Origin: Prosthecobacter sp. | Lineage (GTDB): Bacteria > Verrucomicrobiota > Verrucomicrobiia > Verrucomicrobiales > Verrucomicrobiaceae | Reading direction: 5' to 3' | NCBI RefSeq assembly: GCF_034366625.1 | Contig: NZ_JAXMIH010000023.1 | Coordinates: forward strand, 558,001-622,000 | DNA length: 64,000 nt | Part shown: positions 1-64,000 of the stretch, piece by piece | Numbering within the stretch: the first letter of the stretch is position 1 | Layout: every line of letters starts with the position of its first letter | Program-made: the position numbers and the translations under genes | The notes under the pieces: generated by a model | What the model saw: only the letters and a program-made list of their open reading frames with translations | Told to the model about the DNA's origin: nothing | The model's database searches: none

Positions 1-972
1 ATCCTCATGACCAACCGGGATGGGATCATCACCCTCGTCAACCGGCAGGCGGAGCAGCTGTTTGGCTACACGCGTGCCGAGCTCGTCGGGCAGCCAGCGG
101 AAATTCTGATGCCACCGGTCACAGGGGGGAGTCACGTGAGCCTGCGCCAGCAATACCTGGAGACCGCCATGCCCCGGCACATGGGCGGCGGCCGCAGCAA
201 CCTGCAGGGACTGCGCAAAGACGGCTCCGTCTTCCCGGTGGACATCAGCCTCAGCCCCATGCAGACGGACGCAGGCATGATGGTGGCTGCCGCCGTGCGT
301 GACATCTCCGAACGTGTCAAGGCGGAGTCCGCAGTGCAGCAATCCTTGCAGGAGAAAGAAACGCTGCTCAAAGAAATCCACCACCGCGTGAAGAACAACC
401 TCCAGGTCATCTCCAGCCTGCTGGCCATGCGGACGGACACCGTGGCGGATGCCAGCGCCCGCGCTCTGCTGATCGAGAGCCAGCACAGGGTGCGTGCCAT
501 GTCGATGATCCATGAACGGCTTTACCAGTCTGACTCACTGGCCAGGGTGGACTTCAGCGACTATGTGAGCCAGCTCGCCACCTTCCTCCACCGCAACTAC
601 GCCACCAGCGGCCTCGTGCGGCTGCTGGTGGATGCGGACGAAGAAGTGATGCTGAACATTGACACCGCCATCCCGGCCGGACTCATCCTCAACGAGCTGG
701 TTTCCAACGCCTTCAAGCACGCCTTCAACGACGGGCAGCCCCACGAACTCTCCGTGCTGCTGAAACAAACGGACGCAGGCGTCAGCCTGACCGTCGCTGA
801 TGACGGGCCGGGGCTGCCTGCGGGCTTTGAAACCCGGAAGACCGAGTCCTTGGGCATGGAACTGGTGGAGACCCTCACCACCCAGATCAAGGGCCGGCTG
901 ACCATCGCCAGCACAGCGGGTGCCAGCTTCCGTCTCGATTTCACCGAATTGCTCTATGTTGACCGCAATTAA
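1..972 (+). CDS. PAS / HisKA_2 sensor histidine kinase, 5' end outside window
   Basis: C-terminal part of a sensor histidine kinase; the frame is open to the window edge and the first visible residues already lie inside a PAS domain, so the true start is upstream. Counting from the ATG at position 7, the PAS domain spans about residues 1-100. The phospho-acceptor helix at 122-140 reads EIHHRVKNNLQV, typical of the HisKA_2 class. An HATPase domain follows, with an N-box (LNELVSNAFKHAF, about 230) and a G-box (DDGPGLP, about 266). No membrane segment is seen in the visible part. It overlaps the next gene by 17 bp, so the two are probably co-transcribed and may act in one phosphorelay; the partner's receiver domains are plausible targets. 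The signal sensed is unknown. Confidence 0.9.
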   Translation: MLMTNRDGIITLVNRQAEQLFGYTRAELVGQPAEILMPPVTGGSHVSLRQQYLETAMPRHMGGGRSNLQGLRKDGSVFPVDISLSPMQTDAGMMVAAAVRDISERVKAESAVQQSLQEKETLLKEIHHRVKNNLQVISSLLAMRTDTVADASARALLIESQHRVRAMSMIHERLYQSDSLARVDFSDYVSQLATFLHRNYATSGLVRLLVDADEEVMLNIDTAIPAGLILNELVSNAFKHAFNDGQPHELSVLLKQTDAGVSLTVADDGPGLPAGFETRKTESLGMELVETLTTQIKGRLTIASTAGASFRLDFTELLYVDRN

Positions 973-3238
973 CGCCCCCCCGCCGCAAGCCAGGACCAAA
1001 GTGCTTATTGTCGAAGACGAGGGCATCGTCGCCCGTGACCTGAAACGCCGCCTGGAAAAGCAGGGCTTTGAGATCTCCGGCATCGCGGACAATGCGGTGG
1101 ATGCCCTGCGTCTGGCAGTGGAAAATCCGCCGGATCTCGCCCTGATGGACATCATCATCCAAGGGGATCGCGACGGCATCGCCACCGCACTCGAGCTGCG
1201 CACTCGGCATGACATTCCGGTGGTGTTTCTCACCGCGCACTCCGACATGGCCACCATCCAGCGCGCCAGGAGCGTCCTGCCCTATGGCTATCTGGTCAAG
1301 CCCTTCGAGGAACGCGAGCTGCTCACCACCATCGAGATGGCCACCTACCGGCACCAGACCGACGCACGGCAGCGGCTCTACCAGCGGGCCATCTCCGCCA
1401 CCACAGTGGGCATGCTCGTCACCGACGCGTCCCAGCCAGACCTTCCCATCATCTCCTGCAACGCGGCCTTTGAACGCATCTCGGGTTATTCTGAGGCCGA
1501 AATCATCGGCAGAAACCCGCGCTTCCTCCAGGGGCCGGAATCGGACCCGGAGAGCGTCCGCGTGATGCGGGACGCCGTCCAGGCCGGCCGCGACTGCCAG
1601 GTCACGCTGCGCAACTACCGCAAAGACGGCACGCCCTTCTGGTGTGAAGTGACCATCTCCCCTGTGCGGGACGCCTCCGGCCAGTTGACGCATTTCATCG
1701 GCGTGGAAAATGACGTGACCACGCAGCGGCAGGCCGATGAGCACATCCGCCACCAGGCCGCGCTCATTGACCAGGCCAACGATGCCATCTGTGTCTTTGA
1801 TTTGGAGTCACGCGTCACCTTCTGGAATCCAGGAGCGGTGCGCCTGTATGGTTTTGCCACGGAAGAAGTCTTTGGACGCCCGATCATGGACAGCATCTGC
1901 CGCGAGCCTGCTGAAAAGCGCGAAGCCTTCATCCAAGAGGTCTTCCGCGTCGGCCACTGGAATGGTGAGATACGTCACCAGACCAAGGACGGACGTGCGC
2001 TGACCGTTCTCAGCCGTCTCACGTTGCTGACGGACGCCCACGGCCTGCCCAGCGGCATGCTCGCCGTCAACCATGACCTCACCGAAACCAAAGCCCTCGA
2101 ACAGCAGCTCCTGCGCTCCCAGCGGCAGGAAACCCTCGGTGCCCTGGCCGGCGGCATCGCTCACGATTTGAACAACGCCCTGGCCCCCATTCTCATGGGC
2201 GTGGAGCTGCTCAAAGCGAAGTATCCCGGCGCGCCCGGCATCGTGGATCTGTTTGATTCCAGCGTCAGACGCGCAGCGGCCATGATCCGGCAGTTGCTGA
2301 CCTTCGCCAAAGGCACGGCGGGGGAACGAAGCCCGGTCCAGCTCAGCTACCTCATCATGGAAATGCAGGGCATCATCGAAAGCACCTTTCCCAAAAACAT
2401 CACCGTCCAGGTTCATGCTGACAGCAACCTGCCAACCGTGCTGGCGGATGCCACCCAACTGCATCAGGTGCTGCTGAACCTGTGTGTCAACGCCCGTGAC
2501 GCCATGCCCACAGGCGGCACGCTCACCCTCGCGGCAACAAAAGTGGAAGTCAGTGTCGTGCAGGCGGGCATGCCCCCCAACGCCAAGACTGGCTGCCATG
2601 TGGCAGTGAGTGTGCGGGACACCGGCACCGGCATCCCGCTGGAAATCCGCGAGCGCATTTTCGACCCCTTTTTCAGCACCAAAGCCGCTGACAAAGGCAC
2701 CGGACTGGGCCTCTCCACCGTCATGGGCATCGTCAAGGGCCACGACGGCTTTCTGAAAGTGGATTCCGCACCCGGCCAGGGCACGGCCTTCACCGCCTAC
2801 CTGCCCGCCGCAATCTCCGCCGCCGAGGCCGCGCCCCAAACCAAATGGAAAATGTCCTTTCAAGGGCAGGGAGAAACCATCCTGTTTGTGGATGATGAGC
2901 CTGCGGTGCGCGAAGTCGCACGCGAAGTGCTGCAACGCATGAATTTCCGCGTGGTGCTGGCCAGCGATGGCATCGAGGCCCTGATGTGGCTCAACGAGCA
3001 TCAGTCCATCCTGCGTGCCGTCATCACCGACCAGCACATGCCCAACCAGGACGGCCTGGTCTTCGTGAGCATCCTCAAGAAAATTCTGCCGGACATTCCG
3101 GTCATTGTTTCCAGCGGGCGTCTGGAAGATGACATGCGCAAGAAATTCCAAGCGCTGGGGGTGAACGCGTTTCTGGACAAACCCTGTGCTGAAGACCAGC
3201 TCGCCGCAGTGCTGCACAGCATTTTCGCACCGGCCTGA
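956..3238 (+). CDS. Hybrid sensor kinase: REC-PAS(LOV-like)-PAS-HisKA-HATPase-REC
   Basis: Cytoplasmic hybrid histidine kinase of 760 residues with no membrane segments. Order: receiver 1 (residues 14-130, phospho-acceptor D65 in LMDI, K115 in VKPFEE); PAS 1 (about 140-256); PAS 2 (about 268-380); dimerisation helix with H403 in GGIAHDLNNALAP, the NtrB-like type; HATPase (about 500-625, DTGTGI and GTGLGLS boxes); receiver 2 (about 640-760, ITDQHMP with the acceptor Asp, and LDKP). PAS 1 carries GRNPRFLQGP, which resembles the LOV signature with the flavin-binding Cys replaced by Pro. The ATG at 956 is preferred over one at 920 because the receiver begins shortly after it. It overlaps the upstream kinase gene, suggesting translational coupling. 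No dedicated output protein is seen nearby. Confidence 0.9.
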   Translation: MLTAINAPPPQARTKVLIVEDEGIVARDLKRRLEKQGFEISGIADNAVDALRLAVENPPDLALMDIIIQGDRDGIATALELRTRHDIPVVFLTAHSDMATIQRARSVLPYGYLVKPFEERELLTTIEMATYRHQTDARQRLYQRAISATTVGMLVTDASQPDLPIISCNAAFERISGYSEAEIIGRNPRFLQGPESDPESVRVMRDAVQAGRDCQVTLRNYRKDGTPFWCEVTISPVRDASGQLTHFIGVENDVTTQRQADEHIRHQAALIDQANDAICVFDLESRVTFWNPGAVRLYGFATEEVFGRPIMDSICREPAEKREAFIQEVFRVGHWNGEIRHQTKDGRALTVLSRLTLLTDAHGLPSGMLAVNHDLTETKALEQQLLRSQRQETLGALAGGIAHDLNNALAPILMGVELLKAKYPGAPGIVDLFDSSVRRAAAMIRQLLTFAKGTAGERSPVQLSYLIMEMQGIIESTFPKNITVQVHADSNLPTVLADATQLHQVLLNLCVNARDAMPTGGTLTLAATKVEVSVVQAGMPPNAKTGCHVAVSVRDTGTGIPLEIRERIFDPFFSTKAADKGTGLGLSTVMGIVKGHDGFLKVDSAPGQGTAFTAYLPAAISAAEAAPQTKWKMSFQGQGETILFVDDEPAVREVAREVLQRMNFRVVLASDGIEALMWLNEHQSILRAVITDQHMPNQDGLVFVSILKKILPDIPVIVSSGRLEDDMRKKFQALGVNAFLDKPCAEDQLAAVLHSIFAPA

Positions 3239-3463
3239 AGCTGCCGGTCTTTACTTGAGCGCCTGCACGGCCTTGTGCGCCGTCACCTGCATCGCCGTCA
3301 GGTTTGCCATTCGGGCGGTTGATCACCTGCGTTCATATCACTCATGAAGTCATTTCATCCTCCCAGCCAGCGGGACAAAGCATCGCGGGTTGCCATCAGG
3401 GAGGGGCGGGTTAGTCTGGCCGTCCTGCGCCCGGCTTTGTGGCGTAGTCCTTGCTTTAAAACC
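3239..3463. other. Intergenic region before zwf
   Basis: About 225 bp with no convincing gene. The minus strand holds one 19-codon frame (3251-3310) that could be the end of a decayed gene but is too short to identify. An in-frame ATG at 3344 would lengthen zwf by 40 residues of unconserved-looking sequence, so this stretch is taken as the leader of zwf. Confidence 0.5.
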
Positions 3464-5005
3464 ATGCCTGAACTGGAAAATCCCTTTCAAGAGACCCTGC
3501 TCTCACGTCATCGTGCGGAACCCTGCACCGTGGTCATTTTTGGTGCCACTGGCGACCTCACGCACCGTAAGCTCATCCCAGCCATCTACAACATCGCCGC
3601 CTGTGGCGATCTGCCGCCGCAGTTCAAGGTGGTGGGCTTTGCCCGCCGGGACAAAACCGACGAGGGCTTCCGTGCCGAGTTGGAGGAGGGGAACCGCAAA
3701 AACAGCCGCCAGGGCCACAACGACGAGCTGTGGAATAGTTACGCACAGTGCATCCACTACCACCGCAGTGAGTTCGAAGACCTCGAAGGGTACAAGTCTC
3801 TCGGCCGTCTGCTGGATCAGTTCGATGTGGAGCGCGGCACCCCTGCCAACCGTCTTTTCTACCTCGCTTCCGCTCCCGAGGCTTTCAAGCCTATCCTCGA
3901 AATGCTTCGTGCTGCCGGTTTGAACGAGGGCGTGGGCGGCAAATGGGCGCGTGTCGTGTGTGAAAAACCCTTCGGTAAGGATCTCGCCACCGCGCGCGGC
4001 CTGAACGCCGTGGTCGCCGAGACTTTCGAGGAAAAGGACACTTACCGCATCGACCACTATCTCGGCAAAGAAACCGCGCAGAACATCATGGTGCTGCGTT
4101 TTGCGAACTCCATTTTCGAGCCTAACTGGAACAGCCGTTACATCGATCATGTGCAGATCACCTGCGCCGAAAACCTCGGCATGGAAGGCGGCCGCGGCGG
4201 CTACTACGACACCGCCGGGGCGCTGCGTGACATGGTGCAGAACCACTTGTTCCAATTGCTCACCCTCGTGGCGATGGAACCGCCGACCGATTTGAGCGCC
4301 GACTCCGTGCGCGATGAAAAAGTGAAGGTCATCCGCGCCCTGCGCCCGCTCGTCGGCCCCGAGGCCGTCGGCAAGAACGTGATCCGCGCCCAGTACACCG
4401 CCGGCAGCGTCGATGGCGTGCCGCGCGTCGGTTACCGGCAGGAAGATCGCGTCAATCCCGAGTCCAAGACCGAGCCGTATGTCGCATTGCGAGTCATGAT
4501 CGACACCTGGCGCTGGCAGGGCGTGCCGTTTTACATCCGTGTGGGCAAGCAACTGCCGAAAAAGGCCACTGAGATCAGCGTGCATTTCAAAAAGCCGCCA
4601 CAGGTGCCCTTTGCCACCAGCAACATGCTCAAGAACAGCGAAAACACCCTCGTCATCCGCATTCAACCGGACGAGGGCATCGCCCTGCGCATCCTGTGCA
4701 AGCAACCTGGTCAGGCGCAGAATGTGCAGCAGGTGAAGATGGACTTCCGTTACTCCTCCAGCTTCGGCAAGGCCAGCCCCGAGGCCTACGAACGCCTTCT
4801 GCTCGATGCGATGGCTGGCGACGCCACGCTCTTTGCTCGCCGCGATGAAGTGGAGAACGCCTGGAAGTTCATCGACGAGATCGAACACGCCTGGCACAAG
4901 TCCGCCACGCCGCCGCCGATGCACGAATACCCCGCCGGAAGCTGGGGACCGAAGGAGGCCGACGACCTGCTCCGCGCCGACGGTCGCGAATGGCGGCTGT
5001 TGTAG
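3464..5005 (+). CDS. zwf: Glucose-6-phosphate 1-dehydrogenase
   Basis: Oxidises glucose-6-phosphate to 6-phosphogluconolactone with NAD(P)+, the entry step of the oxidative pentose phosphate pathway; cytosolic. At 513 residues it has the usual family length. The N-terminal nucleotide-binding loop GATGDLTHRKLIPA is at residues 27-40 and the substrate-binding signature RIDHYLGKE is near 195-203, containing the catalytic-site H and K. The start at 3464 is chosen because the N-terminus then matches the family; an upstream in-frame ATG at 3344 adds an arginine-rich extension with no family counterpart. It converges with the giant gene, leaving only 36 bp between the two stop codons. Its usual partner opcA lies about 20 kb away, beyond that gene. 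Confidence 0.96.
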   Translation: MPELENPFQETLLSRHRAEPCTVVIFGATGDLTHRKLIPAIYNIAACGDLPPQFKVVGFARRDKTDEGFRAELEEGNRKNSRQGHNDELWNSYAQCIHYHRSEFEDLEGYKSLGRLLDQFDVERGTPANRLFYLASAPEAFKPILEMLRAAGLNEGVGGKWARVVCEKPFGKDLATARGLNAVVAETFEEKDTYRIDHYLGKETAQNIMVLRFANSIFEPNWNSRYIDHVQITCAENLGMEGGRGGYYDTAGALRDMVQNHLFQLLTLVAMEPPTDLSADSVRDEKVKVIRALRPLVGPEAVGKNVIRAQYTAGSVDGVPRVGYRQEDRVNPESKTEPYVALRVMIDTWRWQGVPFYIRVGKQLPKKATEISVHFKKPPQVPFATSNMLKNSENTLVIRIQPDEGIALRILCKQPGQAQNVQQVKMDFRYSSSFGKASPEAYERLLLDAMAGDATLFARRDEVENAWKFIDEIEHAWHKSATPPPMHEYPAGSWGPKEADDLLRADGREWRLL

Positions 5006-5041
5006 GGCGTGATCAAGTCGGGTTCTTTTTTCCGCAAGGCT

Positions 5042-8000
5042 TCAGTATGTGGCGATGCGCAACCTGACGTAACCCTTCGTGTTGGAGGCGCTCATCGCCG
5101 GAGTGACCCGCACGGTAACGGTTTCAGTGACGCCGTCACCCGTCGGCGCGATGGACATTTCCTGAACGCTGGCCCCTGTGTCATCCCAGTTCGTGAGGTT
5201 GGTGCTGGTTTCCACCGTGTAAGCCAGGCCGGAGCGCTGGATGCGGCGGCGGAACTGCATGCTGAGGTATTTGGCGTTGGTTCCTGAATCTGTCTGCACA
5301 GTTGCGGCAGGAAGCATGGAGTGCGCATTGGGAGCCCCGGCAGGGATGCCGAGAGCATGCTCGACGAGAGAATTGATGCCATTGTTGTTTGGATCGCCTG
5401 CCGGCGTGGTGATGCGATAGACGATGGCTGTCACATTTGCGGTGTTCGGCGGCACGGCATTGTCGCTGGCAGTCACGGTGATGGAATTGCTGCCGTCCAC
5501 AAGGCCGGTGACATTGCGCGTCCAGTTGGCGAAAGCATTGGCGGTGGTGGCAGCGTTTCCTGCGACAGTCACCGTGGAGACTCCGCTGGTGGCGTCCGTC
5601 GCGGTGCCGGTGAGTGTGGCACTGGCGTTTGCGGTGGTGAGATCAGGAATGCTGAGCACCGGCGGACTGGCGTCCTGGGTGGAGGAGGTCGTCGGAAACC
5701 AGGCGCTCGTCCAAGGCTGCACCCCCTGGCGGCGCATGCGTGCGCGGTAGTGATAGGTCTGCCCGTCCACCAGGCCTCCAAAGGTGGTGGTGGAGCCGAC
5801 CAGGAAGCCGCTGGAGACCGGGGCGGCGAAGTCCGGCGTGGCGGAGCGCTCCAGTTCATACTCCAGACCTGCTGCGGGCAGATTCCATGCAAGCGTGTTT
5901 GCCAGCCCGCCAGTGAAGGCGGGTTCAGCCGTGAGCACGAAAGCGGTGGGGATGACTTCGAAACTGTTCGAGGTTCCCGTCAAGGCGGCGTCGGTCGCGG
6001 TCACCGTTACTGAGTCCGCCGTGGAGCCGAGGGTGAGGTTTCCGGTCCAGACACCGTTGGTGAAGGCCGAGGTGGTCGCCGGACTGAGCGGGTGGTAGGT
6101 TGTCATGCCCAGTTGAATGTCGGCGATCCGTGAATCACCGAACGCGGGTGGCGTGATGCCGCTCCAGGTCAGGGGTTCGCCATAGGTGGTGGTGCTGGTG
6201 TAGTAGTTGATGGAACGTCTGCTGCCTCGGTCGGTGCCGTACACCGTGGGCCGGTTTAAGGTAGTGGGGGATGCCACGCGGTAACTGTAATCCACCATGA
6301 GGTTGCTCACGCCGTCATAGGTGAAAGGAGTGGTGAAGGTGAACGTGCGGTATCCTGTCGTGCTGACCGTGATATTACCTTGATACACGGTGGTGAAACC
6401 GTCGGTTTCCCAGATCAGGTCGTTCAAGTTTAGGCTGTAACCAGTGCGGGCGGTGTGTTTCAACCGAATGGTGAAGTCCGTGAAGGTTACCGCCGTCGGC
6501 GCGGCGGTGACATTGAGGGCCACTGAGGTGATTGGTCCTTCCGTCACGCCGATCTCACTGGAGAGATGCACTTGCTGGCTGCGGCACTTGGTGAAGAGCG
6601 TGTTGAATGGAATGGCAAGGTCGGTGACTGATCCGGTGCCGATAGTGCGGGTGGAGGTGCTGAGAGGGGCGTAAAGCGCCGCTGAACCAGAGTAGGAAGT
6701 CACGGTGTTCCCCACAGCATCCTGGGCAGTGATGGTGACCGGGAAAGCGTCGTTCGCCACCTGAGGCGGGGAGATCGTGTCCCAGGCGAACCTGGACATC
6801 GCGCCAACGGTGACGGCAAAAGCGTTGCTGCTGCCGCTGCCGCCGGTGACGGGATCCGTGAGCGTCAGCACGGCGTTGCTGGCGAAGCTTCCGACCGTCA
6901 CAGGCTGTGATTTCACTCCTGAGCTGAAGCCGGAGATCGTGCCCGGCGAGGCGGCAAGCGAGGTGCCGCCATCCGATGCAGTCAAAACAGGACTGCCGTT
7001 GTAGCCGGTGATGGTGACGTTGTTCACATCACGCGCCGTGAAGGTGACGTTGAACGGGGCATTTCGCACCTGCGTGCCGCCAACTGTGGAAACCAGGAAG
7101 TTGTGAACATCGTCATCCGTGATGGAGATGTTTGTCTCGCCGCTGGCGGCACCGGCGGCACTGGCCGTGATGGTCACGCTTTGCGTGCCGTCTTTGAGTG
7201 TGTCGTCCATCAGGCTGAGCGTGAAGCCGACGGAGGTTGATCCCGCGGGAATGGTAACTGTGGCGGTGGTGGGCGAGGCCTCGGTAGTGTCGTTGGAGGC
7301 CAGGTTCACCGTGGTGGCAGCGCCTTGGGCCGCTGAGATGGTGACGGTGCCGGAGACGCTGCCGGCGGACTCGGCCGCGGAAGCAGGAAGCGTGACTCCT
7401 AAAGTGAGAGGCGGAATGACGGAGAAGGTGTTCGAGAGGCCGGAAAGAGCGCCTCCCGCAGCTTGCAACTGGATGTTCGAGGCGGCGGATGGAATCGTCA
7501 CGTTGCCGGTCCAGACGCCTGCCGTGAAGGAACCTGTTCCAGTCGGAGAAGGAATGATGGTGGAAGCCGCTCCAAAGCGGATGTCCGGGCGGGTGGTCGT
7601 GGTGTAATACCAAGGCGAAGTTCCCGTCCAGGCGAGCGGATCGCCGACGGCAGCCCCCGAGTAGTACATGGTGCGCGCCAAGGAGCCGGTGGTGGCGCGT
7701 ACGTAGCCTCCCGTGGCATAGGAGGAGCTGGCGTTGTTGAAGCTGATGTCCACCATGACGTTTTGCACCCCGTTGTAGGCGAAGGGGGTGGTAAACGTGA
7801 AGGTGTTCCAGCCGGTGCTGGAAAGGGTCTGATTTGACTGATGGCATGTGGTCCAGCCGCCGGACTCCCATGACACACCGCCGGAACCGTAGTCTGACTT
7901 GGTGATGTGGCGCATGCGGATGGTGAAATTGCTCATCGCCACCGGCGGCAGGCTGGTCACGTCCAGCGCGATGGAGGTGATGTTGCGCGCGGCGCCCGCC

Positions 8001-11000
8001 TCCGCGGCGGTGTAAATGACTTGGGTGCGGACGTCGTCGTAATATGTGTCGAGCGGGGAGCTGAAGGTGGTGCCCGCAGTGCCCAAACTGACTAGGTTTG
8101 GCACGGCAAGCGTCGCCGTGCCGGTGTAAGTGGGCACCGTGTTCCCCTGGGCATCCTGCGCCACGATGGTGGTGGAAAACGGCACGGTGGTGGTTTGCGG
8201 CGAGGCAATGGTGCTGAAGCCGAATTTGGTGTGGATCCCATACGTCACGCCAAACGCGTTGCTGTTGCTTGAGGCCGCGGCGGCCGCATCCGTGACAGTG
8301 ATCACCGCGTTCGTGGCAAAACTGCCGATGCTGATGCCCTGAGTCTTCACACCACCGGAAAAGCCGGACAAAGATGCTGGCGTGACCACCAGTGAGGTGG
8401 CTCCATCCATCGCAGAAAGCGAGGGTGTGCCGCTGTAGTTCGTGATCGTGACGTTGTTCACGTCGCGGGCGGTGAAGGTGACATTGAAGGGGGCGTTGCG
8501 AATCTGCGTGGCGCCAATGGCCGAGATGAGGAAGTTGTGAACGTCATTGTCGGTCACCGTCAGGTTGCGCGTGCCGGCGGTGAAGCCGGATGCCGCGGCC
8601 GTGATGGCAAAGGTCTGCAAGCCGTCTTTGCCGGTGTCATTGATGATGGTGATGGCAAAGGTCGTGCTGCTGGACCCAGCGGCGATGGTGGCGGTGGCTG
8701 GAACGGTGGCCTCGGTGGTGTCGGCGGAGGCGAGCGTGACCGTGGTGGCGTCCTGCACCGGATTGGAGGACGTGAGTGTGGCGGTCAGAGTGCCGCTACC
8801 TTCCGCCACGCTGCTGGTGAAACTGAGGCTGAGCACAGTGGTTTCGTTGTCGGTGATGGAGATGGCGGTGCTGCCGCCTGTCCACCCCGCCATGCTGGCG
8901 CTCACGGTGACGTTTTGGGCGAAGTCGATGAAGGAGTCATCGACGGGCGTGATGGGGAAAGTGGCGCTGGTGCTTCCGGCGGGAATGGTGACGCTGGCTG
9001 GCACGCCAAGCTCGGTGGTGTCGCTGGAAGTCAGCGGCAGGGTGACATCAGAGCCGGCGGCAGTGCTGAGAGTGACCGTTCCCGTGGTGGCGGCAGCGTT
9101 TTCCGCGAGCGTGGCGGGCAGGCTGAGCGTGATCGTCGTCGTTTCGTCGTCCAGCACGCTCAATGTGCTCACACCGGCGTCGTAACCCATCACGGAGGCC
9201 GTGATGACGGCGCTCTGCGTGCCGTCCAGCAGGGCGTCATCGACGACCGTGACCGGGAAGGTCACGCTGGTCTGCCCGGCCGGGATGGTAATCGTGGCAG
9301 GCACGGTGGCGGCGGCCGTATTGGTCGAGTTTAGCGTCACGGCAAGATCGGCAGCAGGCGCGGAAGCGATGCCGACTGTGGCGGTGAGCGGCGCGGTGCC
9401 TTCGGTGGCGGTGGGCGCCATGGTGAGAGTTAATATGCCAGTGGTGGTGACGCTCACTGTGTTGGTGACACCACGCGATCCCGAGGAGGTGTCGGTGGCG
9501 ATGGCCACGACGTTGCTGCCAGAGGCGCCATAGGACAACTGGCCGCTCCAAGCTCCTGTCGTGAACGGCGAGGCCTGCTGCGGACTCAGGTTGATGGGGC
9601 TGTAGGAGATCAATCGCAGGTTGGGCATCTGCGAACTCGATGTTCCCAATGGAGTTGAGCCACTCCAAGTGTCCGGTGGCAGATTTCCCGATGTAAATCC
9701 ATAAAGGGCCGAACCACCGCTGAACGTGTATCTAGCCTCAATCCGGTTGTGGAAGCCTGCTTTGTTGCTGCTGATGTCCACCATCAGGTTGTTGGTGCCG
9801 TTGTAGTCGAACGGCGTGCTGAAAACAAACTCACGCCAGCCAGTCTTGTTCATGTTGACGGTGCCTTGGAACACAGTCGTCCAGCCAGTGCTGTCCCAAC
9901 TGCTGGTGCTGGTTAAAGACGTGTGCTTCAGGCGGATGATCAGGTTGGTCAGTGTGACCGCAGGATAGCTGGCGCTGGGGGTGGTCATGTCGAAAGCCAG
10001 CCCCTGTAGCTTGCGGGCGCTGGCGCCGACGACCGCCGCAGTATAAATCATCTGGCAGCGGTTTTGCGGGTAGTAGCCGCCGAAAGGATACCAATCGGAA
10101 CTTGTGCCCGTCCCCGCAGTCGCAGTGGTGTAATCCTTGGCGGCCTGGAGCGTGGCCGGTCCTGCATAATCTGCCACAATGTTCTCATAAAAGTCTTTGG
10201 CTGTCACCGTAGCGCTGAAGGGTGTGCTGGCGGCCTGCGGTGATGGCACGGCGGCCCAGGTGAAGTGATCCAGCGTGCTGTGGGTCGTGTTGAAGGCGTT
10301 GCTGCTGCCGGTGCGGCTCAGCGCATCGGTGGCGGTGAGCACGATGCCGGTGGTGACCTGGTTGAAGGCCACATTGCCGGTCCAAACACCGGAGCTGAAG
10401 CTGCCGCTGATTGCAGGCGTGACGGGCACAACACCGCTGCTGCCTGTGGCGCTGAGATTAACCGTGCCGGTATAGGCGGTGACGGTGCCGCCATCCGCTG
10501 CGATCGCGGTGATGGTGACGCTGACCGGCGCCCCCGCCACTGGCGTGCCGCTGATGGTGGAGATGCGGTAAGCGCTGACATCATTGTCAGCAACAGCGAC
10601 GATTGTTCCGGCCGGGCGGTAACTGGCCGCCGAGGCAGAAACGGTGGCGTAGCGCGTCCCAGTGGAGACTGAGTCCTCCGGGGCGGTGGCGGTAAAGTAG
10701 CCGTAGTTTGACCCTGCGGACACAGTGACGGTGGCCGGCACGGTCAAGAAGCTGGAGTCAGAGGAAAGACTGACAGTGACCGCCGAAGCAGGCGCGGTGC
10801 TGATGTAAACGTAGTTACTGCTGTAGGTGCCGCCTTCCGACAAACCGTAGGTGTAAATGGAGAGCGCGGGCAGCGCATCGTTGTCGGTGACGCTGACCGT
10901 GGCGGTGCCAGATGTCCAGCCCGAGGCGCTGGCGGTGATGACGGCGTTCTGGGGGCCATCGACGAGGGTGTCATTCACGACAGTGACGGTGAAATTCACG

Positions 11001-14000
11001 CTGCTGGCATTGGCAGGCAGGGTGACGGTGGCGGGGACGGTCAGCTCGGTCGTGTCGTTCGAACTGAGCGACACGGTGACGGTCACGGGCGAGGTGGCGC
11101 TGGCATTGAGCGTGGCGGTGAAACTGGAGGAACCTTCCGCCACGCTGGCGGGCGTGGTGAGGGTAAAGGTGCCGCCGTCATTGTCGGCGATGGAGGCACT
11201 GGTCGTCACGCGGGTGTATCCGGGCGCGACGGCGGTCACGGCGACGGTTTGCGTGCCTTCGATGACACTGTCATCAATGATGGTGACGGGAACGGACACG
11301 CTGGTCTGTCCTGCGGGTACTGTGACAGTGGCTGGTACGGTCATTTGGGCCGAGTTCGCGTTGCCAAGGCTCACGGTGACGGCGGAGACGGGCGCGGCGG
11401 GAAGCGTGAGAGTGCCGCCATTGGCCACGGTGCCGTTTCCTTCCGCCAAGGTGCCGAGGAAGGTCAGGGCGAGCGCGCCGCTGGAGTTGAATGCGATGGC
11501 ATTCGAGTAGCCGGAGATCCCGGTGGCTGGATCGTCCGCAGCGAGGAAGACGGATGCCCCCGCTTGTTGCACGGCGATGCCACCGGTCCAAGACCCATTG
11601 GCAAAACTTCCTGTGGCGGTCGGCGAGATCGCCGCTGTCTGGACGCTGCCGGTGCCGCTGAAGCGCATGTTGGGCAGGTTGGTCGAGGTGATGGGGGTGG
11701 GGGTGGTGGTACCACTCCACAGCAACGGATCGCCATAGCCGCTGTCGGTTTGATACCAGATCGAGCGGGGAGTCGTGGTGGTGCTGGAGCGACAATACCC
11801 CTCGCTGGTGTAGTTTGAGTTATTGAAACAGATGTCCACCATGAGGTTACTGCTGCCGTTGTACACGAAGGGCGTGGTCAACGTGAAGGTGTTCCAGCCG
11901 GTGGTGGAAACCGTCTGTGTCGTCGAATAAACAGTGGTCCAGCCGGTGGAATCCCACGAGGCGCTGGAGTTGTAGTCCGCCGTTGCAGTGTGTTTCATGC
12001 GGATGGTGAAGGTATTCATCACCTGGCCGGGAATGGTGCTGACATCGAGCGCCACGGAGTTGATCGTCATCGCGCCGCCAACCTCGGCGGGCGTGTAGAT
12101 CATTTGGCTGCGCTCATCGTGGTAAAAAGTGCCAAGCGGGAAGTTTGCCGTCACGGTCCCGGTGCCCGAAGTGTTCTGCACGGAGCTGGTGGAAGAGACC
12201 ACCAGCGGCGTGGCATTGGTGAAGCGGACATTGAGCAGGTTGGTCGTGAGCGAGCCAAGGGGCGAGGATCCCCAAGTCGTGGGCAGACCGGAGGAGGTGG
12301 TGCTGGTGTTCAATGACAGGGAACGCGTGGCGGCAGCCGTGGTGTACTGGCAGGTGGAGGCCGTGCCAGTGGCGGTGTTACCAAAGCTGACATCGACCAT
12401 CACGTTGCTCACCCCATCATAGTCGAACGGGCGGGTGAAGACGGTGTTCTGCCAGCCTGTGGTGTTGAAAGTTCGTGTGCCGCTGAAGACCGTGGTCCAG
12501 CCGCTGCTGTCCCAGGTGGTGCTGGAAAAGGACGTGGCGGAGCTGTGCTTCATGCGGATGGTGAAGTTGTTCAGCACCGTGCTGCTGCTGGTCAGGATGT
12601 TCAGCGCCAGGCCGGTGAGCCGCCGCGCCGCGCCCATCTCTGACTGGAGATAGAGACTCTGCGTGCGCGCATGCGCCGAGCTGCCCAGCGGCGTGCTCCA
12701 GCTCAAGGTGCCGGCGCCGATGGTCAGATCTGCGGTTGTGTTGAAGGCCTTGAGGTTCGCCGGGCCGGTGTAGGACGCCAGCGTGTTGCTGGCGGCATCC
12801 TTGGCTGTCACCGTGGCAGTGACCGGACTCTCGACCAACTGCGGACCGCTCAACGCGGACCAGTCGAAGCGCGACAAACCACCCGTGCCCAGCACGTCGA
12901 ACGCGGCGCTTTGCGCGGTGACGTTCTGCGCGTCCGTGGCAGTGATGTTGACGTCGGCGGCACTCGCGGTGAACAGTGCGTTGAACGTTCCCGTGCCGTT
13001 CACAAGCGTCACCGACGCGGGTGTCATGGCGATGGTGCCAGCCGCATTCGCCGCCGCGAGGCTGAGCGTCTGGTTGTTCGTGGAGATGATGCTGTCGTCG
13101 ATGTTTCGTGCCGTCACACTCACGCTGAAGGACGCGTTCGCCGTCTGCGGGCTGCTGACGGGGCCGAAGAAGTAGCGGTCCACCTCGTCATCCACCACGG
13201 AAACAAAACGTGTGAGGGTCGGATAGCCGGGCGCGCTCAAGGTGAGGGTCACGGACTGGTTGCCATCCTTCACGGCGTCATCCTGTGGCACAAAGGCCAG
13301 GGTGGTGATACTGGAGTTCGCCGGAACGGTCACTGTGACGCTATTGCCGCCTGCGGTTGATGTGTTTGGAGCCAGGAGCAGCTCGGAGGTGTCGTTCACG
13401 CTGAGCGTGACCGGCACATCCACGCTGGTGGTGCCGCCGAGCGTCAGGGTGACGGAATAAGGAACCGCGCTCTCACCCGCCGCGGAGGAGTTCAATGTGT
13501 ATGACAGCGTCTCGTTGTCCTGCACCGTGGTGGAGGCGCTGCCGGTGGCATAACCGGCGGCCGTGGCCGTGGCCGTCACCGGCTGCGGGCCGTCGATGAG
13601 CGTGTCATTGACCACCGTCATCGCAAACGTGGCCGAGGTGGCCCCGGCGGCGATCGTCACGCTGGCCGGCACGGTCAGCTCGGTGGTGTCGTTGGAACTG
13701 AGCGTGACTGTGAGCGCCGAGGCGGCTGGCTGGTTGATCGTGACGTAGGCATTGCCGGGCGCGGTGGTGCTTTCGCTCAAATTCGCCGGCAAGCTCACCG
13801 CCAGTGTCAGCGCCTCGTTGTCCGTGACGCTCACGGTGGCCGTGCTGGCGGTGTAATTGGCCGCGGAGGCCGTGATGACGGCATTTTGCGGTCCGTCGGC
13901 GATTGCGTCGTCAATCACGTTCACGGTGAAGTCCGCCGATGCCGCGCCGGAGGGAATGGAGACGCTCGTCATGACCACCTCGGCTTCCGTGGTGTCGGAG

Positions 14001-17000
14001 GAGGCCAGATCGACTGTCAGCGCATCCGTCGTCGCGCCCGTGCGTGTGATCGTGCCGGTCAATGGAGCGGCTCCCTCCTCCGCCGCCGCTGCCAGCGTGA
14101 TCGAGAGAGCGCCGAGAGGGTTTACATTGAAGGCATGGCTCGTTCCCGAGAATCCGGCGGTGTTTGCGGTGAGTTGCACGCCCGGCTTCGGCTGGTTCAC
14201 CGTCACACTGCCGGACCACACGCCCTGCGTGAAACCGTCCGTGACCACCGGCGTGATGCTGACAGTGCTGCTGCTGGAGAAGCGGGCGTTGGGCACTGCG
14301 GTGCTCGCGGTTGGAACGGGCGCGCTCCATTCGTGCCAGGCCAGCGGGCTCCCTTCATCGGCGTTTGTTTGCCGCAGGATCGTGCGGTTGGCGGCGGCGG
14401 TGGTGTACTGCACGAATCCCTGTACCGTGCCGGTGGCGGCGTTGTTGTAGCTGAAATCCACCATCACGTTCCGCGAACCATCATACTCAAAGGGCGTGGT
14501 GAAGGGGAAGCTGGTCCAGCCCGCCGCTGGGATCGTCACATCGCTCTGGAACACGGTCGTCCAGCCCGTGCTTTCCCACACCGCCGTGCCTGCGGCGGTG
14601 AAGTCTGCCTTTGTGGTGTGTTTCACGCGGATGGTGAAGCCTGTCAGCGTGCTGCCCGGCGCGGTGGTGGCGTTGAGGTCCAGGCCGGTGAGTGTCCGCC
14701 GCGCCGCGCCCAATTCCGCCGCTGTGTAGATGACCTGCATGCGCTGGGCTTTGTTCTGCGAGCCGAGCGGGGTGCTGGTGGTGTTTGAACCGGTGCCAAC
14801 CTGCGCCTTGAGTGCCTGCTCCGCGCCGCTGAGCACCGCCGGGCCGGTGAAGCCAGTCACCGGCATGTTGTTGGCATCTTTGGCCGTGACGGTCACTGGC
14901 ACCGCAGTTCCCACGGTCTGTGGCGAGGCGATGGATGCGAATTCGAAGTGATCCGGCACACTGCCATTGAGCGTGAACGAGCCGCTCTGGCCTTGGATGC
15001 CCGCACCATTCACCGCCTTGAGCATCACGCTTGGGCCGCTGCTGGCAAAGGTAACACTTCCGTTCCACACACCTCCCGCGAATGATCCCGAAGCCGCCGG
15101 AGTGACGGTGACCGGAGTGTGGCCGGAGAAGCGCAGGTTCAGGCGGGTCGTGGTCGAGCTTGATAAGGGGCTGGTGCTGCCATTCCACGTGAGCGGATCA
15201 CCGTTCGTGCTGCTCGATGTCGCATATAGGGCCTTCGAGGCGGCGGCGGAGGTGTAACGAACTGTTCCGCTGATGGTGCCAGCGGCCGGGTTGTCGTAGC
15301 TGATGTCCACCATCAGGTTGCTCACACCATCGTAGGAGAAGCCGTTTGGGAAGGTGAAGGTGTTCCAGCCGGACACGAGGCTCTGGTTCGCCTGGTAAAC
15401 CGTGGTCCAGCCCGTCGTCTCGAACACGCCTGACCCGGCGGCGGAATAATCCGTCTTCGTCGTGTGCTTCAGGCGGAGGGTGAAGTTGCTGAGCACCCGG
15501 TCCGGCAGCGTGACGACTTCGAAGGCCATGGATCGCAGCGTGCGTGCGGCACCAACTTCCGCCGGCGTGAAGATGCTTTGATTGCGCGAGTCGTGGCTGG
15601 TGGATCCCAGCACTGTGGTCGTCGTGAATGTGCCGGTGCCGGTCACCACGTCTGCTCCCGACGGTCCGGCGGCGGAGAAGCTCACGTTGCCGTTGTAGCC
15701 TGTGATCGTGTTGCCGGCGGCGTCCTGTGCCGTGATCGTCAGCGGCACCTCCGTGCCTGACATCTGCGGACTGCTGATCGTGGAGACCGCAAACTGTGTC
15801 ATCGAGCCCGCCGCGAGCACGTCGAAGCTGTTCGACATGCCGGTGAGCCCGCCACCACCGTCCGCCGTGATCACCACGCCCGTGCCGGCCTGCGTCGCGG
15901 TGACGTTGCCCGTCCATGTGCCATTCACGAAACTGCCGCTGGTGGCCGGAGTCATCGCAATGGCCCCGACGCCATTGGCAGCACTGAGCGCCACTGTGCC
16001 GGCGAAACCTGGGATCAGGGCTCCGTTCACGTCCACCGCGTTCACGGTGATGGAGAACGGCGCGTTGCGAATCTGCGGATTCGGCACTGTGGCGGAAGCG
16101 AAGCCCGCCACATCATTGTCGAGCACCTGGAGCGCCAGCGTGCCGTTCGTGAAGTCCAAAGCAGAAGCCGTGAGCGTTACCGGCTGTGTGCCGTCCGTCA
16201 GCGCATCGTCCACAATTGTGAGCGTGAAGCCCGCGCTGCTCGCGCCTGCCGGGATCGTCACCGTCGCGGGCACGGTGGCCTCGCTCGTGTCGTCACTCGT
16301 GAGGTTCACCGTCATGGCCGACGAAGTCGTGCCGCTGAGCGCCACGGTGCCGGAGATCGTCCCCGCGCCTTCGCGTGGCGTGGTGGTGGACAGGCTCAAG
16401 GCAAGATTCAGCGTTTCGTTGTCCAGCACGTCTACCGTCGCGCTGCCGTTCGTCCAACCGGAGGTGCTCGCGGTGACGGTGGCATTCCGCGTGCCGTCGA
16501 TGGCGGTGTTGTTTACGGCAGAGACGCTGAACGTCACGCTGGTCTGCCCGGCGGGCAGCGTCACGCTGGCAGGCACAGTTACCAGCCCCGAGGGAGTGGC
16601 AGTCAGGTTGATGGTCACGGGATATAGCGGCGCGGAACTCGCGGTCACAGTGCCCGTGTCACTGGCGCCGCCTTCCGTCACGCTTGCGGGCAAGGTCACG
16701 GTCAGTGTCGCCCCATCGTTGTCCGTGATCGTGAAACTGCCGCCGCCGGCATCATAGCCCGCGCCTGCGGCCGTCACTGTGACCGTCTCCGTCGGCTCGA
16801 TCAGCGGATCATCGACGGTAGTGACCGCAAAAGTGGCTGTGTTGCTGCCTGCTAGGATCGTCACACTGGCCGGTAGCGTCACATCTGCGGCATCCATCGC
16901 CGTGAGGTTCACGGTTAGGTCTGCCGCAGGCGCCGCATTCGCAGTGACGGTGCCAGTGATGCCCGCAACACCACGGAGGGCGGCGCTCGTCACATTGAAT

Positions 17001-20000
17001 GAGCTCGTCTCAGTCAGTACATTCGCCGCCATATCCCACACACCGAGCGTCTGGCCGGTGCCGCCGTAAGGCGCGCTTACCGGCCCGCTGAACACACCTG
17101 AGGCAAACGACGTCAGCGTTGCGGGGGAGGCGTCACGGATGGTGCGGGAATTGAAGCGCAGCAGCGGACGTGTGGCGCTGGAAGACTTCGACGGGGTGGT
17201 GCTGGTCCACAGCGTCGGATCGGCGTTCACCGTGCTGCTGCTGCTCACCGCCGCATAGGCCACGCAAGTATATGCGGCGTTGATCGCCGTGAGGGATGGA
17301 CTCCAGTTCGAGTTGGCCGTGTTGGAGTGGATGATCTCCATCAGCACATTGGAGTTCCCATCGAATGGAAAGGAACTGGAGAAGGCGAAATCCACCCAGC
17401 CGGGGCTGCCGACGTTCAGCGGGGCGTCATACACGGTCTGCCACCCGCTGTTGTCCCACGCACTGGCAGACGACACCGCAGTGAGGGCGGTGGGCTTCAA
17501 ACGAATCATGAAACGAGTCAGCGCGGGTGGCGGCGAGAGGAAATGTAGCGACATGGAAGACAACATGCCCGCCGTGCCAAGTTCAGACGCCCGGACCAGG
17601 ATGACCGAACGTTCGCGATTGTAGCCGCTGGTCAGCAATGGCAGGTTCGTGGTCGTCGATCCAGCAAACGATCCCACCATCACCGTCTGTGCCGCGCCGA
17701 GCTGCACCAGCCGCGCCGGGCCGGTGTAGGTGGTCAAAGTCTGGTCGAGCGCGTCCTTTGCCGTCGCGGTGAGCGTGAGCGGCGTGTTCGCCTCCTGCGG
17801 GCTGGAGACGGGTGAGAGCGCGAAGCTGGCCAGTGCTCCGGCATCCACGACAAAGGTGTTGCTTGTTCCGGTGGCGGCTCCCGAGGCGGTCGTGATCGTT
17901 TGGGCGGCGGATGAGTTGTTGAGCGTCACATTGCCAGTCCACGAGCCGGCGGTGAAGGCGGTGGTGGCCCCGGGCGTGATGGTATTTTCTGCGGCGGTGA
18001 GCAACGCGGTGCCGGTGAAGCCGCTGACAGCATCGCCACTGGTGTTGCGGGCGGAGATCGTGACCGGGAAGGCTGTGGCGGCCTTTTGCGGGCTGCTGAT
18101 CGTCGCGAAGGCAAACACCGCCAGCTCATCATCACGCACGCTCACATTCATAGTGCCGCTGGTGAGGCCTTCGAGGCTCGCGGTGAGTGTTACAGGCGCG
18201 TTCGCTTCCACCGTGCTGTCATCCACGGCTGTGATCGCAAAGGTGGCGCTGCTTTGACCCGCCAGCACCGTCACTGTGGCAGGAACAGTCAACGATGACG
18301 TGTCGGACGAGCTGAGCGTGATGATCGTGTCTGCCACCGCCTGCCCGCCGAGCGTCACGGTGCCTGCGGCAGGCACCACTCCCGCATTTTCCGCGATGGT
18401 GGCCGGCGCTGCCAGCGTGATCACCGCCGGTTCATTGTCATTCACCGTCACATTGGCCGTGCCGCTGATGAAACCAGCCGCGCTGGCGGTGAGCGTGACG
18501 GTTTGCGGCCCGTCGAGCAGTGTGTCGTTCACCACCGTCAGATTCGCCGTTACACTCGTCTGTCCGGCGGGAAGTGTGACCGTGGCCGGCAAGGTGGCCT
18601 CTGTCGTGTCGCTGCTGGCCAGTGTGATGATCAGCGTGCTCAACGGCGCGGAGGCGGAGGTGATGGTGATGTTCTGCACCGTCTGTCCTTCCGTCACGCT
18701 CTCGGGCGCGGTCAGCGTCAGTACGACTCCTTCGTTGTCCGTAATACTGATCGTGCTTGGAGCTGATGCTGCGCAACCCGGCGCGATGGCTGTGATCGTG
18801 ATGCTATGCGTGCCTTCCACAAGCGCGTCATCGACAATGCTGAGGTCAAAGCCCGCGCTGATGGCCCCGGCAGGGATCGTGACATTCGCCACGCCGGCCT
18901 GTGTGTACGAGTTCACCAGGAAGCTCACCGTGGTGTCCGTCGCAACCGCCGCGGGCATGCTCACCGTGCCGAAATTCGCCAACGTCCCGGCTCCCTCCGC
19001 CGCCGTGGCGCCTGCGGTGAGCGTGAGTTGGCCGTTCGGCGCGTTCACGATGAACTGGCCGCTCTCGCCGAATTTCCCGCCGTTTTCACTCGCACGCAGG
19101 CGCAGGTTTTGCGCGGCACCCAGCACCTGCATGCTGCCGCTCCACACACCGGCGGTGAAACTGGCCGTGGTCTGCGGTGTGACAGCGGGTGCGGACGTGC
19201 CAGCGGTGAAAGGAGGTGTGAGACCGGCGTTTTGTGTTCCGGGTGTGGCGGCGAGCAACTGCCAGTCCGCGCCGCTGTTGTTGTCGCGGCTGCCGGTGCG
19301 CTGGTAAGTCATGCTAGCAGGATTGGTCGTCACGGTGGGCAGGCTCGATCCATTCCAAGCTTCAACGGGCAGCGGCACGGTGACACGTCGCGGATCCCCG
19401 CCCACGCAGACAAAGTCCACCACTTCGTCACGGGCATTTTTGAGGATGACGAAGGAGGACGTTGCCATGCTTTGCTGAAGGGGAAGCCCCGTACGGAAAA
19501 GCGGATAAGCCCCCGGCGCGGTGCCGGACTCCATAACGCGGAAAATGCCGCCTGCCGCCACGGTGGTGCCATTCGGAATCGTGAAAGTCAGATAGGGCGC
19601 CGGGAAGGAATTGAACTGCGTGAGCAGCACCTTCCAGCCGGAGACATCAACTGGAGCGTTGGTGACGTTGGTGAACTCAAACTCGTCCGTCGTCCAGGTG
19701 CTGTGCTCAGTGATGAGTACGCTTGGCTGCGTTACCGGTGGCAGCACGGCGCTTAAATTTGCCGTACCGGTGAAACCCGCCGCCACATGGCCCAGCGCGT
19801 CCAAAGCCGTCACCGTGACCGGGATGTCGGTGCTGCTGTTTTGTGGCGAGGCGATGCCGCCCCAGGCGAACGAGGCCACATTTCCTGCGGCAGGCACGCT
19901 GAACTGCCATACCGCCCCGGGAATAATCTGCGCGCCGTTCTTGGTCACGACCTGCCAGTAATAAGTCGTGTCGAGGGTGAGGTCCGACAGTGTCCAGGAG

Positions 20001-23000
20001 GTTGTGGCGGTGTTGCCGAGCAGTTCCGCAGGGCCGGGTGCTGGATTCGTGCCGAAATAGACATCGTAGGTCGAACTGACGGGGCGCTGCTGCAGCGTGA
20101 CTTCATCCAGCAGGACGTTCAGGATGGCGCTGCCGGAGGCCACGACGAAGGCGATGCGCACATTGCGCCCACGCCATGCGGACAGATCTGCCGAGCGGGC
20201 CGCCCAGTCCTGGAACAACGCGTCCCCTGGCGCGGTCGTGTAGGCTGTCGTCAGCACCGTGTCGGTGGACGGGTCGCGGATTTCTACACGATACTGCTGG
20301 GTGGAGGAGTAAGCGGTGCCGGTGTTGCGGATGCGCTGCATCCATTGCAGCACCGGCGCGGGACCGTCCGGCGGCACCGCCACATCCTGCCACATGCTCC
20401 ATGTGCCGCTGGAATTGCCCGGAGCGAAAATCATCGACGACGTGCCCGCGTAAGGTGGCGTGGGCGTGTCGTTGCCCGAAGGATCCAGCGATCCGTTTTG
20501 CAACTTGAACATCGGTCCGCCCGGCACATTGAAGCTCCATCCGTTCAAACCGCTCTCAAAGCCGCCGTTGGCGATCAAATTGCCCTCCGAGGTGCTCCAG
20601 GCCAGGTCGGCGGTCACCGGATTGTTCGTTGAGAGGTGAGACGGACGCGGGTTCCACGCAGCGGGGGCGGCCTCGTCGTCATTTACCGCCGTGACGAGCG
20701 TGCCGTCGATAAAACCGGGCGCGCTGGCGGTGATGATGACGTTTTGCGGCCCGTCGGGGTCCGGATCGTTCACCGCAGTCATGTCAAAGGACACCTGCGT
20801 GGCTCCGGCGGGCAGGGTGACGCTCGCCGGCACGGTCAGTTCGCTGGTGTCGTTGCTGGCAAGGGAGATGACCACGTTGCTCTGCGTGAAGCCGTTGACC
20901 GAGATGCGCCCTGCTCCTGCGCGCAGGCCATCCGTCTCGTTGATGGCCGGGACTGTCATCGAGAGCACGAGATTCGCGTTTTCATCGTCCAGCATGCTCA
21001 GGGTGTCAGATCCTGTGGTCCAACCGTTCACGCTGGCGGTAAAGGTGGCGCTGCGCGTGCCGTTGATGAGGCCGTCATTGGTCAGGGTGATGAAAAACTG
21101 CGTGGAGCTCTGCCCGGCAGGAATGACAACGGTGGCCGTCACGACGGCGGCGGGGTTCGAGGACTCGAGCGTGATCGTGACGGCAGCATCCACAGCGACC
21201 GGAACGGACACCGTGCCGGTGAGCGAGGAACTGCCCTCGATGCCATTGAGCGGCGCATCGACGGTGAGCACCGCCGTTTCATTGTCATGTACAGTCAACG
21301 CGGCCGTGCCGGCCGGGAAGGCGGCTGCAGTGGCTGTCAGCACCACCGTCTGACTGCCATCCAGCAGCGCGTCATCGACGATCGTGACGGGTATGGTGAT
21401 CTGGCTGGTATTGGCCGGCACGGTGACGGTGGCGGGCAGCAAAACATCCGCCGTGCTGGCACTGAGCGTCACAGTGAGCGCGGAGGTCGGTGTTGGCGTC
21501 ACATTGAGTGTGGCGGTGACGTCCGAGGCACCTTCCGTCACCGCCTGCACCGGCAGGGAGAGGGCGAGGTTGTTGCTGATGGACTGGGCAATGAGAATAT
21601 CATCAATGGCGATGCCGTCCGTGCTGATGCCGTAGTTGTCGTATTGGTTGAAGCGGATTTTGAAGCTGCTGGTGTAGTTCAGACCGCGTGCTGCGACGGC
21701 GGCATCAAGATCGACGGTGTACTTGGTCCAGGAGCTCGAAAGGCTGCGCAGGCCCTGCACTTCATACCAGGTGGTGCCGCCGTCCGCGCTGATGGCCACG
21801 CCGTCAAAGTCCGCGCCATTGATGAACGGACTGGTGGGCGGGCCGTGCGAATCCTCGCCGAAGCCCTTGGCCCAGAAAACCAATTCCACATTGTTCTGGC
21901 CGGCGAGGTTCACGGTGAGCGTGGCCTCATTACGAGCGTAGGTGGTGTCGATGGAGGAATCCATCGTGAGATGATTGCTCGCGCGCGGGGCATTGGCGGC
22001 AGTGACCTGCGTACGGAAGGGGCCGGTGCCGGTGACCGTCCACGCGCCGGAGAGCGTGGGCGCATCAAACGGTTCAGCGAGGATGGTGACGCGCAGCGGG
22101 TCAACAGTCAGTGACACCTGCCGCTGGATGACCGCGCCGCTGGTGGTGTTGGTGAAATCGATCATGGCGCTGTAGCTGCCAGGGGCCAGATTGTTCGCCG
22201 CAGCGGAGAAGGAGGCTGTGATCGAGTCATTCGCACCACCAGCGAGCGAGCCTGCGGTGCGGGAGAGCAGCAGCCAGGGCTGGCTGGCACTGGCGGTCCA
22301 GTTTAGCGCTGCGGTGCCGATGTTATTCAGCGTGATGGCGCGCGAGGCCGGCGCAAACGGGCCACCGAGCACGCCCGTGGCCACGAATGGTGTGGCAGGT
22401 GAAACCTGCAAGTCATCCGGGATGTCATAGGCCTCCACCACTCCCGTCGTCGTGCTGTTCACAGGTCCGCTGGCGCTGGCGCCCATGCCGCGCTTGGCGA
22501 AGCCGGCCCACAAATAGTTGGCATTGGTGCCCGCATTGTTCACCAAGTCCGCCTGGATGATGGCGTCACGCGCCTGGATGAAGGTGGGGTTCGCGGGCGT
22601 CAATTTGAGGCCGTCGGTCACGATGCGCAGCATCAGTTCATTGCCCACCGCCCAGCCGCGTGCAGTGATGATGTTGGCACGGCATTCCATGAGCATGTTG
22701 CACCAGACCTCCCCTTGAGCGTGGTATTGCGAAGGATCACCATTCGATGAACCGTAGCGCGGGCTGAGCGAGATGCCGGTGTGCGGGCTGGCCTGCGTCG
22801 GGTCGATGTCCTTGTAGGTCAGCGGTGCCTTCGTCATGTCTGTGCAGTAAGGATAGCGGCGCAGGCCATGGTAATAATTCGTCGTCATCCCGCTGAGCAG
22901 ATAGGTCGAGTAACCCGCCATCGGATACACGCCGTTCACATTGTCCGTGGCCTCGCTCTGCAGTGACATGGCGTAGAAGTCCGACCAGCCTTCCCCCATG

Positions 23001-24628
23001 CCGCGGGACTGCCATGCGCTGATGCCGACACCACCGCCTACGAGGCGGTTGCTGATGCCGTGGCCGTACTCATGCACCACGATGTCTCCGTCAAAGGAGC
23101 TGTCGCGGTCCGGTGCCGGCCCCGGCCAGATGTACATCTGCATGCGGCCTGGAGAACCGTCGCTGGGCGTGGAAAAGTTCGCATTGTTGGTGCCGCTGCC
23201 GTCTTGCGCATCCGCCTGCACAGCATCGTTGCCGTTGCCGCCACGTCCGAAGTTGTTGGTCTGAAAGTTGCCCGCGCTCTCCGTAAAACCCAGTTGGTAC
23301 ATGCGGTCGTGAATCCAGTTGTTGTAGTAAAAGAGCTGCGTCACCGTCGCGTCGCGGTAAGCCGTCGGTTCCGAGGCCGAGTTGAAGGAGAAGTCAAACA
23401 CGCGGCTCGGTGAACCTTGCGGACGCGGCGTGTCGGCAATGTTGTCCGCGTTCAGATCAAGGTGCGCATCGACGTTGTTACCCACCGTCTCATTCTGACC
23501 GTCGGGAATCCATCCTTCGGGGGATGCGGTGGTGTTCAATGCCTGCGTCGTCACCAAAGAACGCGCGACTTCCGCTGGCTGCGTCGAGAGCGGCGTGTTG
23601 TGGCCCGGCGTCATCGGCGTGGGGCTGTCACCGGTGAACACGCGATACGAAGCGTTGCTGATGTCAGCCGTCAGGCTCTGGCGCACGAGGATTTTTCCGT
23701 CCTCGGCATCGATGAGCAGACGGAACATCTCGTTTTGCTGCAAACTGAATGTCTCGATCTCCCACGCCAGTCGCAGCGTGTCCTCATCTATCGGCACCCA
23801 GCTCAGGTGTGCTGCTGTGTCGCTGAAGCCGGGAGCGGTGAGCTTCTGCGCTTGCTCAGCACCTTGTACGGTCGAGTTCGGCGTAACTGCGGCCTGTTGC
23901 AGATCACCGCCCAGGCTCTTTGCCACGTGGGTCATCGCATCGGCAACGTTCAGCGGTGGCTGCGGCACCAGCTTGACTTGCTCTCCGGCTGCTTTGACCG
24001 GATCTCCCATGAAATGGCTTCCCAGCGTCACCAGGTCGCCGTTCTTCGTCAGATTCGCCTTCAGGATCGTCTGGAACACCGGCACGCCTGCCACCTCCTG
24101 CTGCCAGACCACCGTCCGCATCCCGCTGTGTGCGGTCACATCCTCCCTCGTCACTCGTGCGTTTCCTGATTGCAACGCCGCTGCGCCATGGCCGAACAAC
24201 GCCGCATGCTTTGTCACAAAAACGCGCACCGGTGCATGTGGATCCTTCACATCAGGCTGCGCCTTCGCCAGAAATCTGCCTGCCGCCATGATGTGGCTGG
24301 GCGCGCCCGTAATCGGGTCAAAATCCACTTGTACTCCGGGCACCTCACGGCGTAGAGCCGCCAGTGCTTCGGCACGTTCCACACTTGTCGTAGTGACGGC
24401 TTTCGATTCACGTTTGTCCATCTCGCCCAGCCGCTCTTTTTTTCGATCAAGGATGAAGAGGCTTTTTTTGGCGGGCTTGGCAGCCTCGGCCACGGTCTCA
24501 ACCGATGGCCTTGCGCCTGGTTTTTCCGGTGCTTCGTATGGTTTAAGCCTTATCCATAATAGGGCCAGTGCCAGCAGGAGCAGAACAGAGGCGACAGGCA
24601 GCCAATATTTTAGAGGTGAAAATTTCAT
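5042..24628 (-). CDS. Giant secreted M36-type metallopeptidase with Calx-beta-like and repeated modules
   Basis: A single frame of about 6,528 residues. The ATG at 24628 is preferred over one at 24706 because it puts a hydrophobic stretch (WLPVASVLLLLALALLW) right at the N-terminus as a signal or anchor. A propeptide-like region is followed by a fungalysin (M36)-type peptidase: HEYGH at residues 519-523 (two zinc His and the catalytic Glu) and a third-ligand motif GEGWSDF about 25 residues later. Then come three Calx-beta-like repeats, a jelly-roll-like domain, an FN3-like domain and a lamin-tail domain (about 1640-1790). The rest alternates triplets of Calx-beta-like repeats (about 19 in all, ending DNE/DDE/DND), Ig-like units starting 'SSPQ', and eight copies of an unnamed module. 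The C-terminus has FN3-like and Ig-like units, an EF-hand-like DPNNNG, and a 'YTVETSTNLTNW' tail. It is probably a surface or secreted protease/adhesin; the substrate is unknown. No frameshift is visible. Confidence 0.9.
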   Translation of the reverse strand: MKFSPLKYWLPVASVLLLLALALLWIRLKPYEAPEKPGARPSVETVAEAAKPAKKSLFILDRKKERLGEMDKRESKAVTTTSVERAEALAALRREVPGVQVDFDPITGAPSHIMAAGRFLAKAQPDVKDPHAPVRVFVTKHAALFGHGAAALQSGNARVTREDVTAHSGMRTVVWQQEVAGVPVFQTILKANLTKNGDLVTLGSHFMGDPVKAAGEQVKLVPQPPLNVADAMTHVAKSLGGDLQQAAVTPNSTVQGAEQAQKLTAPGFSDTAAHLSWVPIDEDTLRLAWEIETFSLQQNEMFRLLIDAEDGKILVRQSLTADISNASYRVFTGDSPTPMTPGHNTPLSTQPAEVARSLVTTQALNTTASPEGWIPDGQNETVGNNVDAHLDLNADNIADTPRPQGSPSRVFDFSFNSASEPTAYRDATVTQLFYYNNWIHDRMYQLGFTESAGNFQTNNFGRGGNGNDAVQADAQDGSGTNNANFSTPSDGSPGRMQMYIWPGPAPDRDSSFDGDIVVHEYGHGISNRLVGGGVGISAWQSRGMGEGWSDFYAMSLQSEATDNVNGVYPMAGYSTYLLSGMTTNYYHGLRRYPYCTDMTKAPLTYKDIDPTQASPHTGISLSPRYGSSNGDPSQYHAQGEVWCNMLMECRANIITARGWAVGNELMLRIVTDGLKLTPANPTFIQARDAIIQADLVNNAGTNANYLWAGFAKRGMGASASGPVNSTTTGVVEAYDIPDDLQVSPATPFVATGVLGGPFAPASRAITLNNIGTAALNWTASASQPWLLLSRTAGSLAGGANDSITASFSAAANNLAPGSYSAMIDFTNTTSGAVIQRQVSLTVDPLRVTILAEPFDAPTLSGAWTVTGTGPFRTQVTAANAPRASNHLTMDSSIDTTYARNEATLTVNLAGQNNVELVFWAKGFGEDSHGPPTSPFINGADFDGVAISADGGTTWYEVQGLRSLSSSWTKYTVDLDAAVAARGLNYTSSFKIRFNQYDNYGISTDGIAIDDILIAQSISNNLALSLPVQAVTEGASDVTATLNVTPTPTSALTVTLSASTADVLLPATVTVPANTSQITIPVTIVDDALLDGSQTVVLTATAAAFPAGTAALTVHDNETAVLTVDAPLNGIEGSSSLTGTVSVPVAVDAAVTITLESSNPAAVVTATVVIPAGQSSTQFFITLTNDGLINGTRSATFTASVNGWTTGSDTLSMLDDENANLVLSMTVPAINETDGLRAGAGRISVNGFTQSNVVISLASNDTSELTVPASVTLPAGATQVSFDMTAVNDPDPDGPQNVIITASAPGFIDGTLVTAVNDDEAAPAAWNPRPSHLSTNNPVTADLAWSTSEGNLIANGGFESGLNGWSFNVPGGPMFKLQNGSLDPSGNDTPTPPYAGTSSMIFAPGNSSGTWSMWQDVAVPPDGPAPVLQWMQRIRNTGTAYSSTQQYRVEIRDPSTDTVLTTAYTTAPGDALFQDWAARSADLSAWRGRNVRIAFVVASGSAILNVLLDEVTLQQRPVSSTYDVYFGTNPAPGPAELLGNTATTSWTLSDLTLDTTYYWQVVTKNGAQIIPGAVWQFSVPAAGNVASFAWGGIASPQNSSTDIPVTVTALDALGHVAAGFTGTANLSAVLPPVTQPSVLITEHSTWTTDEFEFTNVTNAPVDVSGWKVLLTQFNSFPAPYLTFTIPNGTTVAAGGIFRVMESGTAPGAYPLFRTGLPLQQSMATSSFVILKNARDEVVDFVCVGGDPRRVTVPLPVEAWNGSSLPTVTTNPASMTYQRTGSRDNNSGADWQLLAATPGTQNAGLTPPFTAGTSAPAVTPQTTASFTAGVWSGSMQVLGAAQNLRLRASENGGKFGESGQFIVNAPNGQLTLTAGATAAEGAGTLANFGTVSMPAAVATDTTVSFLVNSYTQAGVANVTIPAGAISAGFDLSIVDDALVEGTHSITITAIAPGCAASAPSTISITDNEGVVLTLTAPESVTEGQTVQNITITSASAPLSTLIITLASSDTTEATLPATVTLPAGQTSVTANLTVVNDTLLDGPQTVTLTASAAGFISGTANVTVNDNEPAVITLAAPATIAENAGVVPAAGTVTLGGQAVADTIITLSSSDTSSLTVPATVTVLAGQSSATFAITAVDDSTVEANAPVTLTASLEGLTSGTMNVSVRDDELAVFAFATISSPQKAATAFPVTISARNTSGDAVSGFTGTALLTAAENTITPGATTAFTAGSWTGNVTLNNSSAAQTITTASGAATGTSNTFVVDAGALASFALSPVSSPQEANTPLTLTATAKDALDQTLTTYTGPARLVQLGAAQTVMVGSFAGSTTTNLPLLTSGYNRERSVILVRASELGTAGMLSSMSLHFLSPPPALTRFMIRLKPTALTAVSSASAWDNSGWQTVYDAPLNVGSPGWVDFAFSSSFPFDGNSNVLMEIIHSNTANSNWSPSLTAINAAYTCVAYAAVSSSSTVNADPTLWTSTTPSKSSSATRPLLRFNSRTIRDASPATLTSFASGVFSGPVSAPYGGTGQTLGVWDMAANVLTETSSFNVTSAALRGVAGITGTVTANAAPAADLTVNLTAMDAADVTLPASVTILAGSNTATFAVTTVDDPLIEPTETVTVTAAGAGYDAGGGSFTITDNDGATLTVTLPASVTEGGASDTGTVTASSAPLYPVTINLTATPSGLVTVPASVTLPAGQTSVTFSVSAVNNTAIDGTRNATVTASTSGWTNGSATVDVLDNETLNLALSLSTTTPREGAGTISGTVALSGTTSSAMTVNLTSDDTSEATVPATVTIPAGASSAGFTLTIVDDALTDGTQPVTLTASALDFTNGTLALQVLDNDVAGFASATVPNPQIRNAPFSITVNAVDVNGALIPGFAGTVALSAANGVGAIAMTPATSGSFVNGTWTGNVTATQAGTGVVITADGGGGLTGMSNSFDVLAAGSMTQFAVSTISSPQMSGTEVPLTITAQDAAGNTITGYNGNVSFSAAGPSGADVVTGTGTFTTTTVLGSTSHDSRNQSIFTPAEVGAARTLRSMAFEVVTLPDRVLSNFTLRLKHTTKTDYSAAGSGVFETTGWTTVYQANQSLVSGWNTFTFPNGFSYDGVSNLMVDISYDNPAAGTISGTVRYTSAAASKALYATSSSTNGDPLTWNGSTSPLSSSTTTRLNLRFSGHTPVTVTPAASGSFAGGVWNGSVTFASSGPSVMLKAVNGAGIQGQSGSFTLNGSVPDHFEFASIASPQTVGTAVPVTVTAKDANNMPVTGFTGPAVLSGAEQALKAQVGTGSNTTSTPLGSQNKAQRMQVIYTAAELGAARRTLTGLDLNATTAPGSTLTGFTIRVKHTTKADFTAAGTAVWESTGWTTVFQSDVTIPAAGWTSFPFTTPFEYDGSRNVMVDFSYNNAATGTVQGFVQYTTAAANRTILRQTNADEGSPLAWHEWSAPVPTASTAVPNARFSSSSTVSITPVVTDGFTQGVWSGSVTVNQPKPGVQLTANTAGFSGTSHAFNVNPLGALSITLAAAAEEGAAPLTGTITRTGATTDALTVDLASSDTTEAEVVMTSVSIPSGAASADFTVNVIDDAIADGPQNAVITASAANYTASTATVSVTDNEALTLAVSLPANLSESTTAPGNAYVTINQPAASALTVTLSSNDTTELTVPASVTIAAGATSATFAMTVVNDTLIDGPQPVTATATAAGYATGSASTTVQDNETLSYTLNSSAAGESAVPYSVTLTLGGTTSVDVPVTLSVNDTSELLLAPNTSTAGGNSVTVTVPANSSITTLAFVPQDDAVKDGNQSVTLTLSAPGYPTLTRFVSVVDDEVDRYFFGPVSSPQTANASFSVSVTARNIDDSIISTNNQTLSLAAANAAGTIAMTPASVTLVNGTGTFNALFTASAADVNITATDAQNVTAQSAAFDVLGTGGLSRFDWSALSGPQLVESPVTATVTAKDAASNTLASYTGPANLKAFNTTADLTIGAGTLSWSTPLGSSAHARTQSLYLQSEMGAARRLTGLALNILTSSSTVLNNFTIRMKHSSATSFSSTTWDSSGWTTVFSGTRTFNTTGWQNTVFTRPFDYDGVSNVMVDVSFGNTATGTASTCQYTTAAATRSLSLNTSTTSSGLPTTWGSSPLGSLTTNLLNVRFTNATPLVVSSTSSVQNTSGTGTVTANFPLGTFYHDERSQMIYTPAEVGGAMTINSVALDVSTIPGQVMNTFTIRMKHTATADYNSSASWDSTGWTTVYSTTQTVSTTGWNTFTLTTPFVYNGSSNLMVDICFNNSNYTSEGYCRSSTTTTPRSIWYQTDSGYGDPLLWSGTTTPTPITSTNLPNMRFSGTGSVQTAAISPTATGSFANGSWTGGIAVQQAGASVFLAADDPATGISGYSNAIAFNSSGALALTFLGTLAEGNGTVANGGTLTLPAAPVSAVTVSLGNANSAQMTVPATVTVPAGQTSVSVPVTIIDDSVIEGTQTVAVTAVAPGYTRVTTSASIADNDGGTFTLTTPASVAEGSSSFTATLNASATSPVTVTVSLSSNDTTELTVPATVTLPANASSVNFTVTVVNDTLVDGPQNAVITASASGWTSGTATVSVTDNDALPALSIYTYGLSEGGTYSSNYVYISTAPASAVTVSLSSDSSFLTVPATVTVSAGSNYGYFTATAPEDSVSTGTRYATVSASAASYRPAGTIVAVADNDVSAYRISTISGTPVAGAPVSVTITAIAADGGTVTAYTGTVNLSATGSSGVVPVTPAISGSFSSGVWTGNVAFNQVTTGIVLTATDALSRTGSSNAFNTTHSTLDHFTWAAVPSPQAASTPFSATVTAKDFYENIVADYAGPATLQAAKDYTTATAGTGTSSDWYPFGGYYPQNRCQMIYTAAVVGASARKLQGLAFDMTTPSASYPAVTLTNLIIRLKHTSLTSTSSWDSTGWTTVFQGTVNMNKTGWREFVFSTPFDYNGTNNLMVDISSNKAGFHNRIEARYTFSGGSALYGFTSGNLPPDTWSGSTPLGTSSSQMPNLRLISYSPINLSPQQASPFTTGAWSGQLSYGASGSNVVAIATDTSSGSRGVTNTVSVTTTGILTLTMAPTATEGTAPLTATVGIASAPAADLAVTLNSTNTAAATVPATITIPAGQTSVTFPVTVVDDALLDGTQSAVITASVMGYDAGVSTLSVLDDETTTITLSLPATLAENAAATTGTVTLSTAAGSDVTLPLTSSDTTELGVPASVTIPAGSTSATFPITPVDDSFIDFAQNVTVSASMAGWTGGSTAISITDNETTVLSLSFTSSVAEGSGTLTATLTSSNPVQDATTVTLASADTTEATVPATATIAAGSSSTTFAITIINDTGKDGLQTFAITAAASGFTAGTRNLTVTDNDVHNFLISAIGATQIRNAPFNVTFTARDVNNVTITNYSGTPSLSAMDGATSLVVTPASLSGFSGGVKTQGISIGSFATNAVITVTDAAAAASSNSNAFGVTYGIHTKFGFSTIASPQTTTVPFSTTIVAQDAQGNTVPTYTGTATLAVPNLVSLGTAGTTFSSPLDTYYDDVRTQVIYTAAEAGAARNITSIALDVTSLPPVAMSNFTIRMRHITKSDYGSGGVSWESGGWTTCHQSNQTLSSTGWNTFTFTTPFAYNGVQNVMVDISFNNASSSYATGGYVRATTGSLARTMYYSGAAVGDPLAWTGTSPWYYTTTTRPDIRFGAASTIIPSPTGTGSFTAGVWTGNVTIPSAASNIQLQAAGGALSGLSNTFSVIPPLTLGVTLPASAAESAGSVSGTVTISAAQGAATTVNLASNDTTEASPTTATVTIPAGSTSVGFTLSLMDDTLKDGTQSVTITASAAGAASGETNISITDDDVHNFLVSTVGGTQVRNAPFNVTFTARDVNNVTITGYNGSPVLTASDGGTSLAASPGTISGFSSGVKSQPVTVGSFASNAVLTLTDPVTGGSGSSNAFAVTVGAMSRFAWDTISPPQVANDAFPVTITAQDAVGNTVTSYSGSAALYAPLSTSTRTIGTGSVTDLAIPFNTLFTKCRSQQVHLSSEIGVTEGPITSVALNVTAAPTAVTFTDFTIRLKHTARTGYSLNLNDLIWETDGFTTVYQGNITVSTTGYRTFTFTTPFTYDGVSNLMVDYSYRVASPTTLNRPTVYGTDRGSRRSINYYTSTTTYGEPLTWSGITPPAFGDSRIADIQLGMTTYHPLSPATTSAFTNGVWTGNLTLGSTADSVTVTATDAALTGTSNSFEVIPTAFVLTAEPAFTGGLANTLAWNLPAAGLEYELERSATPDFAAPVSSGFLVGSTTTFGGLVDGQTYHYRARMRRQGVQPWTSAWFPTTSSTQDASPPVLSIPDLTTANASATLTGTATDATSGVSTVTVAGNAATTANAFANWTRNVTGLVDGSNSITVTASDNAVPPNTANVTAIVYRITTPAGDPNNNGINSLVEHALGIPAGAPNAHSMLPAATVQTDSGTNAKYLSMQFRRRIQRSGLAYTVETSTNLTNWDDTGASVQEMSIAPTGDGVTETVTVRVTPAMSASNTKGYVRLRIATY

Positions 24629-24756
24629 TTTGACCGTTGTAGCGAAAGAAGTGATGTCTTGGCAAGAGTGTACTCGTAAAAAAATGACCCTGCTCTGCCG
24701 GAGCAAAAGCCAGTGCTATCACATGCACACTTGTCTGGCCCCCTCCTTTCGCCATC

Positions 24757-25776
24757 ATGCCCCCGATGCTCTTCCCCATCCTCAACGACTCCGACCTCGG
24801 CCGCCTCGGCCTTGAAACGCCCATCTCGCGCATTGATCGTGCCTTGAAGCAGCTCTGGGAGGGCGACGAGGCCAAAACGCGGGCCTCGCTGATCAATTTG
24901 GCCATCTACACCGAGGACAGCAGCCTGCTTGCCGCTGACAACGACTTGCTCGATCACGTCGCCGCCGAGCACGCCTGCCGCGCCCTGCTCATTCTCGCAC
25001 TGCCCGAGTCACAGCCACCGCGCGCACGTGCGTGGATTCAGGCGCTGTGCCGTCCGTATCAAGGCAAGCAAACCGTGTGCAGCGAGCAGCTCAGCTTTGT
25101 TCTCGAAGGGGGTGATGCCGCACAGGTGCAAAACATCGTCTTTGCCCATCTCGACAGCGATCTCCCCCTCGTCGTTTGGTGGCAGGCGGACCTCACGCAG
25201 CACTTCGAGGAGCGCTTTTACTCGCGCATCGACACACTCATCATCGACAGCAGCCGCTGGAGCGATCCTGCGCGGCAGTTCGACGCGCTGCTGACCGCCA
25301 TGCACGCCGAAACCGCCGACTTCGACGTGCGCGATCTCGCCTGGACACGCTCGCACTTCATGCGCACCGCGCTCGCCAGTTGCTTCCAGGACGCCTCCGC
25401 GCTGCAAAACCTCGCGAAGCTGCAGGCCATCCACATCACTCATCTCAAAGGCCAGCGCACCGCCGCGTTGTTGCTCGCTGTGTGGATCAATCAGCGACTA
25501 GGCACCACGTTGAAGCTGGAACTGATCGAAAAAGACAGCGGTCCCGCCCTCCAGAGCGTCGTGCTTGAAGGCGACGGTGTCCGTGGCGAGGTGCGCCGCG
25601 ACTGCGATTCCGCCTTCATTCATGTTTGCACCTCCTGCGGCCAGCATGAGCACAAAGACCTCCTCCCCGCCGACGTGGACAGCGACGCAGAGCTCGTCAG
25701 CGAACAGCTTTCCCGTTTCCACGGCAGCACGCTCTACTCCAGCATGCTACCCTTCGTCCGCAGCATGCTCAATTAA
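24757..25776 (+). CDS. opcA: Glucose-6-phosphate dehydrogenase assembly protein OpcA
   Basis: OpcA-family protein, 339 residues, which in cyanobacteria and actinobacteria promotes assembly or activation of glucose-6-phosphate dehydrogenase. The family hallmarks seen are an N-terminal helical region ending AAEHACRALLILA, a CSEQLSF segment in the middle, and the hydrophobic DLPLVVWWQADL block near residue 138, typical of the OpcA core. A Cys-containing stretch (HVCTSCGQHEHKD) lies near residue 288. The start at 24757 has a second ATG three codons later that would serve equally well. It is divergent from the giant gene, with 128 bp between the two starts. Functionally it belongs with zwf at 3.5-5.0 kb. 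Confidence 0.88.
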   Translation: MPPMLFPILNDSDLGRLGLETPISRIDRALKQLWEGDEAKTRASLINLAIYTEDSSLLAADNDLLDHVAAEHACRALLILALPESQPPRARAWIQALCRPYQGKQTVCSEQLSFVLEGGDAAQVQNIVFAHLDSDLPLVVWWQADLTQHFEERFYSRIDTLIIDSSRWSDPARQFDALLTAMHAETADFDVRDLAWTRSHFMRTALASCFQDASALQNLAKLQAIHITHLKGQRTAALLLAVWINQRLGTTLKLELIEKDSGPALQSVVLEGDGVRGEVRRDCDSAFIHVCTSCGQHEHKDLLPADVDSDAELVSEQLSRFHGSTLYSSMLPFVRSMLN

Positions 25777-25870
25777 TCCTCCTCTTACTCGTTCTCCTAC
25801 TCCTCCTCCCTTTCCGAATATTTTCCGACTCTCGTTTCAGGGAGAAGGAGCAAGAGTAGGAGGAGGAAAA
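25777..25870. repeat. Polypyrimidine/polypurine imperfect inverted repeat
   Basis: The gap between opcA and the prenyltransferase gene holds a pyrimidine arm (about 25778-25810, CCTCCTCTTACTCGTTCTCC) and a purine arm (about 25840-25868, GGAGAAGGAGCAAGAGTAGG) that can pair imperfectly around an AT-rich centre with AATATTTT. It could form a large hairpin in RNA and looks like a dispersed intergenic element, not a simple terminator, since no T-run follows. Whether other copies exist in the genome cannot be told from this window. Confidence 0.55.
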
Positions 25871-25886
25871 AGATTCAATCCATCAC

Positions 25887-26729
25887 ATGCGCCCCTGGCT
25901 CCATCTCGCCCGCATCTCCAACCTCCCCACGGTCTGGACCAACGTCACCGCTGCCTGGCTCCTCACCGGCGGCACGCTCACCGATCCACGTCTCTACTGG
26001 CTCATCCTCGCCGGCTCCTTGCTCTACACCGGCGGCATGATTCTCAATGACGCGGCCGATGTGAAGTTTGACCGCGAACATCGCAAAGAACGACCCATTC
26101 CCAGCGGCCAGGTCAGTCTGAACACCGCCTGGATCGTCAGCATTGCCATGCTCATCGTCGGCGCGACACTGGCCACCTGGTTCGGAGCCAATCCCCGCAT
26201 CACCGCCATTCTGGTGGCCGCGATCGTGTTCTACGACCTCTATCACAAGCAGTGGGCCGGTTCCGTCATCATCATGGGCGCATGCCGCATGCTCCTTTAT
26301 TTGATGGCCGCCAGCGCCGCACCCGCCGCCGCCCTGCCTGCCGCTGCCGCCCTTGGCTGCTACGTTGTCGGCATCACCATCGCCGCACGTTTGGAGCACA
26401 AAAACGGCGCGTTGCCCGCCGCATCATCCATGCTCGCCCTCGCACTGCTGTACACGCCTGGAATCGTCTTTGCGATGCGTTTTGCCTCAGCGGGCGGCTA
26501 TCCGATGCAGCTCGTGATCCTTGCCGCCTTTGCCATCCTCATCGCCTACGCCACTCAAATGCTGCGCAAAGGTGGTCCCGCCATCGGCCAGGCCGTTGGC
26601 ACATTGCTCGCCGGCATTGCCATCGTCGATGCCCTCGCCGTTTCCAGCGTCTCTACCACGGTTGCGCTCGGATTCGTCGCTCTCGCCCCCGTTTTACGCC
26701 TCTGGCAGCGCTGGGTGGCCGCGACGTGA
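25887..26729 (+). CDS. eboC: UbiA-family prenyltransferase, EboC-like
   Basis: Integral membrane protein of 280 residues in the UbiA prenyltransferase superfamily, with about eight hydrophobic segments. The first Asp-rich motif is clear: N54-D55-A-A-D58-V-K-F-D62, the site that binds Mg2+ and prenyl diphosphate. A second acidic motif is reduced to FYDLYHKQ near residue 115. The next gene encodes a dehydroquinate-synthase-like protein, and this pairing is known from the ebo (edb) clusters of cyanobacteria and other bacteria, where the genes are linked to export or movement of metabolites to the periplasm. The usual partners eboA, eboB, eboE and eboF are not visible here. The symbol rests on this context; a menaquinone- or chlorophyll-type UbiA is the alternative. 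Confidence 0.75.
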   Translation: MRPWLHLARISNLPTVWTNVTAAWLLTGGTLTDPRLYWLILAGSLLYTGGMILNDAADVKFDREHRKERPIPSGQVSLNTAWIVSIAMLIVGATLATWFGANPRITAILVAAIVFYDLYHKQWAGSVIIMGACRMLLYLMAASAAPAAALPAAAALGCYVVGITIAARLEHKNGALPAASSMLALALLYTPGIVFAMRFASAGGYPMQLVILAAFAILIAYATQMLRKGGPAIGQAVGTLLAGIAIVDALAVSSVSTTVALGFVALAPVLRLWQRWVAAT

Positions 26730-26805
26730 TGGAATCAACCAACACTGGCCGTTTAGCCTTTCCCTTTGACCGCAACCCCGGTCACGGGCAAAGAACCCGC
26801 CCCCA

Positions 26806-27969
26806 ATGCTGGAGAAACAAATCAGGCTCGAACACACCCACCGCATCTTGTTCACGAGAGAAGTCTTCGCGCCCCGGAACAACACGATCCGCGATCTTCT
26901 CAAGCTCGACCAGCCGCACAAGCTGCCGCGCGTCCTCGTTTTCGTCGATGAAGCCGTCGCCAATGCAAATCGTGATCTCATCGACGACATCGTCGGTTAT
27001 GGCGAGGCCCATGCGGAGGCCTTCACGCTGACGGACACGCCCATCGTCATTCCCGGCGGTGAGTCCTGCAAAAACGACCTGCGCCTCGTCGAATGCTGCT
27101 GGGACGCCATCAACGAGGCCGCGCTGGACCGTCACAGCTACGTCTTCGTCATCGGTGGTGGTGCGGTGCTCGATCTCGTCTGCTTTGCGGCCTCCACGGC
27201 GCATCGTGGCATTCGTCATGTGCGTTTCCCCACCACGACACTGTCTCAAGGCGACGGCGGTGTTGGTGTGAAGAACGGCGTGAACTACTTCGGGAAAAAA
27301 AACTGGATCGGCAGCTTCGCCGTCCCCTATGCCGTGGTGAATGACTTCGCCTTCCTCGAATCCCTGCCGCAGCGTGAGCGCCGCAACGGCATCATCGAGG
27401 CCATCAAAGTCTCTCTCATCCGGGATCGTGCCTTCTTCGAGCAAATCGAGAGTATGGCCGATGATCTCGCCGCGCTGAAGCAGGACGCGCTCGAAAGAGT
27501 CATCCAGCGCAGCGCCGAGTTGCACGTCGAGCACATCGCCACCGGTGGTGATCCCTTTGAACTCGGCTCCGCCCGCCCGCTCGACTTCGGCCACTGGGCC
27601 GCGCACAAATTGGAGCAGATTTCCAAGTTTGCCGTCGCGCATGGCGAGGCCGTCGCCATCGGCATGGCCGTCGATCTCGTTTATTCGCGCATGCAGGGCA
27701 TCCTCGATGTCGAGACTTGCGAACGCGTGCTTCAGCTCATCGAGCGCATCGGTTTCGCCACCTTCTCCCCGCACCTGCTCGATACCGGCAGAAGCGGCGA
27801 GCCCGCCATCCTTGAAGGCCTCGAAGAATTCCGCGAACACCTCGGCGGTGAGCTGACCGTCACCCTCGTGCCTGAGATCGGCACGAAGCTCGAAGTTCAC
27901 GAAATGAACCGTGTGAAGATCCTGAACGCGCTCGTGGAGCTGAAACAGCGTCAGGCGGCGGTGCCGTGA
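26806..27969 (+). CDS. eboD: 3-dehydroquinate synthase-like protein, EboD-like
   Basis: Sugar-phosphate cyclase superfamily protein of 387 residues. Seen: an NAD-binding loop with VIGGGAVLDLVCFAAS, the substrate loop PTTTLSQGDGGVGVKNGVNY (the AroB equivalent usually reads PTTLLAQVDSSVGGK), and the metal-ligand segments FGHWAAHKLE and AHGEAVAIGM in the C-terminal half. Changes in the substrate loop relative to AroB, together with the adjacent EboC-like gene, favour the EboD branch over a housekeeping shikimate enzyme. It starts 76 bp after eboC and is probably in the same transcript. The actual substrate and product of EboD proteins are not established. Confidence 0.78.
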   Translation: MLEKQIRLEHTHRILFTREVFAPRNNTIRDLLKLDQPHKLPRVLVFVDEAVANANRDLIDDIVGYGEAHAEAFTLTDTPIVIPGGESCKNDLRLVECCWDAINEAALDRHSYVFVIGGGAVLDLVCFAASTAHRGIRHVRFPTTTLSQGDGGVGVKNGVNYFGKKNWIGSFAVPYAVVNDFAFLESLPQRERRNGIIEAIKVSLIRDRAFFEQIESMADDLAALKQDALERVIQRSAELHVEHIATGGDPFELGSARPLDFGHWAAHKLEQISKFAVAHGEAVAIGMAVDLVYSRMQGILDVETCERVLQLIERIGFATFSPHLLDTGRSGEPAILEGLEEFREHLGGELTVTLVPEIGTKLEVHEMNRVKILNALVELKQRQAAVP

Positions 27970-28016
27970 ATGCGAACTTGCATTTTTCCGTCTGTTGGAA
28001 CTATCTTCCCTCCTGC

Positions 28017-28463
28017 ATGGCTGCCCTTCGTCTTCAACATCTCACCTTTGGCCTCATCGCGCTGCTCGCGATCGGCTGGGCGCAGACGTTTGGCCTGCAT
28101 CGCGGCTGGCTATGTGATTGCGGCGGTGTGGAGCAAATCACGCAGGTGGATCACTGCCACGGGCCGCATTCCTCCGCCTGTCACGAGGAAGAGGATCATT
28201 CCATCCCTCATCAGGATGAGGAAGACGATGGCGACACGCACCAGCACGCTGCCGTGATCGATCCCCTCGTCGCCAAGCAGCAGAATGAAACAGCGCTTCA
28301 AATCCTCGCGCCGGTGCATCTGCTCGGCACGCTCGATCTTTGGGAAACCAGCCGCCAGACCCTTGCGGGCGTTCGTTTTGTCACAGAAAAGCCGCCGCAA
28401 CGAAGTTTGCAGGCGCAGGCATGGCCGCGCAGGCTCGCGCAGACCATCGCATTGAGGATTTGA
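28017..28463 (+). CDS. Small His/Cys-rich exported protein heading the RND operon
   Basis: Unrecognised protein of about 148 residues. The ATG at 28017 gives a good signal peptide (LTFGLIALLAIGWAQT); a GTG at 27966 would overlap eboD and bury the signal. The mature part starts with a Cys pair (WLCDCGG) and has a very His- and acid-rich stretch (residues about 45-80: DHCHGPH, CHEEEDH, PHQDEEDDGD, THQH), consistent with periplasmic divalent-metal binding. It precedes the TolC/adaptor/RND genes in the same direction, so it is likely a metal-binding accessory of that efflux system (inference). The C-terminal 60 residues are basic and unremarkable. Confidence 0.65.
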   Translation: MAALRLQHLTFGLIALLAIGWAQTFGLHRGWLCDCGGVEQITQVDHCHGPHSSACHEEEDHSIPHQDEEDDGDTHQHAAVIDPLVAKQQNETALQILAPVHLLGTLDLWETSRQTLAGVRFVTEKPPQRSLQAQAWPRRLAQTIALRI

Positions 28464-28472
28464 GAGAGACAA

Positions 28473-28508
28473 CGTCGGTGCCGGACACGCTTCCGGCGCC
28501 TGCCGACG
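28473..28508. repeat. GC-rich hairpin (REP-like)
   Basis: An imperfect palindrome with arms CGTCGGTGCCGGA and TCCGGCGCCTGCCGACG around CACGCT. It has no T-run, so it is not a classical terminator. It lies between the small His-rich gene and the TolC-type gene and may act as a processing or attenuation hairpin, or be a dispersed intergenic palindrome. Confidence 0.5.
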
Positions 28509-28569
28509 TGTTCGTTCGCATGGCGCTCCGTCATGCCTGCCTGCCTCAAATCTCAAACCGCTCATTCGT

Positions 28570-29775
28570 ATGTTCCGTATTCTCCTGTTCCTCAGTTTGC
28601 CCGCGTTCTGCCTCGCGGCAGAGTTTTCGCTCTCCGGCATCGCCACCCGCGTTCGCAGCCATCATCCCATGCTTAAAGCGGCGCGCCTCGCCGTCGAGGA
28701 AGCGCGAGGACGGCAGCTTGGCAGCGGCCGACTCGCCAATCCGACGCTGGAGAGCAGCTTTCAAAACGAAAGCCGTGTCAGCCCTCGCACGCTGCAGTTT
28801 GGCATCGACCAGTCGTTTCCGATCACGAAACGGCTCAGCCTCGAAAAGCAGCTCACCAGTCAGCTCGTCATCGCTGCTGAATTCGAAGTTCGTGATGCGG
28901 AGCGCCGTTTCATCGCCGAGGCACGTGCTCATGCCGTCCGGATGCTCGCGCTCGACCGGCAGCGTGCGCTGCGTCAGCAACAGACCGCGCTGGCGAAAAA
29001 ACTCTCCGAGTTCGCCAAGAGCCGCGCGGACAAAGGTGAGTTGTCACCGCTTGATGCCGCGCAGGCCCAGGTCGATGCACAGCGGCTCATCCTGGAGGGC
29101 AAAAAGCTCGAAACCGAGCGTGTCAGCCTTCTCGGCCAGTTGAAGCCGATGCTTGGAGTCGGCACGCAAGAGTCACTTAGCATCAGCGGTGATCTTCCCG
29201 CGCTTGTCCTGCCCGGCATCACGCCGTGGCAGCAACGGGCCGACTTCCAGCTCGCGCAGACCAAAATCACCGTCGCGCAGACCGATGCCGCGCTGGCTCA
29301 TTCCAAACGTCTGCAAGACGTCAGCGCCGGCTTTTTCAGCGCTCAGGAGATGCAGGACCAGTCGAATGGCCAGCGTGAACGCACCGGCTTCATTGGTTTC
29401 CGCGTTTCCATCCCGCTGCCCTTCTGGAACCGCAATCAGGGCGAGATCGCCGAGAAGAAAGCCGCCGCTGAGCGCCAGCGCCTCGAAGCCGAGGCTCTTG
29501 GAAAACAAATCGCCAGCGAGGCCGACACCGCGCGCCGCGAGATGCAGGCCAATGCCGATCTGGCCCGCGAAACACGCGACAAGCTGCTTCCGCTGGTCAT
29601 TGAACAAACGAGCAAGCTCGAAAAAGCCTACGAGAGCGGCCAGACCGATCTCCTCACCGTTCTCCGCGTCCGCGATCAACGCCTCCAGCTCGAAGCCGCC
29701 GCTCTGGACGCCGTGCGGGACTTCCACCTCGCCCGCATCCGCTACGAAGCCGCCACCGGAGCCATCAAGCCATGA
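28570..29775 (+). CDS. TolC-family outer-membrane efflux protein (CzcC/CusC-like)
   Basis: Outer-membrane channel component of a tripartite heavy-metal efflux system, 401 residues, with a signal peptide (residues 1-17, LLFLSLPAFCLAA). The two-fold repeated coiled-coil architecture is clear: VRSHHPMLKAARLAVEEA near the N-terminus and long charged heptads around residues 100-180 and 290-380. It is followed by the adaptor gene with a 4-bp ATGA overlap, so translation is coupled. It is the first of three core efflux genes (TolC-adaptor-RND) in canonical order. It lacks the lipobox of the second TolC-like protein at 44.9 kb. Confidence 0.88.
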   Translation: MFRILLFLSLPAFCLAAEFSLSGIATRVRSHHPMLKAARLAVEEARGRQLGSGRLANPTLESSFQNESRVSPRTLQFGIDQSFPITKRLSLEKQLTSQLVIAAEFEVRDAERRFIAEARAHAVRMLALDRQRALRQQQTALAKKLSEFAKSRADKGELSPLDAAQAQVDAQRLILEGKKLETERVSLLGQLKPMLGVGTQESLSISGDLPALVLPGITPWQQRADFQLAQTKITVAQTDAALAHSKRLQDVSAGFFSAQEMQDQSNGQRERTGFIGFRVSIPLPFWNRNQGEIAEKKAAAERQRLEAEALGKQIASEADTARREMQANADLARETRDKLLPLVIEQTSKLEKAYESGQTDLLTVLRVRDQRLQLEAAALDAVRDFHLARIRYEAATGAIKP

Positions 29776-30884
29776 AATCCATCCTGCTCGTTCTCATTTT
29801 CCTGCAATTTGCTCTCCACGCTGCTGATCCCAAGCGGAAGGACAACACCATCATCCTCGAAGAGGCGGCCGTGGCGAATCTGCAGCTCCAGTTCACCGAA
29901 GCCGAGGAAACCACGTTTGAGGAAACGGTCTTTGCGCTCGGCAACATCGAGGTGCTGCCCGGCAAGAAAGCCGTCGTCAGCAGCCGCATTCCCGGCCGTG
30001 CGTTTTCCGTGCTCGTCATTCCGCATCAGGAGGTCGATGTCGATGCCGAGGTCGCGTGGGTGGAAAGCCGCCAGCCCGGAGATCCTCCACCCGTGATCAA
30101 ACTCACCGCGCCGATCAGCGGCGTGGTTTCCAAAGTGAACATCGCGCAAGGCCAGCCGGTGTCGCCGGATGCCGAGCTGATCGAAATCATCGACCTGAGC
30201 ATCATTGAAGCTGCCGCGCATGTGCCGCAGCACCTCGCGGGCCAGTTAAAGCCGGGGCAGATCGCGCACATCCGCGTGCCTGCGCTGCCGGACAAGGTCT
30301 TCGAGGCAAAGCTCGCCCACATCGCCGCCGTGGCCGATTCGGACACCAGCACGATTGAGGCGGCGTTTCATGTGCCGAATCCCGACAAGCTGCTGCGCCC
30401 CGGCATGAAGGCGGAGTTCAGCATCGTCGCCAGCACGCGCGAAGGCGTGATGTCCATCCCGCGCGGCGCGGTGCAGGGCGATGCGGCGGAGCGCTTCGTC
30501 TATATCAAAGATTATGAACTGAAGAACGCCTTCGTGAAAACCAGCGTCGTGCTCGGTGCGCAGAACGATCAGTTCGTGGAAGTCGTGAAGGGTCTCTTTC
30601 CCGGTGATGAAGTCGTCACGCGTGGGGCCTATGCGCTTGGTTTCGCAGGCAAGGGCAGCGTCAGCCTCAAAGAGGCGATGGACGCCGCGCACGGCCATCC
30701 ACACAACGAAGACGGCAGTGAGATGACCAAGGAGCAAATCGCCGCCGGTGGCGGTCATGAGGATCACGACCATGCGGAAGGTGGCTGGACACTGCTCACC
30801 ACCTTCTTCGCAGGCACCAGCGGGCTGCTTCTGATGCTCTTGATCGTCACGCTCGTGATCGGACGAAAAAAAGCCATCGCCTGA
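29772..30884 (+). CDS. Periplasmic adaptor (membrane fusion) protein of heavy-metal RND pump
   Basis: Links the inner-membrane pump to the TolC channel. It has 370 residues, with a signal peptide (ILLVLIFLQFALHA), a lipoyl/barrel-sandwich half near residues 60-120 (APISGVVSKVNIAQGQPVSPD), a beta-barrel region, and VVTRGAYALGFAGKGSVS near 290, as in CzcB/CusB-like adaptors. Unusual: after a His-rich stretch (HGHPHNEDG, GGGHEDHDHAEG, about 315-340) it ends in a predicted transmembrane helix (TSGLLLMLLIVTLVIG), so it may be anchored at the C-terminus as well. It overlaps tolC by 4 bp and ends 4 bp before the RND gene. Confidence 0.85.
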   Translation: MKSILLVLIFLQFALHAADPKRKDNTIILEEAAVANLQLQFTEAEETTFEETVFALGNIEVLPGKKAVVSSRIPGRAFSVLVIPHQEVDVDAEVAWVESRQPGDPPPVIKLTAPISGVVSKVNIAQGQPVSPDAELIEIIDLSIIEAAAHVPQHLAGQLKPGQIAHIRVPALPDKVFEAKLAHIAAVADSDTSTIEAAFHVPNPDKLLRPGMKAEFSIVASTREGVMSIPRGAVQGDAAERFVYIKDYELKNAFVKTSVVLGAQNDQFVEVVKGLFPGDEVVTRGAYALGFAGKGSVSLKEAMDAAHGHPHNEDGSEMTKEQIAAGGGHEDHDHAEGGWTLLTTFFAGTSGLLLMLLIVTLVIGRKKAIA

Positions 30885-30888
30885 TCCC

Positions 30889-33800
30889 ATGCTCAACAAG
30901 CTCATCCGCCTTTCGCTGCATCATCGCCCGCTGGTTCTCATGGCGGCGCTGCTGGTGCTGTTGTTCGGCTGGCAAACGCTCACGCAGTTGCCCGTCGAAG
31001 TGCTGCCGGACATGACGAAGCCAACCGTCACGATCTTGACCGAAGCGCCCGGGCTTGCGCCGGAGGAAGTCGAAACCCTCGTCACGCAGCCGCTGGAAAG
31101 TGCGGTGCAAGGTGTCGGTGGCTTGGATCGACTGCGCTCGAACTCCGACGTGGGTCTCTCACTCGTCTTTGCCGAGTTCGGCTGGGGCACGGACATCTAT
31201 CGCGCACGCCAGCTCGTGCAGGAGCGCATGCAATCCGTGCTCAACACACTGCCCGCAGGTGCCAAGCCGGGCATGACACCCGTGTCCTCGCTCATGGGCG
31301 AGATTCTGCTCGTCGGTCTGCGCAGCATGGATGGCAAGATAGCGCCGATGGATTTGCGTACGCTGGCGGATTGGACGATCAAGCGGCGTTTGCAGAGCAT
31401 CGGTGGTGTGGCGGAGGTGCTGACCATCGGCGGTGGCGTGAAGCAGATCCAGGTGCAGCCAAATCCAAACCGTCTCGCGGCCTTTGGCATCACCTTTGAA
31501 GAAGTCGAGACCGCTGTGAGTCGTGCGGCGGGCAATGCGACGAGCGGTTACCTGCAAGCCGGGCCGCGTGAGATCATGGTACGCAATCTCGGTATGACCA
31601 CGTCGTTGACAGACATCGCCCACACTGTCGTCAAGACCGTCGGCAACCGCCCCGTGCTCATCAGCGATGTGGCGGAGGTCAAACATGCCGTGCAGACGAT
31701 GCGCGGCGACGCCAGCGTGAATGGCACGATGGGCGTGGTGCTCAGCATCGATAAAGCTCCTGGTTTCGACACGCTGAAGCTTAGCTCGCAGATCGAAGCC
31801 GCGCTGGAGGAGCTGCGCCCCACGCTGCCCGCCGGAGTCACCGCCGAGATCATGTTCCGTCAGGGCGATTTCATCGAGCACGCCATTGGCAATCTCAAAG
31901 AGGCCATCCGCGACGGCGCGATCATGGTCACGATCATCCTGTTCCTTTTCCTGCTGAACTTCCGGACCACCGCGATCACGCTTACGGCCATGCCGCTGTC
32001 GTTTGCGGTCACGATTCTGATCTTCAAGCTCTTCGGCATCAGCGTGAACTCCATGACGCTCGGCGGCCTCGCCGTCGCCATCGGCATGGTCGTGGATGAT
32101 GCCATCGTGGATGTGGAGAACGTCTATCGCCGGCTCAAGGAGAACGCTGCCAGCACTGCGCCAAAGCCAGCGCTGGAAGTCATCGCCTCCGCCTCCGGTG
32201 AAGTGAGAAACTCCATCCTCTACGCCACCGTGCTCATCATCCTCGTCTTCCTGCCGTTGCTGGGCCTGGAAGGCATTGAAGGCCGACTTTTCACGCCCAT
32301 TGCCATCGCCACGATCACCAGCATGGCGGCTTCGTTCGTTGTGAGTCTCACCGTGATCCCCGTTCTCTGCTCGCTGTTGCTGCGCATGAAGAACGAACCG
32401 TCCCAGTCAGGCGGGCATCACGATGGATTCCTCGTTCGAGGCATGAAGTGGCTTGTTGAGCGCACTTTTCTTCGTGTCGCACTCGGTGTGCCCGTGCTCG
32501 TCATCGCCTTTGCAGGTGTGCTGCTCATCGCCGCGTTCATGCTGTATCCGATGATGGGCAAAGAATTCCTGCCCGCCTTCAATGAAGGCAGCGCCACCAT
32601 CTCGCTCGCCAACGCGCCCGGCACCTCGCTCGCTCACTCGAATGAAGTCGGCGAGGTCGGTGTGCGGCTGCTGCAAAGCATCGACGAAGTCAAAAGCGTG
32701 GGCCGCCGTGCCGGACGTGCCGAAAAAGACGATCACGTCATGCCGGTGAGCGTGAACGAGTTCGATGTGGAGTTCAACGACACAGGAAGATCGCGTGAAG
32801 TGGTCTTCGCCGAGATTCGCACGAAGCTCAAAGCCATCCCCGGCACCTTCCTCAATGTCGGCCAGCCCATCAGCCACCGCTTGTCCCACATGCTCAGCGG
32901 CGTGTCGGCGAAGATCGCCGTGAAGATCTTTGGCCCTGATCTCGAAGTGCTGCGCGAAAAGGGCGCGCAGATCCGCGATCTCGCCAAAACCATTCCTGGC
33001 CTGACCGATGTGAATCTTGAAGCCCAGGTGCCGATTCCCCAAATAAAGATCGAAGTAAACCGCGAGCGGGCCGTCGCATACGGGGTGCAGCCTGGAACAC
33101 TCAATGAACAAGTCTCGACGCTCCTCGGCGGCAAAACGCTGGCCGAACTGCGTGAAGGCCAGCGTACGGTCGATCTCGTGATGCGTTTGCCGGAGTCCTT
33201 CCGCGATTCACCCGAGAAACTTGGCGAGCTGCTCATCGAGACGGATCGCGGCCAGCGCATCCCGCTGCGGCTCGTGGCCGACATTCGTGAAGGCAAAGGC
33301 CCGAACGTCATCAATCGCGAAAACGCCCAGCGCCGCATTGTCATCGGTGCCAACACCGCCGTGCGCGATCTCGAATCCCTCGTGGAGCAATGGGACGCCG
33401 CCGTGAAGGAAAAAGTGAAGCTGCCCGAAGGTTACTTTCTCCGCTTTGAGGGCGAGTTCCAGGCCCAGCAGGCCGCGGCGAAGCGCATCGCCTTCTATTT
33501 CCTCCTGGTGCTGATCGCCGTGACGATCCTGCTCTATGGCTACTTCCGCAGCGTCTCGCTCGCCCTGCAAGTCATGCTGAACATCCCGCTCGCGCTCATG
33601 GGCGCGCTCGGACTGACCTGGGTGCTCATCAACAACATCAGCATCGCCACCATCGTCGGCTTCATCGCCGTCGGCGGTGTGGCCGCGCGCAACGGCATCA
33701 TGATGATCAGCCATTACCTGCACCTCATGAGGTATGAGGGCGAAGGCTTCACCCGTCAGATGATCGTGCGCGGCACGCTGGAGAGGCTCGTGCCCGTACT

Positions 33801-34017
33801 GATGACCGCCCTGAGCGCCGGCATCGCTTTGATCCCGCTGCTGCTCGCCGCGCATGAGCCGGGCAAGGAAATCCTGCATCCCGTCGCCGTCGTCATCGTC
33901 GGCGGCCTCATCAGCAGCACGCTGCTCGATCTGATGATCACACCCGCCGTGTTCTACCTCTTTGGCCGCAAGGCCGCCGAATCTGCTGTGACGGGGCCTA
34001 CTCTCGCAGCGCAGTGA
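30889..34017 (+). CDS. Heavy-metal efflux RND transporter (CzcA/CusA superfamily)
   Basis: Inner-membrane proton-driven pump, 1042 residues, full length for the HME-RND family. The N-terminal helix is followed by the porter domain (PVEVLPDMTKPTVTILTEAPG). The TM4 region contains GMVVDDAIVDVENVYRRL with the acidic residues of proton relay, and there is a symmetric second half (GGVAARNGIMMISHYLHLM). The copper-binding methionines typical of CusA are not evident: the region that reads YMPS in the 47.7-kb paralogue reads TISLANAPG here. A divalent cation such as Zn, Co or Ni is therefore the better guess, though substrate assignment from sequence is weak. Third core gene of the operon. Confidence 0.9.
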   Translation: MLNKLIRLSLHHRPLVLMAALLVLLFGWQTLTQLPVEVLPDMTKPTVTILTEAPGLAPEEVETLVTQPLESAVQGVGGLDRLRSNSDVGLSLVFAEFGWGTDIYRARQLVQERMQSVLNTLPAGAKPGMTPVSSLMGEILLVGLRSMDGKIAPMDLRTLADWTIKRRLQSIGGVAEVLTIGGGVKQIQVQPNPNRLAAFGITFEEVETAVSRAAGNATSGYLQAGPREIMVRNLGMTTSLTDIAHTVVKTVGNRPVLISDVAEVKHAVQTMRGDASVNGTMGVVLSIDKAPGFDTLKLSSQIEAALEELRPTLPAGVTAEIMFRQGDFIEHAIGNLKEAIRDGAIMVTIILFLFLLNFRTTAITLTAMPLSFAVTILIFKLFGISVNSMTLGGLAVAIGMVVDDAIVDVENVYRRLKENAASTAPKPALEVIASASGEVRNSILYATVLIILVFLPLLGLEGIEGRLFTPIAIATITSMAASFVVSLTVIPVLCSLLLRMKNEPSQSGGHHDGFLVRGMKWLVERTFLRVALGVPVLVIAFAGVLLIAAFMLYPMMGKEFLPAFNEGSATISLANAPGTSLAHSNEVGEVGVRLLQSIDEVKSVGRRAGRAEKDDHVMPVSVNEFDVEFNDTGRSREVVFAEIRTKLKAIPGTFLNVGQPISHRLSHMLSGVSAKIAVKIFGPDLEVLREKGAQIRDLAKTIPGLTDVNLEAQVPIPQIKIEVNRERAVAYGVQPGTLNEQVSTLLGGKTLAELREGQRTVDLVMRLPESFRDSPEKLGELLIETDRGQRIPLRLVADIREGKGPNVINRENAQRRIVIGANTAVRDLESLVEQWDAAVKEKVKLPEGYFLRFEGEFQAQQAAAKRIAFYFLLVLIAVTILLYGYFRSVSLALQVMLNIPLALMGALGLTWVLINNISIATIVGFIAVGGVAARNGIMMISHYLHLMRYEGEGFTRQMIVRGTLERLVPVLMTALSAGIALIPLLLAAHEPGKEILHPVAVVIVGGLISSTLLDLMITPAVFYLFGRKAAESAVTGPTLAAQ

Positions 34018-34043
34018 AACCCAACCAACACACCACACACCCA

Positions 34044-34484
34044 ATGAAAGCCAGACTCATCACCCTCCTCAGCCTCTTCACCGCCGTCGCGTTCGCGCAT
34101 GAGGGCGTCGAACTCGGTCCCAACAAAGGCCGCATCCTTGAATTCAGCAAAAACGAAACCATGCACGGCGAAGTCATCGTCAAAGGCGACAAGTTCCACA
34201 TCGCCCTGCTCGACAAGGACAAGAAGCCCGTCGCCATGGACAAGCAGACGCTCACCGCCACCACCGGCGAACGCGACAAGCCCGTCAAGCTCGCCGTGGA
34301 AAAGGATGCCAAGGGCTTCGTCGTGCCCGTCGTGAAAGCCGGCGAATGGCTCATCCTCCAGTACAAAAACAGCCCCGACGCCAAGGCCGTCACCGCCCGT
34401 CTGGAATACAACACCAGCACCTGCGAGGAATGCAAAAAGGCCGAATGGCTCTGCGAGTGCAAACCGGCAGCCGAAAAGAAATAA
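34044..34484 (+). CDS. Small periplasmic protein closing the RND operon
   Basis: Unrecognised 146-residue protein with a signal peptide (LITLLSLFTAVAFA) and a lysine-rich beta-type body. The mature N-terminus begins HEGVELGPNKGRILEF, and the C-terminus carries four cysteines (TCEECKKAEWLCECK) that could bind a metal. The start at 34044 is preferred over an in-frame upstream codon at 34014 because it places the signal peptide at the N-terminus. It follows the RND gene by 26 bp in the same direction and is followed by a strong terminator, so it is the last gene of the operon. A periplasmic metal-handling role is inferred from context. Confidence 0.7.
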   Translation: MKARLITLLSLFTAVAFAHEGVELGPNKGRILEFSKNETMHGEVIVKGDKFHIALLDKDKKPVAMDKQTLTATTGERDKPVKLAVEKDAKGFVVPVVKAGEWLILQYKNSPDAKAVTARLEYNTSTCEECKKAEWLCECKPAAEKK

Positions 34485-34498
34485 CCCACCATTCCATC

Positions 34499-34530
34499 AC
34501 CGGCGCGCTCATCCCGCGCCGGTTTTTTGC
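34499..34530 (+). terminator. Rho-independent terminator of the first RND operon
   Basis: Perfect 9-bp stem ACCGGCGCG / CGCGCCGGT with a 7-nt loop (CTCATCC), followed by a run of six T. It starts 15 bp after the last stop codon. Confidence 0.9.
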
Positions 34531-34627
34531 TGCTGATTCATTCCCCCTCCAAGCAAAAAACCCACCGGAGATCACTCTCTGATGGGCTTTGATGTGTGTG
34601 CTGTCTCTCAGATCCGATGAATGGCGA

Positions 34628-34945
34628 CTACCGGCCAAAACCGAACAAGAAACCCGGCAGGCTGAAGCGGCCGCGACTGCTGCCGTGGCTGGAGCCATGG
34701 CCGTGGCTGCCATGACCGTAGCTTGGGCGGCAGCTATGGCTCGCGGTGCGATAGCCATAGACGGGGTGGCCGTGGCGGTCATGGCCGGTGCAGACGCGTT
34801 CGCGGTAAACCGGTGTGCGGCAGGAACCGCAGGTGTGGGAATAGCTGCGACTGTAAGAACCGTGTCCATCGCGTGCCTGGCTGGTGGCAGGAGTGAGGAC
34901 GGCAAAGCCGGCGACGACAGCCAGCAGGGTGATGATCTTTTTCAT
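34628..34945 (-). CDS. Small exported Ser/Gly/His-rich protein
   Basis: Unrecognised protein of 105 residues. The signal peptide (MKKIITLLAVVAGFAVLTP) fixes the start at 34945. The mature part is low complexity: it has SHTCGSCRTPVYRERVC, a CxxC pair plus a further Cys, then GHDRHGHPVYGYR and repeated GHGS/HGSS units, ending in LPGFLFGFGR. Cys and His content suggests metal binding in the periplasm; disulfide-stabilised structural roles are possible too. It is transcribed towards the terminator of the RND operon. Confidence 0.65.
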   Translation of the reverse strand: MKKIITLLAVVAGFAVLTPATSQARDGHGSYSRSYSHTCGSCRTPVYRERVCTGHDRHGHPVYGYRTASHSCRPSYGHGSHGHGSSHGSSRGRFSLPGFLFGFGR

Positions 34946-35046
34946 GAGGAGTGGTGGTTTGCTTTTGATTTGTTGCCGCATTCTTGCGGCGTGATCATGA
35001 GACGAGGGGCTGCCGCGGCTATTCGAGATTCACGCATTTATTTTTT

Positions 35047-37026
35047 ATGAACACCGATGAACACGCTGATGCCGAATCCAAGTCCTGCGGCTCCTGTGAG
35101 CACGGGCATGATGCCACATCGCTGCCGCGCAATGCACTGGTGATCACTTCAGGCACACTGCTCACACTCGGGTTGCTGCTGGGCTGGTTCGGCATCGGAC
35201 CCGCTGGGGTGCAAATGATCTGCTTCGCCATTGCCACCGTTGCAGGCGGGCTGCTCGTCGTGCCTGCGGCATGGGGAGCGCTGAAAAAACTGCGGCTCGA
35301 CATGAATATGCTCATGACCGTGGCTGTGACGGGCGCATGGCTCGTCGGTGAAGGCGCGGAAGGCGCCGCCGTGGTGTTTCTCTTCGCGCTGTCGGAACTG
35401 CTCGAATCCTGGAGCGTCGGCCGGGCCAGACGCGCCATCGCTGCTTTGCTCAAGCTCACACCCCAGACTGCGATGGTGCGTGGTGAGGGCGGCGCGTTCA
35501 ACGAAAAGCCAGTGACTGAAGTGGCGGTCGGTGCGGAGATCAGTGTGCGCAGCGGCAGCAGCGTGCCGCTGGACGGCGAGGTCATGACGGGTGACTCCGC
35601 CGTGAATCAAGCGCCCATCACCGGCGAGTCCGTGCCGGTGGAGAAGAAACCGGGCGATCCCGTCTTCGCGGGCACCATCAATGGCGAAGGCTCGCTGATG
35701 GTGCGCGTCACGAAAGCCGCCAGTGACTCCACACTCGCCCGCATCATCAAGCTGGTCGAAGAAGCTGAGGAGCAGAAAGCACCCACGCAGCGCTTCGTGG
35801 ACAAGTTTGCTGCCATCTACACGCCCGCTGTGTTCGTGGTCGCGCTATTGGTTGCCTTGCTGCCGCCGTTGCTCACGAGTGCCGCATGGTCAGAGTGGAC
35901 GTATCGTGCGCTGGTGCTGCTCGTCATCGCCTGTCCCTGTGCGCTCGTCATTGCCACGCCCGTTTCGATTGTCTCCGGCCTCACCGCGCTCGCACGGCGC
36001 GGCGTGCTCATCAAAGGCGGTGCGCATCTGGAAGCCGTCGGCAAGCTGCGCGCGCTCGCGGTGGATAAAACTGGTACCATCACGCAGGGCAGACCGCAGG
36101 TCACCGGCGTCATTCCGGTCAGCGATTTGAATGAAGGGGAAGTGCTGCGGCGTGCCGCCGCGATAGATGCGTATTCCGAGCACCCGCTGGCGCAGGCCGT
36201 CGTCGCTGCCGCAAAAAGCAAAAACATTTCCTGGAGCGAGTCCTCGCAATATCAATCCGTCACCGGTCGCGGAGCCACCGCCGTCATCGCAGGCCACCCA
36301 CACTTCATCGGCAATCACAAGATGGCGCATGAACTGGGCCTGTGCAGCCCGGAGATCGAGGCGCGACTCAACGAAATAGAAAGCAAAGGCCAGTCCCTCG
36401 CCATCCTCGGTCACACGCCGCATGAAGGCTGCGCCGGAGCCATCCTCGGCATCCTCGCCATCGGCGACACGATGCGCGCCGAAGCACCCGAGGCGTTGCG
36501 GCTCATTCATGCCGCAGGCGTGCGAAAAGTCGTCATGCTCAGCGGCGACAACCAGCGCACCGTCGATGCCATCGCCAGACAGGCTGGCATTGACGAAGCC
36601 TATGGCGACCTCATGCCCGAGCAAAAAATCGAGCACATCCGCCGCCTCATGGCCGAGCACCAGTACGTCGGCATGATCGGCGATGGCGTGAACGACGCTC
36701 CCGCGCTCGCGCTCGCCAGTGTCGGCATTGCCATGGGGGCCATCGGCAGCGACACCGCCATCGAGACCGCCGACATGGCGCTCATGAAAGACGACCTCAC
36801 CCGCGTGGCTGAAGCCATCGCGCTTGGCCGTCGCACGCTGCGCATCATCCAGTTCAACGTCGCCTTCGCACTCGTCATCAAGGCTGTCTTCCTCATCCTC
36901 GCCTTCACCGGCCACACCAGTCTCTGGCTCGCCATCCTGGCGGATACGGGAGCCACGTTGCTCGTCATTGTGAACTCGCTGCGACTTCTGCGCGGCGGTG
37001 ACACGTCCGTGCGGGACATCCAATGA
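35047..37026 (+). CDS. P1B-2-type Zn2+/Cd2+/Pb2+ export ATPase (ZntA/CadA-like)
   Basis: Inner-membrane ATPase of 659 residues that pumps soft divalent metals out of the cytoplasm. Seen: TGES actuator loop, metal-site motif C296-P-C298 in TM6, phosphorylation site D340-KTGT, SEHPLA nucleotide-binding motif, [10 protein letters not shown] hinge, and D633 in TM8 (LADTGATLLV), which is the feature that separates P1B-2 (Zn/Cd/Pb) from P1B-1 (Cu) pumps. It has no full N-terminal HMA domain, only a short Cys/His stretch (SCGSCEHGHD). The ATG at 35047 is chosen because the upstream extension is arginine-rich and atypical. A broken XRE regulator lies just downstream. Confidence 0.93.
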   Translation: MNTDEHADAESKSCGSCEHGHDATSLPRNALVITSGTLLTLGLLLGWFGIGPAGVQMICFAIATVAGGLLVVPAAWGALKKLRLDMNMLMTVAVTGAWLVGEGAEGAAVVFLFALSELLESWSVGRARRAIAALLKLTPQTAMVRGEGGAFNEKPVTEVAVGAEISVRSGSSVPLDGEVMTGDSAVNQAPITGESVPVEKKPGDPVFAGTINGEGSLMVRVTKAASDSTLARIIKLVEEAEEQKAPTQRFVDKFAAIYTPAVFVVALLVALLPPLLTSAAWSEWTYRALVLLVIACPCALVIATPVSIVSGLTALARRGVLIKGGAHLEAVGKLRALAVDKTGTITQGRPQVTGVIPVSDLNEGEVLRRAAAIDAYSEHPLAQAVVAAAKSKNISWSESSQYQSVTGRGATAVIAGHPHFIGNHKMAHELGLCSPEIEARLNEIESKGQSLAILGHTPHEGCAGAILGILAIGDTMRAEAPEALRLIHAAGVRKVVMLSGDNQRTVDAIARQAGIDEAYGDLMPEQKIEHIRRLMAEHQYVGMIGDGVNDAPALALASVGIAMGAIGSDTAIETADMALMKDDLTRVAEAIALGRRTLRIIQFNVAFALVIKAVFLILAFTGHTSLWLAILADTGATLLVIVNSLRLLRGGDTSVRDIQ

Positions 37027-37104
37027 AGAAATAATGCGTGTTGCAGCCGTTGATTCACAACTGTGAAATGCCGAGAGGCGGAGGGGTGGCATTGAATGCG
37101 CGCT

Positions 37105-37338
37105 ATGCCTAAACATCCTGCCATCATCGAAAGCGACCTCCTCTGCGAATTGATCGCCGAGATCTTGAAAGACATGCGTATGGAGGCCGGACTCTCACAG
37201 AATCAGGTGGCCGCCACCGGCAAGGTGAGTCTGCAAATGGTCGGCTATGTGGAGAAGCAGGTGCGCAGGCCGAAGATCGACATCTTTGTGCGCATCGTGC
37301 GCGGGAAGGGTCGGCTGCATCGAAGCGCCGCAGCTCTG
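37105..37338 (+). pseudogene. XRE-type helix-turn-helix regulator, 3' part lost
   Basis: The first ~70 codons read as an XRE-family DNA-binding domain (LCELIAEILKDMRMEAGLSQNQVAATGKVS..., then VGYVEKQVRRPKIDIFVRIV). After RIVRGKG the frame runs into a REP-type palindromic stretch and encodes only low-quality Arg/Pro-rich sequence up to 37815. The domain itself looks nearly complete, so a truncated but functional repressor cannot be excluded. It follows the P1B ATPase in the same direction and could once have regulated it. Confidence 0.55.
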
Positions 37339-37340
37339 AG

Positions 37341-37446
37341 GAACGCGGGCCTCCGAGCCCGCAGCGCTCCGCCACTTCGGGAGCGCCCACGACCTTCCCA
37401 ACGTCATCACTCCGACGACCCGCTGCGGGCTGAAGCCCGCGCTCCT
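37341..37446. repeat. Paired REP-type palindromes in inverted orientation
   Basis: Two hairpins face each other: GCGGGCCTCCGAGCCCGC at 37345-37362 and GCGGGCTGAAGCCCGC at 37425-37440. Their flanks are also inverted copies (AGCCCGCAGCG near 37356 against CGCTGCGGGCT at 37421). This is the layout of bacterial interspersed mosaic elements built from two REP units. It coincides with the end of similarity in the XRE gene. Confidence 0.7.
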
Positions 37447-37567
37447 TTTCTTCGCGTCTCCGCCGCCCTTGAGTGTGACCTAGGGGAAGGTGGGGCGGGA
37501 AGGGGAACAAAAAAACCAGCCTGCATCGCAGGCTGGTTCTTCACACCAACAGGAATGGGGGAGCGCG

Positions 37568-37756
37568 CTACTTGTTGCACTTCTCGCAGACCTTGTTGTC
37601 CTTCTCTGCCTTCACGCAGCAGGGATGCTCGCACTTGCCGCCCGCTTTCTGCGCTTTGTCACAGCAGCCGCCTTCTTTGTACTTCTTCTCCGCCGGGGCG
37701 CCGATGGCGAGAGCACAGCTCATGGCAAGGACGGTCAGGATGGATGTCAGTTTCAT
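37568..37756 (-). CDS. Tiny exported Cys-rich protein
   Basis: Unrecognised 62-residue protein. The signal peptide (LTSILTVLAMSCALAIGAPA) fixes the start at 37756. The ~40-residue mature part is lysine-rich with seven cysteines, including two CC pairs (GGCCDKAQK, EHPCCVKAEK) and a final CEKCNK. The pattern resembles a small periplasmic soft-metal binder in a metallothionein-like way, but no known family is recognised. The ACCCCATGG element lies about 120 bp upstream of its start and is shared with the divergent lipoprotein gene at 38021. Confidence 0.7.
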   Translation of the reverse strand: MKLTSILTVLAMSCALAIGAPAEKKYKEGGCCDKAQKAGGKCEHPCCVKAEKDNKVCEKCNK

Positions 37757-37877
37757 ATCGATTGTGGTTATGGGTTGGAATGGGGGAAGACAGGGGCTTC
37801 CCGTCTGTCTGTTAACGTCTGTCGCGGCATGCTCTGTCCTGCCTATCTGCGGCTTTTTGGTGTTGGCTACCACGGTA

Positions 37878-37895
37878 GGGTTACACCCCATGGCA
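37878..37895 (+). promoter_or_regulatory. Recurring ACCCCATGG element, copy 1
   Basis: GGGTTACACCCCATGGCA. It lies in the divergent gap between two Cys-rich secreted protein genes, about 125 bp from each start. It matches six other copies in the 44.4-60.6 kb region. Confidence 0.6.
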
Positions 37896-38020
37896 TAAAG
37901 CCAGGCGTGTCAGGCAACGTGCAGTCTGCCACGAAACGGCGAGAGAATCTATTTTCGCCTTTTCGCCTCCTTTCCAGACCGCTGGAAGAGTAACGAACAA
38001 CAAGCACACCCAAAAAACGT

Positions 38021-38338
38021 ATGAAAACATTGATGAAAACATTCCTGATGATCTGCGGCCTTTGCGTTGCCGGTCTCATGACCTCCTGCCAGGCTCCGGC
38101 CCGCGCGCTCACGCCCACCAGTGCCGTGACGTGCAACAAATGCGGCACCGTCTATTTCCAGGCTCCCTCCAGCGCCCCAGGCTCGGGCGGTAAAGGTTAC
38201 GTCACTTTGCGTGACAGCAGCCGCATGGACTGCCCGGACTGTGCGAACGAGGTCATCGCGTGGGTGAAGACTGGCAGCCTGACGAGGCACGTCTGCAAGT
38301 CCTGCAACGGTGCCTTGAATCACTGTGCACTGCATTAG
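38021..38338 (+). CDS. CNKCGTVYF-family lipoprotein, paralogue 1
   Basis: Lipoprotein of 105 residues. The lipobox (LMTSC) puts the lipidated Cys near residue 23. The mature part carries CNKCGTVYF, a Ser/Gly-rich linker ending SGGKGYVTLR, MDCPDC, WVKTGSLTRHVC, KSCNG and NHC..H. That gives three CxxC pairs and a terminal His/Cys, a pattern suited to two structural or soft-metal sites. Two close paralogues lie at 43402 and 61489; they share nearly the whole mature sequence and a GC-rich hairpin just downstream. No known family is recognised. Location in a copper island suggests envelope copper binding or sensing (inference). Confidence 0.75.
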   Translation: MKTLMKTFLMICGLCVAGLMTSCQAPARALTPTSAVTCNKCGTVYFQAPSSAPGSGGKGYVTLRDSSRMDCPDCANEVIAWVKTGSLTRHVCKSCNGALNHCALH

Positions 38339-38359
38339 TCTTGACGGTGCCTCATCCAT

Positions 38360-38391
38360 GAGGCCGCCTGCGTTTTCCCGCCGGCGGCCTC
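38360..38391 (+). terminator. Hairpin after lipoprotein paralogue 1
   Basis: Perfect 9-bp stem GAGGCCGCC / GGCGGCCTC with a 14-nt loop. There is no T-run after it, so it may serve as a stability hairpin or, with the convergent gene, as a bidirectional block. Equivalent hairpins follow paralogues 2 and 3. Confidence 0.6.
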
Positions 38392-38415
38392 CGGTTGGGT
38401 GGCACCGCAGATGCT

Positions 38416-38646
38416 TTAATGGTGCCCGGGGCACCAGAAGTGCTCGTAACCGCCACACCACTGATGGCCGTGGTGATGGTGGTGATGGCCGCAGAAGCGC
38501 CGGCACAGATGCTCGTGGATCGTGGATGTGGCCTTGTCGAACAGAGAAGCCGCCTGAGCCGGCATGGCAAAGGCGATGATAGTGACGAGTGCGAGCGCCG
38601 CACCGGCCCAGGTGAGCGGGCGATTGAGTTTGCTGGATGTGTTCAT
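38416..38646 (-). CDS. Tiny exported His-rich protein
   Basis: Unrecognised 76-residue protein with a signal peptide (LTWAGAALALVTIIAFAMPAQA). The mature ~45 residues include HEHLCRRFCGHHHHHHGHQWC and end HFWCPGHH, so over a quarter of residues are His and four are Cys. This strongly suggests binding of Cu, Zn or Ni in the periplasm. It converges on lipoprotein paralogue 1. A chance His-rich frame is unlikely because the signal peptide and AxA cleavage site are well formed. Confidence 0.68.
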   Translation of the reverse strand: MNTSSKLNRPLTWAGAALALVTIIAFAMPAQAASLFDKATSTIHEHLCRRFCGHHHHHHGHQWCGGYEHFWCPGHH

Positions 38647-38854
38647 GATGGATGTTGGCTGTGGTTGAAGCGACCCGCAGCTCTGTGGGGAGCAGAGAGT
38701 CCGGGCTTCGACGATCCTGTGGGCGGTCTATTCATGCCCTCTGGCAGATCCTGCCGGTGCCAGCGCAAGCCGGGGAGAAGCCAAGAAATGAGAGGCCGTG
38801 CGGGAATTTTTAGCGTAACCATTCATCACAAGGTGCGTCTGCACTGCTGAAGCC
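38647..38854. other. Divergent intergenic region
   Basis: About 208 bp between two divergent small secreted-protein genes, so it must hold both promoters. Neither the ACCCCATGG element nor the GGGTTT-N15-TTTGTC pair is present here. No clear sigma-70 hexamers or repeats were recognised. Confidence 0.4.
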
Positions 38855-39223
38855 ATGACACTCCTCCGTTCCATCGTTGTTCTTTTCGCGCTGCTGGCGC
38901 AGGCGTGGCCTGCGCAGGCCATGCTGCGTGAGACGGCGGTGAAAAAATGCGGGATGAGCTGCTGCGCTTCGCTGGGGGAGACGGACATGGATGCCTGCGG
39001 CTGTGCGGGGGCTCCGGTTCCGGCTGAACCGGCCCAGGTGCCGCCTGCGAGCGGACGCGAGCTGATGCAGCAGGTGGTTTGGGTGGTTTCGCATGAGTCG
39101 AAGCTTTCCGCACGCCCGCCGAGAAGTTTGGATGATGACGGAGCGCGCTCTGTGGTGCGTGATTTCGCGAAACAGCCGCAGCAGGTCCGCTTGCCAGTGC
39201 TGTTCTGCTCGCTCCTGAATTGA
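38855..39223 (+). CDS. Small exported Cys-containing protein upstream of MCO fusion 1
   Basis: Unrecognised 122-residue protein with a signal peptide (SIVVLFALLAQAWPAQA). The mature N-terminus has a Cys cluster, KKCGMSCCASLGETDMDACGC, with a Met close by; the rest is Pro/Arg-rich. It lies 104 bp before the first multicopper oxidase gene in the same direction, which suggests a copper-binding accessory of the oxidase (inference). Confidence 0.65.
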   Translation: MTLLRSIVVLFALLAQAWPAQAMLRETAVKKCGMSCCASLGETDMDACGCAGAPVPAEPAQVPPASGRELMQQVVWVVSHESKLSARPPRSLDDDGARSVVRDFAKQPQQVRLPVLFCSLLN

Positions 39224-39327
39224 GCTGGCGTCTCTGACAGACGCATTGTGCCCGCGCATCGCGATTCCCTCAGGGACATCAGAGCGCACGGGCGTGGTTC
39301 CGTGAACCTTCAACGACTCGATTCCCC

Positions 39328-41445
39328 ATGAAACGCTTTCTCCTTCTCGCCCTCTTCTGGCCTCCCTTGGCCGTCTTGGCCTGTGACAACTGCAAAACTC
39401 CGAAACCTGCCGCCGGCCAGCGGGTGGTGGAATACGATCTCATCATCGCTGAACAAACTGTGAGCCCGGCGGGCAAGGCGGTGCGCGGCTTCACCATCAA
39501 TGGCGGCATTCCAGGGCCGACGCTGCGTTTTCGTGAGGGCGACTTCGCCCGCATCCGTGTTCATAATCAGCTCAAGCACGAAACGACCTCGACTCACTGG
39601 CACGGCCTGCTGCTGCCGAATGAGCAGGATGGCGTGCCGCATGTGACCACGCCGCCCATTCAGCCGGGGACGACGCACACGTTTGGCTTCGATCTGCGGC
39701 ACAGCGGCACCTACTGGTATCACTCACACACGCACTTGCAGGAGCAGAACGGCGTGTTTGGCAGCATCGTGGTGCTGCCGCGTGGCGGCGAGCCGGTGAA
39801 GGCGGATCACGAACAGGTGCTGGTGCTGTCTGACTGGACCAACACGGACCCCATGGAGGTCATGCGCATGCTGATGCGCGGCAGCGATTACTTCGGGCTG
39901 ATGCGGCGGAACTCGCAGTCCATCCTCGGCGCGTGGCAGCGCGGCAACCTGAAGGACTACTTTCAGCGTGAATGGGACCGCATGATGCCGATGGACGTGT
40001 CCGACGTGGGCTATCACGCGTTTCTCATCAATGGCCAGCGCCAGACACAGATCGAGGGCAAGCCCGGCGAACGTGTGCGGCTGCGGATCGTGAATGCCTC
40101 GGCGGCCTCGTATTTTTATCTGAACTCTTCGGCCGGACCGATGACCATCGTCGCTGCTGACGGACCACCGGTGCAGCCGGTGCAGGTGGATCGCTTCCTC
40201 ATGGCGATTGCGGAGACGTATGATGTGATCATCACCATTCCGGCCAGTGGTGAGTATGAGCTGCGGGCCACCACGCAGGATGGCAGCGGGCATGTTTCGG
40301 CCTTTTTTGGCTCTGGAGGCCTCAAACCGGCCACCGATCCGCCGAAGCCGAATCTCTATCAAATGGACGAGATGTTGAATCTCGCTCTGGAGGAGCAGGA
40401 GGACGATGCGCGCGCCTCTTTGAAGCTACCAAGACCTGGATCGCCCTATCGTGTGCTGCGGTCAGTGAAGGACACGACTTTGCCTGCGAAACTGCCACGC
40501 CGTAAGATCACGATGCACCTGACGGGCGACATGAACCGCTACATCTGGGGTTTCGACGGCAAGACCATCGCGCAAGAGCCCTATGTGATGATCAAGCGTG
40601 GCGAGATCATCGAGCTTGAGCTGGTGAACGACACAATGATGCATCACCCGATCCATCTGCACGGCCACTTCTTCCGCCTGCTGATGGGCAACGGCCGCCA
40701 CTCACCACTGAAGCACACCGTGGATGTGCCGCCGATGAGCAAACGCACGGTCGAGTTCGAGGCGAACGAGGCCAAGGACTGGATGTTTCACTGCCACATC
40801 CTTTATCACATGATGAGCGGCATGGCGCGGGTGTTCCGGTATGAGGATGAAGTTCGGAGTCCCGGCTTTAGCCGGAAAACGCCCACGCAGGCCGAACCTA
40901 CTCCCGAAAACCACAGCCTGCATCACTCCGCCGGTCTCGGCGAGCACAGCCACGACATGGCCTACGTCTGGGGCGCGGCCTCGATCCAGTCGCACATGAG
41001 TGAGGGGCTGCTCACGCTCATGAATCCGAAGAACGATCTCCTGCTGGCCTGGGAAGTCGGCTGGCAGGGCGTGGACAATCCTGAATACGAGATCGACGCG
41101 CTCTACCAGCGCTACTTCAACATGAACTTCCAGGCCTTCGTCGGCGGACGCTTCACCAACGATCCCGATGCGCAAAACCGGGCCGTCGTAGGCATCAACT
41201 ACCGCCTGCCGCTCATGGTCTGGGCCAATGTCAGTCTCGACAGTGAAGGCGACGCCAGGTTCACCCTCGCCAAGCGCTTCCAGCTCACCCCGCGTCTCGG
41301 TGTCTGGGGCCGCGTGGAGTATGACACGAACACGCGCTGGGAATGGACCACTGGCGCGGACTGCACGCTCACGCGCCGCACCTCGCTCATCGCCCAGTAT
41401 CATTCGCAGTTCGGCCTCGGGGCCGGGCTGCTGTTCCGCTTTTGA
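39328..41445 (+). CDS. Multicopper oxidase fused to CopB-like outer-membrane barrel (fusion 1)
   Basis: Protein of 705 residues with a signal peptide (FLLLALFWPPLAVLAC). The first ~510 residues form a CopA/CueO-type multicopper oxidase with all four copper motifs: THWHG, WYHSH, HPIHLHGH and HCHILYHMMSGM (T1 Cys, His and axial Met). It would oxidise Cu(I) to Cu(II) outside the cytoplasm. After a linker, the last ~165 residues (AYVWGAASIQ onward) look like a CopB-type outer-membrane beta-barrel: alternating hydrophobic strands, 'QFGLGAGLLFRF', and a C-terminal Phe as expected for barrel assembly. The linker encodes a palindromic CCGGCTTTAGCCGG sequence. It lacks the Met-rich insert seen in fusion 2 (55.7 kb). 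Confidence 0.88.
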   Translation: MKRFLLLALFWPPLAVLACDNCKTPKPAAGQRVVEYDLIIAEQTVSPAGKAVRGFTINGGIPGPTLRFREGDFARIRVHNQLKHETTSTHWHGLLLPNEQDGVPHVTTPPIQPGTTHTFGFDLRHSGTYWYHSHTHLQEQNGVFGSIVVLPRGGEPVKADHEQVLVLSDWTNTDPMEVMRMLMRGSDYFGLMRRNSQSILGAWQRGNLKDYFQREWDRMMPMDVSDVGYHAFLINGQRQTQIEGKPGERVRLRIVNASAASYFYLNSSAGPMTIVAADGPPVQPVQVDRFLMAIAETYDVIITIPASGEYELRATTQDGSGHVSAFFGSGGLKPATDPPKPNLYQMDEMLNLALEEQEDDARASLKLPRPGSPYRVLRSVKDTTLPAKLPRRKITMHLTGDMNRYIWGFDGKTIAQEPYVMIKRGEIIELELVNDTMMHHPIHLHGHFFRLLMGNGRHSPLKHTVDVPPMSKRTVEFEANEAKDWMFHCHILYHMMSGMARVFRYEDEVRSPGFSRKTPTQAEPTPENHSLHHSAGLGEHSHDMAYVWGAASIQSHMSEGLLTLMNPKNDLLLAWEVGWQGVDNPEYEIDALYQRYFNMNFQAFVGGRFTNDPDAQNRAVVGINYRLPLMVWANVSLDSEGDARFTLAKRFQLTPRLGVWGRVEYDTNTRWEWTTGADCTLTRRTSLIAQYHSQFGLGAGLLFRF
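40862..40875. repeat. In-frame palindrome inside MCO fusion 1
   Basis: CCGGCTTTAGCCGG, a perfect palindrome with 6-bp arms and a TT centre. It is translated in the linker between the oxidase and barrel domains (RSPGFSRKTPT). It looks like a dispersed intergenic palindrome captured in a coding linker. Confidence 0.5.
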
Positions 41446-41487
41446 TGACGCACGTCATCATGTCAAAACCCCAAACCACCCAACATC

Positions 41488-41751
41488 ATGAAAACAAAAC
41501 TCCGCACTCTGCTCACCACTGCCTTGCTTGGCTTCGCCCTCGCGTCCTGTTCATCGCCTACACCTGCGGTCGCAGCCGACGTGAGGCCCTACACGCTTAA
41601 AACCTGCCTCGTGAGCGGCAACGAACTCGGCAGCATGGGCAAGCCGATCACCAAGGTTTACGACAGCCAGGAGATCAAATTCTGCTGCAAGCCCTGCATC
41701 AAGAAGTTCGAGGCCAATCCGGCCAAGTATCTGGCGAAGCTCAAGAAATAG
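41488..41751 (+). CDS. TRASH/YHS-like metal-binding lipoprotein, paralogue 1
   Basis: Lipoprotein of 87 residues: signal peptide and lipobox (LASC), then a compact domain with TCLVSGNELGSM, a short beta stretch, KFCCKPCIKKFEANPAKYL. The spacing C...CC..C with a following F/Y-rich helix resembles the TRASH/YHS zinc-ribbon-like domains seen in copper-handling proteins. It starts 43 bp after MCO fusion 1 and is likely co-transcribed. A close paralogue is at 44566. Confidence 0.75.
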   Translation: MKTKLRTLLTTALLGFALASCSSPTPAVAADVRPYTLKTCLVSGNELGSMGKPITKVYDSQEIKFCCKPCIKKFEANPAKYLAKLKK

Positions 41752-41836
41752 GCTTCACCCGCTGCGGCAATTGCTCTGGAATGTGCCTCCCTTGCGCTGT
41801 TGCTGGTAAAGCGCCGCAGGGGGCCATGTTTTCAGA

Positions 41837-41863
41837 GGGTTTGAGGCACCGGCGGTGTTTGTC
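41837..41863 (+). promoter_or_regulatory. Predicted ECF-sigma promoter of the sigma operon
   Basis: GGGTTT, a 15-bp spacer, then TTTGTC. The same hexamers with the same spacer length occur at 43328-43354. -35 GG(G/A)-type and -10 GTC elements with about 15-17 bp between them are usual for ECF sigma factors. It lies about 30 bp before the predicted anti-sigma gene start, so the operon is probably autoregulated. Confidence 0.6.
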
Positions 41864-41893
41864 TGATTGAATCCCGGCGAAACCAGTCTCACG

Positions 41894-42241
41894 ATGAAAT
41901 CGTCTTCCAACACCCCTGTCATGAATGATGATGAACTCCACCGTGTGCTCCGCCAGACGCCTGCGCAGATCAAACTGCCGGACTCTTTCGGGCGTGAAGT
42001 CTGGTCCCGCATCGAGGTGGAGGCATCCCTCACTTTCCGCGCCTGCATCAGCCGGCTTGCGCAGTCGCTGTTTGCCACGCTGGCACGCCCGCTGCCTGCT
42101 GCGCTGACGATTGCTGCCAGCATCGCCTTGGGTGCATTGCTGGGTGGATGGGGACAGGTGGAGAATGCGGAAGCCGCTGAAATGGCCTATGTCGAGTCCA
42201 TTCACCCGCTGCTGCAGAGCATCGAGGAGAATATGCCATGA
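41894..42241 (+). CDS. Predicted anti-sigma factor (CnrY-like position)
   Basis: 115-residue protein with a soluble N-terminal half (DDELHRVLRQTPAQIKLPDSFGREVWSRIE) and one transmembrane helix (PLPAALTIAASIALGALLGGW, about 75-95), then a short periplasmic tail. The layout fits an anti-sigma factor that holds an ECF factor at the membrane. Its sequence is too divergent to assign by family. It is followed, with a 4-bp overlap, by a CnrX-like sensor, and then the sigma gene: the order of cnrYXH in Cupriavidus. The ATG at 41894 is chosen over a TTG at 41867. Confidence 0.68.
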   Translation: MKSSSNTPVMNDDELHRVLRQTPAQIKLPDSFGREVWSRIEVEASLTFRACISRLAQSLFATLARPLPAALTIAASIALGALLGGWGQVENAEAAEMAYVESIHPLLQSIEENMP

Positions 42242-42717
42242 GACGCGGGCAGTTCATCCTGGTCATCGCCCTGGCTCTTGGTGTGTGCATGTTCTTCTGC
42301 TCGCACTATTGGCTGCGTGAGCAGCCGGTTTCGAATGCGATGCCGCAGGAGCGTGAAAGCCTGCTGCCGGAACTGGAGTGGTTGCGACAGCGATTGCGGC
42401 TCGACGAGGCGCAGTTTGAGAAGGTGAAGGCGCTTCATCTGGCTTATCGGCCCAAATGCCAGGAGCTGTGCATGCGCGCCCAAGAGGCGGAAGCCGCGCT
42501 GAGGGCGGTGATGCGCGATCCGCAGAAGGATCCATCGGCAGCGCTTAAAACCCGTGCCGAACTCCAGGTCGAATGCCAGCAGGCCATGCTGGCGCATGTG
42601 CGGCAGACCGCCGCCTGCATGACGCCGGAGCAGGCGAAGCATTATCTCGACACCCTGCTGCCCCATGTGCTGGGCCTCAGGCTCCCGCGTGACAGCGAAT
42701 CTTCCCGTTCCCGCTGA
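42238..42717 (+). CDS. Membrane-anchored periplasmic metal sensor (CnrX/Spy-like)
   Basis: 159-residue protein with an N-terminal membrane anchor (FILVIALALGVCMFFCSHYWL) and an all-helical periplasmic domain: LPELEWLRQRLRLDEAQFEKV, LHLAYRPKCQELCMRAQEAE, ECQQAMLAHVRQTAACMTPEQAKHY. This four-helix layout with a 'MTPEQ...Y' end is typical of the CnrX/NccX/Spy-CpxP-like heavy-metal sensors. Cys and Met residues within the helices (CQELCM, ECQQAM) are candidate metal ligands. It overlaps both neighbours and would transmit metal binding to the anti-sigma factor. Confidence 0.75.
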   Translation: MRRGQFILVIALALGVCMFFCSHYWLREQPVSNAMPQERESLLPELEWLRQRLRLDEAQFEKVKALHLAYRPKCQELCMRAQEAEAALRAVMRDPQKDPSAALKTRAELQVECQQAMLAHVRQTAACMTPEQAKHYLDTLLPHVLGLRLPRDSESSRSR

Positions 42718-43286
42718 TGCCCGAGGCTCCTCCCGACGCCGACATCCTCGCCATGCAGCGCCTCGCTGCCGGGGACGATCTGGCCTTGAACGAGATCATG
42801 AACCGCTGGCGGGACAAGGTGGCCGCCTTCCTGAAACGCATGACCGGTGATCCTGACACCGCCGTGGATCTGGCGCAGGAGACCTTCGTGCGCCTTTACC
42901 AGCACTGTGGCTCCTACTCGCCCAGCGCGGCCTTTCCCACCTACCTGTTCCGCATCGCCGCCAATCTCGCCCGCAATCATCAGCGCTGGCGTCGCAGTCA
43001 TCCGACCGTGGCTCTTGAGGACGAAGAACGAGCCGGGAGCGAAACGCCCGACCACCAGTCTTCTCCCGATGCGAACATGGACAATGGCGAGCGTCTGCAT
43101 GCCATCGAAGCCGCCATCGCGGCGCTGCCGCCGGATCTGCGCGAGGCCATGCTGCTCTTCACCTATGAGGACCTGAGCTATGCGCAGATTGCCGAGGCGG
43201 CCCATTGCGGCAGCAAGGCGGTGGAGACGCGCATCTACCGCGCGCGGCAGATCCTCAAGAGCGTGCTAAAGGATTTCGACGCCTGA
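42717..43286 (+). CDS. ECF-type RNA polymerase sigma factor (CnrH-like context)
   Basis: 189-residue ECF sigma factor. Region 2 (residues about 15-90) has DPDTAVDLAQETFVRLYQH and AFPTYLFRIAANLARNHQRW; region 4 (about 130-185) has LPPDLREAMLLFTYEDLSYAQIAEAAHCGSKAVETRIYRAR, the -35-binding helix-turn-helix. The acidic linker carries SSPDANMDNGE. It overlaps the sensor gene by 1 bp (TGATG), so the three proteins are made together. Predicted targets are the two GGGTTT-N15-TTTGTC promoters. Confidence 0.93.
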   Translation: MPEAPPDADILAMQRLAAGDDLALNEIMNRWRDKVAAFLKRMTGDPDTAVDLAQETFVRLYQHCGSYSPSAAFPTYLFRIAANLARNHQRWRRSHPTVALEDEERAGSETPDHQSSPDANMDNGERLHAIEAAIAALPPDLREAMLLFTYEDLSYAQIAEAAHCGSKAVETRIYRARQILKSVLKDFDA

Positions 43287-43327
43287 GCCGATCTTGCGGC
43301 GGTGAAGGCTGTTCTTGGCCCTTTCAA

Positions 43328-43354
43328 GGGTTTGCACCGCCGGTGGTGTTTGTC
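43328..43354 (+). promoter_or_regulatory. Predicted ECF-sigma promoter of lipoprotein paralogue 2
   Basis: GGGTTT, 15-bp spacer, TTTGTC, identical in both hexamers and spacing to the element at 41837. It lies about 48 bp before the ATG of the CNKCGTVYF lipoprotein gene, leaving a leader of about 40 nt. Confidence 0.6.
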
Positions 43355-43401
43355 GCAGTGAAGGCAGATCGACTGCCGCAAGCTCAAACCAAACACACAT
43401 C

Positions 43402-43707
43402 ATGAAAACGAAACTCATCCGCTCCCTGTTCCTCGGCCTCGCCGCAGTCGCCCTTGTCTCCTGTCAGGCTCCGTCCTCGACTCCCACCAGCGCCGTGAGC
43501 TGCAACAAATGCGGCACCGTCTATTTCAAATCCCCCGCCTCCTCGTCAGCTCCTGGCGGCAAAGGCTTCGTCACCCTGCGTCCTGCCAGCAGCATGGACT
43601 GCGCAGACTGCGAAAACAAGGTCGTCGCCTGGTTGAAGACCGGCAGCCTCACCCGGCACACCTGCAAGACCTGCGGCGGCACGCTGAATCATTGCACGCA
43701 GCACTAG
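43402..43707 (+). CDS. CNKCGTVYF-family lipoprotein, paralogue 2
   Basis: Lipoprotein of 101 residues: signal and lipobox (LVSC), then CNKCGTVYF, Ser-rich linker, GGKGFVTLR, MDCADC, WLKTGSLTRHTC, KTCGG, NHCTQH. It keeps every Cys of paralogue 1. It sits directly after the sigma operon and carries its own ECF-like promoter, so it is the best candidate regulon member. The start at 43402 is chosen for the signal peptide. Confidence 0.78.
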   Translation: MKTKLIRSLFLGLAAVALVSCQAPSSTPTSAVSCNKCGTVYFKSPASSSAPGGKGFVTLRPASSMDCADCENKVVAWLKTGSLTRHTCKTCGGTLNHCTQH

Positions 43708-43727
43708 TCGTGTGACCGAATCCCCTT

Positions 43728-43759
43728 GGGCCGCCTGCGCTTGCAGATGCGGGCGGCCC
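43728..43759 (+). terminator. Hairpin after lipoprotein paralogue 2
   Basis: 8-bp stem GGGCCGCC / GGCGGCCC with a 16-nt loop, ending in a weak pyrimidine stretch (TTCCCT). Same position and similar stem as the hairpins after paralogues 1 and 3. Confidence 0.55.
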
Positions 43760-43786
43760 TTCCCTCACAACCAAGGCACTAACACC

Positions 43787-44164
43787 ATGAACATCCTGAC
43801 CAAACTCTGCGGCTTTGCTCTCTTCGTCACCCTCTGGATGCCATCCACGGCTGCGGCACGTCGGCCCATTGGCATCGCCATGGCCGGTGTTATCCAAAGC
43901 GTCGATCATTCCACCCGATGGATCGTTTTCGCGCAGGATGGCGGCCCAGTGCGCCGCTTCGTCTATTCGGAATGGGCCAAGTTCAGGCACGGTCACATTG
44001 ACATCTCGCCTGCTCACTTGAAGGCCGGTATGCGTGTTCAACTTAGCCACCACAACCCGCTGTTCGGTCCGGATTACGTCAGCCAGATCATGCTGCTTAA
44101 TCCACCGCGTGAGGATGACGGGGAAGGCAGCAGCACCACGCCGCTTCCGTCGCATAACGGGTAG
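43787..44164 (+). CDS. Small exported protein, function unknown
   Basis: 125-residue protein with a signal peptide (LCGFALFVTLWMPSTAAA). The mature part looks like a small beta-barrel: GVIQSVDHSTRWIVFAQ, VRRFVYSEWAKF, HLKAGMRVQLSHHNPLFGPDYVSQIML. This resembles OB-like 'DUF5666-type' exported domains by pattern, but that link is weak. The C-terminus is acidic and Ser/Thr-rich. The start at 43787 is set by the signal peptide. It lies between copper-island lipoproteins in the same direction. Confidence 0.65.
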   Translation: MNILTKLCGFALFVTLWMPSTAAARRPIGIAMAGVIQSVDHSTRWIVFAQDGGPVRRFVYSEWAKFRHGHIDISPAHLKAGMRVQLSHHNPLFGPDYVSQIMLLNPPREDDGEGSSTTPLPSHNG

Positions 44165-44243
44165 TGAATGTGCGAACCCAATTTTTTCAACAAAGAGAAA
44201 CAGAAAGAAAGACAAAGGTAAGAAATTGAAACACACCAACATC

Positions 44244-44426
44244 ATGAAAACGACACTGAAATCCACCTTGGCCGCGCTGAGCGTTGCCCTCCTCGTGAGC
44301 TTCACCAGCTCCGGCTGTAAGAGTTCCCATCCTGGTTCCGGGACAGGAACGCACAACATGGGAGTTGGCCCCAAAGCCAGTTCCCCGATGGACGATGAAG
44401 ACATGCCCGGTCGTCCGCTGAGATGA
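44244..44426 (+). CDS. Tiny lipoprotein, function unknown
   Basis: 60-residue protein with a signal peptide and lipobox (SGC, Cys near residue 24) and a short mature tail containing KSSHPGSGTGTHNMG and ending MDDEDMPGRPLR. It has two His and several Met but no further Cys. Nothing else is recognised. The start at 44244 is chosen because the upstream in-frame sequence is not signal-like. Confidence 0.6.
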   Translation: MKTTLKSTLAALSVALLVSFTSSGCKSSHPGSGTGTHNMGVGPKASSPMDDEDMPGRPLR

Positions 44427-44443
44427 CGCGCCAACCCAAAGCA

Positions 44444-44460
44444 GGGTTATACCCCATTGC
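44444..44460 (+). promoter_or_regulatory. Recurring ACCCCATGG-type element, copy 2
   Basis: GGGTTATACCCCATTGC, one base off the usual ATGG. About 105 bp upstream of the second TRASH/YHS-like lipoprotein gene. Confidence 0.5.
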
Positions 44461-44565
44461 CACCATCCGTTCCCGTCGGGCACCAGTGCTGAAAGAACGA
44501 CAACCAGAGGACTTCCCGAAGCCGAAGTATCTCTGCCAATGCAACAACATGCCATCATCCACACC

Positions 44566-44799
44566 ATGAAAGCCATTCCCATACTCCTCCTCTGCCTCGG
44601 TCTCTCTTCCTGCGGCAAAACATCGAATGCCGGTTCCTACCCGCTCACCACCTGCGTCGTCTCCGGTGAAAAACTCGACAGCATGGGAGAACCCCATGTC
44701 TTCATGCATGAGGGCACCGAAGTTCGCCTGTGCTGCAAATCGTGCCTGGATGACTTTAACAAAGAGCCCGCCAAATACATGGCGAAGCTGAAACCATGA
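44566..44799 (+). CDS. TRASH/YHS-like metal-binding lipoprotein, paralogue 2
   Basis: 77-residue lipoprotein: lipobox LSSC, then TTCVVSGEKLDSMGEPHVFM, a short strand and RLCCKSCLDDFNKEPAKYM. Cys pattern and length match paralogue 1 at 41488 (C...CC..C then a KYxAKLK end). It stands before the CusCBA-type operon. A role as periplasmic copper-binding lipoprotein is inferred from the fold pattern and location. Confidence 0.75.
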   Translation: MKAIPILLLCLGLSSCGKTSNAGSYPLTTCVVSGEKLDSMGEPHVFMHEGTEVRLCCKSCLDDFNKEPAKYMAKLKP

Positions 44800-44824
44800 C
44801 CTATCAATGGCCTTGAAGGAAGAT

Positions 44825-44841
44825 GGTGATGCCCCATGGCA
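44825..44841 (+). promoter_or_regulatory. Recurring ACCCCATGG-type element, copy 3
   Basis: GGTGATGCCCCATGGCA, about 10 bp upstream of the CusC-like start, much closer than the other copies. Either the start codon is further downstream or this copy acts as an operator and not as a promoter element. Confidence 0.45.
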
Positions 44842-44851
44842 TTGACTCGAT

Positions 44852-46225
44852 ATGATGAAATCTCCCACACATGGCCGGGCGTCGGTGCGAGTTGCTCGCA
44901 TCGTTCTGGCAGCGGCCTGTGGCTTTTCAGCCGCCTGTGTTGGCATCAAAACGCCGGGCGAGCGTGATTCAAGGGAGCGGGTGCAGAAGGTGCTGAGCAA
45001 GTATCGCCCGGCAGATGCCGCGCCGAGTCTGCCAGCGCTGCGTGGCGGTGGTTCGCCGGAGACGTTTGTTCGTCACGCCATCTACAAGCATCCGCAGGTC
45101 GAGGCGGCGTATTACGAATGGCTGGCGTCGGTGGAGAAGATCACCCGCGAGCGTTCGCTGCCTGATCCACGGCTGACTTTCCAGGCAGACATCACGAAGG
45201 TCATCATGGCATTGATGCCGGGGCTGATGATGGATTTCCCAGGACCGGGCAAGCTGCGCGCGGCGGCGAATGCGGCCACGGCGGAGAGCGGGATGAAGTA
45301 TTTCCAGTTTGAAACAGCGGTGCTGCAAGTCGCCTATGGCTTCAAGAAGGCGTGGTATGAGCTGCGACTGGTGGATGAGCGCATCCGCGTGAACCAGGAG
45401 ATGGTGACGCTGCTGCAAGACCTCGAAAAGCTCGCGCAATCGCGCACGGAGGTGGGCAAGGGCACGTTGCAGGATCTGCTGCGCACGCAGATGGAGAAAG
45501 AGCGGCTGCAAACCGAGCTGACCAATCTGCGCGACTCGCGACAGTGGTTCGTGACGCAGTTCAAGGCCGCGCTTGGACTCGGCGCGGGTGATCCGACCCC
45601 GCCGCTGCCTCGGGCGCTGCAATCGTCACCGCTTTCCACCAGTGGCGACCGGGTTCTCGCAACGGCGCTGGCGCGAAATCCGCGCCTGAAGGCCATGGAG
45701 GCCGATGTGCGACGCGCGGAGGCCGCCATCACGCAGGCGCAGCGCACACGCATCCCTGATTTCGCGCTGGGAGTGATGGCCGATGTCAAGGCGTCTCCCG
45801 TGATGGTGCGGCCATTGGGTGGCATGACGCTGCCCATCTGGCGCGACAAGATCGCGGCAGAGATCACAGGCGCACGCCATCTGGAAGGCGCATCGAAAGC
45901 CCGCCTCTCCAATGAACGTCTCGCGCTGACCGTGGAGGTGGCGATGAAGAGCTACCAGTATCGCGAAAGCACCCGGCTGCTGGCGCTGCTGCAAAACAGC
46001 CTGCTGCCGAAGGCGAAGCAATCGCTGGATGTGGCGCGTTCGGGCTATTCCACTGGCGGAACGGATTTCATCAACTTGATCGACGCGCAACGCACGCTGC
46101 TGGAGTTCCGCCTGGCCGAGGTCGAGGCACGCATCAAGCGCGAGCTGGCGCTGGCCGATCTGTCACTGCAAGTCATGGGCGTGCCGCCCTCGGGCGCTCC
46201 TTTTCTCGATCCATCCAGGAGGTAA
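44852..46225 (+). CDS. CusC-like outer-membrane efflux lipoprotein
   Basis: TolC-family channel of 457 residues, first gene of a CusCBA-type operon. The N-terminal signal ends in a lipobox (FSAAC), as in CusC. Two coiled-coil repeats are visible: FVRHAIYKHPQVEAAYYEWLAS onward, and LATALARNPRLKAMEADVRRAE onward. The C-terminus has FINLIDAQRTLLEFRLAEVEA, a TolC hallmark. The adaptor gene follows after 4 bp with its ribosome-binding site in the end of this gene. Confidence 0.88.
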   Translation: MMKSPTHGRASVRVARIVLAAACGFSAACVGIKTPGERDSRERVQKVLSKYRPADAAPSLPALRGGGSPETFVRHAIYKHPQVEAAYYEWLASVEKITRERSLPDPRLTFQADITKVIMALMPGLMMDFPGPGKLRAAANAATAESGMKYFQFETAVLQVAYGFKKAWYELRLVDERIRVNQEMVTLLQDLEKLAQSRTEVGKGTLQDLLRTQMEKERLQTELTNLRDSRQWFVTQFKAALGLGAGDPTPPLPRALQSSPLSTSGDRVLATALARNPRLKAMEADVRRAEAAITQAQRTRIPDFALGVMADVKASPVMVRPLGGMTLPIWRDKIAAEITGARHLEGASKARLSNERLALTVEVAMKSYQYRESTRLLALLQNSLLPKAKQSLDVARSGYSTGGTDFINLIDAQRTLLEFRLAEVEARIKRELALADLSLQVMGVPPSGAPFLDPSRR

Positions 46226-46229
46226 CATC

Positions 46230-47723
46230 ATGTCCGCTTCATCCATCCATCGCATCCTGCTCGCCAGCATCGCGGCGGCTCTCGTGTTTGTCAGCTTGAG
46301 CTGCGATGATGCCGGAACGCCTGCTCCTGCCGGTCAGGTCTGGACCTGTTCCATGCATCCGCAGGTGAGGCTGCCAAAGTCGGGTAAGTGCCCAATATGC
46401 GAGATGCCGCTGATCCTCACCAAAGCCACGGCAGCAACACCGAAGAAAGAAGGCCAGGCGAGCCCGGAGCCGGAGGCCATGCTCACGCTTTCCGAACACG
46501 CCCGCGCCATGGCGAGCGTGGAAACCGTGCCCGTGCAGCGCCGCCAGATCACGCATGAAATCCGCGCGGTCGGCAAGGTGCAGTACAACGAGTCTGCGCT
46601 CGCCGTGATCAACAGCCGCGTCGAGGGCTACATCGAAAAGCTCTATGTGGACTTCACCGGCGTGCAGGTGAAGAAGGGCGATCATCTGGTGGAGATCTAC
46701 AGCCCTGACCTCGTCCTCGCGCAGAAGGAACTGCTCGTCGGTCTCGAAGGTCCGGCAAACAACGCATTGATTGAGGCGTCAAAATTGAAACTGCTGCGCT
46801 GGGGCCTCACGCAGGAGCAGGTGGATGATCTAGTGCAGAAGCGCAAAGTCAGCGAGCGCGTCACCTTGTTCTCGCCCATCAACGGCACCGTCACCGAGCG
46901 CATGGCCGTGCAGCAGGCCATGGTGAAAAGCGGCGAGATGCTCTACAAGCTGGCGAATCTGGAGTCCCTGTGGGTCTATCTCGACATCTACGAGTCCGAG
47001 CTGGGCTGGGTGCAGCAGGGGCAGGATGTGACGATCCAGGCGGAGGCTTATCCCAGTGAATCGTTCACCGGACGCATCTGGTTCATCAATCCCGTGCTGA
47101 CCGAAGAAAGCCGCACGGTGAAGGTGCTCGTGAACATCGCCAACACCGATCAAAAGCTGAAGCCCGGCATGTTTGTCAGCGCCATGATTCGTGTGCGGGT
47201 GCTGGCGGATGGCAAAGCCGCGCCCACCGGCCTCGGCGGCCAGTTCACCTGCCAGATGCATCCGCAGATTCTACAGGCTCAGGCCGGTGCTTGTCCGCGC
47301 TGTGGCATGGCACTGACGGTGATCCCCGGTGGCAAAACCAAGTCCACCGATGCCGAGCTGAACGTGCTCGCCGTGCCCATCGCCGCCGTGCTCGACAGCG
47401 GCACGCGCAAGCTCGTGTATGTGGAGCATGCGCAAGGCCAGTTCATGCCGATGGAGGTGAAGCTCGGCCCGCGTGCGGGTGATTATTACTCCGTGCTCGC
47501 CGGTTTGAAGGAGGGCGAGAAGGTGGCGGTGCGCGGCAATTTTCTGCTCGACAGCCAGTTTCAAATTCAGGGACTACCCAGCTTGTTTTACGCGAAAGGC
47601 CAGGCTCCCGCCGCAGGCCATCAACACGGTGCCCCCCCTGAGTCGAAGCCCGCCGTCGCACCTGCCGCAGCGACAGGCCATGAAGGCCATGCCTCGCCGA
47701 AACCTGTCGAGCACAAGCACTAA
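46230..47723 (+). CDS. CusB-like RND adaptor with two heavy-metal-binding domains
   Basis: Periplasmic adaptor of 497 residues with a lipobox-type N-terminus (VSLSCDD). It carries a heavy-metal-binding domain at residues about 30-57 (WTCSMHPQV...KCPICEMPL), typical of CusB-like proteins, and unusually a second copy at about 338-366 (FTCQMHPQI...ACPRCGMAL) placed inside the C-terminal beta region. Between them lie the helical hairpin (DLVLAQKELLVGLEG) and barrel-sandwich halves (VEGYIEKLYVDFTGVQVKKGD). The C-terminus is His-rich (AAGHQHG, GHEGHASPKPVEHKH). An AGGAGG ribosome-binding site at 46217-46222 supports this start. Confidence 0.9.
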   Translation: MSASSIHRILLASIAAALVFVSLSCDDAGTPAPAGQVWTCSMHPQVRLPKSGKCPICEMPLILTKATAATPKKEGQASPEPEAMLTLSEHARAMASVETVPVQRRQITHEIRAVGKVQYNESALAVINSRVEGYIEKLYVDFTGVQVKKGDHLVEIYSPDLVLAQKELLVGLEGPANNALIEASKLKLLRWGLTQEQVDDLVQKRKVSERVTLFSPINGTVTERMAVQQAMVKSGEMLYKLANLESLWVYLDIYESELGWVQQGQDVTIQAEAYPSESFTGRIWFINPVLTEESRTVKVLVNIANTDQKLKPGMFVSAMIRVRVLADGKAAPTGLGGQFTCQMHPQILQAQAGACPRCGMALTVIPGGKTKSTDAELNVLAVPIAAVLDSGTRKLVYVEHAQGQFMPMEVKLGPRAGDYYSVLAGLKEGEKVAVRGNFLLDSQFQIQGLPSLFYAKGQAPAAGHQHGAPPESKPAVAPAAATGHEGHASPKPVEHKH

Positions 47724-47726
47724 GCC

Positions 47727-50700
47727 ATGACCACCGCTCTCATTCGCTGGTGCCTGAAGAACGGCTTCCTGGTCGTTCTTTTCATGCTCGCCCTGCTCGG
47801 CGGCGGCTACTACGCGGTGCAAAACATGCCGGTGGATGCCATCCCCGACATCGGCGAGAAACAGGTCATCGTCTTTGCCGACTGGCCCGGTCGTTCACCG
47901 CAGGACGTGGACAATCAGGTCACCTACCCGCTCACCACGAGCCTCACCGGCACGCCCGGCGTGAAGACCATCCGCAGCATGTCGGGCTTCGGCTTCTCGA
48001 TGGTCTTCGTCATCTTCAAAGACGACGTGGACTACTACTGGGCGCGTTCAAGAGTGCTGGAGCGCATGAACGTGGCTCAGCAGCGGCTGCCGAAGGAAGT
48101 GGTGCCCGTGCTGGGCCCCGATGCCACGGCACTCGGCCAGGTCTATTGGTACACCGTCGAGGGCGAGGGCTTCGATCTCGCCGAGCTGCGCAGCATCCAG
48201 GACTGGTATTTGCGCTATCAGCTCAATGCCGTCGAAGGCGTGAGCGAGGTGGCGAGCATCGGCGGTTTCGTGAAGCAGTATCAGATCGACGTGCATCCTG
48301 ACAAGCTGCGCGCGCAACGCGTGACGTTGTTTGACGTGTATGAGGCCGTGCGAAAGGCCAACATCGACGTTGGCGCGAAGGTGCTGGAGAAAAACGGCCT
48401 GGAGTTCTTCATCCGTGGCGTCGGCTTCATCAAATCGACGGAGGACTTGGAGAAAGTCGTCATCCGTCAGGAGCAGGGCACGCCGATCCAGATCAAGCAC
48501 GTCGCCACCGTGACGCTCGGCCCGGATTTCCGGCGCGGTGCTCTCGACAAGGGCGGTGTCGAGGCCGTGGGCGGCGTGGTGCTGATGCGCTACGGCGAAA
48601 ACCCGCAGCACGTCGTCGAAAAGGTCAAAGCGCAAATCAAGCAGCTTGAAGCCGGCCTGCCGCAGAAGACGCTCGCTGACGGTCGCATCTCAAAGGTGCG
48701 CGTCGTGCCGTTCTACGACCGCACGGACATCGTCAACGAGACTATCGACACGCTCAAAAGCGCGCTCAGCGAGGAGGCGCTGATGGCTGGCATCGTCATT
48801 CTCATTTTCCTGCTGCATCTGCGCAGCACGGCGGCGGTGCTCGTCACCCTGCCGCTGTCCGTCTGTCTATGCTTCATCCTCATGTTCGCCTTCGGTGTGG
48901 ACTCCAACATCATGTCGCTCGCCGGTCTCGCCATCGCCATCGGGGATGTGGCGGACATGGGCATCATCATGACGGAGAACATCTACCGGCACATCGCCAC
49001 CGGTGATCCGAAGAAGAGTCACTTCCAGAAGGTTTATGACGGCGCGACGGAGGTCGGCGGCGCGATTGTCACCGCTGTCTCGAACACCATTGTCTCCTTC
49101 ATCCCGGTGTTCTTTCTCCTCGGCCAGGAGGGCAAGCTGTTCCGTCCTCTCGCATTCACCAAGACCTTCGCCATCGGTGCCAGCGTCATCCTCGCGCTCA
49201 CCGTTGTGCCGCTCATCTGCTACTTCCTGTTTCAACCGGTGAAGTGGTCGCGCCGCACCGTGTGGAAGATCGCTCTCAGCATGGGCATCGCCTCCGTGTT
49301 TGCCACGCACGCCATATTCATGTGGGCGCTGGCGGGCTCGCATTACAGCGGCTGGCCCATGTCCATCGTCGTCGGCGTCATCGTCGTGCTGGCCGTGGTG
49401 CGCATGACGCGTGAGCGCTTCTTGCCGATGGAGGAAAATCCAGTCTCTCACAAAATCTCACGCGTCTATGTCCCGGCGCTGCGCTGGGTGCTGGATAACA
49501 AGAAGACCTTCATGATCGCCCCGGTGGTGATCTTCTTTGTCGGCATGAGCATCTGGCTCGGCATCGGCGTGACCTTGAAGCCCGTCGAGTGGATCGCCAA
49601 CCTCGGCGCGGATGAGCCACGCGTGCAATTGGGCGAGCTGCGCTGGCAAAAAATCCGCCATGGCGACGAACCGCCCACCCGCCGCATGCTCTGGCGCAAA
49701 CAAAGCGAGACCGATGCGCACAACGAGACCAAGGGCGGGCTCACCGTCGTTTCGGAAACTCGCATCGTGCCCGGCATCGGGCGCGAGTTCATGCCGCCGC
49801 TGGATGAAGGATCGTTCCTCTACATGCCCTCGCTGCTGCCGCAGGGCGGACTCGGCCCCGCCATCGAGGTGAATGCGAAGCAGGACATGGCCATCGCCAC
49901 CGTGCCCGAAGTGGAAAGCGTCGTGGGCAAGCTCGGTCGTGCTGAGACCGCGCTCGACCCCGCGCCCATCGGCATGATGGAGAGCATCATCATCCTGAAG
50001 CCCGAGGACGAGTGGCGTCAGTTACCCGTGAAACGGTGGTTTTCCGACTGGCCTGCGTGGCTCAAGACGCCGCTCGCCTGGATCGCACCGGAGCATCGTC
50101 AGATCACGAAAAACGAGATCCTCACCGAGTTGCAGGAGAAGACCGCCATCCCCGGCGTGCTGCCGACTTTTCTTCAACCGATTCAAACGCGCCTGATCAT
50201 GCTCCAGACCGGCTTCCGCGCCATGATGGGCGTGAAGATCTACGGCGGCGACCTCCGTGAGATCGAGCGCATCGGCCTGCAAATCGAATCTCTACTCAAG
50301 GAAGTGCCCGGTGCCACTGACATCATCGCCGACCGCATCGTCGGGAAGCCTTATCTCGAATTCCACATCGACCGCGACCGCATCGCCCGTTACGGCGTCA
50401 ACATCCGCGACGTGCAGGATGTCATCGAAGTCGCCATCGGCGGCATGAACCTCATGGAGTCTGTCGAGGGCCGCGAACGCTATCCCATCCGCGTGCGCTA
50501 TCTGCGCGAGTTCCGTGAGGACATCCCCGAGCTGGAGAAAATCCTCGTCCCCACCAGCAGCGGCGCGCAGATCCCGCTCGCGCAGGTTGTCACCATCAAG
50601 AGCGTGCTCGGACCGCAGGAGATCAAGGGCGAGCGCGGCCTGCTCGTCGGTTACGTCACCATGAACACGCGCGACCGCGATGAAGTCAGCGTTGTGGAAG

Positions 50701-51395
50701 ATGCTGAGAAGCTCTTGCAGGCCGCCTTGAAGGACGGACGCCTCAAACTCCCCGCCGGTTACTACTGGGAGTGGAGCGGCCAGTTTGAGAACCAGGTGCG
50801 CGCCACCAAGCGCATGCAGATTCTCGTCCCCATCTGCATCGCCATCATGTTCGTGTCGCTCTATCTCGGCTTCCGGCGCAAATGGATCGCGCCGGTCATT
50901 TTCCTTGATGTCATCGTCTCGCTGGCCGCAGGCTTTCTGCTGCTGCCGCTGTGGGACGCGAATCTCTCCGTCGCCGTGTGGGTGGGCTTTCTCGTGCTGC
51001 TCGGCGTGGTGGATGATGACAGCGTCGTGCTCTCCACCTACCTGGAGGACATCTTCGACAGCAAGGAGATGCAAAGCATCGCCGACATTCGCGAGTCCGT
51101 GGTCCAGGCCGGTTTGAAGCGCATCCGCGCCAACCTCATGACCATCGCCACCACCGTCTTCGGCCTGATGCCCGTCTTTTGGACGACCGGTCGCGGCTCC
51201 GACATCATGCAACCCATCGCCCTGCCCTCCCTCGGCGGCATGGCAGTGAGCCTCGTCACCATGTTCATCGTGCCCTGCCTGTTCTCCGCCGTCGAGGAAT
51301 GGAAATGGAAACGGGCTCAAGCCAACCCGCCCCTCAAAACTCAAACCGACAAAAGTGCAGCCGATGATTCACCAGAGGCGCTCCTCCTAACGTGA
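47727..51395 (+). CDS. CusA-like Cu(I)/Ag(I) RND efflux transporter, extended
   Basis: Inner-membrane HME-RND pump of 1222 residues, about 180 longer than usual. Methionines matching the CusA copper relay appear at FLYMPSLLP, APIGMMESII and RLIMLQTGFR, so Cu/Ag is the likely cargo. The TM4 proton-relay region reads GDVADMGIIMTENIYRHI. The extra length comes mainly from an insertion between the first half's TM bundle and the second porter half: two to three added hydrophobic segments (ALSMGIASVFATHAIFMWAL, PMSIVVGVIVVLAVV) and a charged stretch up to TRIVPGIGREFMPPLDEGS. It follows the CusB-like gene after 3 bp. Confidence 0.92.
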   Translation: MTTALIRWCLKNGFLVVLFMLALLGGGYYAVQNMPVDAIPDIGEKQVIVFADWPGRSPQDVDNQVTYPLTTSLTGTPGVKTIRSMSGFGFSMVFVIFKDDVDYYWARSRVLERMNVAQQRLPKEVVPVLGPDATALGQVYWYTVEGEGFDLAELRSIQDWYLRYQLNAVEGVSEVASIGGFVKQYQIDVHPDKLRAQRVTLFDVYEAVRKANIDVGAKVLEKNGLEFFIRGVGFIKSTEDLEKVVIRQEQGTPIQIKHVATVTLGPDFRRGALDKGGVEAVGGVVLMRYGENPQHVVEKVKAQIKQLEAGLPQKTLADGRISKVRVVPFYDRTDIVNETIDTLKSALSEEALMAGIVILIFLLHLRSTAAVLVTLPLSVCLCFILMFAFGVDSNIMSLAGLAIAIGDVADMGIIMTENIYRHIATGDPKKSHFQKVYDGATEVGGAIVTAVSNTIVSFIPVFFLLGQEGKLFRPLAFTKTFAIGASVILALTVVPLICYFLFQPVKWSRRTVWKIALSMGIASVFATHAIFMWALAGSHYSGWPMSIVVGVIVVLAVVRMTRERFLPMEENPVSHKISRVYVPALRWVLDNKKTFMIAPVVIFFVGMSIWLGIGVTLKPVEWIANLGADEPRVQLGELRWQKIRHGDEPPTRRMLWRKQSETDAHNETKGGLTVVSETRIVPGIGREFMPPLDEGSFLYMPSLLPQGGLGPAIEVNAKQDMAIATVPEVESVVGKLGRAETALDPAPIGMMESIIILKPEDEWRQLPVKRWFSDWPAWLKTPLAWIAPEHRQITKNEILTELQEKTAIPGVLPTFLQPIQTRLIMLQTGFRAMMGVKIYGGDLREIERIGLQIESLLKEVPGATDIIADRIVGKPYLEFHIDRDRIARYGVNIRDVQDVIEVAIGGMNLMESVEGRERYPIRVRYLREFREDIPELEKILVPTSSGAQIPLAQVVTIKSVLGPQEIKGERGLLVGYVTMNTRDRDEVSVVEDAEKLLQAALKDGRLKLPAGYYWEWSGQFENQVRATKRMQILVPICIAIMFVSLYLGFRRKWIAPVIFLDVIVSLAAGFLLLPLWDANLSVAVWVGFLVLLGVVDDDSVVLSTYLEDIFDSKEMQSIADIRESVVQAGLKRIRANLMTIATTVFGLMPVFWTTGRGSDIMQPIALPSLGGMAVSLVTMFIVPCLFSAVEEWKWKRAQANPPLKTQTDKSAADDSPEALLLT

Positions 51396-51410
51396 ATTTG
51401 TGAACCGAAA

Positions 51411-52517
51411 ATGATGAATCCACACCCTGAACCAGACACCGCGAGTTTCCCTTTGCGATTGCAGCGCCTCGGGGTGGTGATGGAGCCGGAGCCGGGCAAT
51501 CCCCTGGAGGTGGAAGGCGTGTTGAACCCGGCATCGGCGCGTGGTCGCGACGGGCAGCTCTATCTCTTTCCTCGGTTGGTGGCGCGGGGGAATTACTCGC
51601 GCATTGGCATTGCGCGCGTGTGCTTCAACGAGGCAGGCGACCCGGTGGGCGTGGAGCGACTCGGCATCGCGCTGGAGCCGCAGGCTGATTACGAACTGCG
51701 GCCCGATGGCGGCGGTTGCGAAGATCCGCGCATCACATTCATCGAGCCACTGGATCGTTATGTGATGACTTACACGGCACTTTCATCTCGGGGGCCACGC
51801 ATCGCGCTGGCCATGTCGGAAGATTTGTTTCACTGGGACCGGCTGGGGCTGGCAATCTTCATGCCGTATGAGGGTGTGGACTTCAATGATGTTGCCAACA
51901 AAGATGCCTTGCTCTTTCCCGTCGCCATCCCCGATCCTGACGGACGGCCCTCCATGGCACTGATCCATCGTCCGCTCTTCCCCGGCACCGGACCTGATGA
52001 AAAGCTGCACTGCCGGTTTCCCCGCGTGATGGACATCCTGCGGGAGAGCATCTGGATTTCCTATCACTCGTTGGTGGATGAGGTGTGCGACAAACACCAT
52101 CACCTTTGCCACTTTGATTCGCACCGGCGGCTGGCGTGTCCGACGGCAGCTTGGGAGCAGTTGAAAATCGGCGGCGGCACTCCGCCGATGCTGACTCCGC
52201 ACGGATGGCTGTTCCTCTATCATGGCGTGTGTGAGGCATTGAACAAGCTCTCGGGGTGCGAGCTGAGTTACTCTGCGGGGCTGCTCGTGCTGGATGAGAA
52301 ACAGCCTCATCAAATCCGTTATCGCTCGCCCGAGCCGATCCTGACACCAGAGCTGCCCAAAGAGCGCGAGGGCATCGTGCCCAATGTCGTTTTTCCGACC
52401 GCGATTGACCGGCGTGACGACCTCGGTTTGCCGGGCCGCTTCGATGTTTACTACGGCATGGCCGATAAACGCATCGGCGTTGCGCGGCTGGACTTGCCAG
52501 AACACCTGCCGAAATGA
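51411..52517 (+). CDS. GH130-family glycoside phosphorylase/hydrolase
   Basis: 368-residue protein of the five-bladed beta-propeller GH130 family, whose members mostly phosphorolyse beta-mannosidic bonds. Seen: EGVLNPASARGRDGQLYLFPRL near residue 34, the GCEDPRIT motif with the catalytic-site Asp near 104, YTALSSRGPRIALA, and NKDALLFP near 163. Cytoplasmic; no signal peptide. Its stop overlaps the start of the P-type ATPase by 4 bp, so they are coupled even though the functions look unrelated. It starts 15 bp after the CusA-like stop and so may be read from the same transcript. Confidence 0.85.
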   Translation: MMNPHPEPDTASFPLRLQRLGVVMEPEPGNPLEVEGVLNPASARGRDGQLYLFPRLVARGNYSRIGIARVCFNEAGDPVGVERLGIALEPQADYELRPDGGGCEDPRITFIEPLDRYVMTYTALSSRGPRIALAMSEDLFHWDRLGLAIFMPYEGVDFNDVANKDALLFPVAIPDPDGRPSMALIHRPLFPGTGPDEKLHCRFPRVMDILRESIWISYHSLVDEVCDKHHHLCHFDSHRRLACPTAAWEQLKIGGGTPPMLTPHGWLFLYHGVCEALNKLSGCELSYSAGLLVLDEKQPHQIRYRSPEPILTPELPKEREGIVPNVVFPTAIDRRDDLGLPGRFDVYYGMADKRIGVARLDLPEHLPK

Positions 52518-55258
52518 CCAAGCCACCCGCCATCGCCGCACAACCACCGACCAAAGCCTGGCACAGCCAGTCCGCCGAAGAAGTGCTGACACAACTCGGC
52601 TCCGCAGCAACTGGCCTCTCGGCGCAGGAAGCCGCACAGCGTCTCGCCGCCAACGGGCCGAACGAGCTGAAGGAAGGGAAGCGCATCAGCCCGTGGCAGA
52701 TTTTCCTCGGGCAGTTCAAGAGCCTCATCGTGTGGATTCTCATCGTCGCGGGCCTCATCTCCGGCGTGCTCGGTGAGGTGGTCGATGCCATCGCCATTCT
52801 CGCCATCGTGGTGCTGAACGCAGTCATCGGGTTTTATCAGGAGCACAGCGCGGAGAAATCCATCGCCGCGCTCAAGAAGATGGCCGCGCCGCAGGCAAAG
52901 GTGTGGCGCGATGGCGCGATCAAGGCCGTGCCTGCGGCGGAGATCGTGACGGGGGACGTTCTTGAACTCGAAGCGGGCGATCTTGTCGCCGCCGATGCGC
53001 GCCTGCTGACCGCCGCGTCCTTCAAATGCGCGGAGTCGGCGCTCACTGGGGAATCCGAAGCCGTCGAGAAACACGCCGCCACGCTCGACAAGGAAGATGT
53101 GCCGCTGGGCGACCGCGAGAACATGATCTTCATGGGCACCAGCGTGGCCGCAGGCAGCGGGCGGGCACTGGTCGTCGCCACGGCGATGCAGACCGAGATC
53201 GGGGGCATCGCGGGCCTGCTTGCAGAAGCCGGGGCGGATGAAGACACGCCGCTTCAGCAAAAGCTCACCTCGTTTGGCCGCATCCTGGTGTGGGCTTCGC
53301 TCGGCATCGTCGCGCTGTTGTTTGTGCTCGGGCTTCTGCGTGGCATGCCTTTCCTCGAACTCTTCATGACGGCGGTCAGCCTCGCCGTGGCGGCGGTTCC
53401 AGAAGGTCTGCCGACTGTTGTCACCATCGCGCTCGCGATGGGCGTGATGCGCATGTCACGCCGCCGTGCGCTGGTGCGCAGGCTGCCTGCGGTCGAAACG
53501 CTCGGCTCGACGAATGTGATCTGCACCGACAAAACCGGCACGCTCACCGTCGGCGAGATGACCGTGCGCGTGCTTTACGTCGCCGGACAAACCTTTGAGA
53601 TCACCGGTGAAGGCTACGGGCCTGATGGCGAAGTGCGCGTGGATGGCAAAGCCGCCGATGAACGCCAGACGAAACTCCTGCGCGAACTCGCGAACAACCT
53701 CCTCGGCTGCAACAATACGCATCTTGCACTCGAAAATGGCCAGTGGAAGGTCATCGGCGATCCCACCGAAGGCGCGATGCTTTCCGCCGGACACAAGGCT
53801 GGCGTCACCGAGGAGCAGATCGAACACGAGATGCCGAAGCGGCACGAGATTCCCTTCGATTCCGACCGCAAACGCCAAACGGTCATCCGTTTGATGCCCG
53901 ATGGCCGTCACCGCGCCTTCATCAATGGCGCGCCCGATCTGCTCTTGCAGCATTGCACTCACATCCTCACCACCGAGGGCATTCGTCCGCTCACGGACGC
54001 GGATCGTGCCGAAATCGCCGCCCAAAACACTGCGCTGGCCGCCCAGGCGCTGCGGGTGCTCGGCTCCGCACAGCGCGATCTCGACGCCGCCTCGCCAGAA
54101 CATCTCAAGGCGGAGGAGGTGGAGTGCGATCTCGTCTTTGTCGGCCTCACCGGCATGTATGACCCGCCACGCACCGAGGCGAAGGAGGCCATCGCCAAAT
54201 GCCGCAGCGCCGGCATCCGCGTGGTGATGATCACCGGCGATCATCCACACACGGCGGCGGCCATCGCCCGCGAGCTTGGCATCACCACCGACGACGCCGT
54301 GGCCTTGTCCGGCGCGGAGCTTGATCAGCTCAGCGAGGACGAACTGCATCAACGCGTCACCCAGGTGGCCGTTTATGCCCGCGTCACCGCCGCGCACAAA
54401 CTGCGCATCGTGCGCGCCTGGAAAGCCAGCGGAGCCGTCGTGGCGATGACCGGCGACGGCGTGAACGACGCGCCGGCCATCAAAGGCGCCGACATCGGCA
54501 TCGCCATGGGCCGCAGCGGCACGGAGGTCACCAAACAGGCCTCCGACATGATCGTCACCGACGACAACTTCGCCAGCATCGTCGCGGCCGTGGAGGAAGG
54601 CCGCGGCATTTACGACAACATCCGCAAGACGCTGCAATATCTCCTCGCTGGCAACTGCGGCGAGCTGCTGCTCATGACTGCGGCCATTATCATGGGGCTG
54701 CCCATGCCACTGCTCGCCCTCCATCTGCTCTGGATCAATCTCGTCACCGACGGCCTGCCCGCGCTCTGCCTCGCCACCGATCCCATCGACGCCGATGTCA
54801 TGAAACAGCCGCCACGTTCGCGGAACGAGCGCATCACCGACGGTGGCTTCCTCGGCACGATGTTCCTCACCGGCCTGCTCACCGCCGGTGTGTCACTGGC
54901 CGTCTATCTTTACGCCTTGAAGCACGAAAGCCTGGAAATGGCCCGCACCCACGCCTTCGCCGCGCTGGTCTTTGCCGAGCTGCTGCGTGCCTTCGGTGCC
55001 CGCAGCGAGACACGTCCGCTCTGGCGCATGAATCATCTCTCCAACCTCAACCTCCTCCTCGTTGTCTCGATTTCATTCAGCATCCAGGTCTGGAGCCATC
55101 ACAACGCCCTGCTTGCCGGGTTCCTGAAGACCTCCCTCATGCCCTTCTCCGACTGCCTCATGCTGCTCAGCATTTCCGTCATCCCGCTGCTGGTTTTAGA
55201 ACTGGTGAAAGTCCTGCGGAACGCGCGACGGCAAAACGAAGGAGTCATCGAGAATTGA
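52514..55258 (+). CDS. P2-type cation-transporting ATPase (Ca2+-ATPase-like)
   Basis: Inner-membrane ATPase of 914 residues. Seen: N-terminal cation-ATPase domain ([19 protein letters not shown]), TGES-type actuator loop ([11 protein letters not shown]), PEGLP in TM4 (ion site of SERCA-like pumps), phosphorylation site D339-[14 protein letters not shown], and a C-terminal membrane domain with [20 protein letters not shown]. These place it in the P2A group (Ca2+, possibly Mn2+), not among the CPx copper pumps. Its start overlaps the GH130 gene. Confidence 0.92.
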
Positions 55259-55363
55259 TGTAGCTCCGAAACACGAACACGAATACCAACACAGGATTGT
55301 TGGCCAACAGGGCTCACCCTCCTGATGCATGGCACAGCGCGCAATCCATGGGCCGTCTGGATT

Positions 55364-55383
55364 GGGGTGAACACCCCATGGCA
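55364..55383 (+). promoter_or_regulatory. Recurring ACCCCATGG element, copy 4
   Basis: GGGGTGAACACCCCATGGCA, about 95 bp upstream of the first 45-residue Met-rich lipoprotein gene. The dyad GGGGTG/CACCCC is the same as in copy 6. Confidence 0.65.
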
Positions 55384-55478
55384 CTCCCGCTGTTTCCCAG
55401 TTAATTTTTTTACTCTGGAGATTATTTTTGCCGGCACCGCAAACTGCCGGAAAGCCAAACCTCAAACCTCAAACGGCC

Positions 55479-55616
55479 ATGACAAAACTCATCACCATCA
55501 CCCTTGCTGCCTTCACACTCATCGCAGTGAGCGGTTGCACCACCCGCAATAAAGCTCCTGCGGGTCAGAGCCAGTCCATGCCCGGCATGTCTGCCGCAGA
55601 GCACGCCAAGATGTAG
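55479..55616 (+). CDS. 45-residue Met-rich lipoprotein, paralogue 1
   Basis: Signal peptide and lipobox (MTKLITITLAAFTLIAVSGC) followed by only ~25 mature residues ending SMPGMSAAEHAKM. The MPGM...H..M pattern is like the Met/His motifs of periplasmic copper-binding proteins. A near-identical paralogue is at 60187, and both have a copy of the ACCCCATGG element upstream, which argues that this short frame is real. Confidence 0.75.
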   Translation: MTKLITITLAAFTLIAVSGCTTRNKAPAGQSQSMPGMSAAEHAKM

Positions 55617-55698
55617 AAAGAGGAACCATGCTCCCCTCAATGCGGAATCCCTTGGCGGTGCCGTCGTGAGACCTATTCACCTCAAACCACTGCCATTC

Positions 55699-57987
55699 AT
55701 GCATCACCGGCCCATGCCCGCTCTCGTGTGGGTCGTCCTTCTGTCCGCAACCTCGGCATTATGGGCGAGGACCGTGAACTATGATCTCACCCTCTCGGCG
55801 ATCACGGTGAACTATGGCGGCAAAGAGCGCCCGGCCATGGCCATCAACGGCAGCCTGCCAGGCCCGACGCTGCGCTTCACCGAGGGCGATGATGCGGTCA
55901 TCCGCGTGAAGAACGACCTCAAAGAAGACAGTTCTATACACTGGCACGGAATCCTGCTGCCTAACGATCAGGACGGCGTGCCGCATGTGAACATGGCTCC
56001 GATCACACCCGGCGAGACGCGCGAGTTCCGTTTCCGCCTACGGCATGGCGGCACGTTTTGGTATCACTCTCACAGCGGGTTGCAGGAGCAGCTTGGCATT
56101 TATGGCAGCATTGTCATCACGCCCAAAGGCGGCGAGCGGATCAAGACGGACCGTGATCTCGTGGTGGTGCTCTCCGACTGGACCAACGAAAGCCCATACG
56201 ACGTGCTGGCGCAGCTCCGTGCGGGCCGCGAGTGGCAGCAGATCAAGAAAGGCACAGCGCAGAGCATCGTCGGTGCCATCCAGCACGACGCTCTGCCAGA
56301 CATGGTGAAGCGCTCCATGAAACGGATGCCACCAATGGACTTTTCCGACGTGGGCTATGACGCCTTTCTCGTCAATGGCAAAACCGCGGCCGAGTTTCCC
56401 GCACAACCGGGCGAGACGGTGCGCCTGCGTTTGATCAATGCCAGCGCCGCGAGCTACTATCATCTCGAATATGCAGGCGGGCCGATGAAGATCATTGCCG
56501 CCGATGGCACCGATGTTCAGCCCGTGGCGACCGGGCGTTTCCTTTTTGCCATCGCTGAAACCTACGACCTGCTGGTGAAGGTGCCGCAACGTGGCGGAGC
56601 CTGGGAACTGCGCGCCACCGCCCAGGATGGCACCGGCCACAGCAGCTTGTTCATCGGCCAGGGCGAGCGGCACGCCGCACCTGATGTGCCGAAGCCCAAT
56701 GTCTATAAGCCGATGGCTGGAATGGGTGACATGGGTGGTATGAGCGGCATGTCTGATAAGACAGGCAAAGATAACATGAAGGGCATGGATCACAGCGGCA
56801 TGGCAGGCATGGGCGAGGGTGACATGGCTGCTCCCGAACCCGCAATGGATCACAGCACGATGGCAGGCATGAAAGGCATGTCGCCACCCACGCCCACGAA
56901 GAAACCTGACGCCATGGCCGACATGAAAGGCATGGACCACAGCACCATGCCGATGCCCGCCGAGAAGCATAGCAGTGCCACCATGAAAGCCATGCCGCCG
57001 ATGGCTGGAATGCAGGGCATGGACGACCCAGAGCGCCCCGGCAGCCCGTATGAAAAACTGCGTGCCCTGCGGTCCACCGTGATCTCTGACTCACGCCCGC
57101 TGCGCGAATACACCTTCCGCCTTCAGGGCGACATGATCCGCTTTGTCTGGACGCTCGATGGCAAGACCTTCTCTGAGGCGGACATGATCAACGTGCGCCA
57201 AGGCGACAAGGTGCGCTTCACCTTCATCAATGATTCGATGATGCACCATCCCATGCACCTGCACGGGCACTTCTTCCGCCTTGTCACCAGCGCCGGAAAC
57301 CTCTCGCCCATGAAGCACACGATTGATGTGCCGCCCATGACCAGCCATACCATCGAGTTCGCCGCTGATGAGCCGGGCGACTGGATGATGCACTGCCATG
57401 TCCTCTATCACCTCGCCATCGGCATGGCCCGCGTCGTCCACTACGAGGATGCCCCGCCGAATCCGCATCTCATGACGGGTGCCATGATGACGGAACACGA
57501 TCCGAAGCTCCTCTTTGCCGAAGGCATCCTGCTTTCCAACATGACCGAAGGCACCGTCTCCTGGGAAAACAATCGCAACGGCCTCATGGCTCATTGGCAA
57601 TCGCGTCTCGGCAACGGCAGCGACACCGACTACGAGGTCGGCCTCGACTACGACCGCTTTATCAACAGCAACCTCAGCGCCTTCGCCAGCTATGAGTGGA
57701 GCAACGGCATCAACGACAACCGCGGCATGTTCGGCGCGCGCTACCTGTTGCCCTTCCTGATTCAATCCCAGGCATCCTTGGACACGGACGGCGACTTCCG
57801 TTTCACCGTCAGCAAAGTCTTCCCCATCACCGCCCGCCTTTCACTCTTTGGCCGCGCTCAATACGACACCAAAGCGCAGTGGGAGGCCAGCGCAGGAGTC
57901 GCCTATTTCCTGCACAAGAACCTCTCCGTCGTCGGCCAGTATCACAATCAGTATGGCTGGGGCGCGGGCGTCGGCTTTCGCTTCTAA
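55699..57987 (+). CDS. Multicopper oxidase fused to CopB-like barrel, with Met-rich insert (fusion 2)
   Basis: 762-residue paralogue of the protein at 39328. Signal peptide (ALVWVVLLSATSALWA), then a CopA-type multicopper oxidase with IHWHG, WYHSHSG, HPMHLHGH and HCHVLYHLAIGM. Between cupredoxin domains 2 and 3 (about residues 340-450) lies a CopA-like Met/His-rich region of repeated MxGM, MDHS and MAGM units, likely binding many Cu(I) ions. The C-terminal ~160 residues are a CopB-like outer-membrane barrel ending in Phe (VGFRF). The ATG at 55699 is preferred; a GTG at 55666 and an ATG at 55714 are alternatives. It follows the 45-residue lipoprotein gene. Confidence 0.9.
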   Translation: MHHRPMPALVWVVLLSATSALWARTVNYDLTLSAITVNYGGKERPAMAINGSLPGPTLRFTEGDDAVIRVKNDLKEDSSIHWHGILLPNDQDGVPHVNMAPITPGETREFRFRLRHGGTFWYHSHSGLQEQLGIYGSIVITPKGGERIKTDRDLVVVLSDWTNESPYDVLAQLRAGREWQQIKKGTAQSIVGAIQHDALPDMVKRSMKRMPPMDFSDVGYDAFLVNGKTAAEFPAQPGETVRLRLINASAASYYHLEYAGGPMKIIAADGTDVQPVATGRFLFAIAETYDLLVKVPQRGGAWELRATAQDGTGHSSLFIGQGERHAAPDVPKPNVYKPMAGMGDMGGMSGMSDKTGKDNMKGMDHSGMAGMGEGDMAAPEPAMDHSTMAGMKGMSPPTPTKKPDAMADMKGMDHSTMPMPAEKHSSATMKAMPPMAGMQGMDDPERPGSPYEKLRALRSTVISDSRPLREYTFRLQGDMIRFVWTLDGKTFSEADMINVRQGDKVRFTFINDSMMHHPMHLHGHFFRLVTSAGNLSPMKHTIDVPPMTSHTIEFAADEPGDWMMHCHVLYHLAIGMARVVHYEDAPPNPHLMTGAMMTEHDPKLLFAEGILLSNMTEGTVSWENNRNGLMAHWQSRLGNGSDTDYEVGLDYDRFINSNLSAFASYEWSNGINDNRGMFGARYLLPFLIQSQASLDTDGDFRFTVSKVFPITARLSLFGRAQYDTKAQWEASAGVAYFLHKNLSVVGQYHNQYGWGAGVGFRF

Positions 57988-57998
57988 CCGGAAAGGCA

Positions 57999-58014
57999 GG
58001 GTTTCACCCCATGG
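57999..58014 (+). promoter_or_regulatory. Recurring ACCCCATGG element, copy 5
   Basis: GGGTTTCACCCCATGG, 12 bp after the MCO fusion 2 stop and about 75 bp before the next small gene. Confidence 0.6.
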
Positions 58015-58087
58015 TGAAGGACGGGTGCGTCTCATAGCATCGGGACGATGAAACAACATCAAACGTAAAGTCCAAAACACCAACCCC

Positions 58088-58444
58088 ATGAAATCCATCC
58101 ATCCATCCTGTCATCTGATACGGCGGCTCGCCCTGCTGCTTTGCGCCGGGTTGTTTGTCCTCGCATTGCCAGCCAGTGCCAAAGACAAGCAGCGCGGCTC
58201 CAGCCATCACTACAACCCGCATTACAACGGTCACTCCAACGGTCGCGCTAACGGCCACTCCAATAGCCGCTCCAACCACAGCAACTTCAAACAATACAAT
58301 CCCCGCCACGGCTACTACCAGGGCTACTACAACGACTACCCCGTCTATGCACCGCAATACCGCGGCCGCAGCTACTACGGCGGCAGCAACTATGGCCGCA
58401 ACCAGCACAACTCACTTCTGAACCAACTCCTCCGCCGTCTATGA
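58088..58444 (+). CDS. Exported Asn/His/Tyr-rich low-complexity protein
   Basis: 118-residue protein with a signal peptide (LALLLCAGLFVLALPASA). The mature part is low complexity: HYNPHYNGHSNGRANGHS, then YYQGYYNDYP and a Gly/Tyr/Arg stretch, ending LLNQLLRRL. It has no Cys or Met cluster. His content could bind metal, but the composition also fits a structural or matrix protein. The stop overlaps the next gene by 4 bp (ATGA). Confidence 0.65.
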   Translation: MKSIHPSCHLIRRLALLLCAGLFVLALPASAKDKQRGSSHHYNPHYNGHSNGRANGHSNSRSNHSNFKQYNPRHGYYQGYYNDYPVYAPQYRGRSYYGGSNYGRNQHNSLLNQLLRRL

Positions 58445-59436
58445 AAACTCCATTCAATCCCTCCGTGCTGATCAGCCGGCGCTTCGCCTTGTTCACAACA
58501 TTCGGCCTCCTTTCGGGGGCGCTGCTGCCTGCGGCAGACACACCTGCCGCCGCTCCGTCTGCGCAACGCGTGGTTTCGCTGGTCCTGCTGCTCAGTGAGC
58601 CGCGCACTCTTGATGCTGCGGCAGCGGCACATGCGGTTTCGCGCGCCTGGGGCAATGAGGTGCCTGAGAGCGCCGTCTCTGCCAGTCCGCCTTCATTCGT
58701 GTTCAAATCAGCGCACGGCCGGTTCGCCATCAACAACGTGGATCAGCCGTATTTCGCGGACAGCGCCAAGCTCGCCGCTGAACTGAAAGAGCCCGCGCTC
58801 GCCGAGGCGATCCGCCAGCACCGCGGCTGGCTGTCGGTGGACTGGCTGGAAAACGACGACAAGGCAGACTTGCGGGTCGTCTATCAGCAGATCAGTCAGA
58901 TCATCGTGCAATTGGTGCGCAAAGACACCCTGGCGGTTTACAGCCCGGACACCGACCAGTTCCATCTCAATGATGCGACCCTCATCGGCCATCTGAAAAG
59001 CCCTGATCCTCTGCATGACCTCGTACCCGCAGGACTGGCGGGCGCTGAAGCCACTGGCAACACCGTCACCATCAATGATGATGACCCGAAGCTCCTGGCA
59101 GCACAGGCCGAGGCAAAAAAACACTGGCCGGAGTTTTTGCAGGCGTTCAAGGCACGCGGCAAAGACCAGTATTTTGCGGTCAAAGGCCGCATCATCGAAG
59201 GTGAAAGCGGTGAATATGTGTGGCTGCAAATCAACGACATCGACGACACGCAGGTTCATGGCAAACTCGACAGCGATCCTGAGACACTGACCAAAGTGAA
59301 GCGCGGTGCCGACCTGCACATCGCCATCGCCGATGTGGATGACTGGCTCTACAGCACCGGGGCAGGCAAAGACACCCAAGGCGGCTACACGCTGCGCCTG
59401 TTTGACGAACTGGCACAAGCCAAGCAAAAGAACTGA
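58441..59436 (+). CDS. Exported DUF2314-domain protein
   Basis: 331-residue protein with a signal peptide (ALFTTFGLLSGALLPAA). The C-terminal ~110 residues (YFAVKGRIIEGESGEYVWLQ ... DIAIADVDDWLY-like end) match the DUF2314 pattern: FxVK at the start, W in the middle, a GKLD/P turn and a final DW. The N-terminal ~200 residues are not recognised. Function of DUF2314 is unknown. It is translationally coupled to the preceding low-complexity protein. Confidence 0.72.
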   Translation: MKTPFNPSVLISRRFALFTTFGLLSGALLPAADTPAAAPSAQRVVSLVLLLSEPRTLDAAAAAHAVSRAWGNEVPESAVSASPPSFVFKSAHGRFAINNVDQPYFADSAKLAAELKEPALAEAIRQHRGWLSVDWLENDDKADLRVVYQQISQIIVQLVRKDTLAVYSPDTDQFHLNDATLIGHLKSPDPLHDLVPAGLAGAEATGNTVTINDDDPKLLAAQAEAKKHWPEFLQAFKARGKDQYFAVKGRIIEGESGEYVWLQINDIDDTQVHGKLDSDPETLTKVKRGADLHIAIADVDDWLYSTGAGKDTQGGYTLRLFDELAQAKQKN

Positions 59437-59502
59437 TGCTGCCGACACCGGGCGCGGCTTGAGGTATAATTTCATGCTCGGGCTGCGTCCGGTGCTCAGA
59501 GG

Positions 59503-59524
59503 CCATGGGGTGAACACCCCATGG
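59503..59524 (+). promoter_or_regulatory. Recurring ACCCCATGG element, copy 6: perfect inverted repeat
   Basis: Arms CCATGGGGTG and CACCCCATGG around AA, 10 of 10 bases paired. It lies about 104 bp upstream of the membrane-protein gene start at 59628. As the most symmetric copy it may show the full operator. Confidence 0.7.
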
Positions 59525-59627
59525 CCTGCTTATGTTTTCCAGCACAGACTTTGCCCAGCAGTTAGTTCGAGGGCTTTTACCGGCAGCGGAGTTCGAGCTG
59601 CGACTCAAGACAATTCCCACGCATCCC

Positions 59628-60122
59628 ATGAAGCCTGAACATCTCCACGCTATTTCCAATCATGTGCTCGTCATTGGCGTAGGGCTGGGAATCTTCGCAC
59701 TCATTCTTGCCCTGCTTCTGAAAAGCCGGCCAGCGCAGATCGTGGCATTGGCCGTCGTTCTGGTCAGTTCCGCCGCTGCCTATCCGGTGCTGTTCCTCGG
59801 TCAACAAGCCTACAAATCCGTGCGTGGCATCGCCGATGAGCAAGGCCAGCAATGGCTGGATGTCCACATGGAGCGGGCGGAGAGCACGATTTACATCTAC
59901 TACGCTTTGATGCTCGTCGCCGGGGCAGCGCTCGCTGTGCACAAATGGAAGCCCAAGACCGCTGTGCCGTTGGCACTGGTGACATTGGTCCTCGCCGCCG
60001 CCAGCGTGGGTGTCGGCGGCTGGATCAGCTATGCAGGTGGGCAGGTACGACACCCCGAGTTTCGCGATGCCCCACCGCCCGCTGCGGTGGAGGCCCGACA
60101 TCAGCACGCGCCGCATGATTGA
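59628..60122 (+). CDS. Small four-helix membrane protein
   Basis: 164-residue protein with four predicted membrane segments (VLVIGVGLGIFALILALLL; IVALAVVLVSSAAAYPVLFL; IYYALMLVAGAALAVH; ALVTLVLAAASVGVGGWISYA) and a His-containing tail (ARHQHAPHD). The loop between TM2 and TM3 has WLDVHMERAE, with His and Met that could sense or bind a metal. No known family is recognised; it recalls small DUF2231-like membrane proteins in layout only. The ATG at 59628 is chosen; one at 59532 adds an unconserved-looking leader. Confidence 0.7.
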   Translation: MKPEHLHAISNHVLVIGVGLGIFALILALLLKSRPAQIVALAVVLVSSAAAYPVLFLGQQAYKSVRGIADEQGQQWLDVHMERAESTIYIYYALMLVAGAALAVHKWKPKTAVPLALVTLVLAAASVGVGGWISYAGGQVRHPEFRDAPPPAAVEARHQHAPHD

Positions 60123-60186
60123 TCATGACAACATTTTCCGACGCTCAAACCAACCGGAGACCAGAACACCACACCCACAAACGACC

Positions 60187-60324
60187 ATGAACAAACTTAT
60201 CACCATCACCCTTGCTGCTGTCACCCTCATCGCGGTGAGCAGTTGCAACACCAGCAAAAAAGCTCCTGCGAGTCAGAACCAGTCCATGCCCGGCATGTCC
60301 GCAGCCGAGCACGCCAGAATGTGA
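60187..60324 (+). CDS. 45-residue Met-rich lipoprotein, paralogue 2
   Basis: Same length and layout as the gene at 55479: lipobox LIAVSSC, then a mature tail ending SMPGMSAAEHARM. The two differ at about ten positions, all outside the Met/His motif, which suggests selection on that motif. It lies 64 bp after the membrane-protein gene and before a YHS-domain gene. Confidence 0.75.
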   Translation: MNKLITITLAAVTLIAVSSCNTSKKAPASQNQSMPGMSAAEHARM

Positions 60325-60372
60325 AGGGTCAGCTCACGCTTGCTTCACGACATCCCTTAACCAACCAAAACC

Positions 60373-60558
60373 ATGCAAGAATCGACATCCCAAACCAAAG
60401 ATCCTGTCTGCGGCATGACCGTGGACCCGGCCACCGCCCTTCATACCGAACGCGATGGCAAGACGTTCTACTTTTGCAGCGAAGGCTGTCAGCAAAAGTT
60501 TCTGGCCTCACCAGTCGGCGCCAAGCCCGAAGGCAAGGCAGGCTGCTGCTGCAACTGA
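60373..60558 (+). CDS. YHS-domain protein
   Basis: 61-residue YHS-domain protein without a signal peptide: DPVCGMTVDP, then FYFCSEGCQQKFLASP and a Cys-rich end GCCCN. YHS domains bind soft metals and occur in copper-handling and P1B ATPase proteins; here the domain stands alone, so it may serve as a cytoplasmic copper buffer or chaperone. It follows the Met-rich lipoprotein by 48 bp. Confidence 0.85.
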   Translation: MQESTSQTKDPVCGMTVDPATALHTERDGKTFYFCSEGCQQKFLASPVGAKPEGKAGCCCN

Positions 60559-60592
60559 TCGGGGCCGGGGTTGCGACAGCCAAAGGCACGGT

Positions 60593-60611
60593 GGGATTAT
60601 ACCCCATGGCA
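60593..60611 (+). promoter_or_regulatory. Recurring ACCCCATGG element, copy 7
   Basis: GGGATTATACCCCATGGCA, about 82 bp upstream of the Met-rich protein gene at 60693. Confidence 0.6.
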
Positions 60612-60692
60612 ATGTTTAAGCACGACAGGCAGCATGGTCGTCGGCAGAGGCAACCCGCCGAAGCCACAACCCAAACTCGAGATCGCACCCCT

Positions 60693-61133
60693 ATGAAACT
60701 GCTCACCCGCTCCACCCTTGCCCTCACGATGGCCCTGGCCGTCCTCTTCCCCATCACATCGCCATCCGCCGAGCCTGTGGAGGAAAAGACGGACTCCAAA
60801 ATGATGGAACACTGTGAAAAGATGAAGGAGCAGAAGGCGAAAATGAAGGCCGATATGAAGGCTCAGGACGCGGAGCTCACCGCTCACGCCGCCAAGATGA
60901 ACAGCGCCCCGGCGGACAAGAAAGTGGACGAACTGGCCGCCCTGGTCACCCACATGCTGGAGCAGCGGATCGCCATGGGCGCGCGCAAGGCCAAGATGGA
61001 GGAGGAAATGATGGCCCACATGATGAAGCACATGGAAATGGGCAAGGACTCCATGGCGAAGTGCCCGATGATGAAGGGTATGGACCACAAATCAGCGGAG
61101 GCTCACAAAGACCATCCCGAAGCCAAAAACTGA
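60693..61133 (+). CDS. Exported Met/Lys-rich coiled-coil protein
   Basis: 146-residue protein with a signal peptide (LALTMALAVLFPITSPSA). The mature part is helical and charged with regularly placed Met and His: KMMEHCEKMKEQKAKMKADMK, then EEEMMAHMMKHMEMGKDSM and KCPMMKGMDHKSAEAHKDH. It resembles Spy-like periplasmic helical proteins in composition, but no family is assigned. Met/His density points to Cu(I) binding. The start at 60693 is set by the signal peptide. Confidence 0.72.
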   Translation: MKLLTRSTLALTMALAVLFPITSPSAEPVEEKTDSKMMEHCEKMKEQKAKMKADMKAQDAELTAHAAKMNSAPADKKVDELAALVTHMLEQRIAMGARKAKMEEEMMAHMMKHMEMGKDSMAKCPMMKGMDHKSAEAHKDHPEAKN

Positions 61134-61488
61134 GCATTGGAAACGCTCACCTCACGGGCAGTCGCAGTCCAGGCACCTGAAGCTCTGGCATGGCGCTGCT
61201 CGCCGATCACCACACACAACCCCGCCCACGGACACCCTGTCGGCCGCGTAATCACGCTCGAAGACGGCCGGATCGTGAAAAGGGAAACAGGGAGGAGACC
61301 AAATGCCTGCTCTCCATGGAGGCGGTTGAAACGGAGCTGCCGATGGAATGCAGGCAGGCCTGCAACTCCGCCCAAACTGCCATTTGCTCGTTCCGACGCA
61401 GTCACGGTAGCGGCCCGCCTAAATGGCATTTCTTTTGGCACAATGTCTGCTAATGAAAACACCGGTTCTTTGCAACCACATCACATCC
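61134..61488. other. Intergenic region with possible gene remnant
   Basis: About 355 bp before lipoprotein paralogue 3. Apart from the possible ABC-ATPase fragment at 61203-61293, no gene, repeat, ECF-type promoter or ACCCCATGG element is seen. Confidence 0.45.
61203..61293 (+). pseudogene. Possible remnant of an ABC-transporter ATPase C-terminus
   Basis: About 30 codons reading PITTHNPAHGHPVGRVITLE followed by DGRIVKRE resemble the H-loop to C-terminus of LolD/MacB-type ATPases (VTHDP...ADRVIRLEDGRIV). Nothing of the Walker A/B part remains nearby. It is short and could be chance. Confidence 0.35.
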
Positions 61489-61803
61489 ATGAAGACCAAA
61501 CTCATCCAATCCACCCTCCTGTCCCTCGCGGCATTCGCCACTCTGCTGCTCGCTTCTTGCGCGGCGCCGTCGTCCACGCCCACCAGCGCCGTGAGCTGCA
61601 ACAAATGCGGCACGGTTTATTTCAAAGCCCCTTCCACCTCGTCAGGCTCCGGCGGCAAAGGCTTCGTCAGCCTGAAGCCCGCCAGCCGCATGGATTGCGT
61701 TGACTGCGAAAACAAGGTCGTTGCCTGGGTGAAGACCGGCAGCCTGACCCAGCACACCTGCAAGACCTGCGGCGGCACGCTGCAACATTGCACCAGCCAC
61801 TAA
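61489..61803 (+). CDS. CNKCGTVYF-family lipoprotein, paralogue 3
   Basis: 104-residue lipoprotein: lipobox LLASC, then CNKCGTVYF, Ser/Gly linker, GGKGFVSLK, MDCVDC, WVKTGSLTQHTC, KTCGG and QHCTSH. All Cys pairs of paralogues 1 and 2 are kept. Unlike paralogue 2 it has no visible ECF promoter; unlike paralogue 1 it has no ACCCCATGG element, so its control differs. It is followed by a strong terminator and marks the end of the island. Confidence 0.78.
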   Translation: MKTKLIQSTLLSLAAFATLLLASCAAPSSTPTSAVSCNKCGTVYFKAPSTSSGSGGKGFVSLKPASRMDCVDCENKVVAWVKTGSLTQHTCKTCGGTLQHCTSH

Positions 61804-61823
61804 TTTCTGTGGGTCGTCGTTTG

Positions 61824-61857
61824 GGCCGTCAGCGGTTGAACCGCTGGCGGCCTTTTT
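61824..61857 (+). terminator. Rho-independent terminator after lipoprotein paralogue 3
   Basis: 13-bp stem GGCCGTCAGCGGT / ACCGCTGGCGGCC with one G-T wobble, a 3-nt loop (TGA) and five T. Confidence 0.9.
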
Positions 61858-62003
61858 GCGTCTCGGCGAACTCCGGCCAAGCGCCATGAACTGTTCATAC
61901 AAACAGGTAAAAGAGCTTTTCAAGGCCACAAATGTGCCAATGTGGCTGACTTTAAGGCTGCGGCACCCGACAAACGGCTTTTGTGGCCCCACACACGAGT
62001 TCT

Positions 62004-62202
62004 GTGCTAGCACACGGAGGCTGAGTGCCAGCACTGAAGAGTGGCGTGCTAGCACATGGAGGCTGCGTGCCAGCACCGAAGAGCGGCGTGCCAGCACATG
62101 GAGGCTGCGTGCCAGCACATGGAGGCTGCGTGCTAGCACATGGAGGCTGTGTGCCAGCACCGAGGATCTGCGTGCTAGCACACGAAGGCTGTGTGCCAGC
62201 AC
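62004..62202. repeat. Ten 21-bp tandem repeats with palindromic core GTGCYAGCAC
   Basis: The core GTGCTAGCAC or GTGCCAGCAC recurs at 62004, 62025, 62046, 62067, 62088, 62109, 62130, 62151, 62172 and 62193, exactly 21 bp apart. Units with T in the centre are perfect palindromes. The 11-bp linkers are mostly ATGGAGGCTGC or CGAAGAGCGGC. With a period of seven codons, several frames stay open across it on both strands, so the open frames are not evidence of a gene. Confidence 0.92.
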
Positions 62203-62476
62203 GCCAAGGCGTTTCCTTGGGATGGCCAGACCGTGCTTCAGCGCCGCCGCAGTTCGTCAGGAGCCGGGTCAATGATCCCCTTTAGCCATCGTGCGGTGAG
62301 GCGGCACGGCGCAGGCAGTCGGGCCGCTGAAAAATAATATCGGTCCGGCAAGGGCTTGATGCTGAGGAATTTAGGCAATGATTCACCTAAGCACGGTAAG
62401 TCGATGGGCAAAATAATCTTGCCGATGATTAGCGAAATGCATAAAACGCACCCATCGCTGGTAATTCCATCCCGCA
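62203..62476. other. Intergenic region after the tandem repeats
   Basis: About 274 bp, AT-richer than its surroundings, with no gene. A short inverted repeat (TTAGG ... CCTAA, about 62370-62389) is present. It contains the leader of the following FN3-like gene. Confidence 0.4.
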
Positions 62477-63232
62477 ATGTCAGATCCGCATAATCCTCAC
62501 TATGACGACCCAACGGTTTTCTACGATGCCGGGTTTTTCTACGCGGATGGGGTGCCAGACACAACACCACAACTACCAACCAGGAAAAAGCATATGTCAT
62601 CCATCAGTGCCGGACTCAGCCGCAAGAACCCCTCGCTACTCATCGCCTTGGCCGATCTCGTGATCCCCAAACTCGCCCCCACCGCACCTGCCACGCCGCC
62701 TATCCCGAACATGGCGACCAAGGTGACCGCGCTGACCACGAAACGCGATGCCGCGAAAACCGCGAACGACGCCTACGAATCCGCACGGGCTGGCCTGGTG
62801 GCCTTGAAAGCCACGCGTGATTCCGCCGCCGACGCACTGCGTGATGAGCATACCGTCGTCATCAGCGCCGTCGAGTCCGAGGCTCGCGGCGATGCCGCCC
62901 TGCTGGGTGCCTCCGGCTATCCGCTGGCTTCGGCGGCGGTGCAGTCCTCCACGCCACCCGCACAGATCCTCAACCTCTCTCTCACGGCAGGCGATGCCGC
63001 CGGCACCCTGGACCTCACCTTCGATCCCGATGGTCTGGCGAAAACGTACGAAGTGCAGATCACCACCACCCATCCCATCGACGGCCCCTGGACGACGTCG
63101 GCGCAGCCGACCACGTCGTATACCAAACTGACCGGCCTGACCAGCGGCCAGCGCGTGTGGACGCGCGTGCGTGCCATCGGCTCCAACGGCCCCGGTGCCT
63201 GGAGCGATCCTGCGACGAAGATTGTGCCGTGA
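62477..63232 (+). CDS. FN3-like domain protein
   Basis: 251-residue protein without a signal peptide. Residues about 35-160 are helical and Ala-rich (MATKVTALTTKRDAAKTANDAYESARAGL pattern), and residues about 165-251 form a fibronectin type III-like domain (LTFDPDGLAKTYEVQI, TTSYTKLTGLTSGQRVWTRVRAIGSNGPGAWSDP). The N-terminal 40 residues (DPHNPHYDDPTVFYDAGFFY) are unrecognised. Paired with the collagen-like gene downstream, it may be part of a surface or phage-tail-like structure; that is a guess. Confidence 0.65.
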   Translation: MSDPHNPHYDDPTVFYDAGFFYADGVPDTTPQLPTRKKHMSSISAGLSRKNPSLLIALADLVIPKLAPTAPATPPIPNMATKVTALTTKRDAAKTANDAYESARAGLVALKATRDSAADALRDEHTVVISAVESEARGDAALLGASGYPLASAAVQSSTPPAQILNLSLTAGDAAGTLDLTFDPDGLAKTYEVQITTTHPIDGPWTTSAQPTTSYTKLTGLTSGQRVWTRVRAIGSNGPGAWSDPATKIVP

Positions 63233-63248
63233 GTCTCGCTGCGCTCGT

Positions 63249-63353
63249 GTTTGCAGTGGTTGGCCATGGTTGAGGGCGCTACCTGCCCGCAATGCTTCGC
63301 ATAGCGATGCAGGCGGGCGCGCCGTTGACGGTGGTTTTGAAACCACTGCAAAC
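63249..63353. repeat. Inverted repeat flanking an inner GC-rich palindrome
   Basis: GTTTGCAGTGGTT at 63249-63261 and AACCACTGCAAAC at 63341-63353 are perfect 13-bp inverted copies 79 bp apart. Between them lies a second imperfect palindrome around CTGCCCGC / GCAGGCGGGC. Further AACCACTG/AACCATTG copies follow up to about 63380. It fills the gap between two structural-protein genes. Confidence 0.65.
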
Positions 63354-63395
63354 CAGCGTCAACCACTGTCAACCATTGCAAACTTCCCCCTCTCC

Positions 63396-63977
63396 ATGCC
63401 CTACGATCCCAATCTTCCTCCCAACAACGTGCAGGTCAAAGCGCAGGAACTGCGTGCGCAGTTCAACGGCCTCAAAGACCTCATCGACGCGATCCAGAGC
63501 ATCACCGCTGCGCAGGTCGATGCGGTGACCACCGTCAATCCCGGTGATCCGGCGGTGGTAACGCTGAGCGTGGCTGACGGTACGCTTCATATCAGTTTTC
63601 AAATTCCCCATGGCAATGACGGCAGCACAGGACCGCCGTTCACCAACTTCATCGTCGATGGCGTGACGACGCTCAACCCCGGCGAGCCAGCGACGGCCAG
63701 CGCGAGCTATGACGGTACCGCCGTAAGGCTGAATTTTGCGCTGCCGCGTGGGAGTGACGGCACGAATGGCAGCAACGGCACCAACGGCAGTGATGGCGGG
63801 CAGGGCGCTCCCGGCGAGGTCTCGCTCCAGCAACTCACCGCCGCCATCGCCACCACCAGCAGCAACAGTAACAACGTGGCCACGCTCGGGATGCCGGTGA
63901 GCGATCCACCGACGCAGAGCGAGGTGCAGCAGATCGCGAACAAGATGGATGAGCTGATCGTGATGCTACGGCGGTGA
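63396..63977 (+). CDS. Collagen-like / tail-fibre-like protein
   Basis: 193-residue protein without a signal peptide. It has an N-terminal helical stretch (NNVQVKAQELRAQFNGLKDLIDAI), two similar beta units with 'TTVNPGDPAVVTLSV ... FQIPHGNDGSTG' and 'TTLNPGEPATASASY ... FALPRGSDG', a short Gly-X-Y run (GTNGSNGTNGSDGGQGAPG), and a helical end (SEVQQIANKMDELIVMLRR). The collagen-like run plus terminal coiled coil suggests a trimeric fibre. Phage tail fibre or surface appendage are both possible. The ATG at 63396 is preferred over an upstream frame through the repeat region. Confidence 0.65.
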   Translation: MPYDPNLPPNNVQVKAQELRAQFNGLKDLIDAIQSITAAQVDAVTTVNPGDPAVVTLSVADGTLHISFQIPHGNDGSTGPPFTNFIVDGVTTLNPGEPATASASYDGTAVRLNFALPRGSDGTNGSNGTNGSDGGQGAPGEVSLQQLTAAIATTSSNSNNVATLGMPVSDPPTQSEVQQIANKMDELIVMLRR

Positions 63978-64000
63978 AATCAGCGAGGAAGGCACTCAGC

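Follow-up and report, generated by a model that had tools for sequence, protein, structure and literature searches.

Projection of binding modules from split domains has been described for the RTX adhesins of proteobacteria, with two or three binding domains per protein in the excerpts considered (PMC12077191, PMC10865825). In the excerpts of these reports, AhLap of Aeromonas hydrophila, FrhA of Vibrio cholerae and MpIBP of Marinomonas primoryensis are giant, fibrillar proteins with Ig-like extenders in which a binding domain protrudes from a split Ig-like domain, and the guests vary, being carbohydrate-binding, RTX roll or peptide-binding domains (PMC12077191, PMC10865825). As described there, AhLap carries a retention domain at its N terminus and, at its C terminus, an RTX roll together with a type I secretion signal; of its three ligand-binding domains, two emerge from Ig-like split domains (PMC12077191, PMC10865825). 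Very long Ig-like arrays also occur in other giant adhesins, such as SiiE (595 kDa) and a 7,651-aa adhesin of Mobiluncus, and the excerpted descriptions of these two mention neither a protease head nor multiple split hosts. The Prosthecobacter protein analysed here is likewise predicted to be a giant built on Ig-like extenders. Unlike the RTX adhesins it has an N-terminal M36 peptidase, eight split hosts and nine guests, and belongs to the Verrucomicrobiota; its N terminus consists of a hydrophobic segment and a propeptide, where AhLap, as excerpted, has its retention domain. No RTX array was seen in the protein, one chance pattern match at residue 463 lying within the M36 domain, and membership in the RTX adhesins was accordingly rejected. 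We nevertheless regard it as rather likely that the giant is a metalloprotease, either secreted or held at the surface, that is mounted on a modular adhesive stalk and would work like the RTX split-domain adhesins. Literature on M36-headed split-domain giants of the Verrucomicrobiota was not found among the matches listed.

The gene occupies positions 5042..24628 on the minus strand of the window, that is, the whole 64,000-nucleotide stretch analysed, with its ATG at 24628 and its stop at 5042, and encodes 6,528 aa (668 kDa, pI 4.4). The initial annotation had given one intact frame with exactly these ends, leaving the strand unstated. It had also held proteins of this size to be rare; the same genome contains frames of 11,247 and 6,413 aa, so that the size alone is unremarkable here.

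All parts of the giant described in the following lie on the minus strand. The head starts with a hydrophobic segment (residues 9-27; 24548..24604), seen by eye and possibly a signal anchor or signal peptide. A propeptide region with an FTP motif (residues 61-319, FTP at 158-205; 23672..24448; PF07504, 24.5 bits versus a cut-off of 21) lies upstream of a Peptidase_M36 domain (22472..23581; PF02128, 379.6 bits versus a cut-off of 23.3, E 2e-113), which contains both the HEXXH motif, as HEYGH at residues 519-523, and GEGWSD at 545-550. The M36-type head proposed earlier from HEYGH and GEGWSDF is thus borne out. It matches solved extracellular metalloproteinases at E 1e-74 and represents the only M36 copy in the genome. 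Throughout 14 aligned heads, which are 49-70% identical, the residues H459, E460, H463 and E486 (first-row numbering of the alignment) are invariant. A head of the same family is present in the T9SS-dependent, myxosortase-dependent and rhombosortase-dependent NCBIfam families NF038113, NF038112 and NF038111. When the N-terminal 3,500 and the C-terminal 3,128 residues were scanned separately, the best stretches for these models lay in the head, and membership was rejected at 390 versus 885, 386 versus 1500 and 325 versus 1700 bits, respectively. The peptidase is followed by a BACON-like domain (22079..22423; PF19190, 25.1 and 30.2 bits in two scans versus a cut-off of 25) and by a domain, termed A, that matched no Pfam family in the scan (21575..22078).

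An iterated profile built from the protein's own repeats counted 19 Calx-beta-like repeats, each at E<=2e-26 and leaving out one weak match at E 0.003, in line with the number of about 19 initially estimated. They are arranged in six triplets (20675..21571, 18128..19030, 16115..17008, 13187..14110, 10583..11476 and 8546..9436) and one single repeat, number 19 (7112..7405). The last repeat of the third triplet (16115-16408; model residues 1-99), the one repeat of 19 that was compared as a model, aligned to Calx CBD1 (3e9t) over 99 residues with Z 10.3 and an rmsd of 2.6, and to 3gin and 2dpk with Z 10.1 and 9.6, suggesting that it shares the fold of the Calx-beta domain of NCX/CALX. The repeats had also been called cadherin-like; the likeness found is to Calx CBD1 structures, in comparisons that did not include cadherins. 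Four acidic columns are conserved in 18, 18, 17 and 19 of the 19 repeats and three further ones in 12-13, and presumably these columns resemble the ligand positions of CBD1. The Pfam Calx-beta model was absent among the matches listed for the two protein halves (E<=0.01) and for two of the 19 single repeats (E<=1), the nearest Pfam models being LapA PF20579 and DUF5006, both under cut-off. Against PDB sequences, the Calx profile matched one protein-asparaginase chain (E 1e-4).

A second Ig-like domain, here referred to as SPQ, is present between the triplets in 14 copies, six of them intact and eight split at one loop, where they carry a jelly-roll domain of about 175 aa (JR) or a lamin-tail domain as guest. 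Eight JR copies, two of them in tandem inside one host, bring the guests to nine. Thus, the Calx repeats of the array initially described stand, whereas a plain in-line array is ruled out by the 14 SPQ and eight JR domains that had been missed between the repeats, and JR and lamin-tail domains are nested in SPQ instead of standing in line. The first triplet is followed by an unassigned domain, j2 (20069..20608), and then by a weak fn3-like stretch (fn3 at 14.8 bits, below the cut-off of 25). The first split host (19031..19882) harbors the lamin-tail guest (about 19193-19744), which reached 35.1 bits with PF00932 on the excised stretch (cut-off 34.3) and 28.3 bits in the half-protein scan, so that the lamin-tail domain suggested earlier is retained as a borderline assignment. 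Single JR guests are located in host 2 (17009..17836, guest 17147-17674), host 3 (14960..15805, guest 15122-15646), host 4 (14111..14959, guest 14273-14803), host 6 (9437..10276, guest 9605-10120), host 7 (7406..8236, guest 7568-8089) and host 8 (5954..6802, guest 6104-6646), while host 5 (11477..12880) contains the tandem (12215-12724 and 11654-12172). The intact copies are found at 17846..18127, 15818..16114, 12893..13186, 10286..10582, 8246..8545 and 6812..7111, each preceding one or two split hosts in the order of the protein. The two SPQ halves were located by separate N-half and C-half profiles built from the window; a first SPQ profile, which had blended the C-half of the host with the start of JR and given 20 untidy matches, was dropped. 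In the copies scanned, neither SPQ nor JR exceeded the cut-off of any Pfam or NCBIfam model, and the JR and SPQ profiles found no meaningful relative among PDB sequences (best E 0.69 and 0.15, respectively). One JR copy weakly matches DUF4082 (14.8 bits versus a cut-off of 28.4); the two may be distantly related, in which case the guests would not all be unrelated.

Structural modeling included the last repeat of triplet 3 together with intact SPQ 2 and split host 3 with its JR (pLDDT 93, pTM 0.63). In this model the split host (model residues 199..482), with the guest skipped, aligns over 100 residues with a 115-residue part of 6qub (Z 10.3, rmsd 2.8). The second JR of the tandem, modelled alone, reached a pLDDT of 97, and sequence and predicted models together describe an Ig-like host split by an independently folding guest. 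At a pTM of 0.63 for the three domains, the sideways projection of the guest is therefore offered as a proposal. Structural neighbors of the JR model were the phage Bxb1 tail tip (Z 11.6), the carbohydrate esterase PbeAcXE (7tog, Z 10.1), the lectin-like part of Cwp84 (Z 9.7) and the carbohydrate-binding module of FjoAcXE (7tok, Z 8.4). This likeness of the predicted model to receptor- and carbohydrate-binding domains is a resemblance of fold and does not demonstrate function. A Foldseek search of the JR model against the PDB gave no match at E<=0.001, and that of the three-domain model gave 237, led by long multi-domain chains, mostly with an rmsd >20, and uninformative.

The protein ends with a linker region, probably fn3- or Ig-like (5414..5953; PF09136 at 22.8 bits, below the cut-off of 27), and a C-terminal block (5045..5413) without an NCBIfam model; its earlier description as a verrucomicrobial C-terminal block agrees with its occurrence at 22 places of this genome. 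On the plus strand, the gene is flanked by zwf (glucose-6-phosphate dehydrogenase; 3344..5005; PF02781, PF00479) and opcA (G6PD assembly protein; 24757..25776; PF10128, PF20171); across the genus, the two genes lie 13-37 bases apart at 18 of 30 opcA loci. No sign supporting a mobile element was found for this position, no repeat was evident by eye at the junctions of the giant gene, and the stretch 4900-5150 contains no promoter- or terminator-like site. The closest giant (genome G190, head 68% identical) is located inside a 190-kb contig with opcA on a different contig, and neither zwf nor opcA was found in the short sequences flanking its locus, L061; thus, zwf-opcA is not a fixed address of these giants.

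Among the 80 best named Verrucomicrobiota loci, 44 of 81 M36 frames carry Calx repeats. The initial annotation had considered it unusual for a protease to head an array of this kind; judged by these profiles, M36-headed Calx proteins are recurrent across the phylum. The modules also occur separately. In three M36-headed proteins of the genus (L062, L063 and L064; 3,822-4,002 aa), these profiles detect neither Calx nor SPQ nor JR, and Calx/SPQ/JR proteins without M36 are present in the same genome (one, of 1,817 aa) and in the relatives L043, L044, L046, L048 and L050. Similarly, SPQ occurs intact, JR occurs without a host (L208 and, diverged, L214-L217), and both occur as the composite. Split sockets of more than 30 aa in the named loci number 45, with 28 JR, six lamin-tail and 11 other guests. 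Sorted by length and look, the latter comprise four of about 213 aa with an alpha/beta appearance, five of about 147 aa and two single types. Five of the 11 were scanned: one of about 147 aa is DUF4082 (42 bits versus a cut-off of 28.4), one is an InhA-like MAM domain (27.2 bits versus 26.9) and three had no match over cut-off. A GATase-like identity of the 213-aa guest was an impression by eye; its Pfam matches lie below cut-off, no PDB relative was found by sequence, and the assignment was rejected. By these groupings, the same loop in relatives takes at least four guest types beyond JR and lamin-tail.

On a tree of 107 SPQ domains, split and intact hosts are separated by seven label changes, compared to a mean of 36 and a minimum of 27 in 300 shuffles, which overstate the significance because the tree was built from 95 columns and numerous copies belong to the same proteins. 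Trees of the N-half and the C-half gave seven and 12 changes. Split hosts would thus form a largely separate lineage, the separation not being clean because there are seven changes and not one; the window hosts at residues 1583, 2942 and 3224 sit among or beside intact copies in leaf order. Within the split hosts the guest labels still cluster (13 changes versus a shuffled mean of 17.3 and minimum of 15), a point against frequent exchange. The lamin-tail-bearing host of L109 is 65% identical to the JR-bearing hosts at the same position in L113 and L101 (local support 0.98), which exceeds the 99th percentile among 1,540 pairs of split hosts (59%), and the hosts of L100, with an alpha/beta-looking guest, and of L155, with JR, are sisters (52% identity, support 0.85). 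Given the split-host lineage and same-position hosts that are 65% identical with different guests, guests appear to have been exchanged in place while the hosts persisted.

The domain anatomy predicted from sequence and models is well supported, and from it we infer calcium stiffening, adhesion and targeting. The Calx repeats would bind calcium and stiffen the stalk, and each split SPQ might act as a socket that grips its guest at both ends and projects it sideways, as in the RTX split-domain adhesins. JR and lamin-tail guests may bind polymer or glycan surfaces, nine in parallel providing avidity, and the M36 head, freed once the propeptide is removed, would digest protein at the bound surface. 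Exchange of guests in evolution, with the hosts retained, could retune the target.

A chimeric assembly or a decaying pseudogene would be conceivable for a contig of a draft assembly (30 contigs), and is extremely improbable for a frame with no stop in 6,528 codons, no N and a longest exact internal repeat of 24 bp, the five remaining frames over the same interval containing 64-418 stops each. Five other genomes of the genus hold homologous frames of 5,211-5,900 aa with similar domain order. The third-position G+C (0.78) matches that of three neighboring genes (0.77-0.80), from which codon positions 1 and 2 differ in G+C, and relative to the closest homologous head (674 codons, 70% amino acid identity) positions 1, 2 and 3 differ by 24, 15 and 47%, a pattern typical of coding sequence. 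The assembly artefact or frameshift named initially as a possible refutation is rejected as unlikely on the grounds of the open frame, the short repeats, the absence of N and the homologous frames. We also see very little chance that the split hosts are an artefact of alignment, with the SPQ halves being short beta-rich stretches beside JR by coincidence. Thr, Ala, Ser and Gly are abundant in the protein, and low-complexity halves can yield weak profile matches; however, both halves lie within 20 aa of JR, counting a tandem JR as a continuation, in 28 of 29 copies of the named loci and 11 of 14 of the wider phylum, in addition to 8/8 in the window, where nesting holds by construction since the half profiles derive from it. 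Furthermore, in the structural search with the model the two halves jointly align to a single domain, and the trees of either half separate split from intact copies better than all 300 shuffles.

With respect to function, the stalk might be the product and the protease its maturase, M36 cutting itself and perhaps neighbors during export and leaving a purely adhesive or matrix protein. FTP-M36 enzymes are produced as zymogens, the array is about eight times as long as the head, and the M36-less Calx/SPQ/JR proteins of this genome and its relatives fit such a scenario. We consider it unlikely, as the active site is invariant in heads of 49-70% identity, yet the M36 frames seen to their end vary from about 2,400 to 6,528 aa. 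Release of the giant as a nutrient-scavenging enzyme, its guests tethering the protease to particulate polymer without any role as adhesin, appears doubtful as well. Bacterial M36 proteases are typically extracellular and digestive, and the resemblance of JR to the carbohydrate esterase and the FjoAcXE carbohydrate-binding module would be in keeping with this reading; however, a Calx-fold stalk carrying nine inserted modules exceeds, as we would argue, the needs of a digestive enzyme, and the hydrophobic N-terminal segment of several giants shows by eye no evident cleavage motif. A secreted or surface-held protease on an adhesive stalk is the reading we favor.

With about even odds, it might further be speculated that the split SPQ, as one Ig-like lineage, serves the Verrucomicrobiota as an evolvable socket dedicated to plug-in guests. 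Its single loop would accept six or more kinds of guest (JR, lamin-tail, DUF4082, MAM-like, alpha/beta-looking and one unassigned), which are swapped in place between otherwise orthologous protease-headed giants, retargeting a surface enzyme. The split-domain layout of the RTX adhesins would then occur in another phylum, in a protease-headed protein that has eight split hosts and shows signs of guest exchange within the loop. If so, attention would be drawn to JR and SPQ as two domains whose scanned copies match no Pfam or NCBIfam model above cut-off, the SPQ loop would be a natural insertion site already accepting several folds and hence a candidate display scaffold, and split SPQ hosts in unannotated giant proteins would be a place to find new binding domains.

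The giant gene forms a single intact frame on the minus strand, from its ATG at 24628 to a stop codon at 5042-5044, and encodes a product of 6,528 aa; it contains no N, and its longest exact internal repeat spans 24 bp, which confirms the claim of one frame at 5042-24628 in the initial annotation. Its third-position G+C is 0.78, compared to 0.77-0.80 in zwf, opcA and acrB. It is not the largest frame of its own genome, since one of 11,247 aa exceeds it (L195, G000:C24:132415-132639); a further frame in the same genome comprises 6,413 aa (L201, G000:C23:367573-367680).

When the two halves of the protein were scanned with Pfam, FTP, M36 and BACON_2 scored above the cut-off and the lamin-tail domain (LTD) below it, the latter passing narrowly when its stretch was excised and rescanned; in the C-terminal half no Pfam family exceeded the cut-off. 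Iterative profiles built on repeats of the protein itself revealed 19 Calx-beta-like repeats, 18 of them in six triplets and the last on its own. The earlier reading of the stalk as an array of such repeats stands in part, but the same self-derived profiles also uncovered a second Ig-like domain of about 98 aa, named SPQ after its ...SPQ... motif, and a jelly-roll domain of about 175 aa (JR) is present in 8 copies. By visual inspection of the sequences, six SPQ copies are intact and eight are cut, always at the same loop. Using separate profiles for the two SPQ halves to locate the split hosts, the guest was identified as LTD in the first, a single JR in six and a tandem JR pair in one. With c for a Calx repeat, () for an intact and (J) for a split SPQ, the order after M36, BACON and domain A reads ccc-[j2, fn3-like]-(LTD); ccc-()-(J); ccc-()-(J)-(J); ccc-()-(JJ); ccc-()-(J); ccc-()-(J); c-()-(J); followed by a linker region and a C-terminal block. 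This anatomy with its nested sockets is well supported.

Counting full-length JR domains with both SPQ halves no more than 20 aa away, and tandem JR as a continuation, JR was found flanked by both halves in all 8 copies of the window protein, in 28 of 29 copies of the named loci (the best 80 head loci) and in 11 of 14 from loci of the wider phylum. The sole exception among the named loci, L135, has only the C half beside JR. In the wider phylum no host was seen at L208, L215 and L216 or at the shorter JR matches of L214 and L217, and thus JR can exist alone. The 45 split hosts of the named loci contain 28 JR, 6 LTD and 11 other guests, which by length and look comprise five of about 147 aa, four of about 213 aa with an alpha/beta look, and one each of 162 and 176 aa. 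Five of these were scanned with Pfam: one guest of about 147 aa matched DUF4082 and the 176-aa guest InhA-like MAM, and two of the guests of about 213 aa and the 162-aa guest gave no match above the cut-off. The guest of about 213 aa, which resides in split hosts of L100, L105, L112 and L119, has invariant EY, IVCS....E and IGT positions; a sequence search found no PDB relative. One JR copy matches DUF4082 weakly, under the cut-off, suggesting that JR and the DUF4082-type guest may be distantly related.

In a tree built from 107 SPQ domains (51 intact, 56 split) over 95 columns, where copies from the same protein are not independent data points, the switch between split and intact occurs 7 times, compared with 36 times for shuffled labels (minimum 27 of 300). 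The number remains 7 after junction-adjacent columns are dropped, and is 7 on the N half alone and 12 on the C half alone, suggesting that guest-bearing hosts largely, though not cleanly, form a lineage of their own. Among split hosts the guest labels are clustered yet mixed, with 13 changes versus 17.3 in shuffles (minimum 15). The clearest case of what appears to be guest exchange in place is provided by the LTD-bearing host of L109 and the JR-bearing hosts of L113 and L101: these group with a local support of 0.98, share 65% identity, which lies above the 99th percentile (59%) of 1,540 split-host pairs, and occupy the same place, behind both the first Calx triplet and an intact SPQ. The hosts of L100 (guest of about 213 aa) and L155 (JR), with 52% identity and a local support of 0.85, represent a second case, and the two support the idea that guests have been exchanged in place.

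Structural modeling of residues 2741-3222 on an alignment of 22 rows (A6; named loci supplied 17 of these and the window 5) yielded a pLDDT of 93 and a pTM of 0.63. In structural alignments, model residues 1-99 superpose on structures of the Calx domain CBD1 (3e9t, Z 10.3, rmsd 2.6, 99 aligned), and the range 199 to 482 on residues 796-910 of the beta-galactosidase chain 6qub (Z 10.3, rmsd 2.8, 100 aligned), which we take to be its Ig-like part; because 100 aligned residues cover a range of 284 residues and a target of 115, the guest is jumped in this alignment. FdeC, an adhesin of E. coli, ranks first (Z 12.4, 281 aligned); its high rmsd of 9.8 would be typical of domains joined in a flexible chain. 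For this model, the leading Foldseek matches were long chains of many domains with a high rmsd and were of little use. JR alone, modeled from 37 rows (A7), reached a pLDDT of 97.3 and a pTM of 0.93. Its top structural matches comprise proteins of phage tail tips, fibres and baseplates (Z 9.9-11.6), esterase chains for carbohydrate and polyvinyl alcohol, aligned over their N-terminal part (Z 9.2-10.1), and, in Cwp84, the lectin-like part (Z 9.7); the natural reading is that of a putative jelly-roll binding domain. Foldseek returned no match at E≤0.001 from the PDB and 18 viral models at this threshold from BFVD: two named as minor tail proteins, two as collagen-repeat proteins and the others with uninformative names or none. 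The nearest comes from an uncultured Caudovirales phage and is itself uncharacterized (E 1e-8, TMq 0.79, 22% identity); thus, phages may have JR-like domains as well.

The giant gene lies antisense between zwf (3344-5005) and opcA (24757-25776). Of the 48 genomes in the genus, 45 have an opcA match, and among the best 30 opcA loci the zwf-opcA gap measures 13-37 bases in 18 and 572 bases in one; in nine, zwf was not seen inside the roughly 1.5 kb of flank examined. This close spacing elsewhere suggests a possible insertion between the two. An M36 head adjoins opcA in two of the 30 loci, the window and G176, in the same orientation, and in G128 a different M36 protein of 4,002 aa comes directly after zwf and reads the same way as zwf, the reverse of the arrangement in the window. 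Thus, in three species an M36 gene is the neighbour of zwf or opcA. The window further contains two neighbouring histidine kinases with PAS domains, of which one also has response-regulator domains (7-3238), and an efflux/metal cluster (28570-57987) with two RND systems and their OEP and HlyD partners, two P-type ATPases and two multicopper oxidases.

The N terminus of the window protein contains a hydrophobic stretch, as found ahead of the propeptide in 65 of 77 heads examined. Judged by eye, this stretch often lacks an evident signal-peptidase motif in the giants, and a signal peptide of ordinary appearance is present in many smaller relatives. The genome encodes six secretins above the cut-off, and therefore a type II-like export route is possible for the window protein. 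The C-terminal block (window 5045-5413) recurs at 22 places in the genome at E≤0.01, ending no more than 15 residues from the stop codon in 15, 17-28 residues in three and about 300 residues before it in four. It was detected in 15 of 19 genomes searched at E≤1e-6, own genome included, and frames of 10,212-11,877 aa in three relatives match its profile. No significant NCBIfam match was obtained for 14 copies and no Pfam match for the window copy; the block is a candidate domain that may serve in sorting or attachment.

RTX adhesins display ligand-binding domains from split Ig-like domains (PMC12077191, PMC10865825). The window protein has the same layout, with guests inserted in split Ig-like domains, but no RTX array was seen in it, and membership among the RTX adhesins was rejected.

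Counting its own genome, JR is present in 26 of 189 genomes of the order and in 20 of 387 of the phylum, and the M36 head in 13 of 48 of the genus (E≤1e-20). Head-bearing frames of the genus span 1,849-6,557 aa, the shortest being cut by contig ends; of the frames seen, that of the window protein ranks first in length. Scanning with 14 aligned heads confirmed 528 loci, and the analysis covered the 80 with the best scores; by their record titles two belong to Planctomycetota/Phycisphaerales, a few carry no phylum and the others are Verrucomicrobia of some kind. These 80 loci hold 81 M36 frames, with Calx in at least 44, the SPQ N half in at least 34 and JR in at least 21, all lower bounds because loci end at 10-kb flanks or contig ends. 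Three M36-headed proteins of the same genus (L062, L063 and L064; 3,822-4,002 aa) are devoid of Calx, SPQ and JR by profiles, and three proteins from named loci, each of about 2,570 aa (L146, L159 and L176), show the layout M36-BACON-A-ccc-(LTD)-(J). The window protein is a member of an M36-headed, multi-socket kind of Verrucomicrobiota, for which we infer a role as an adhesin-protease in the case of the window protein.
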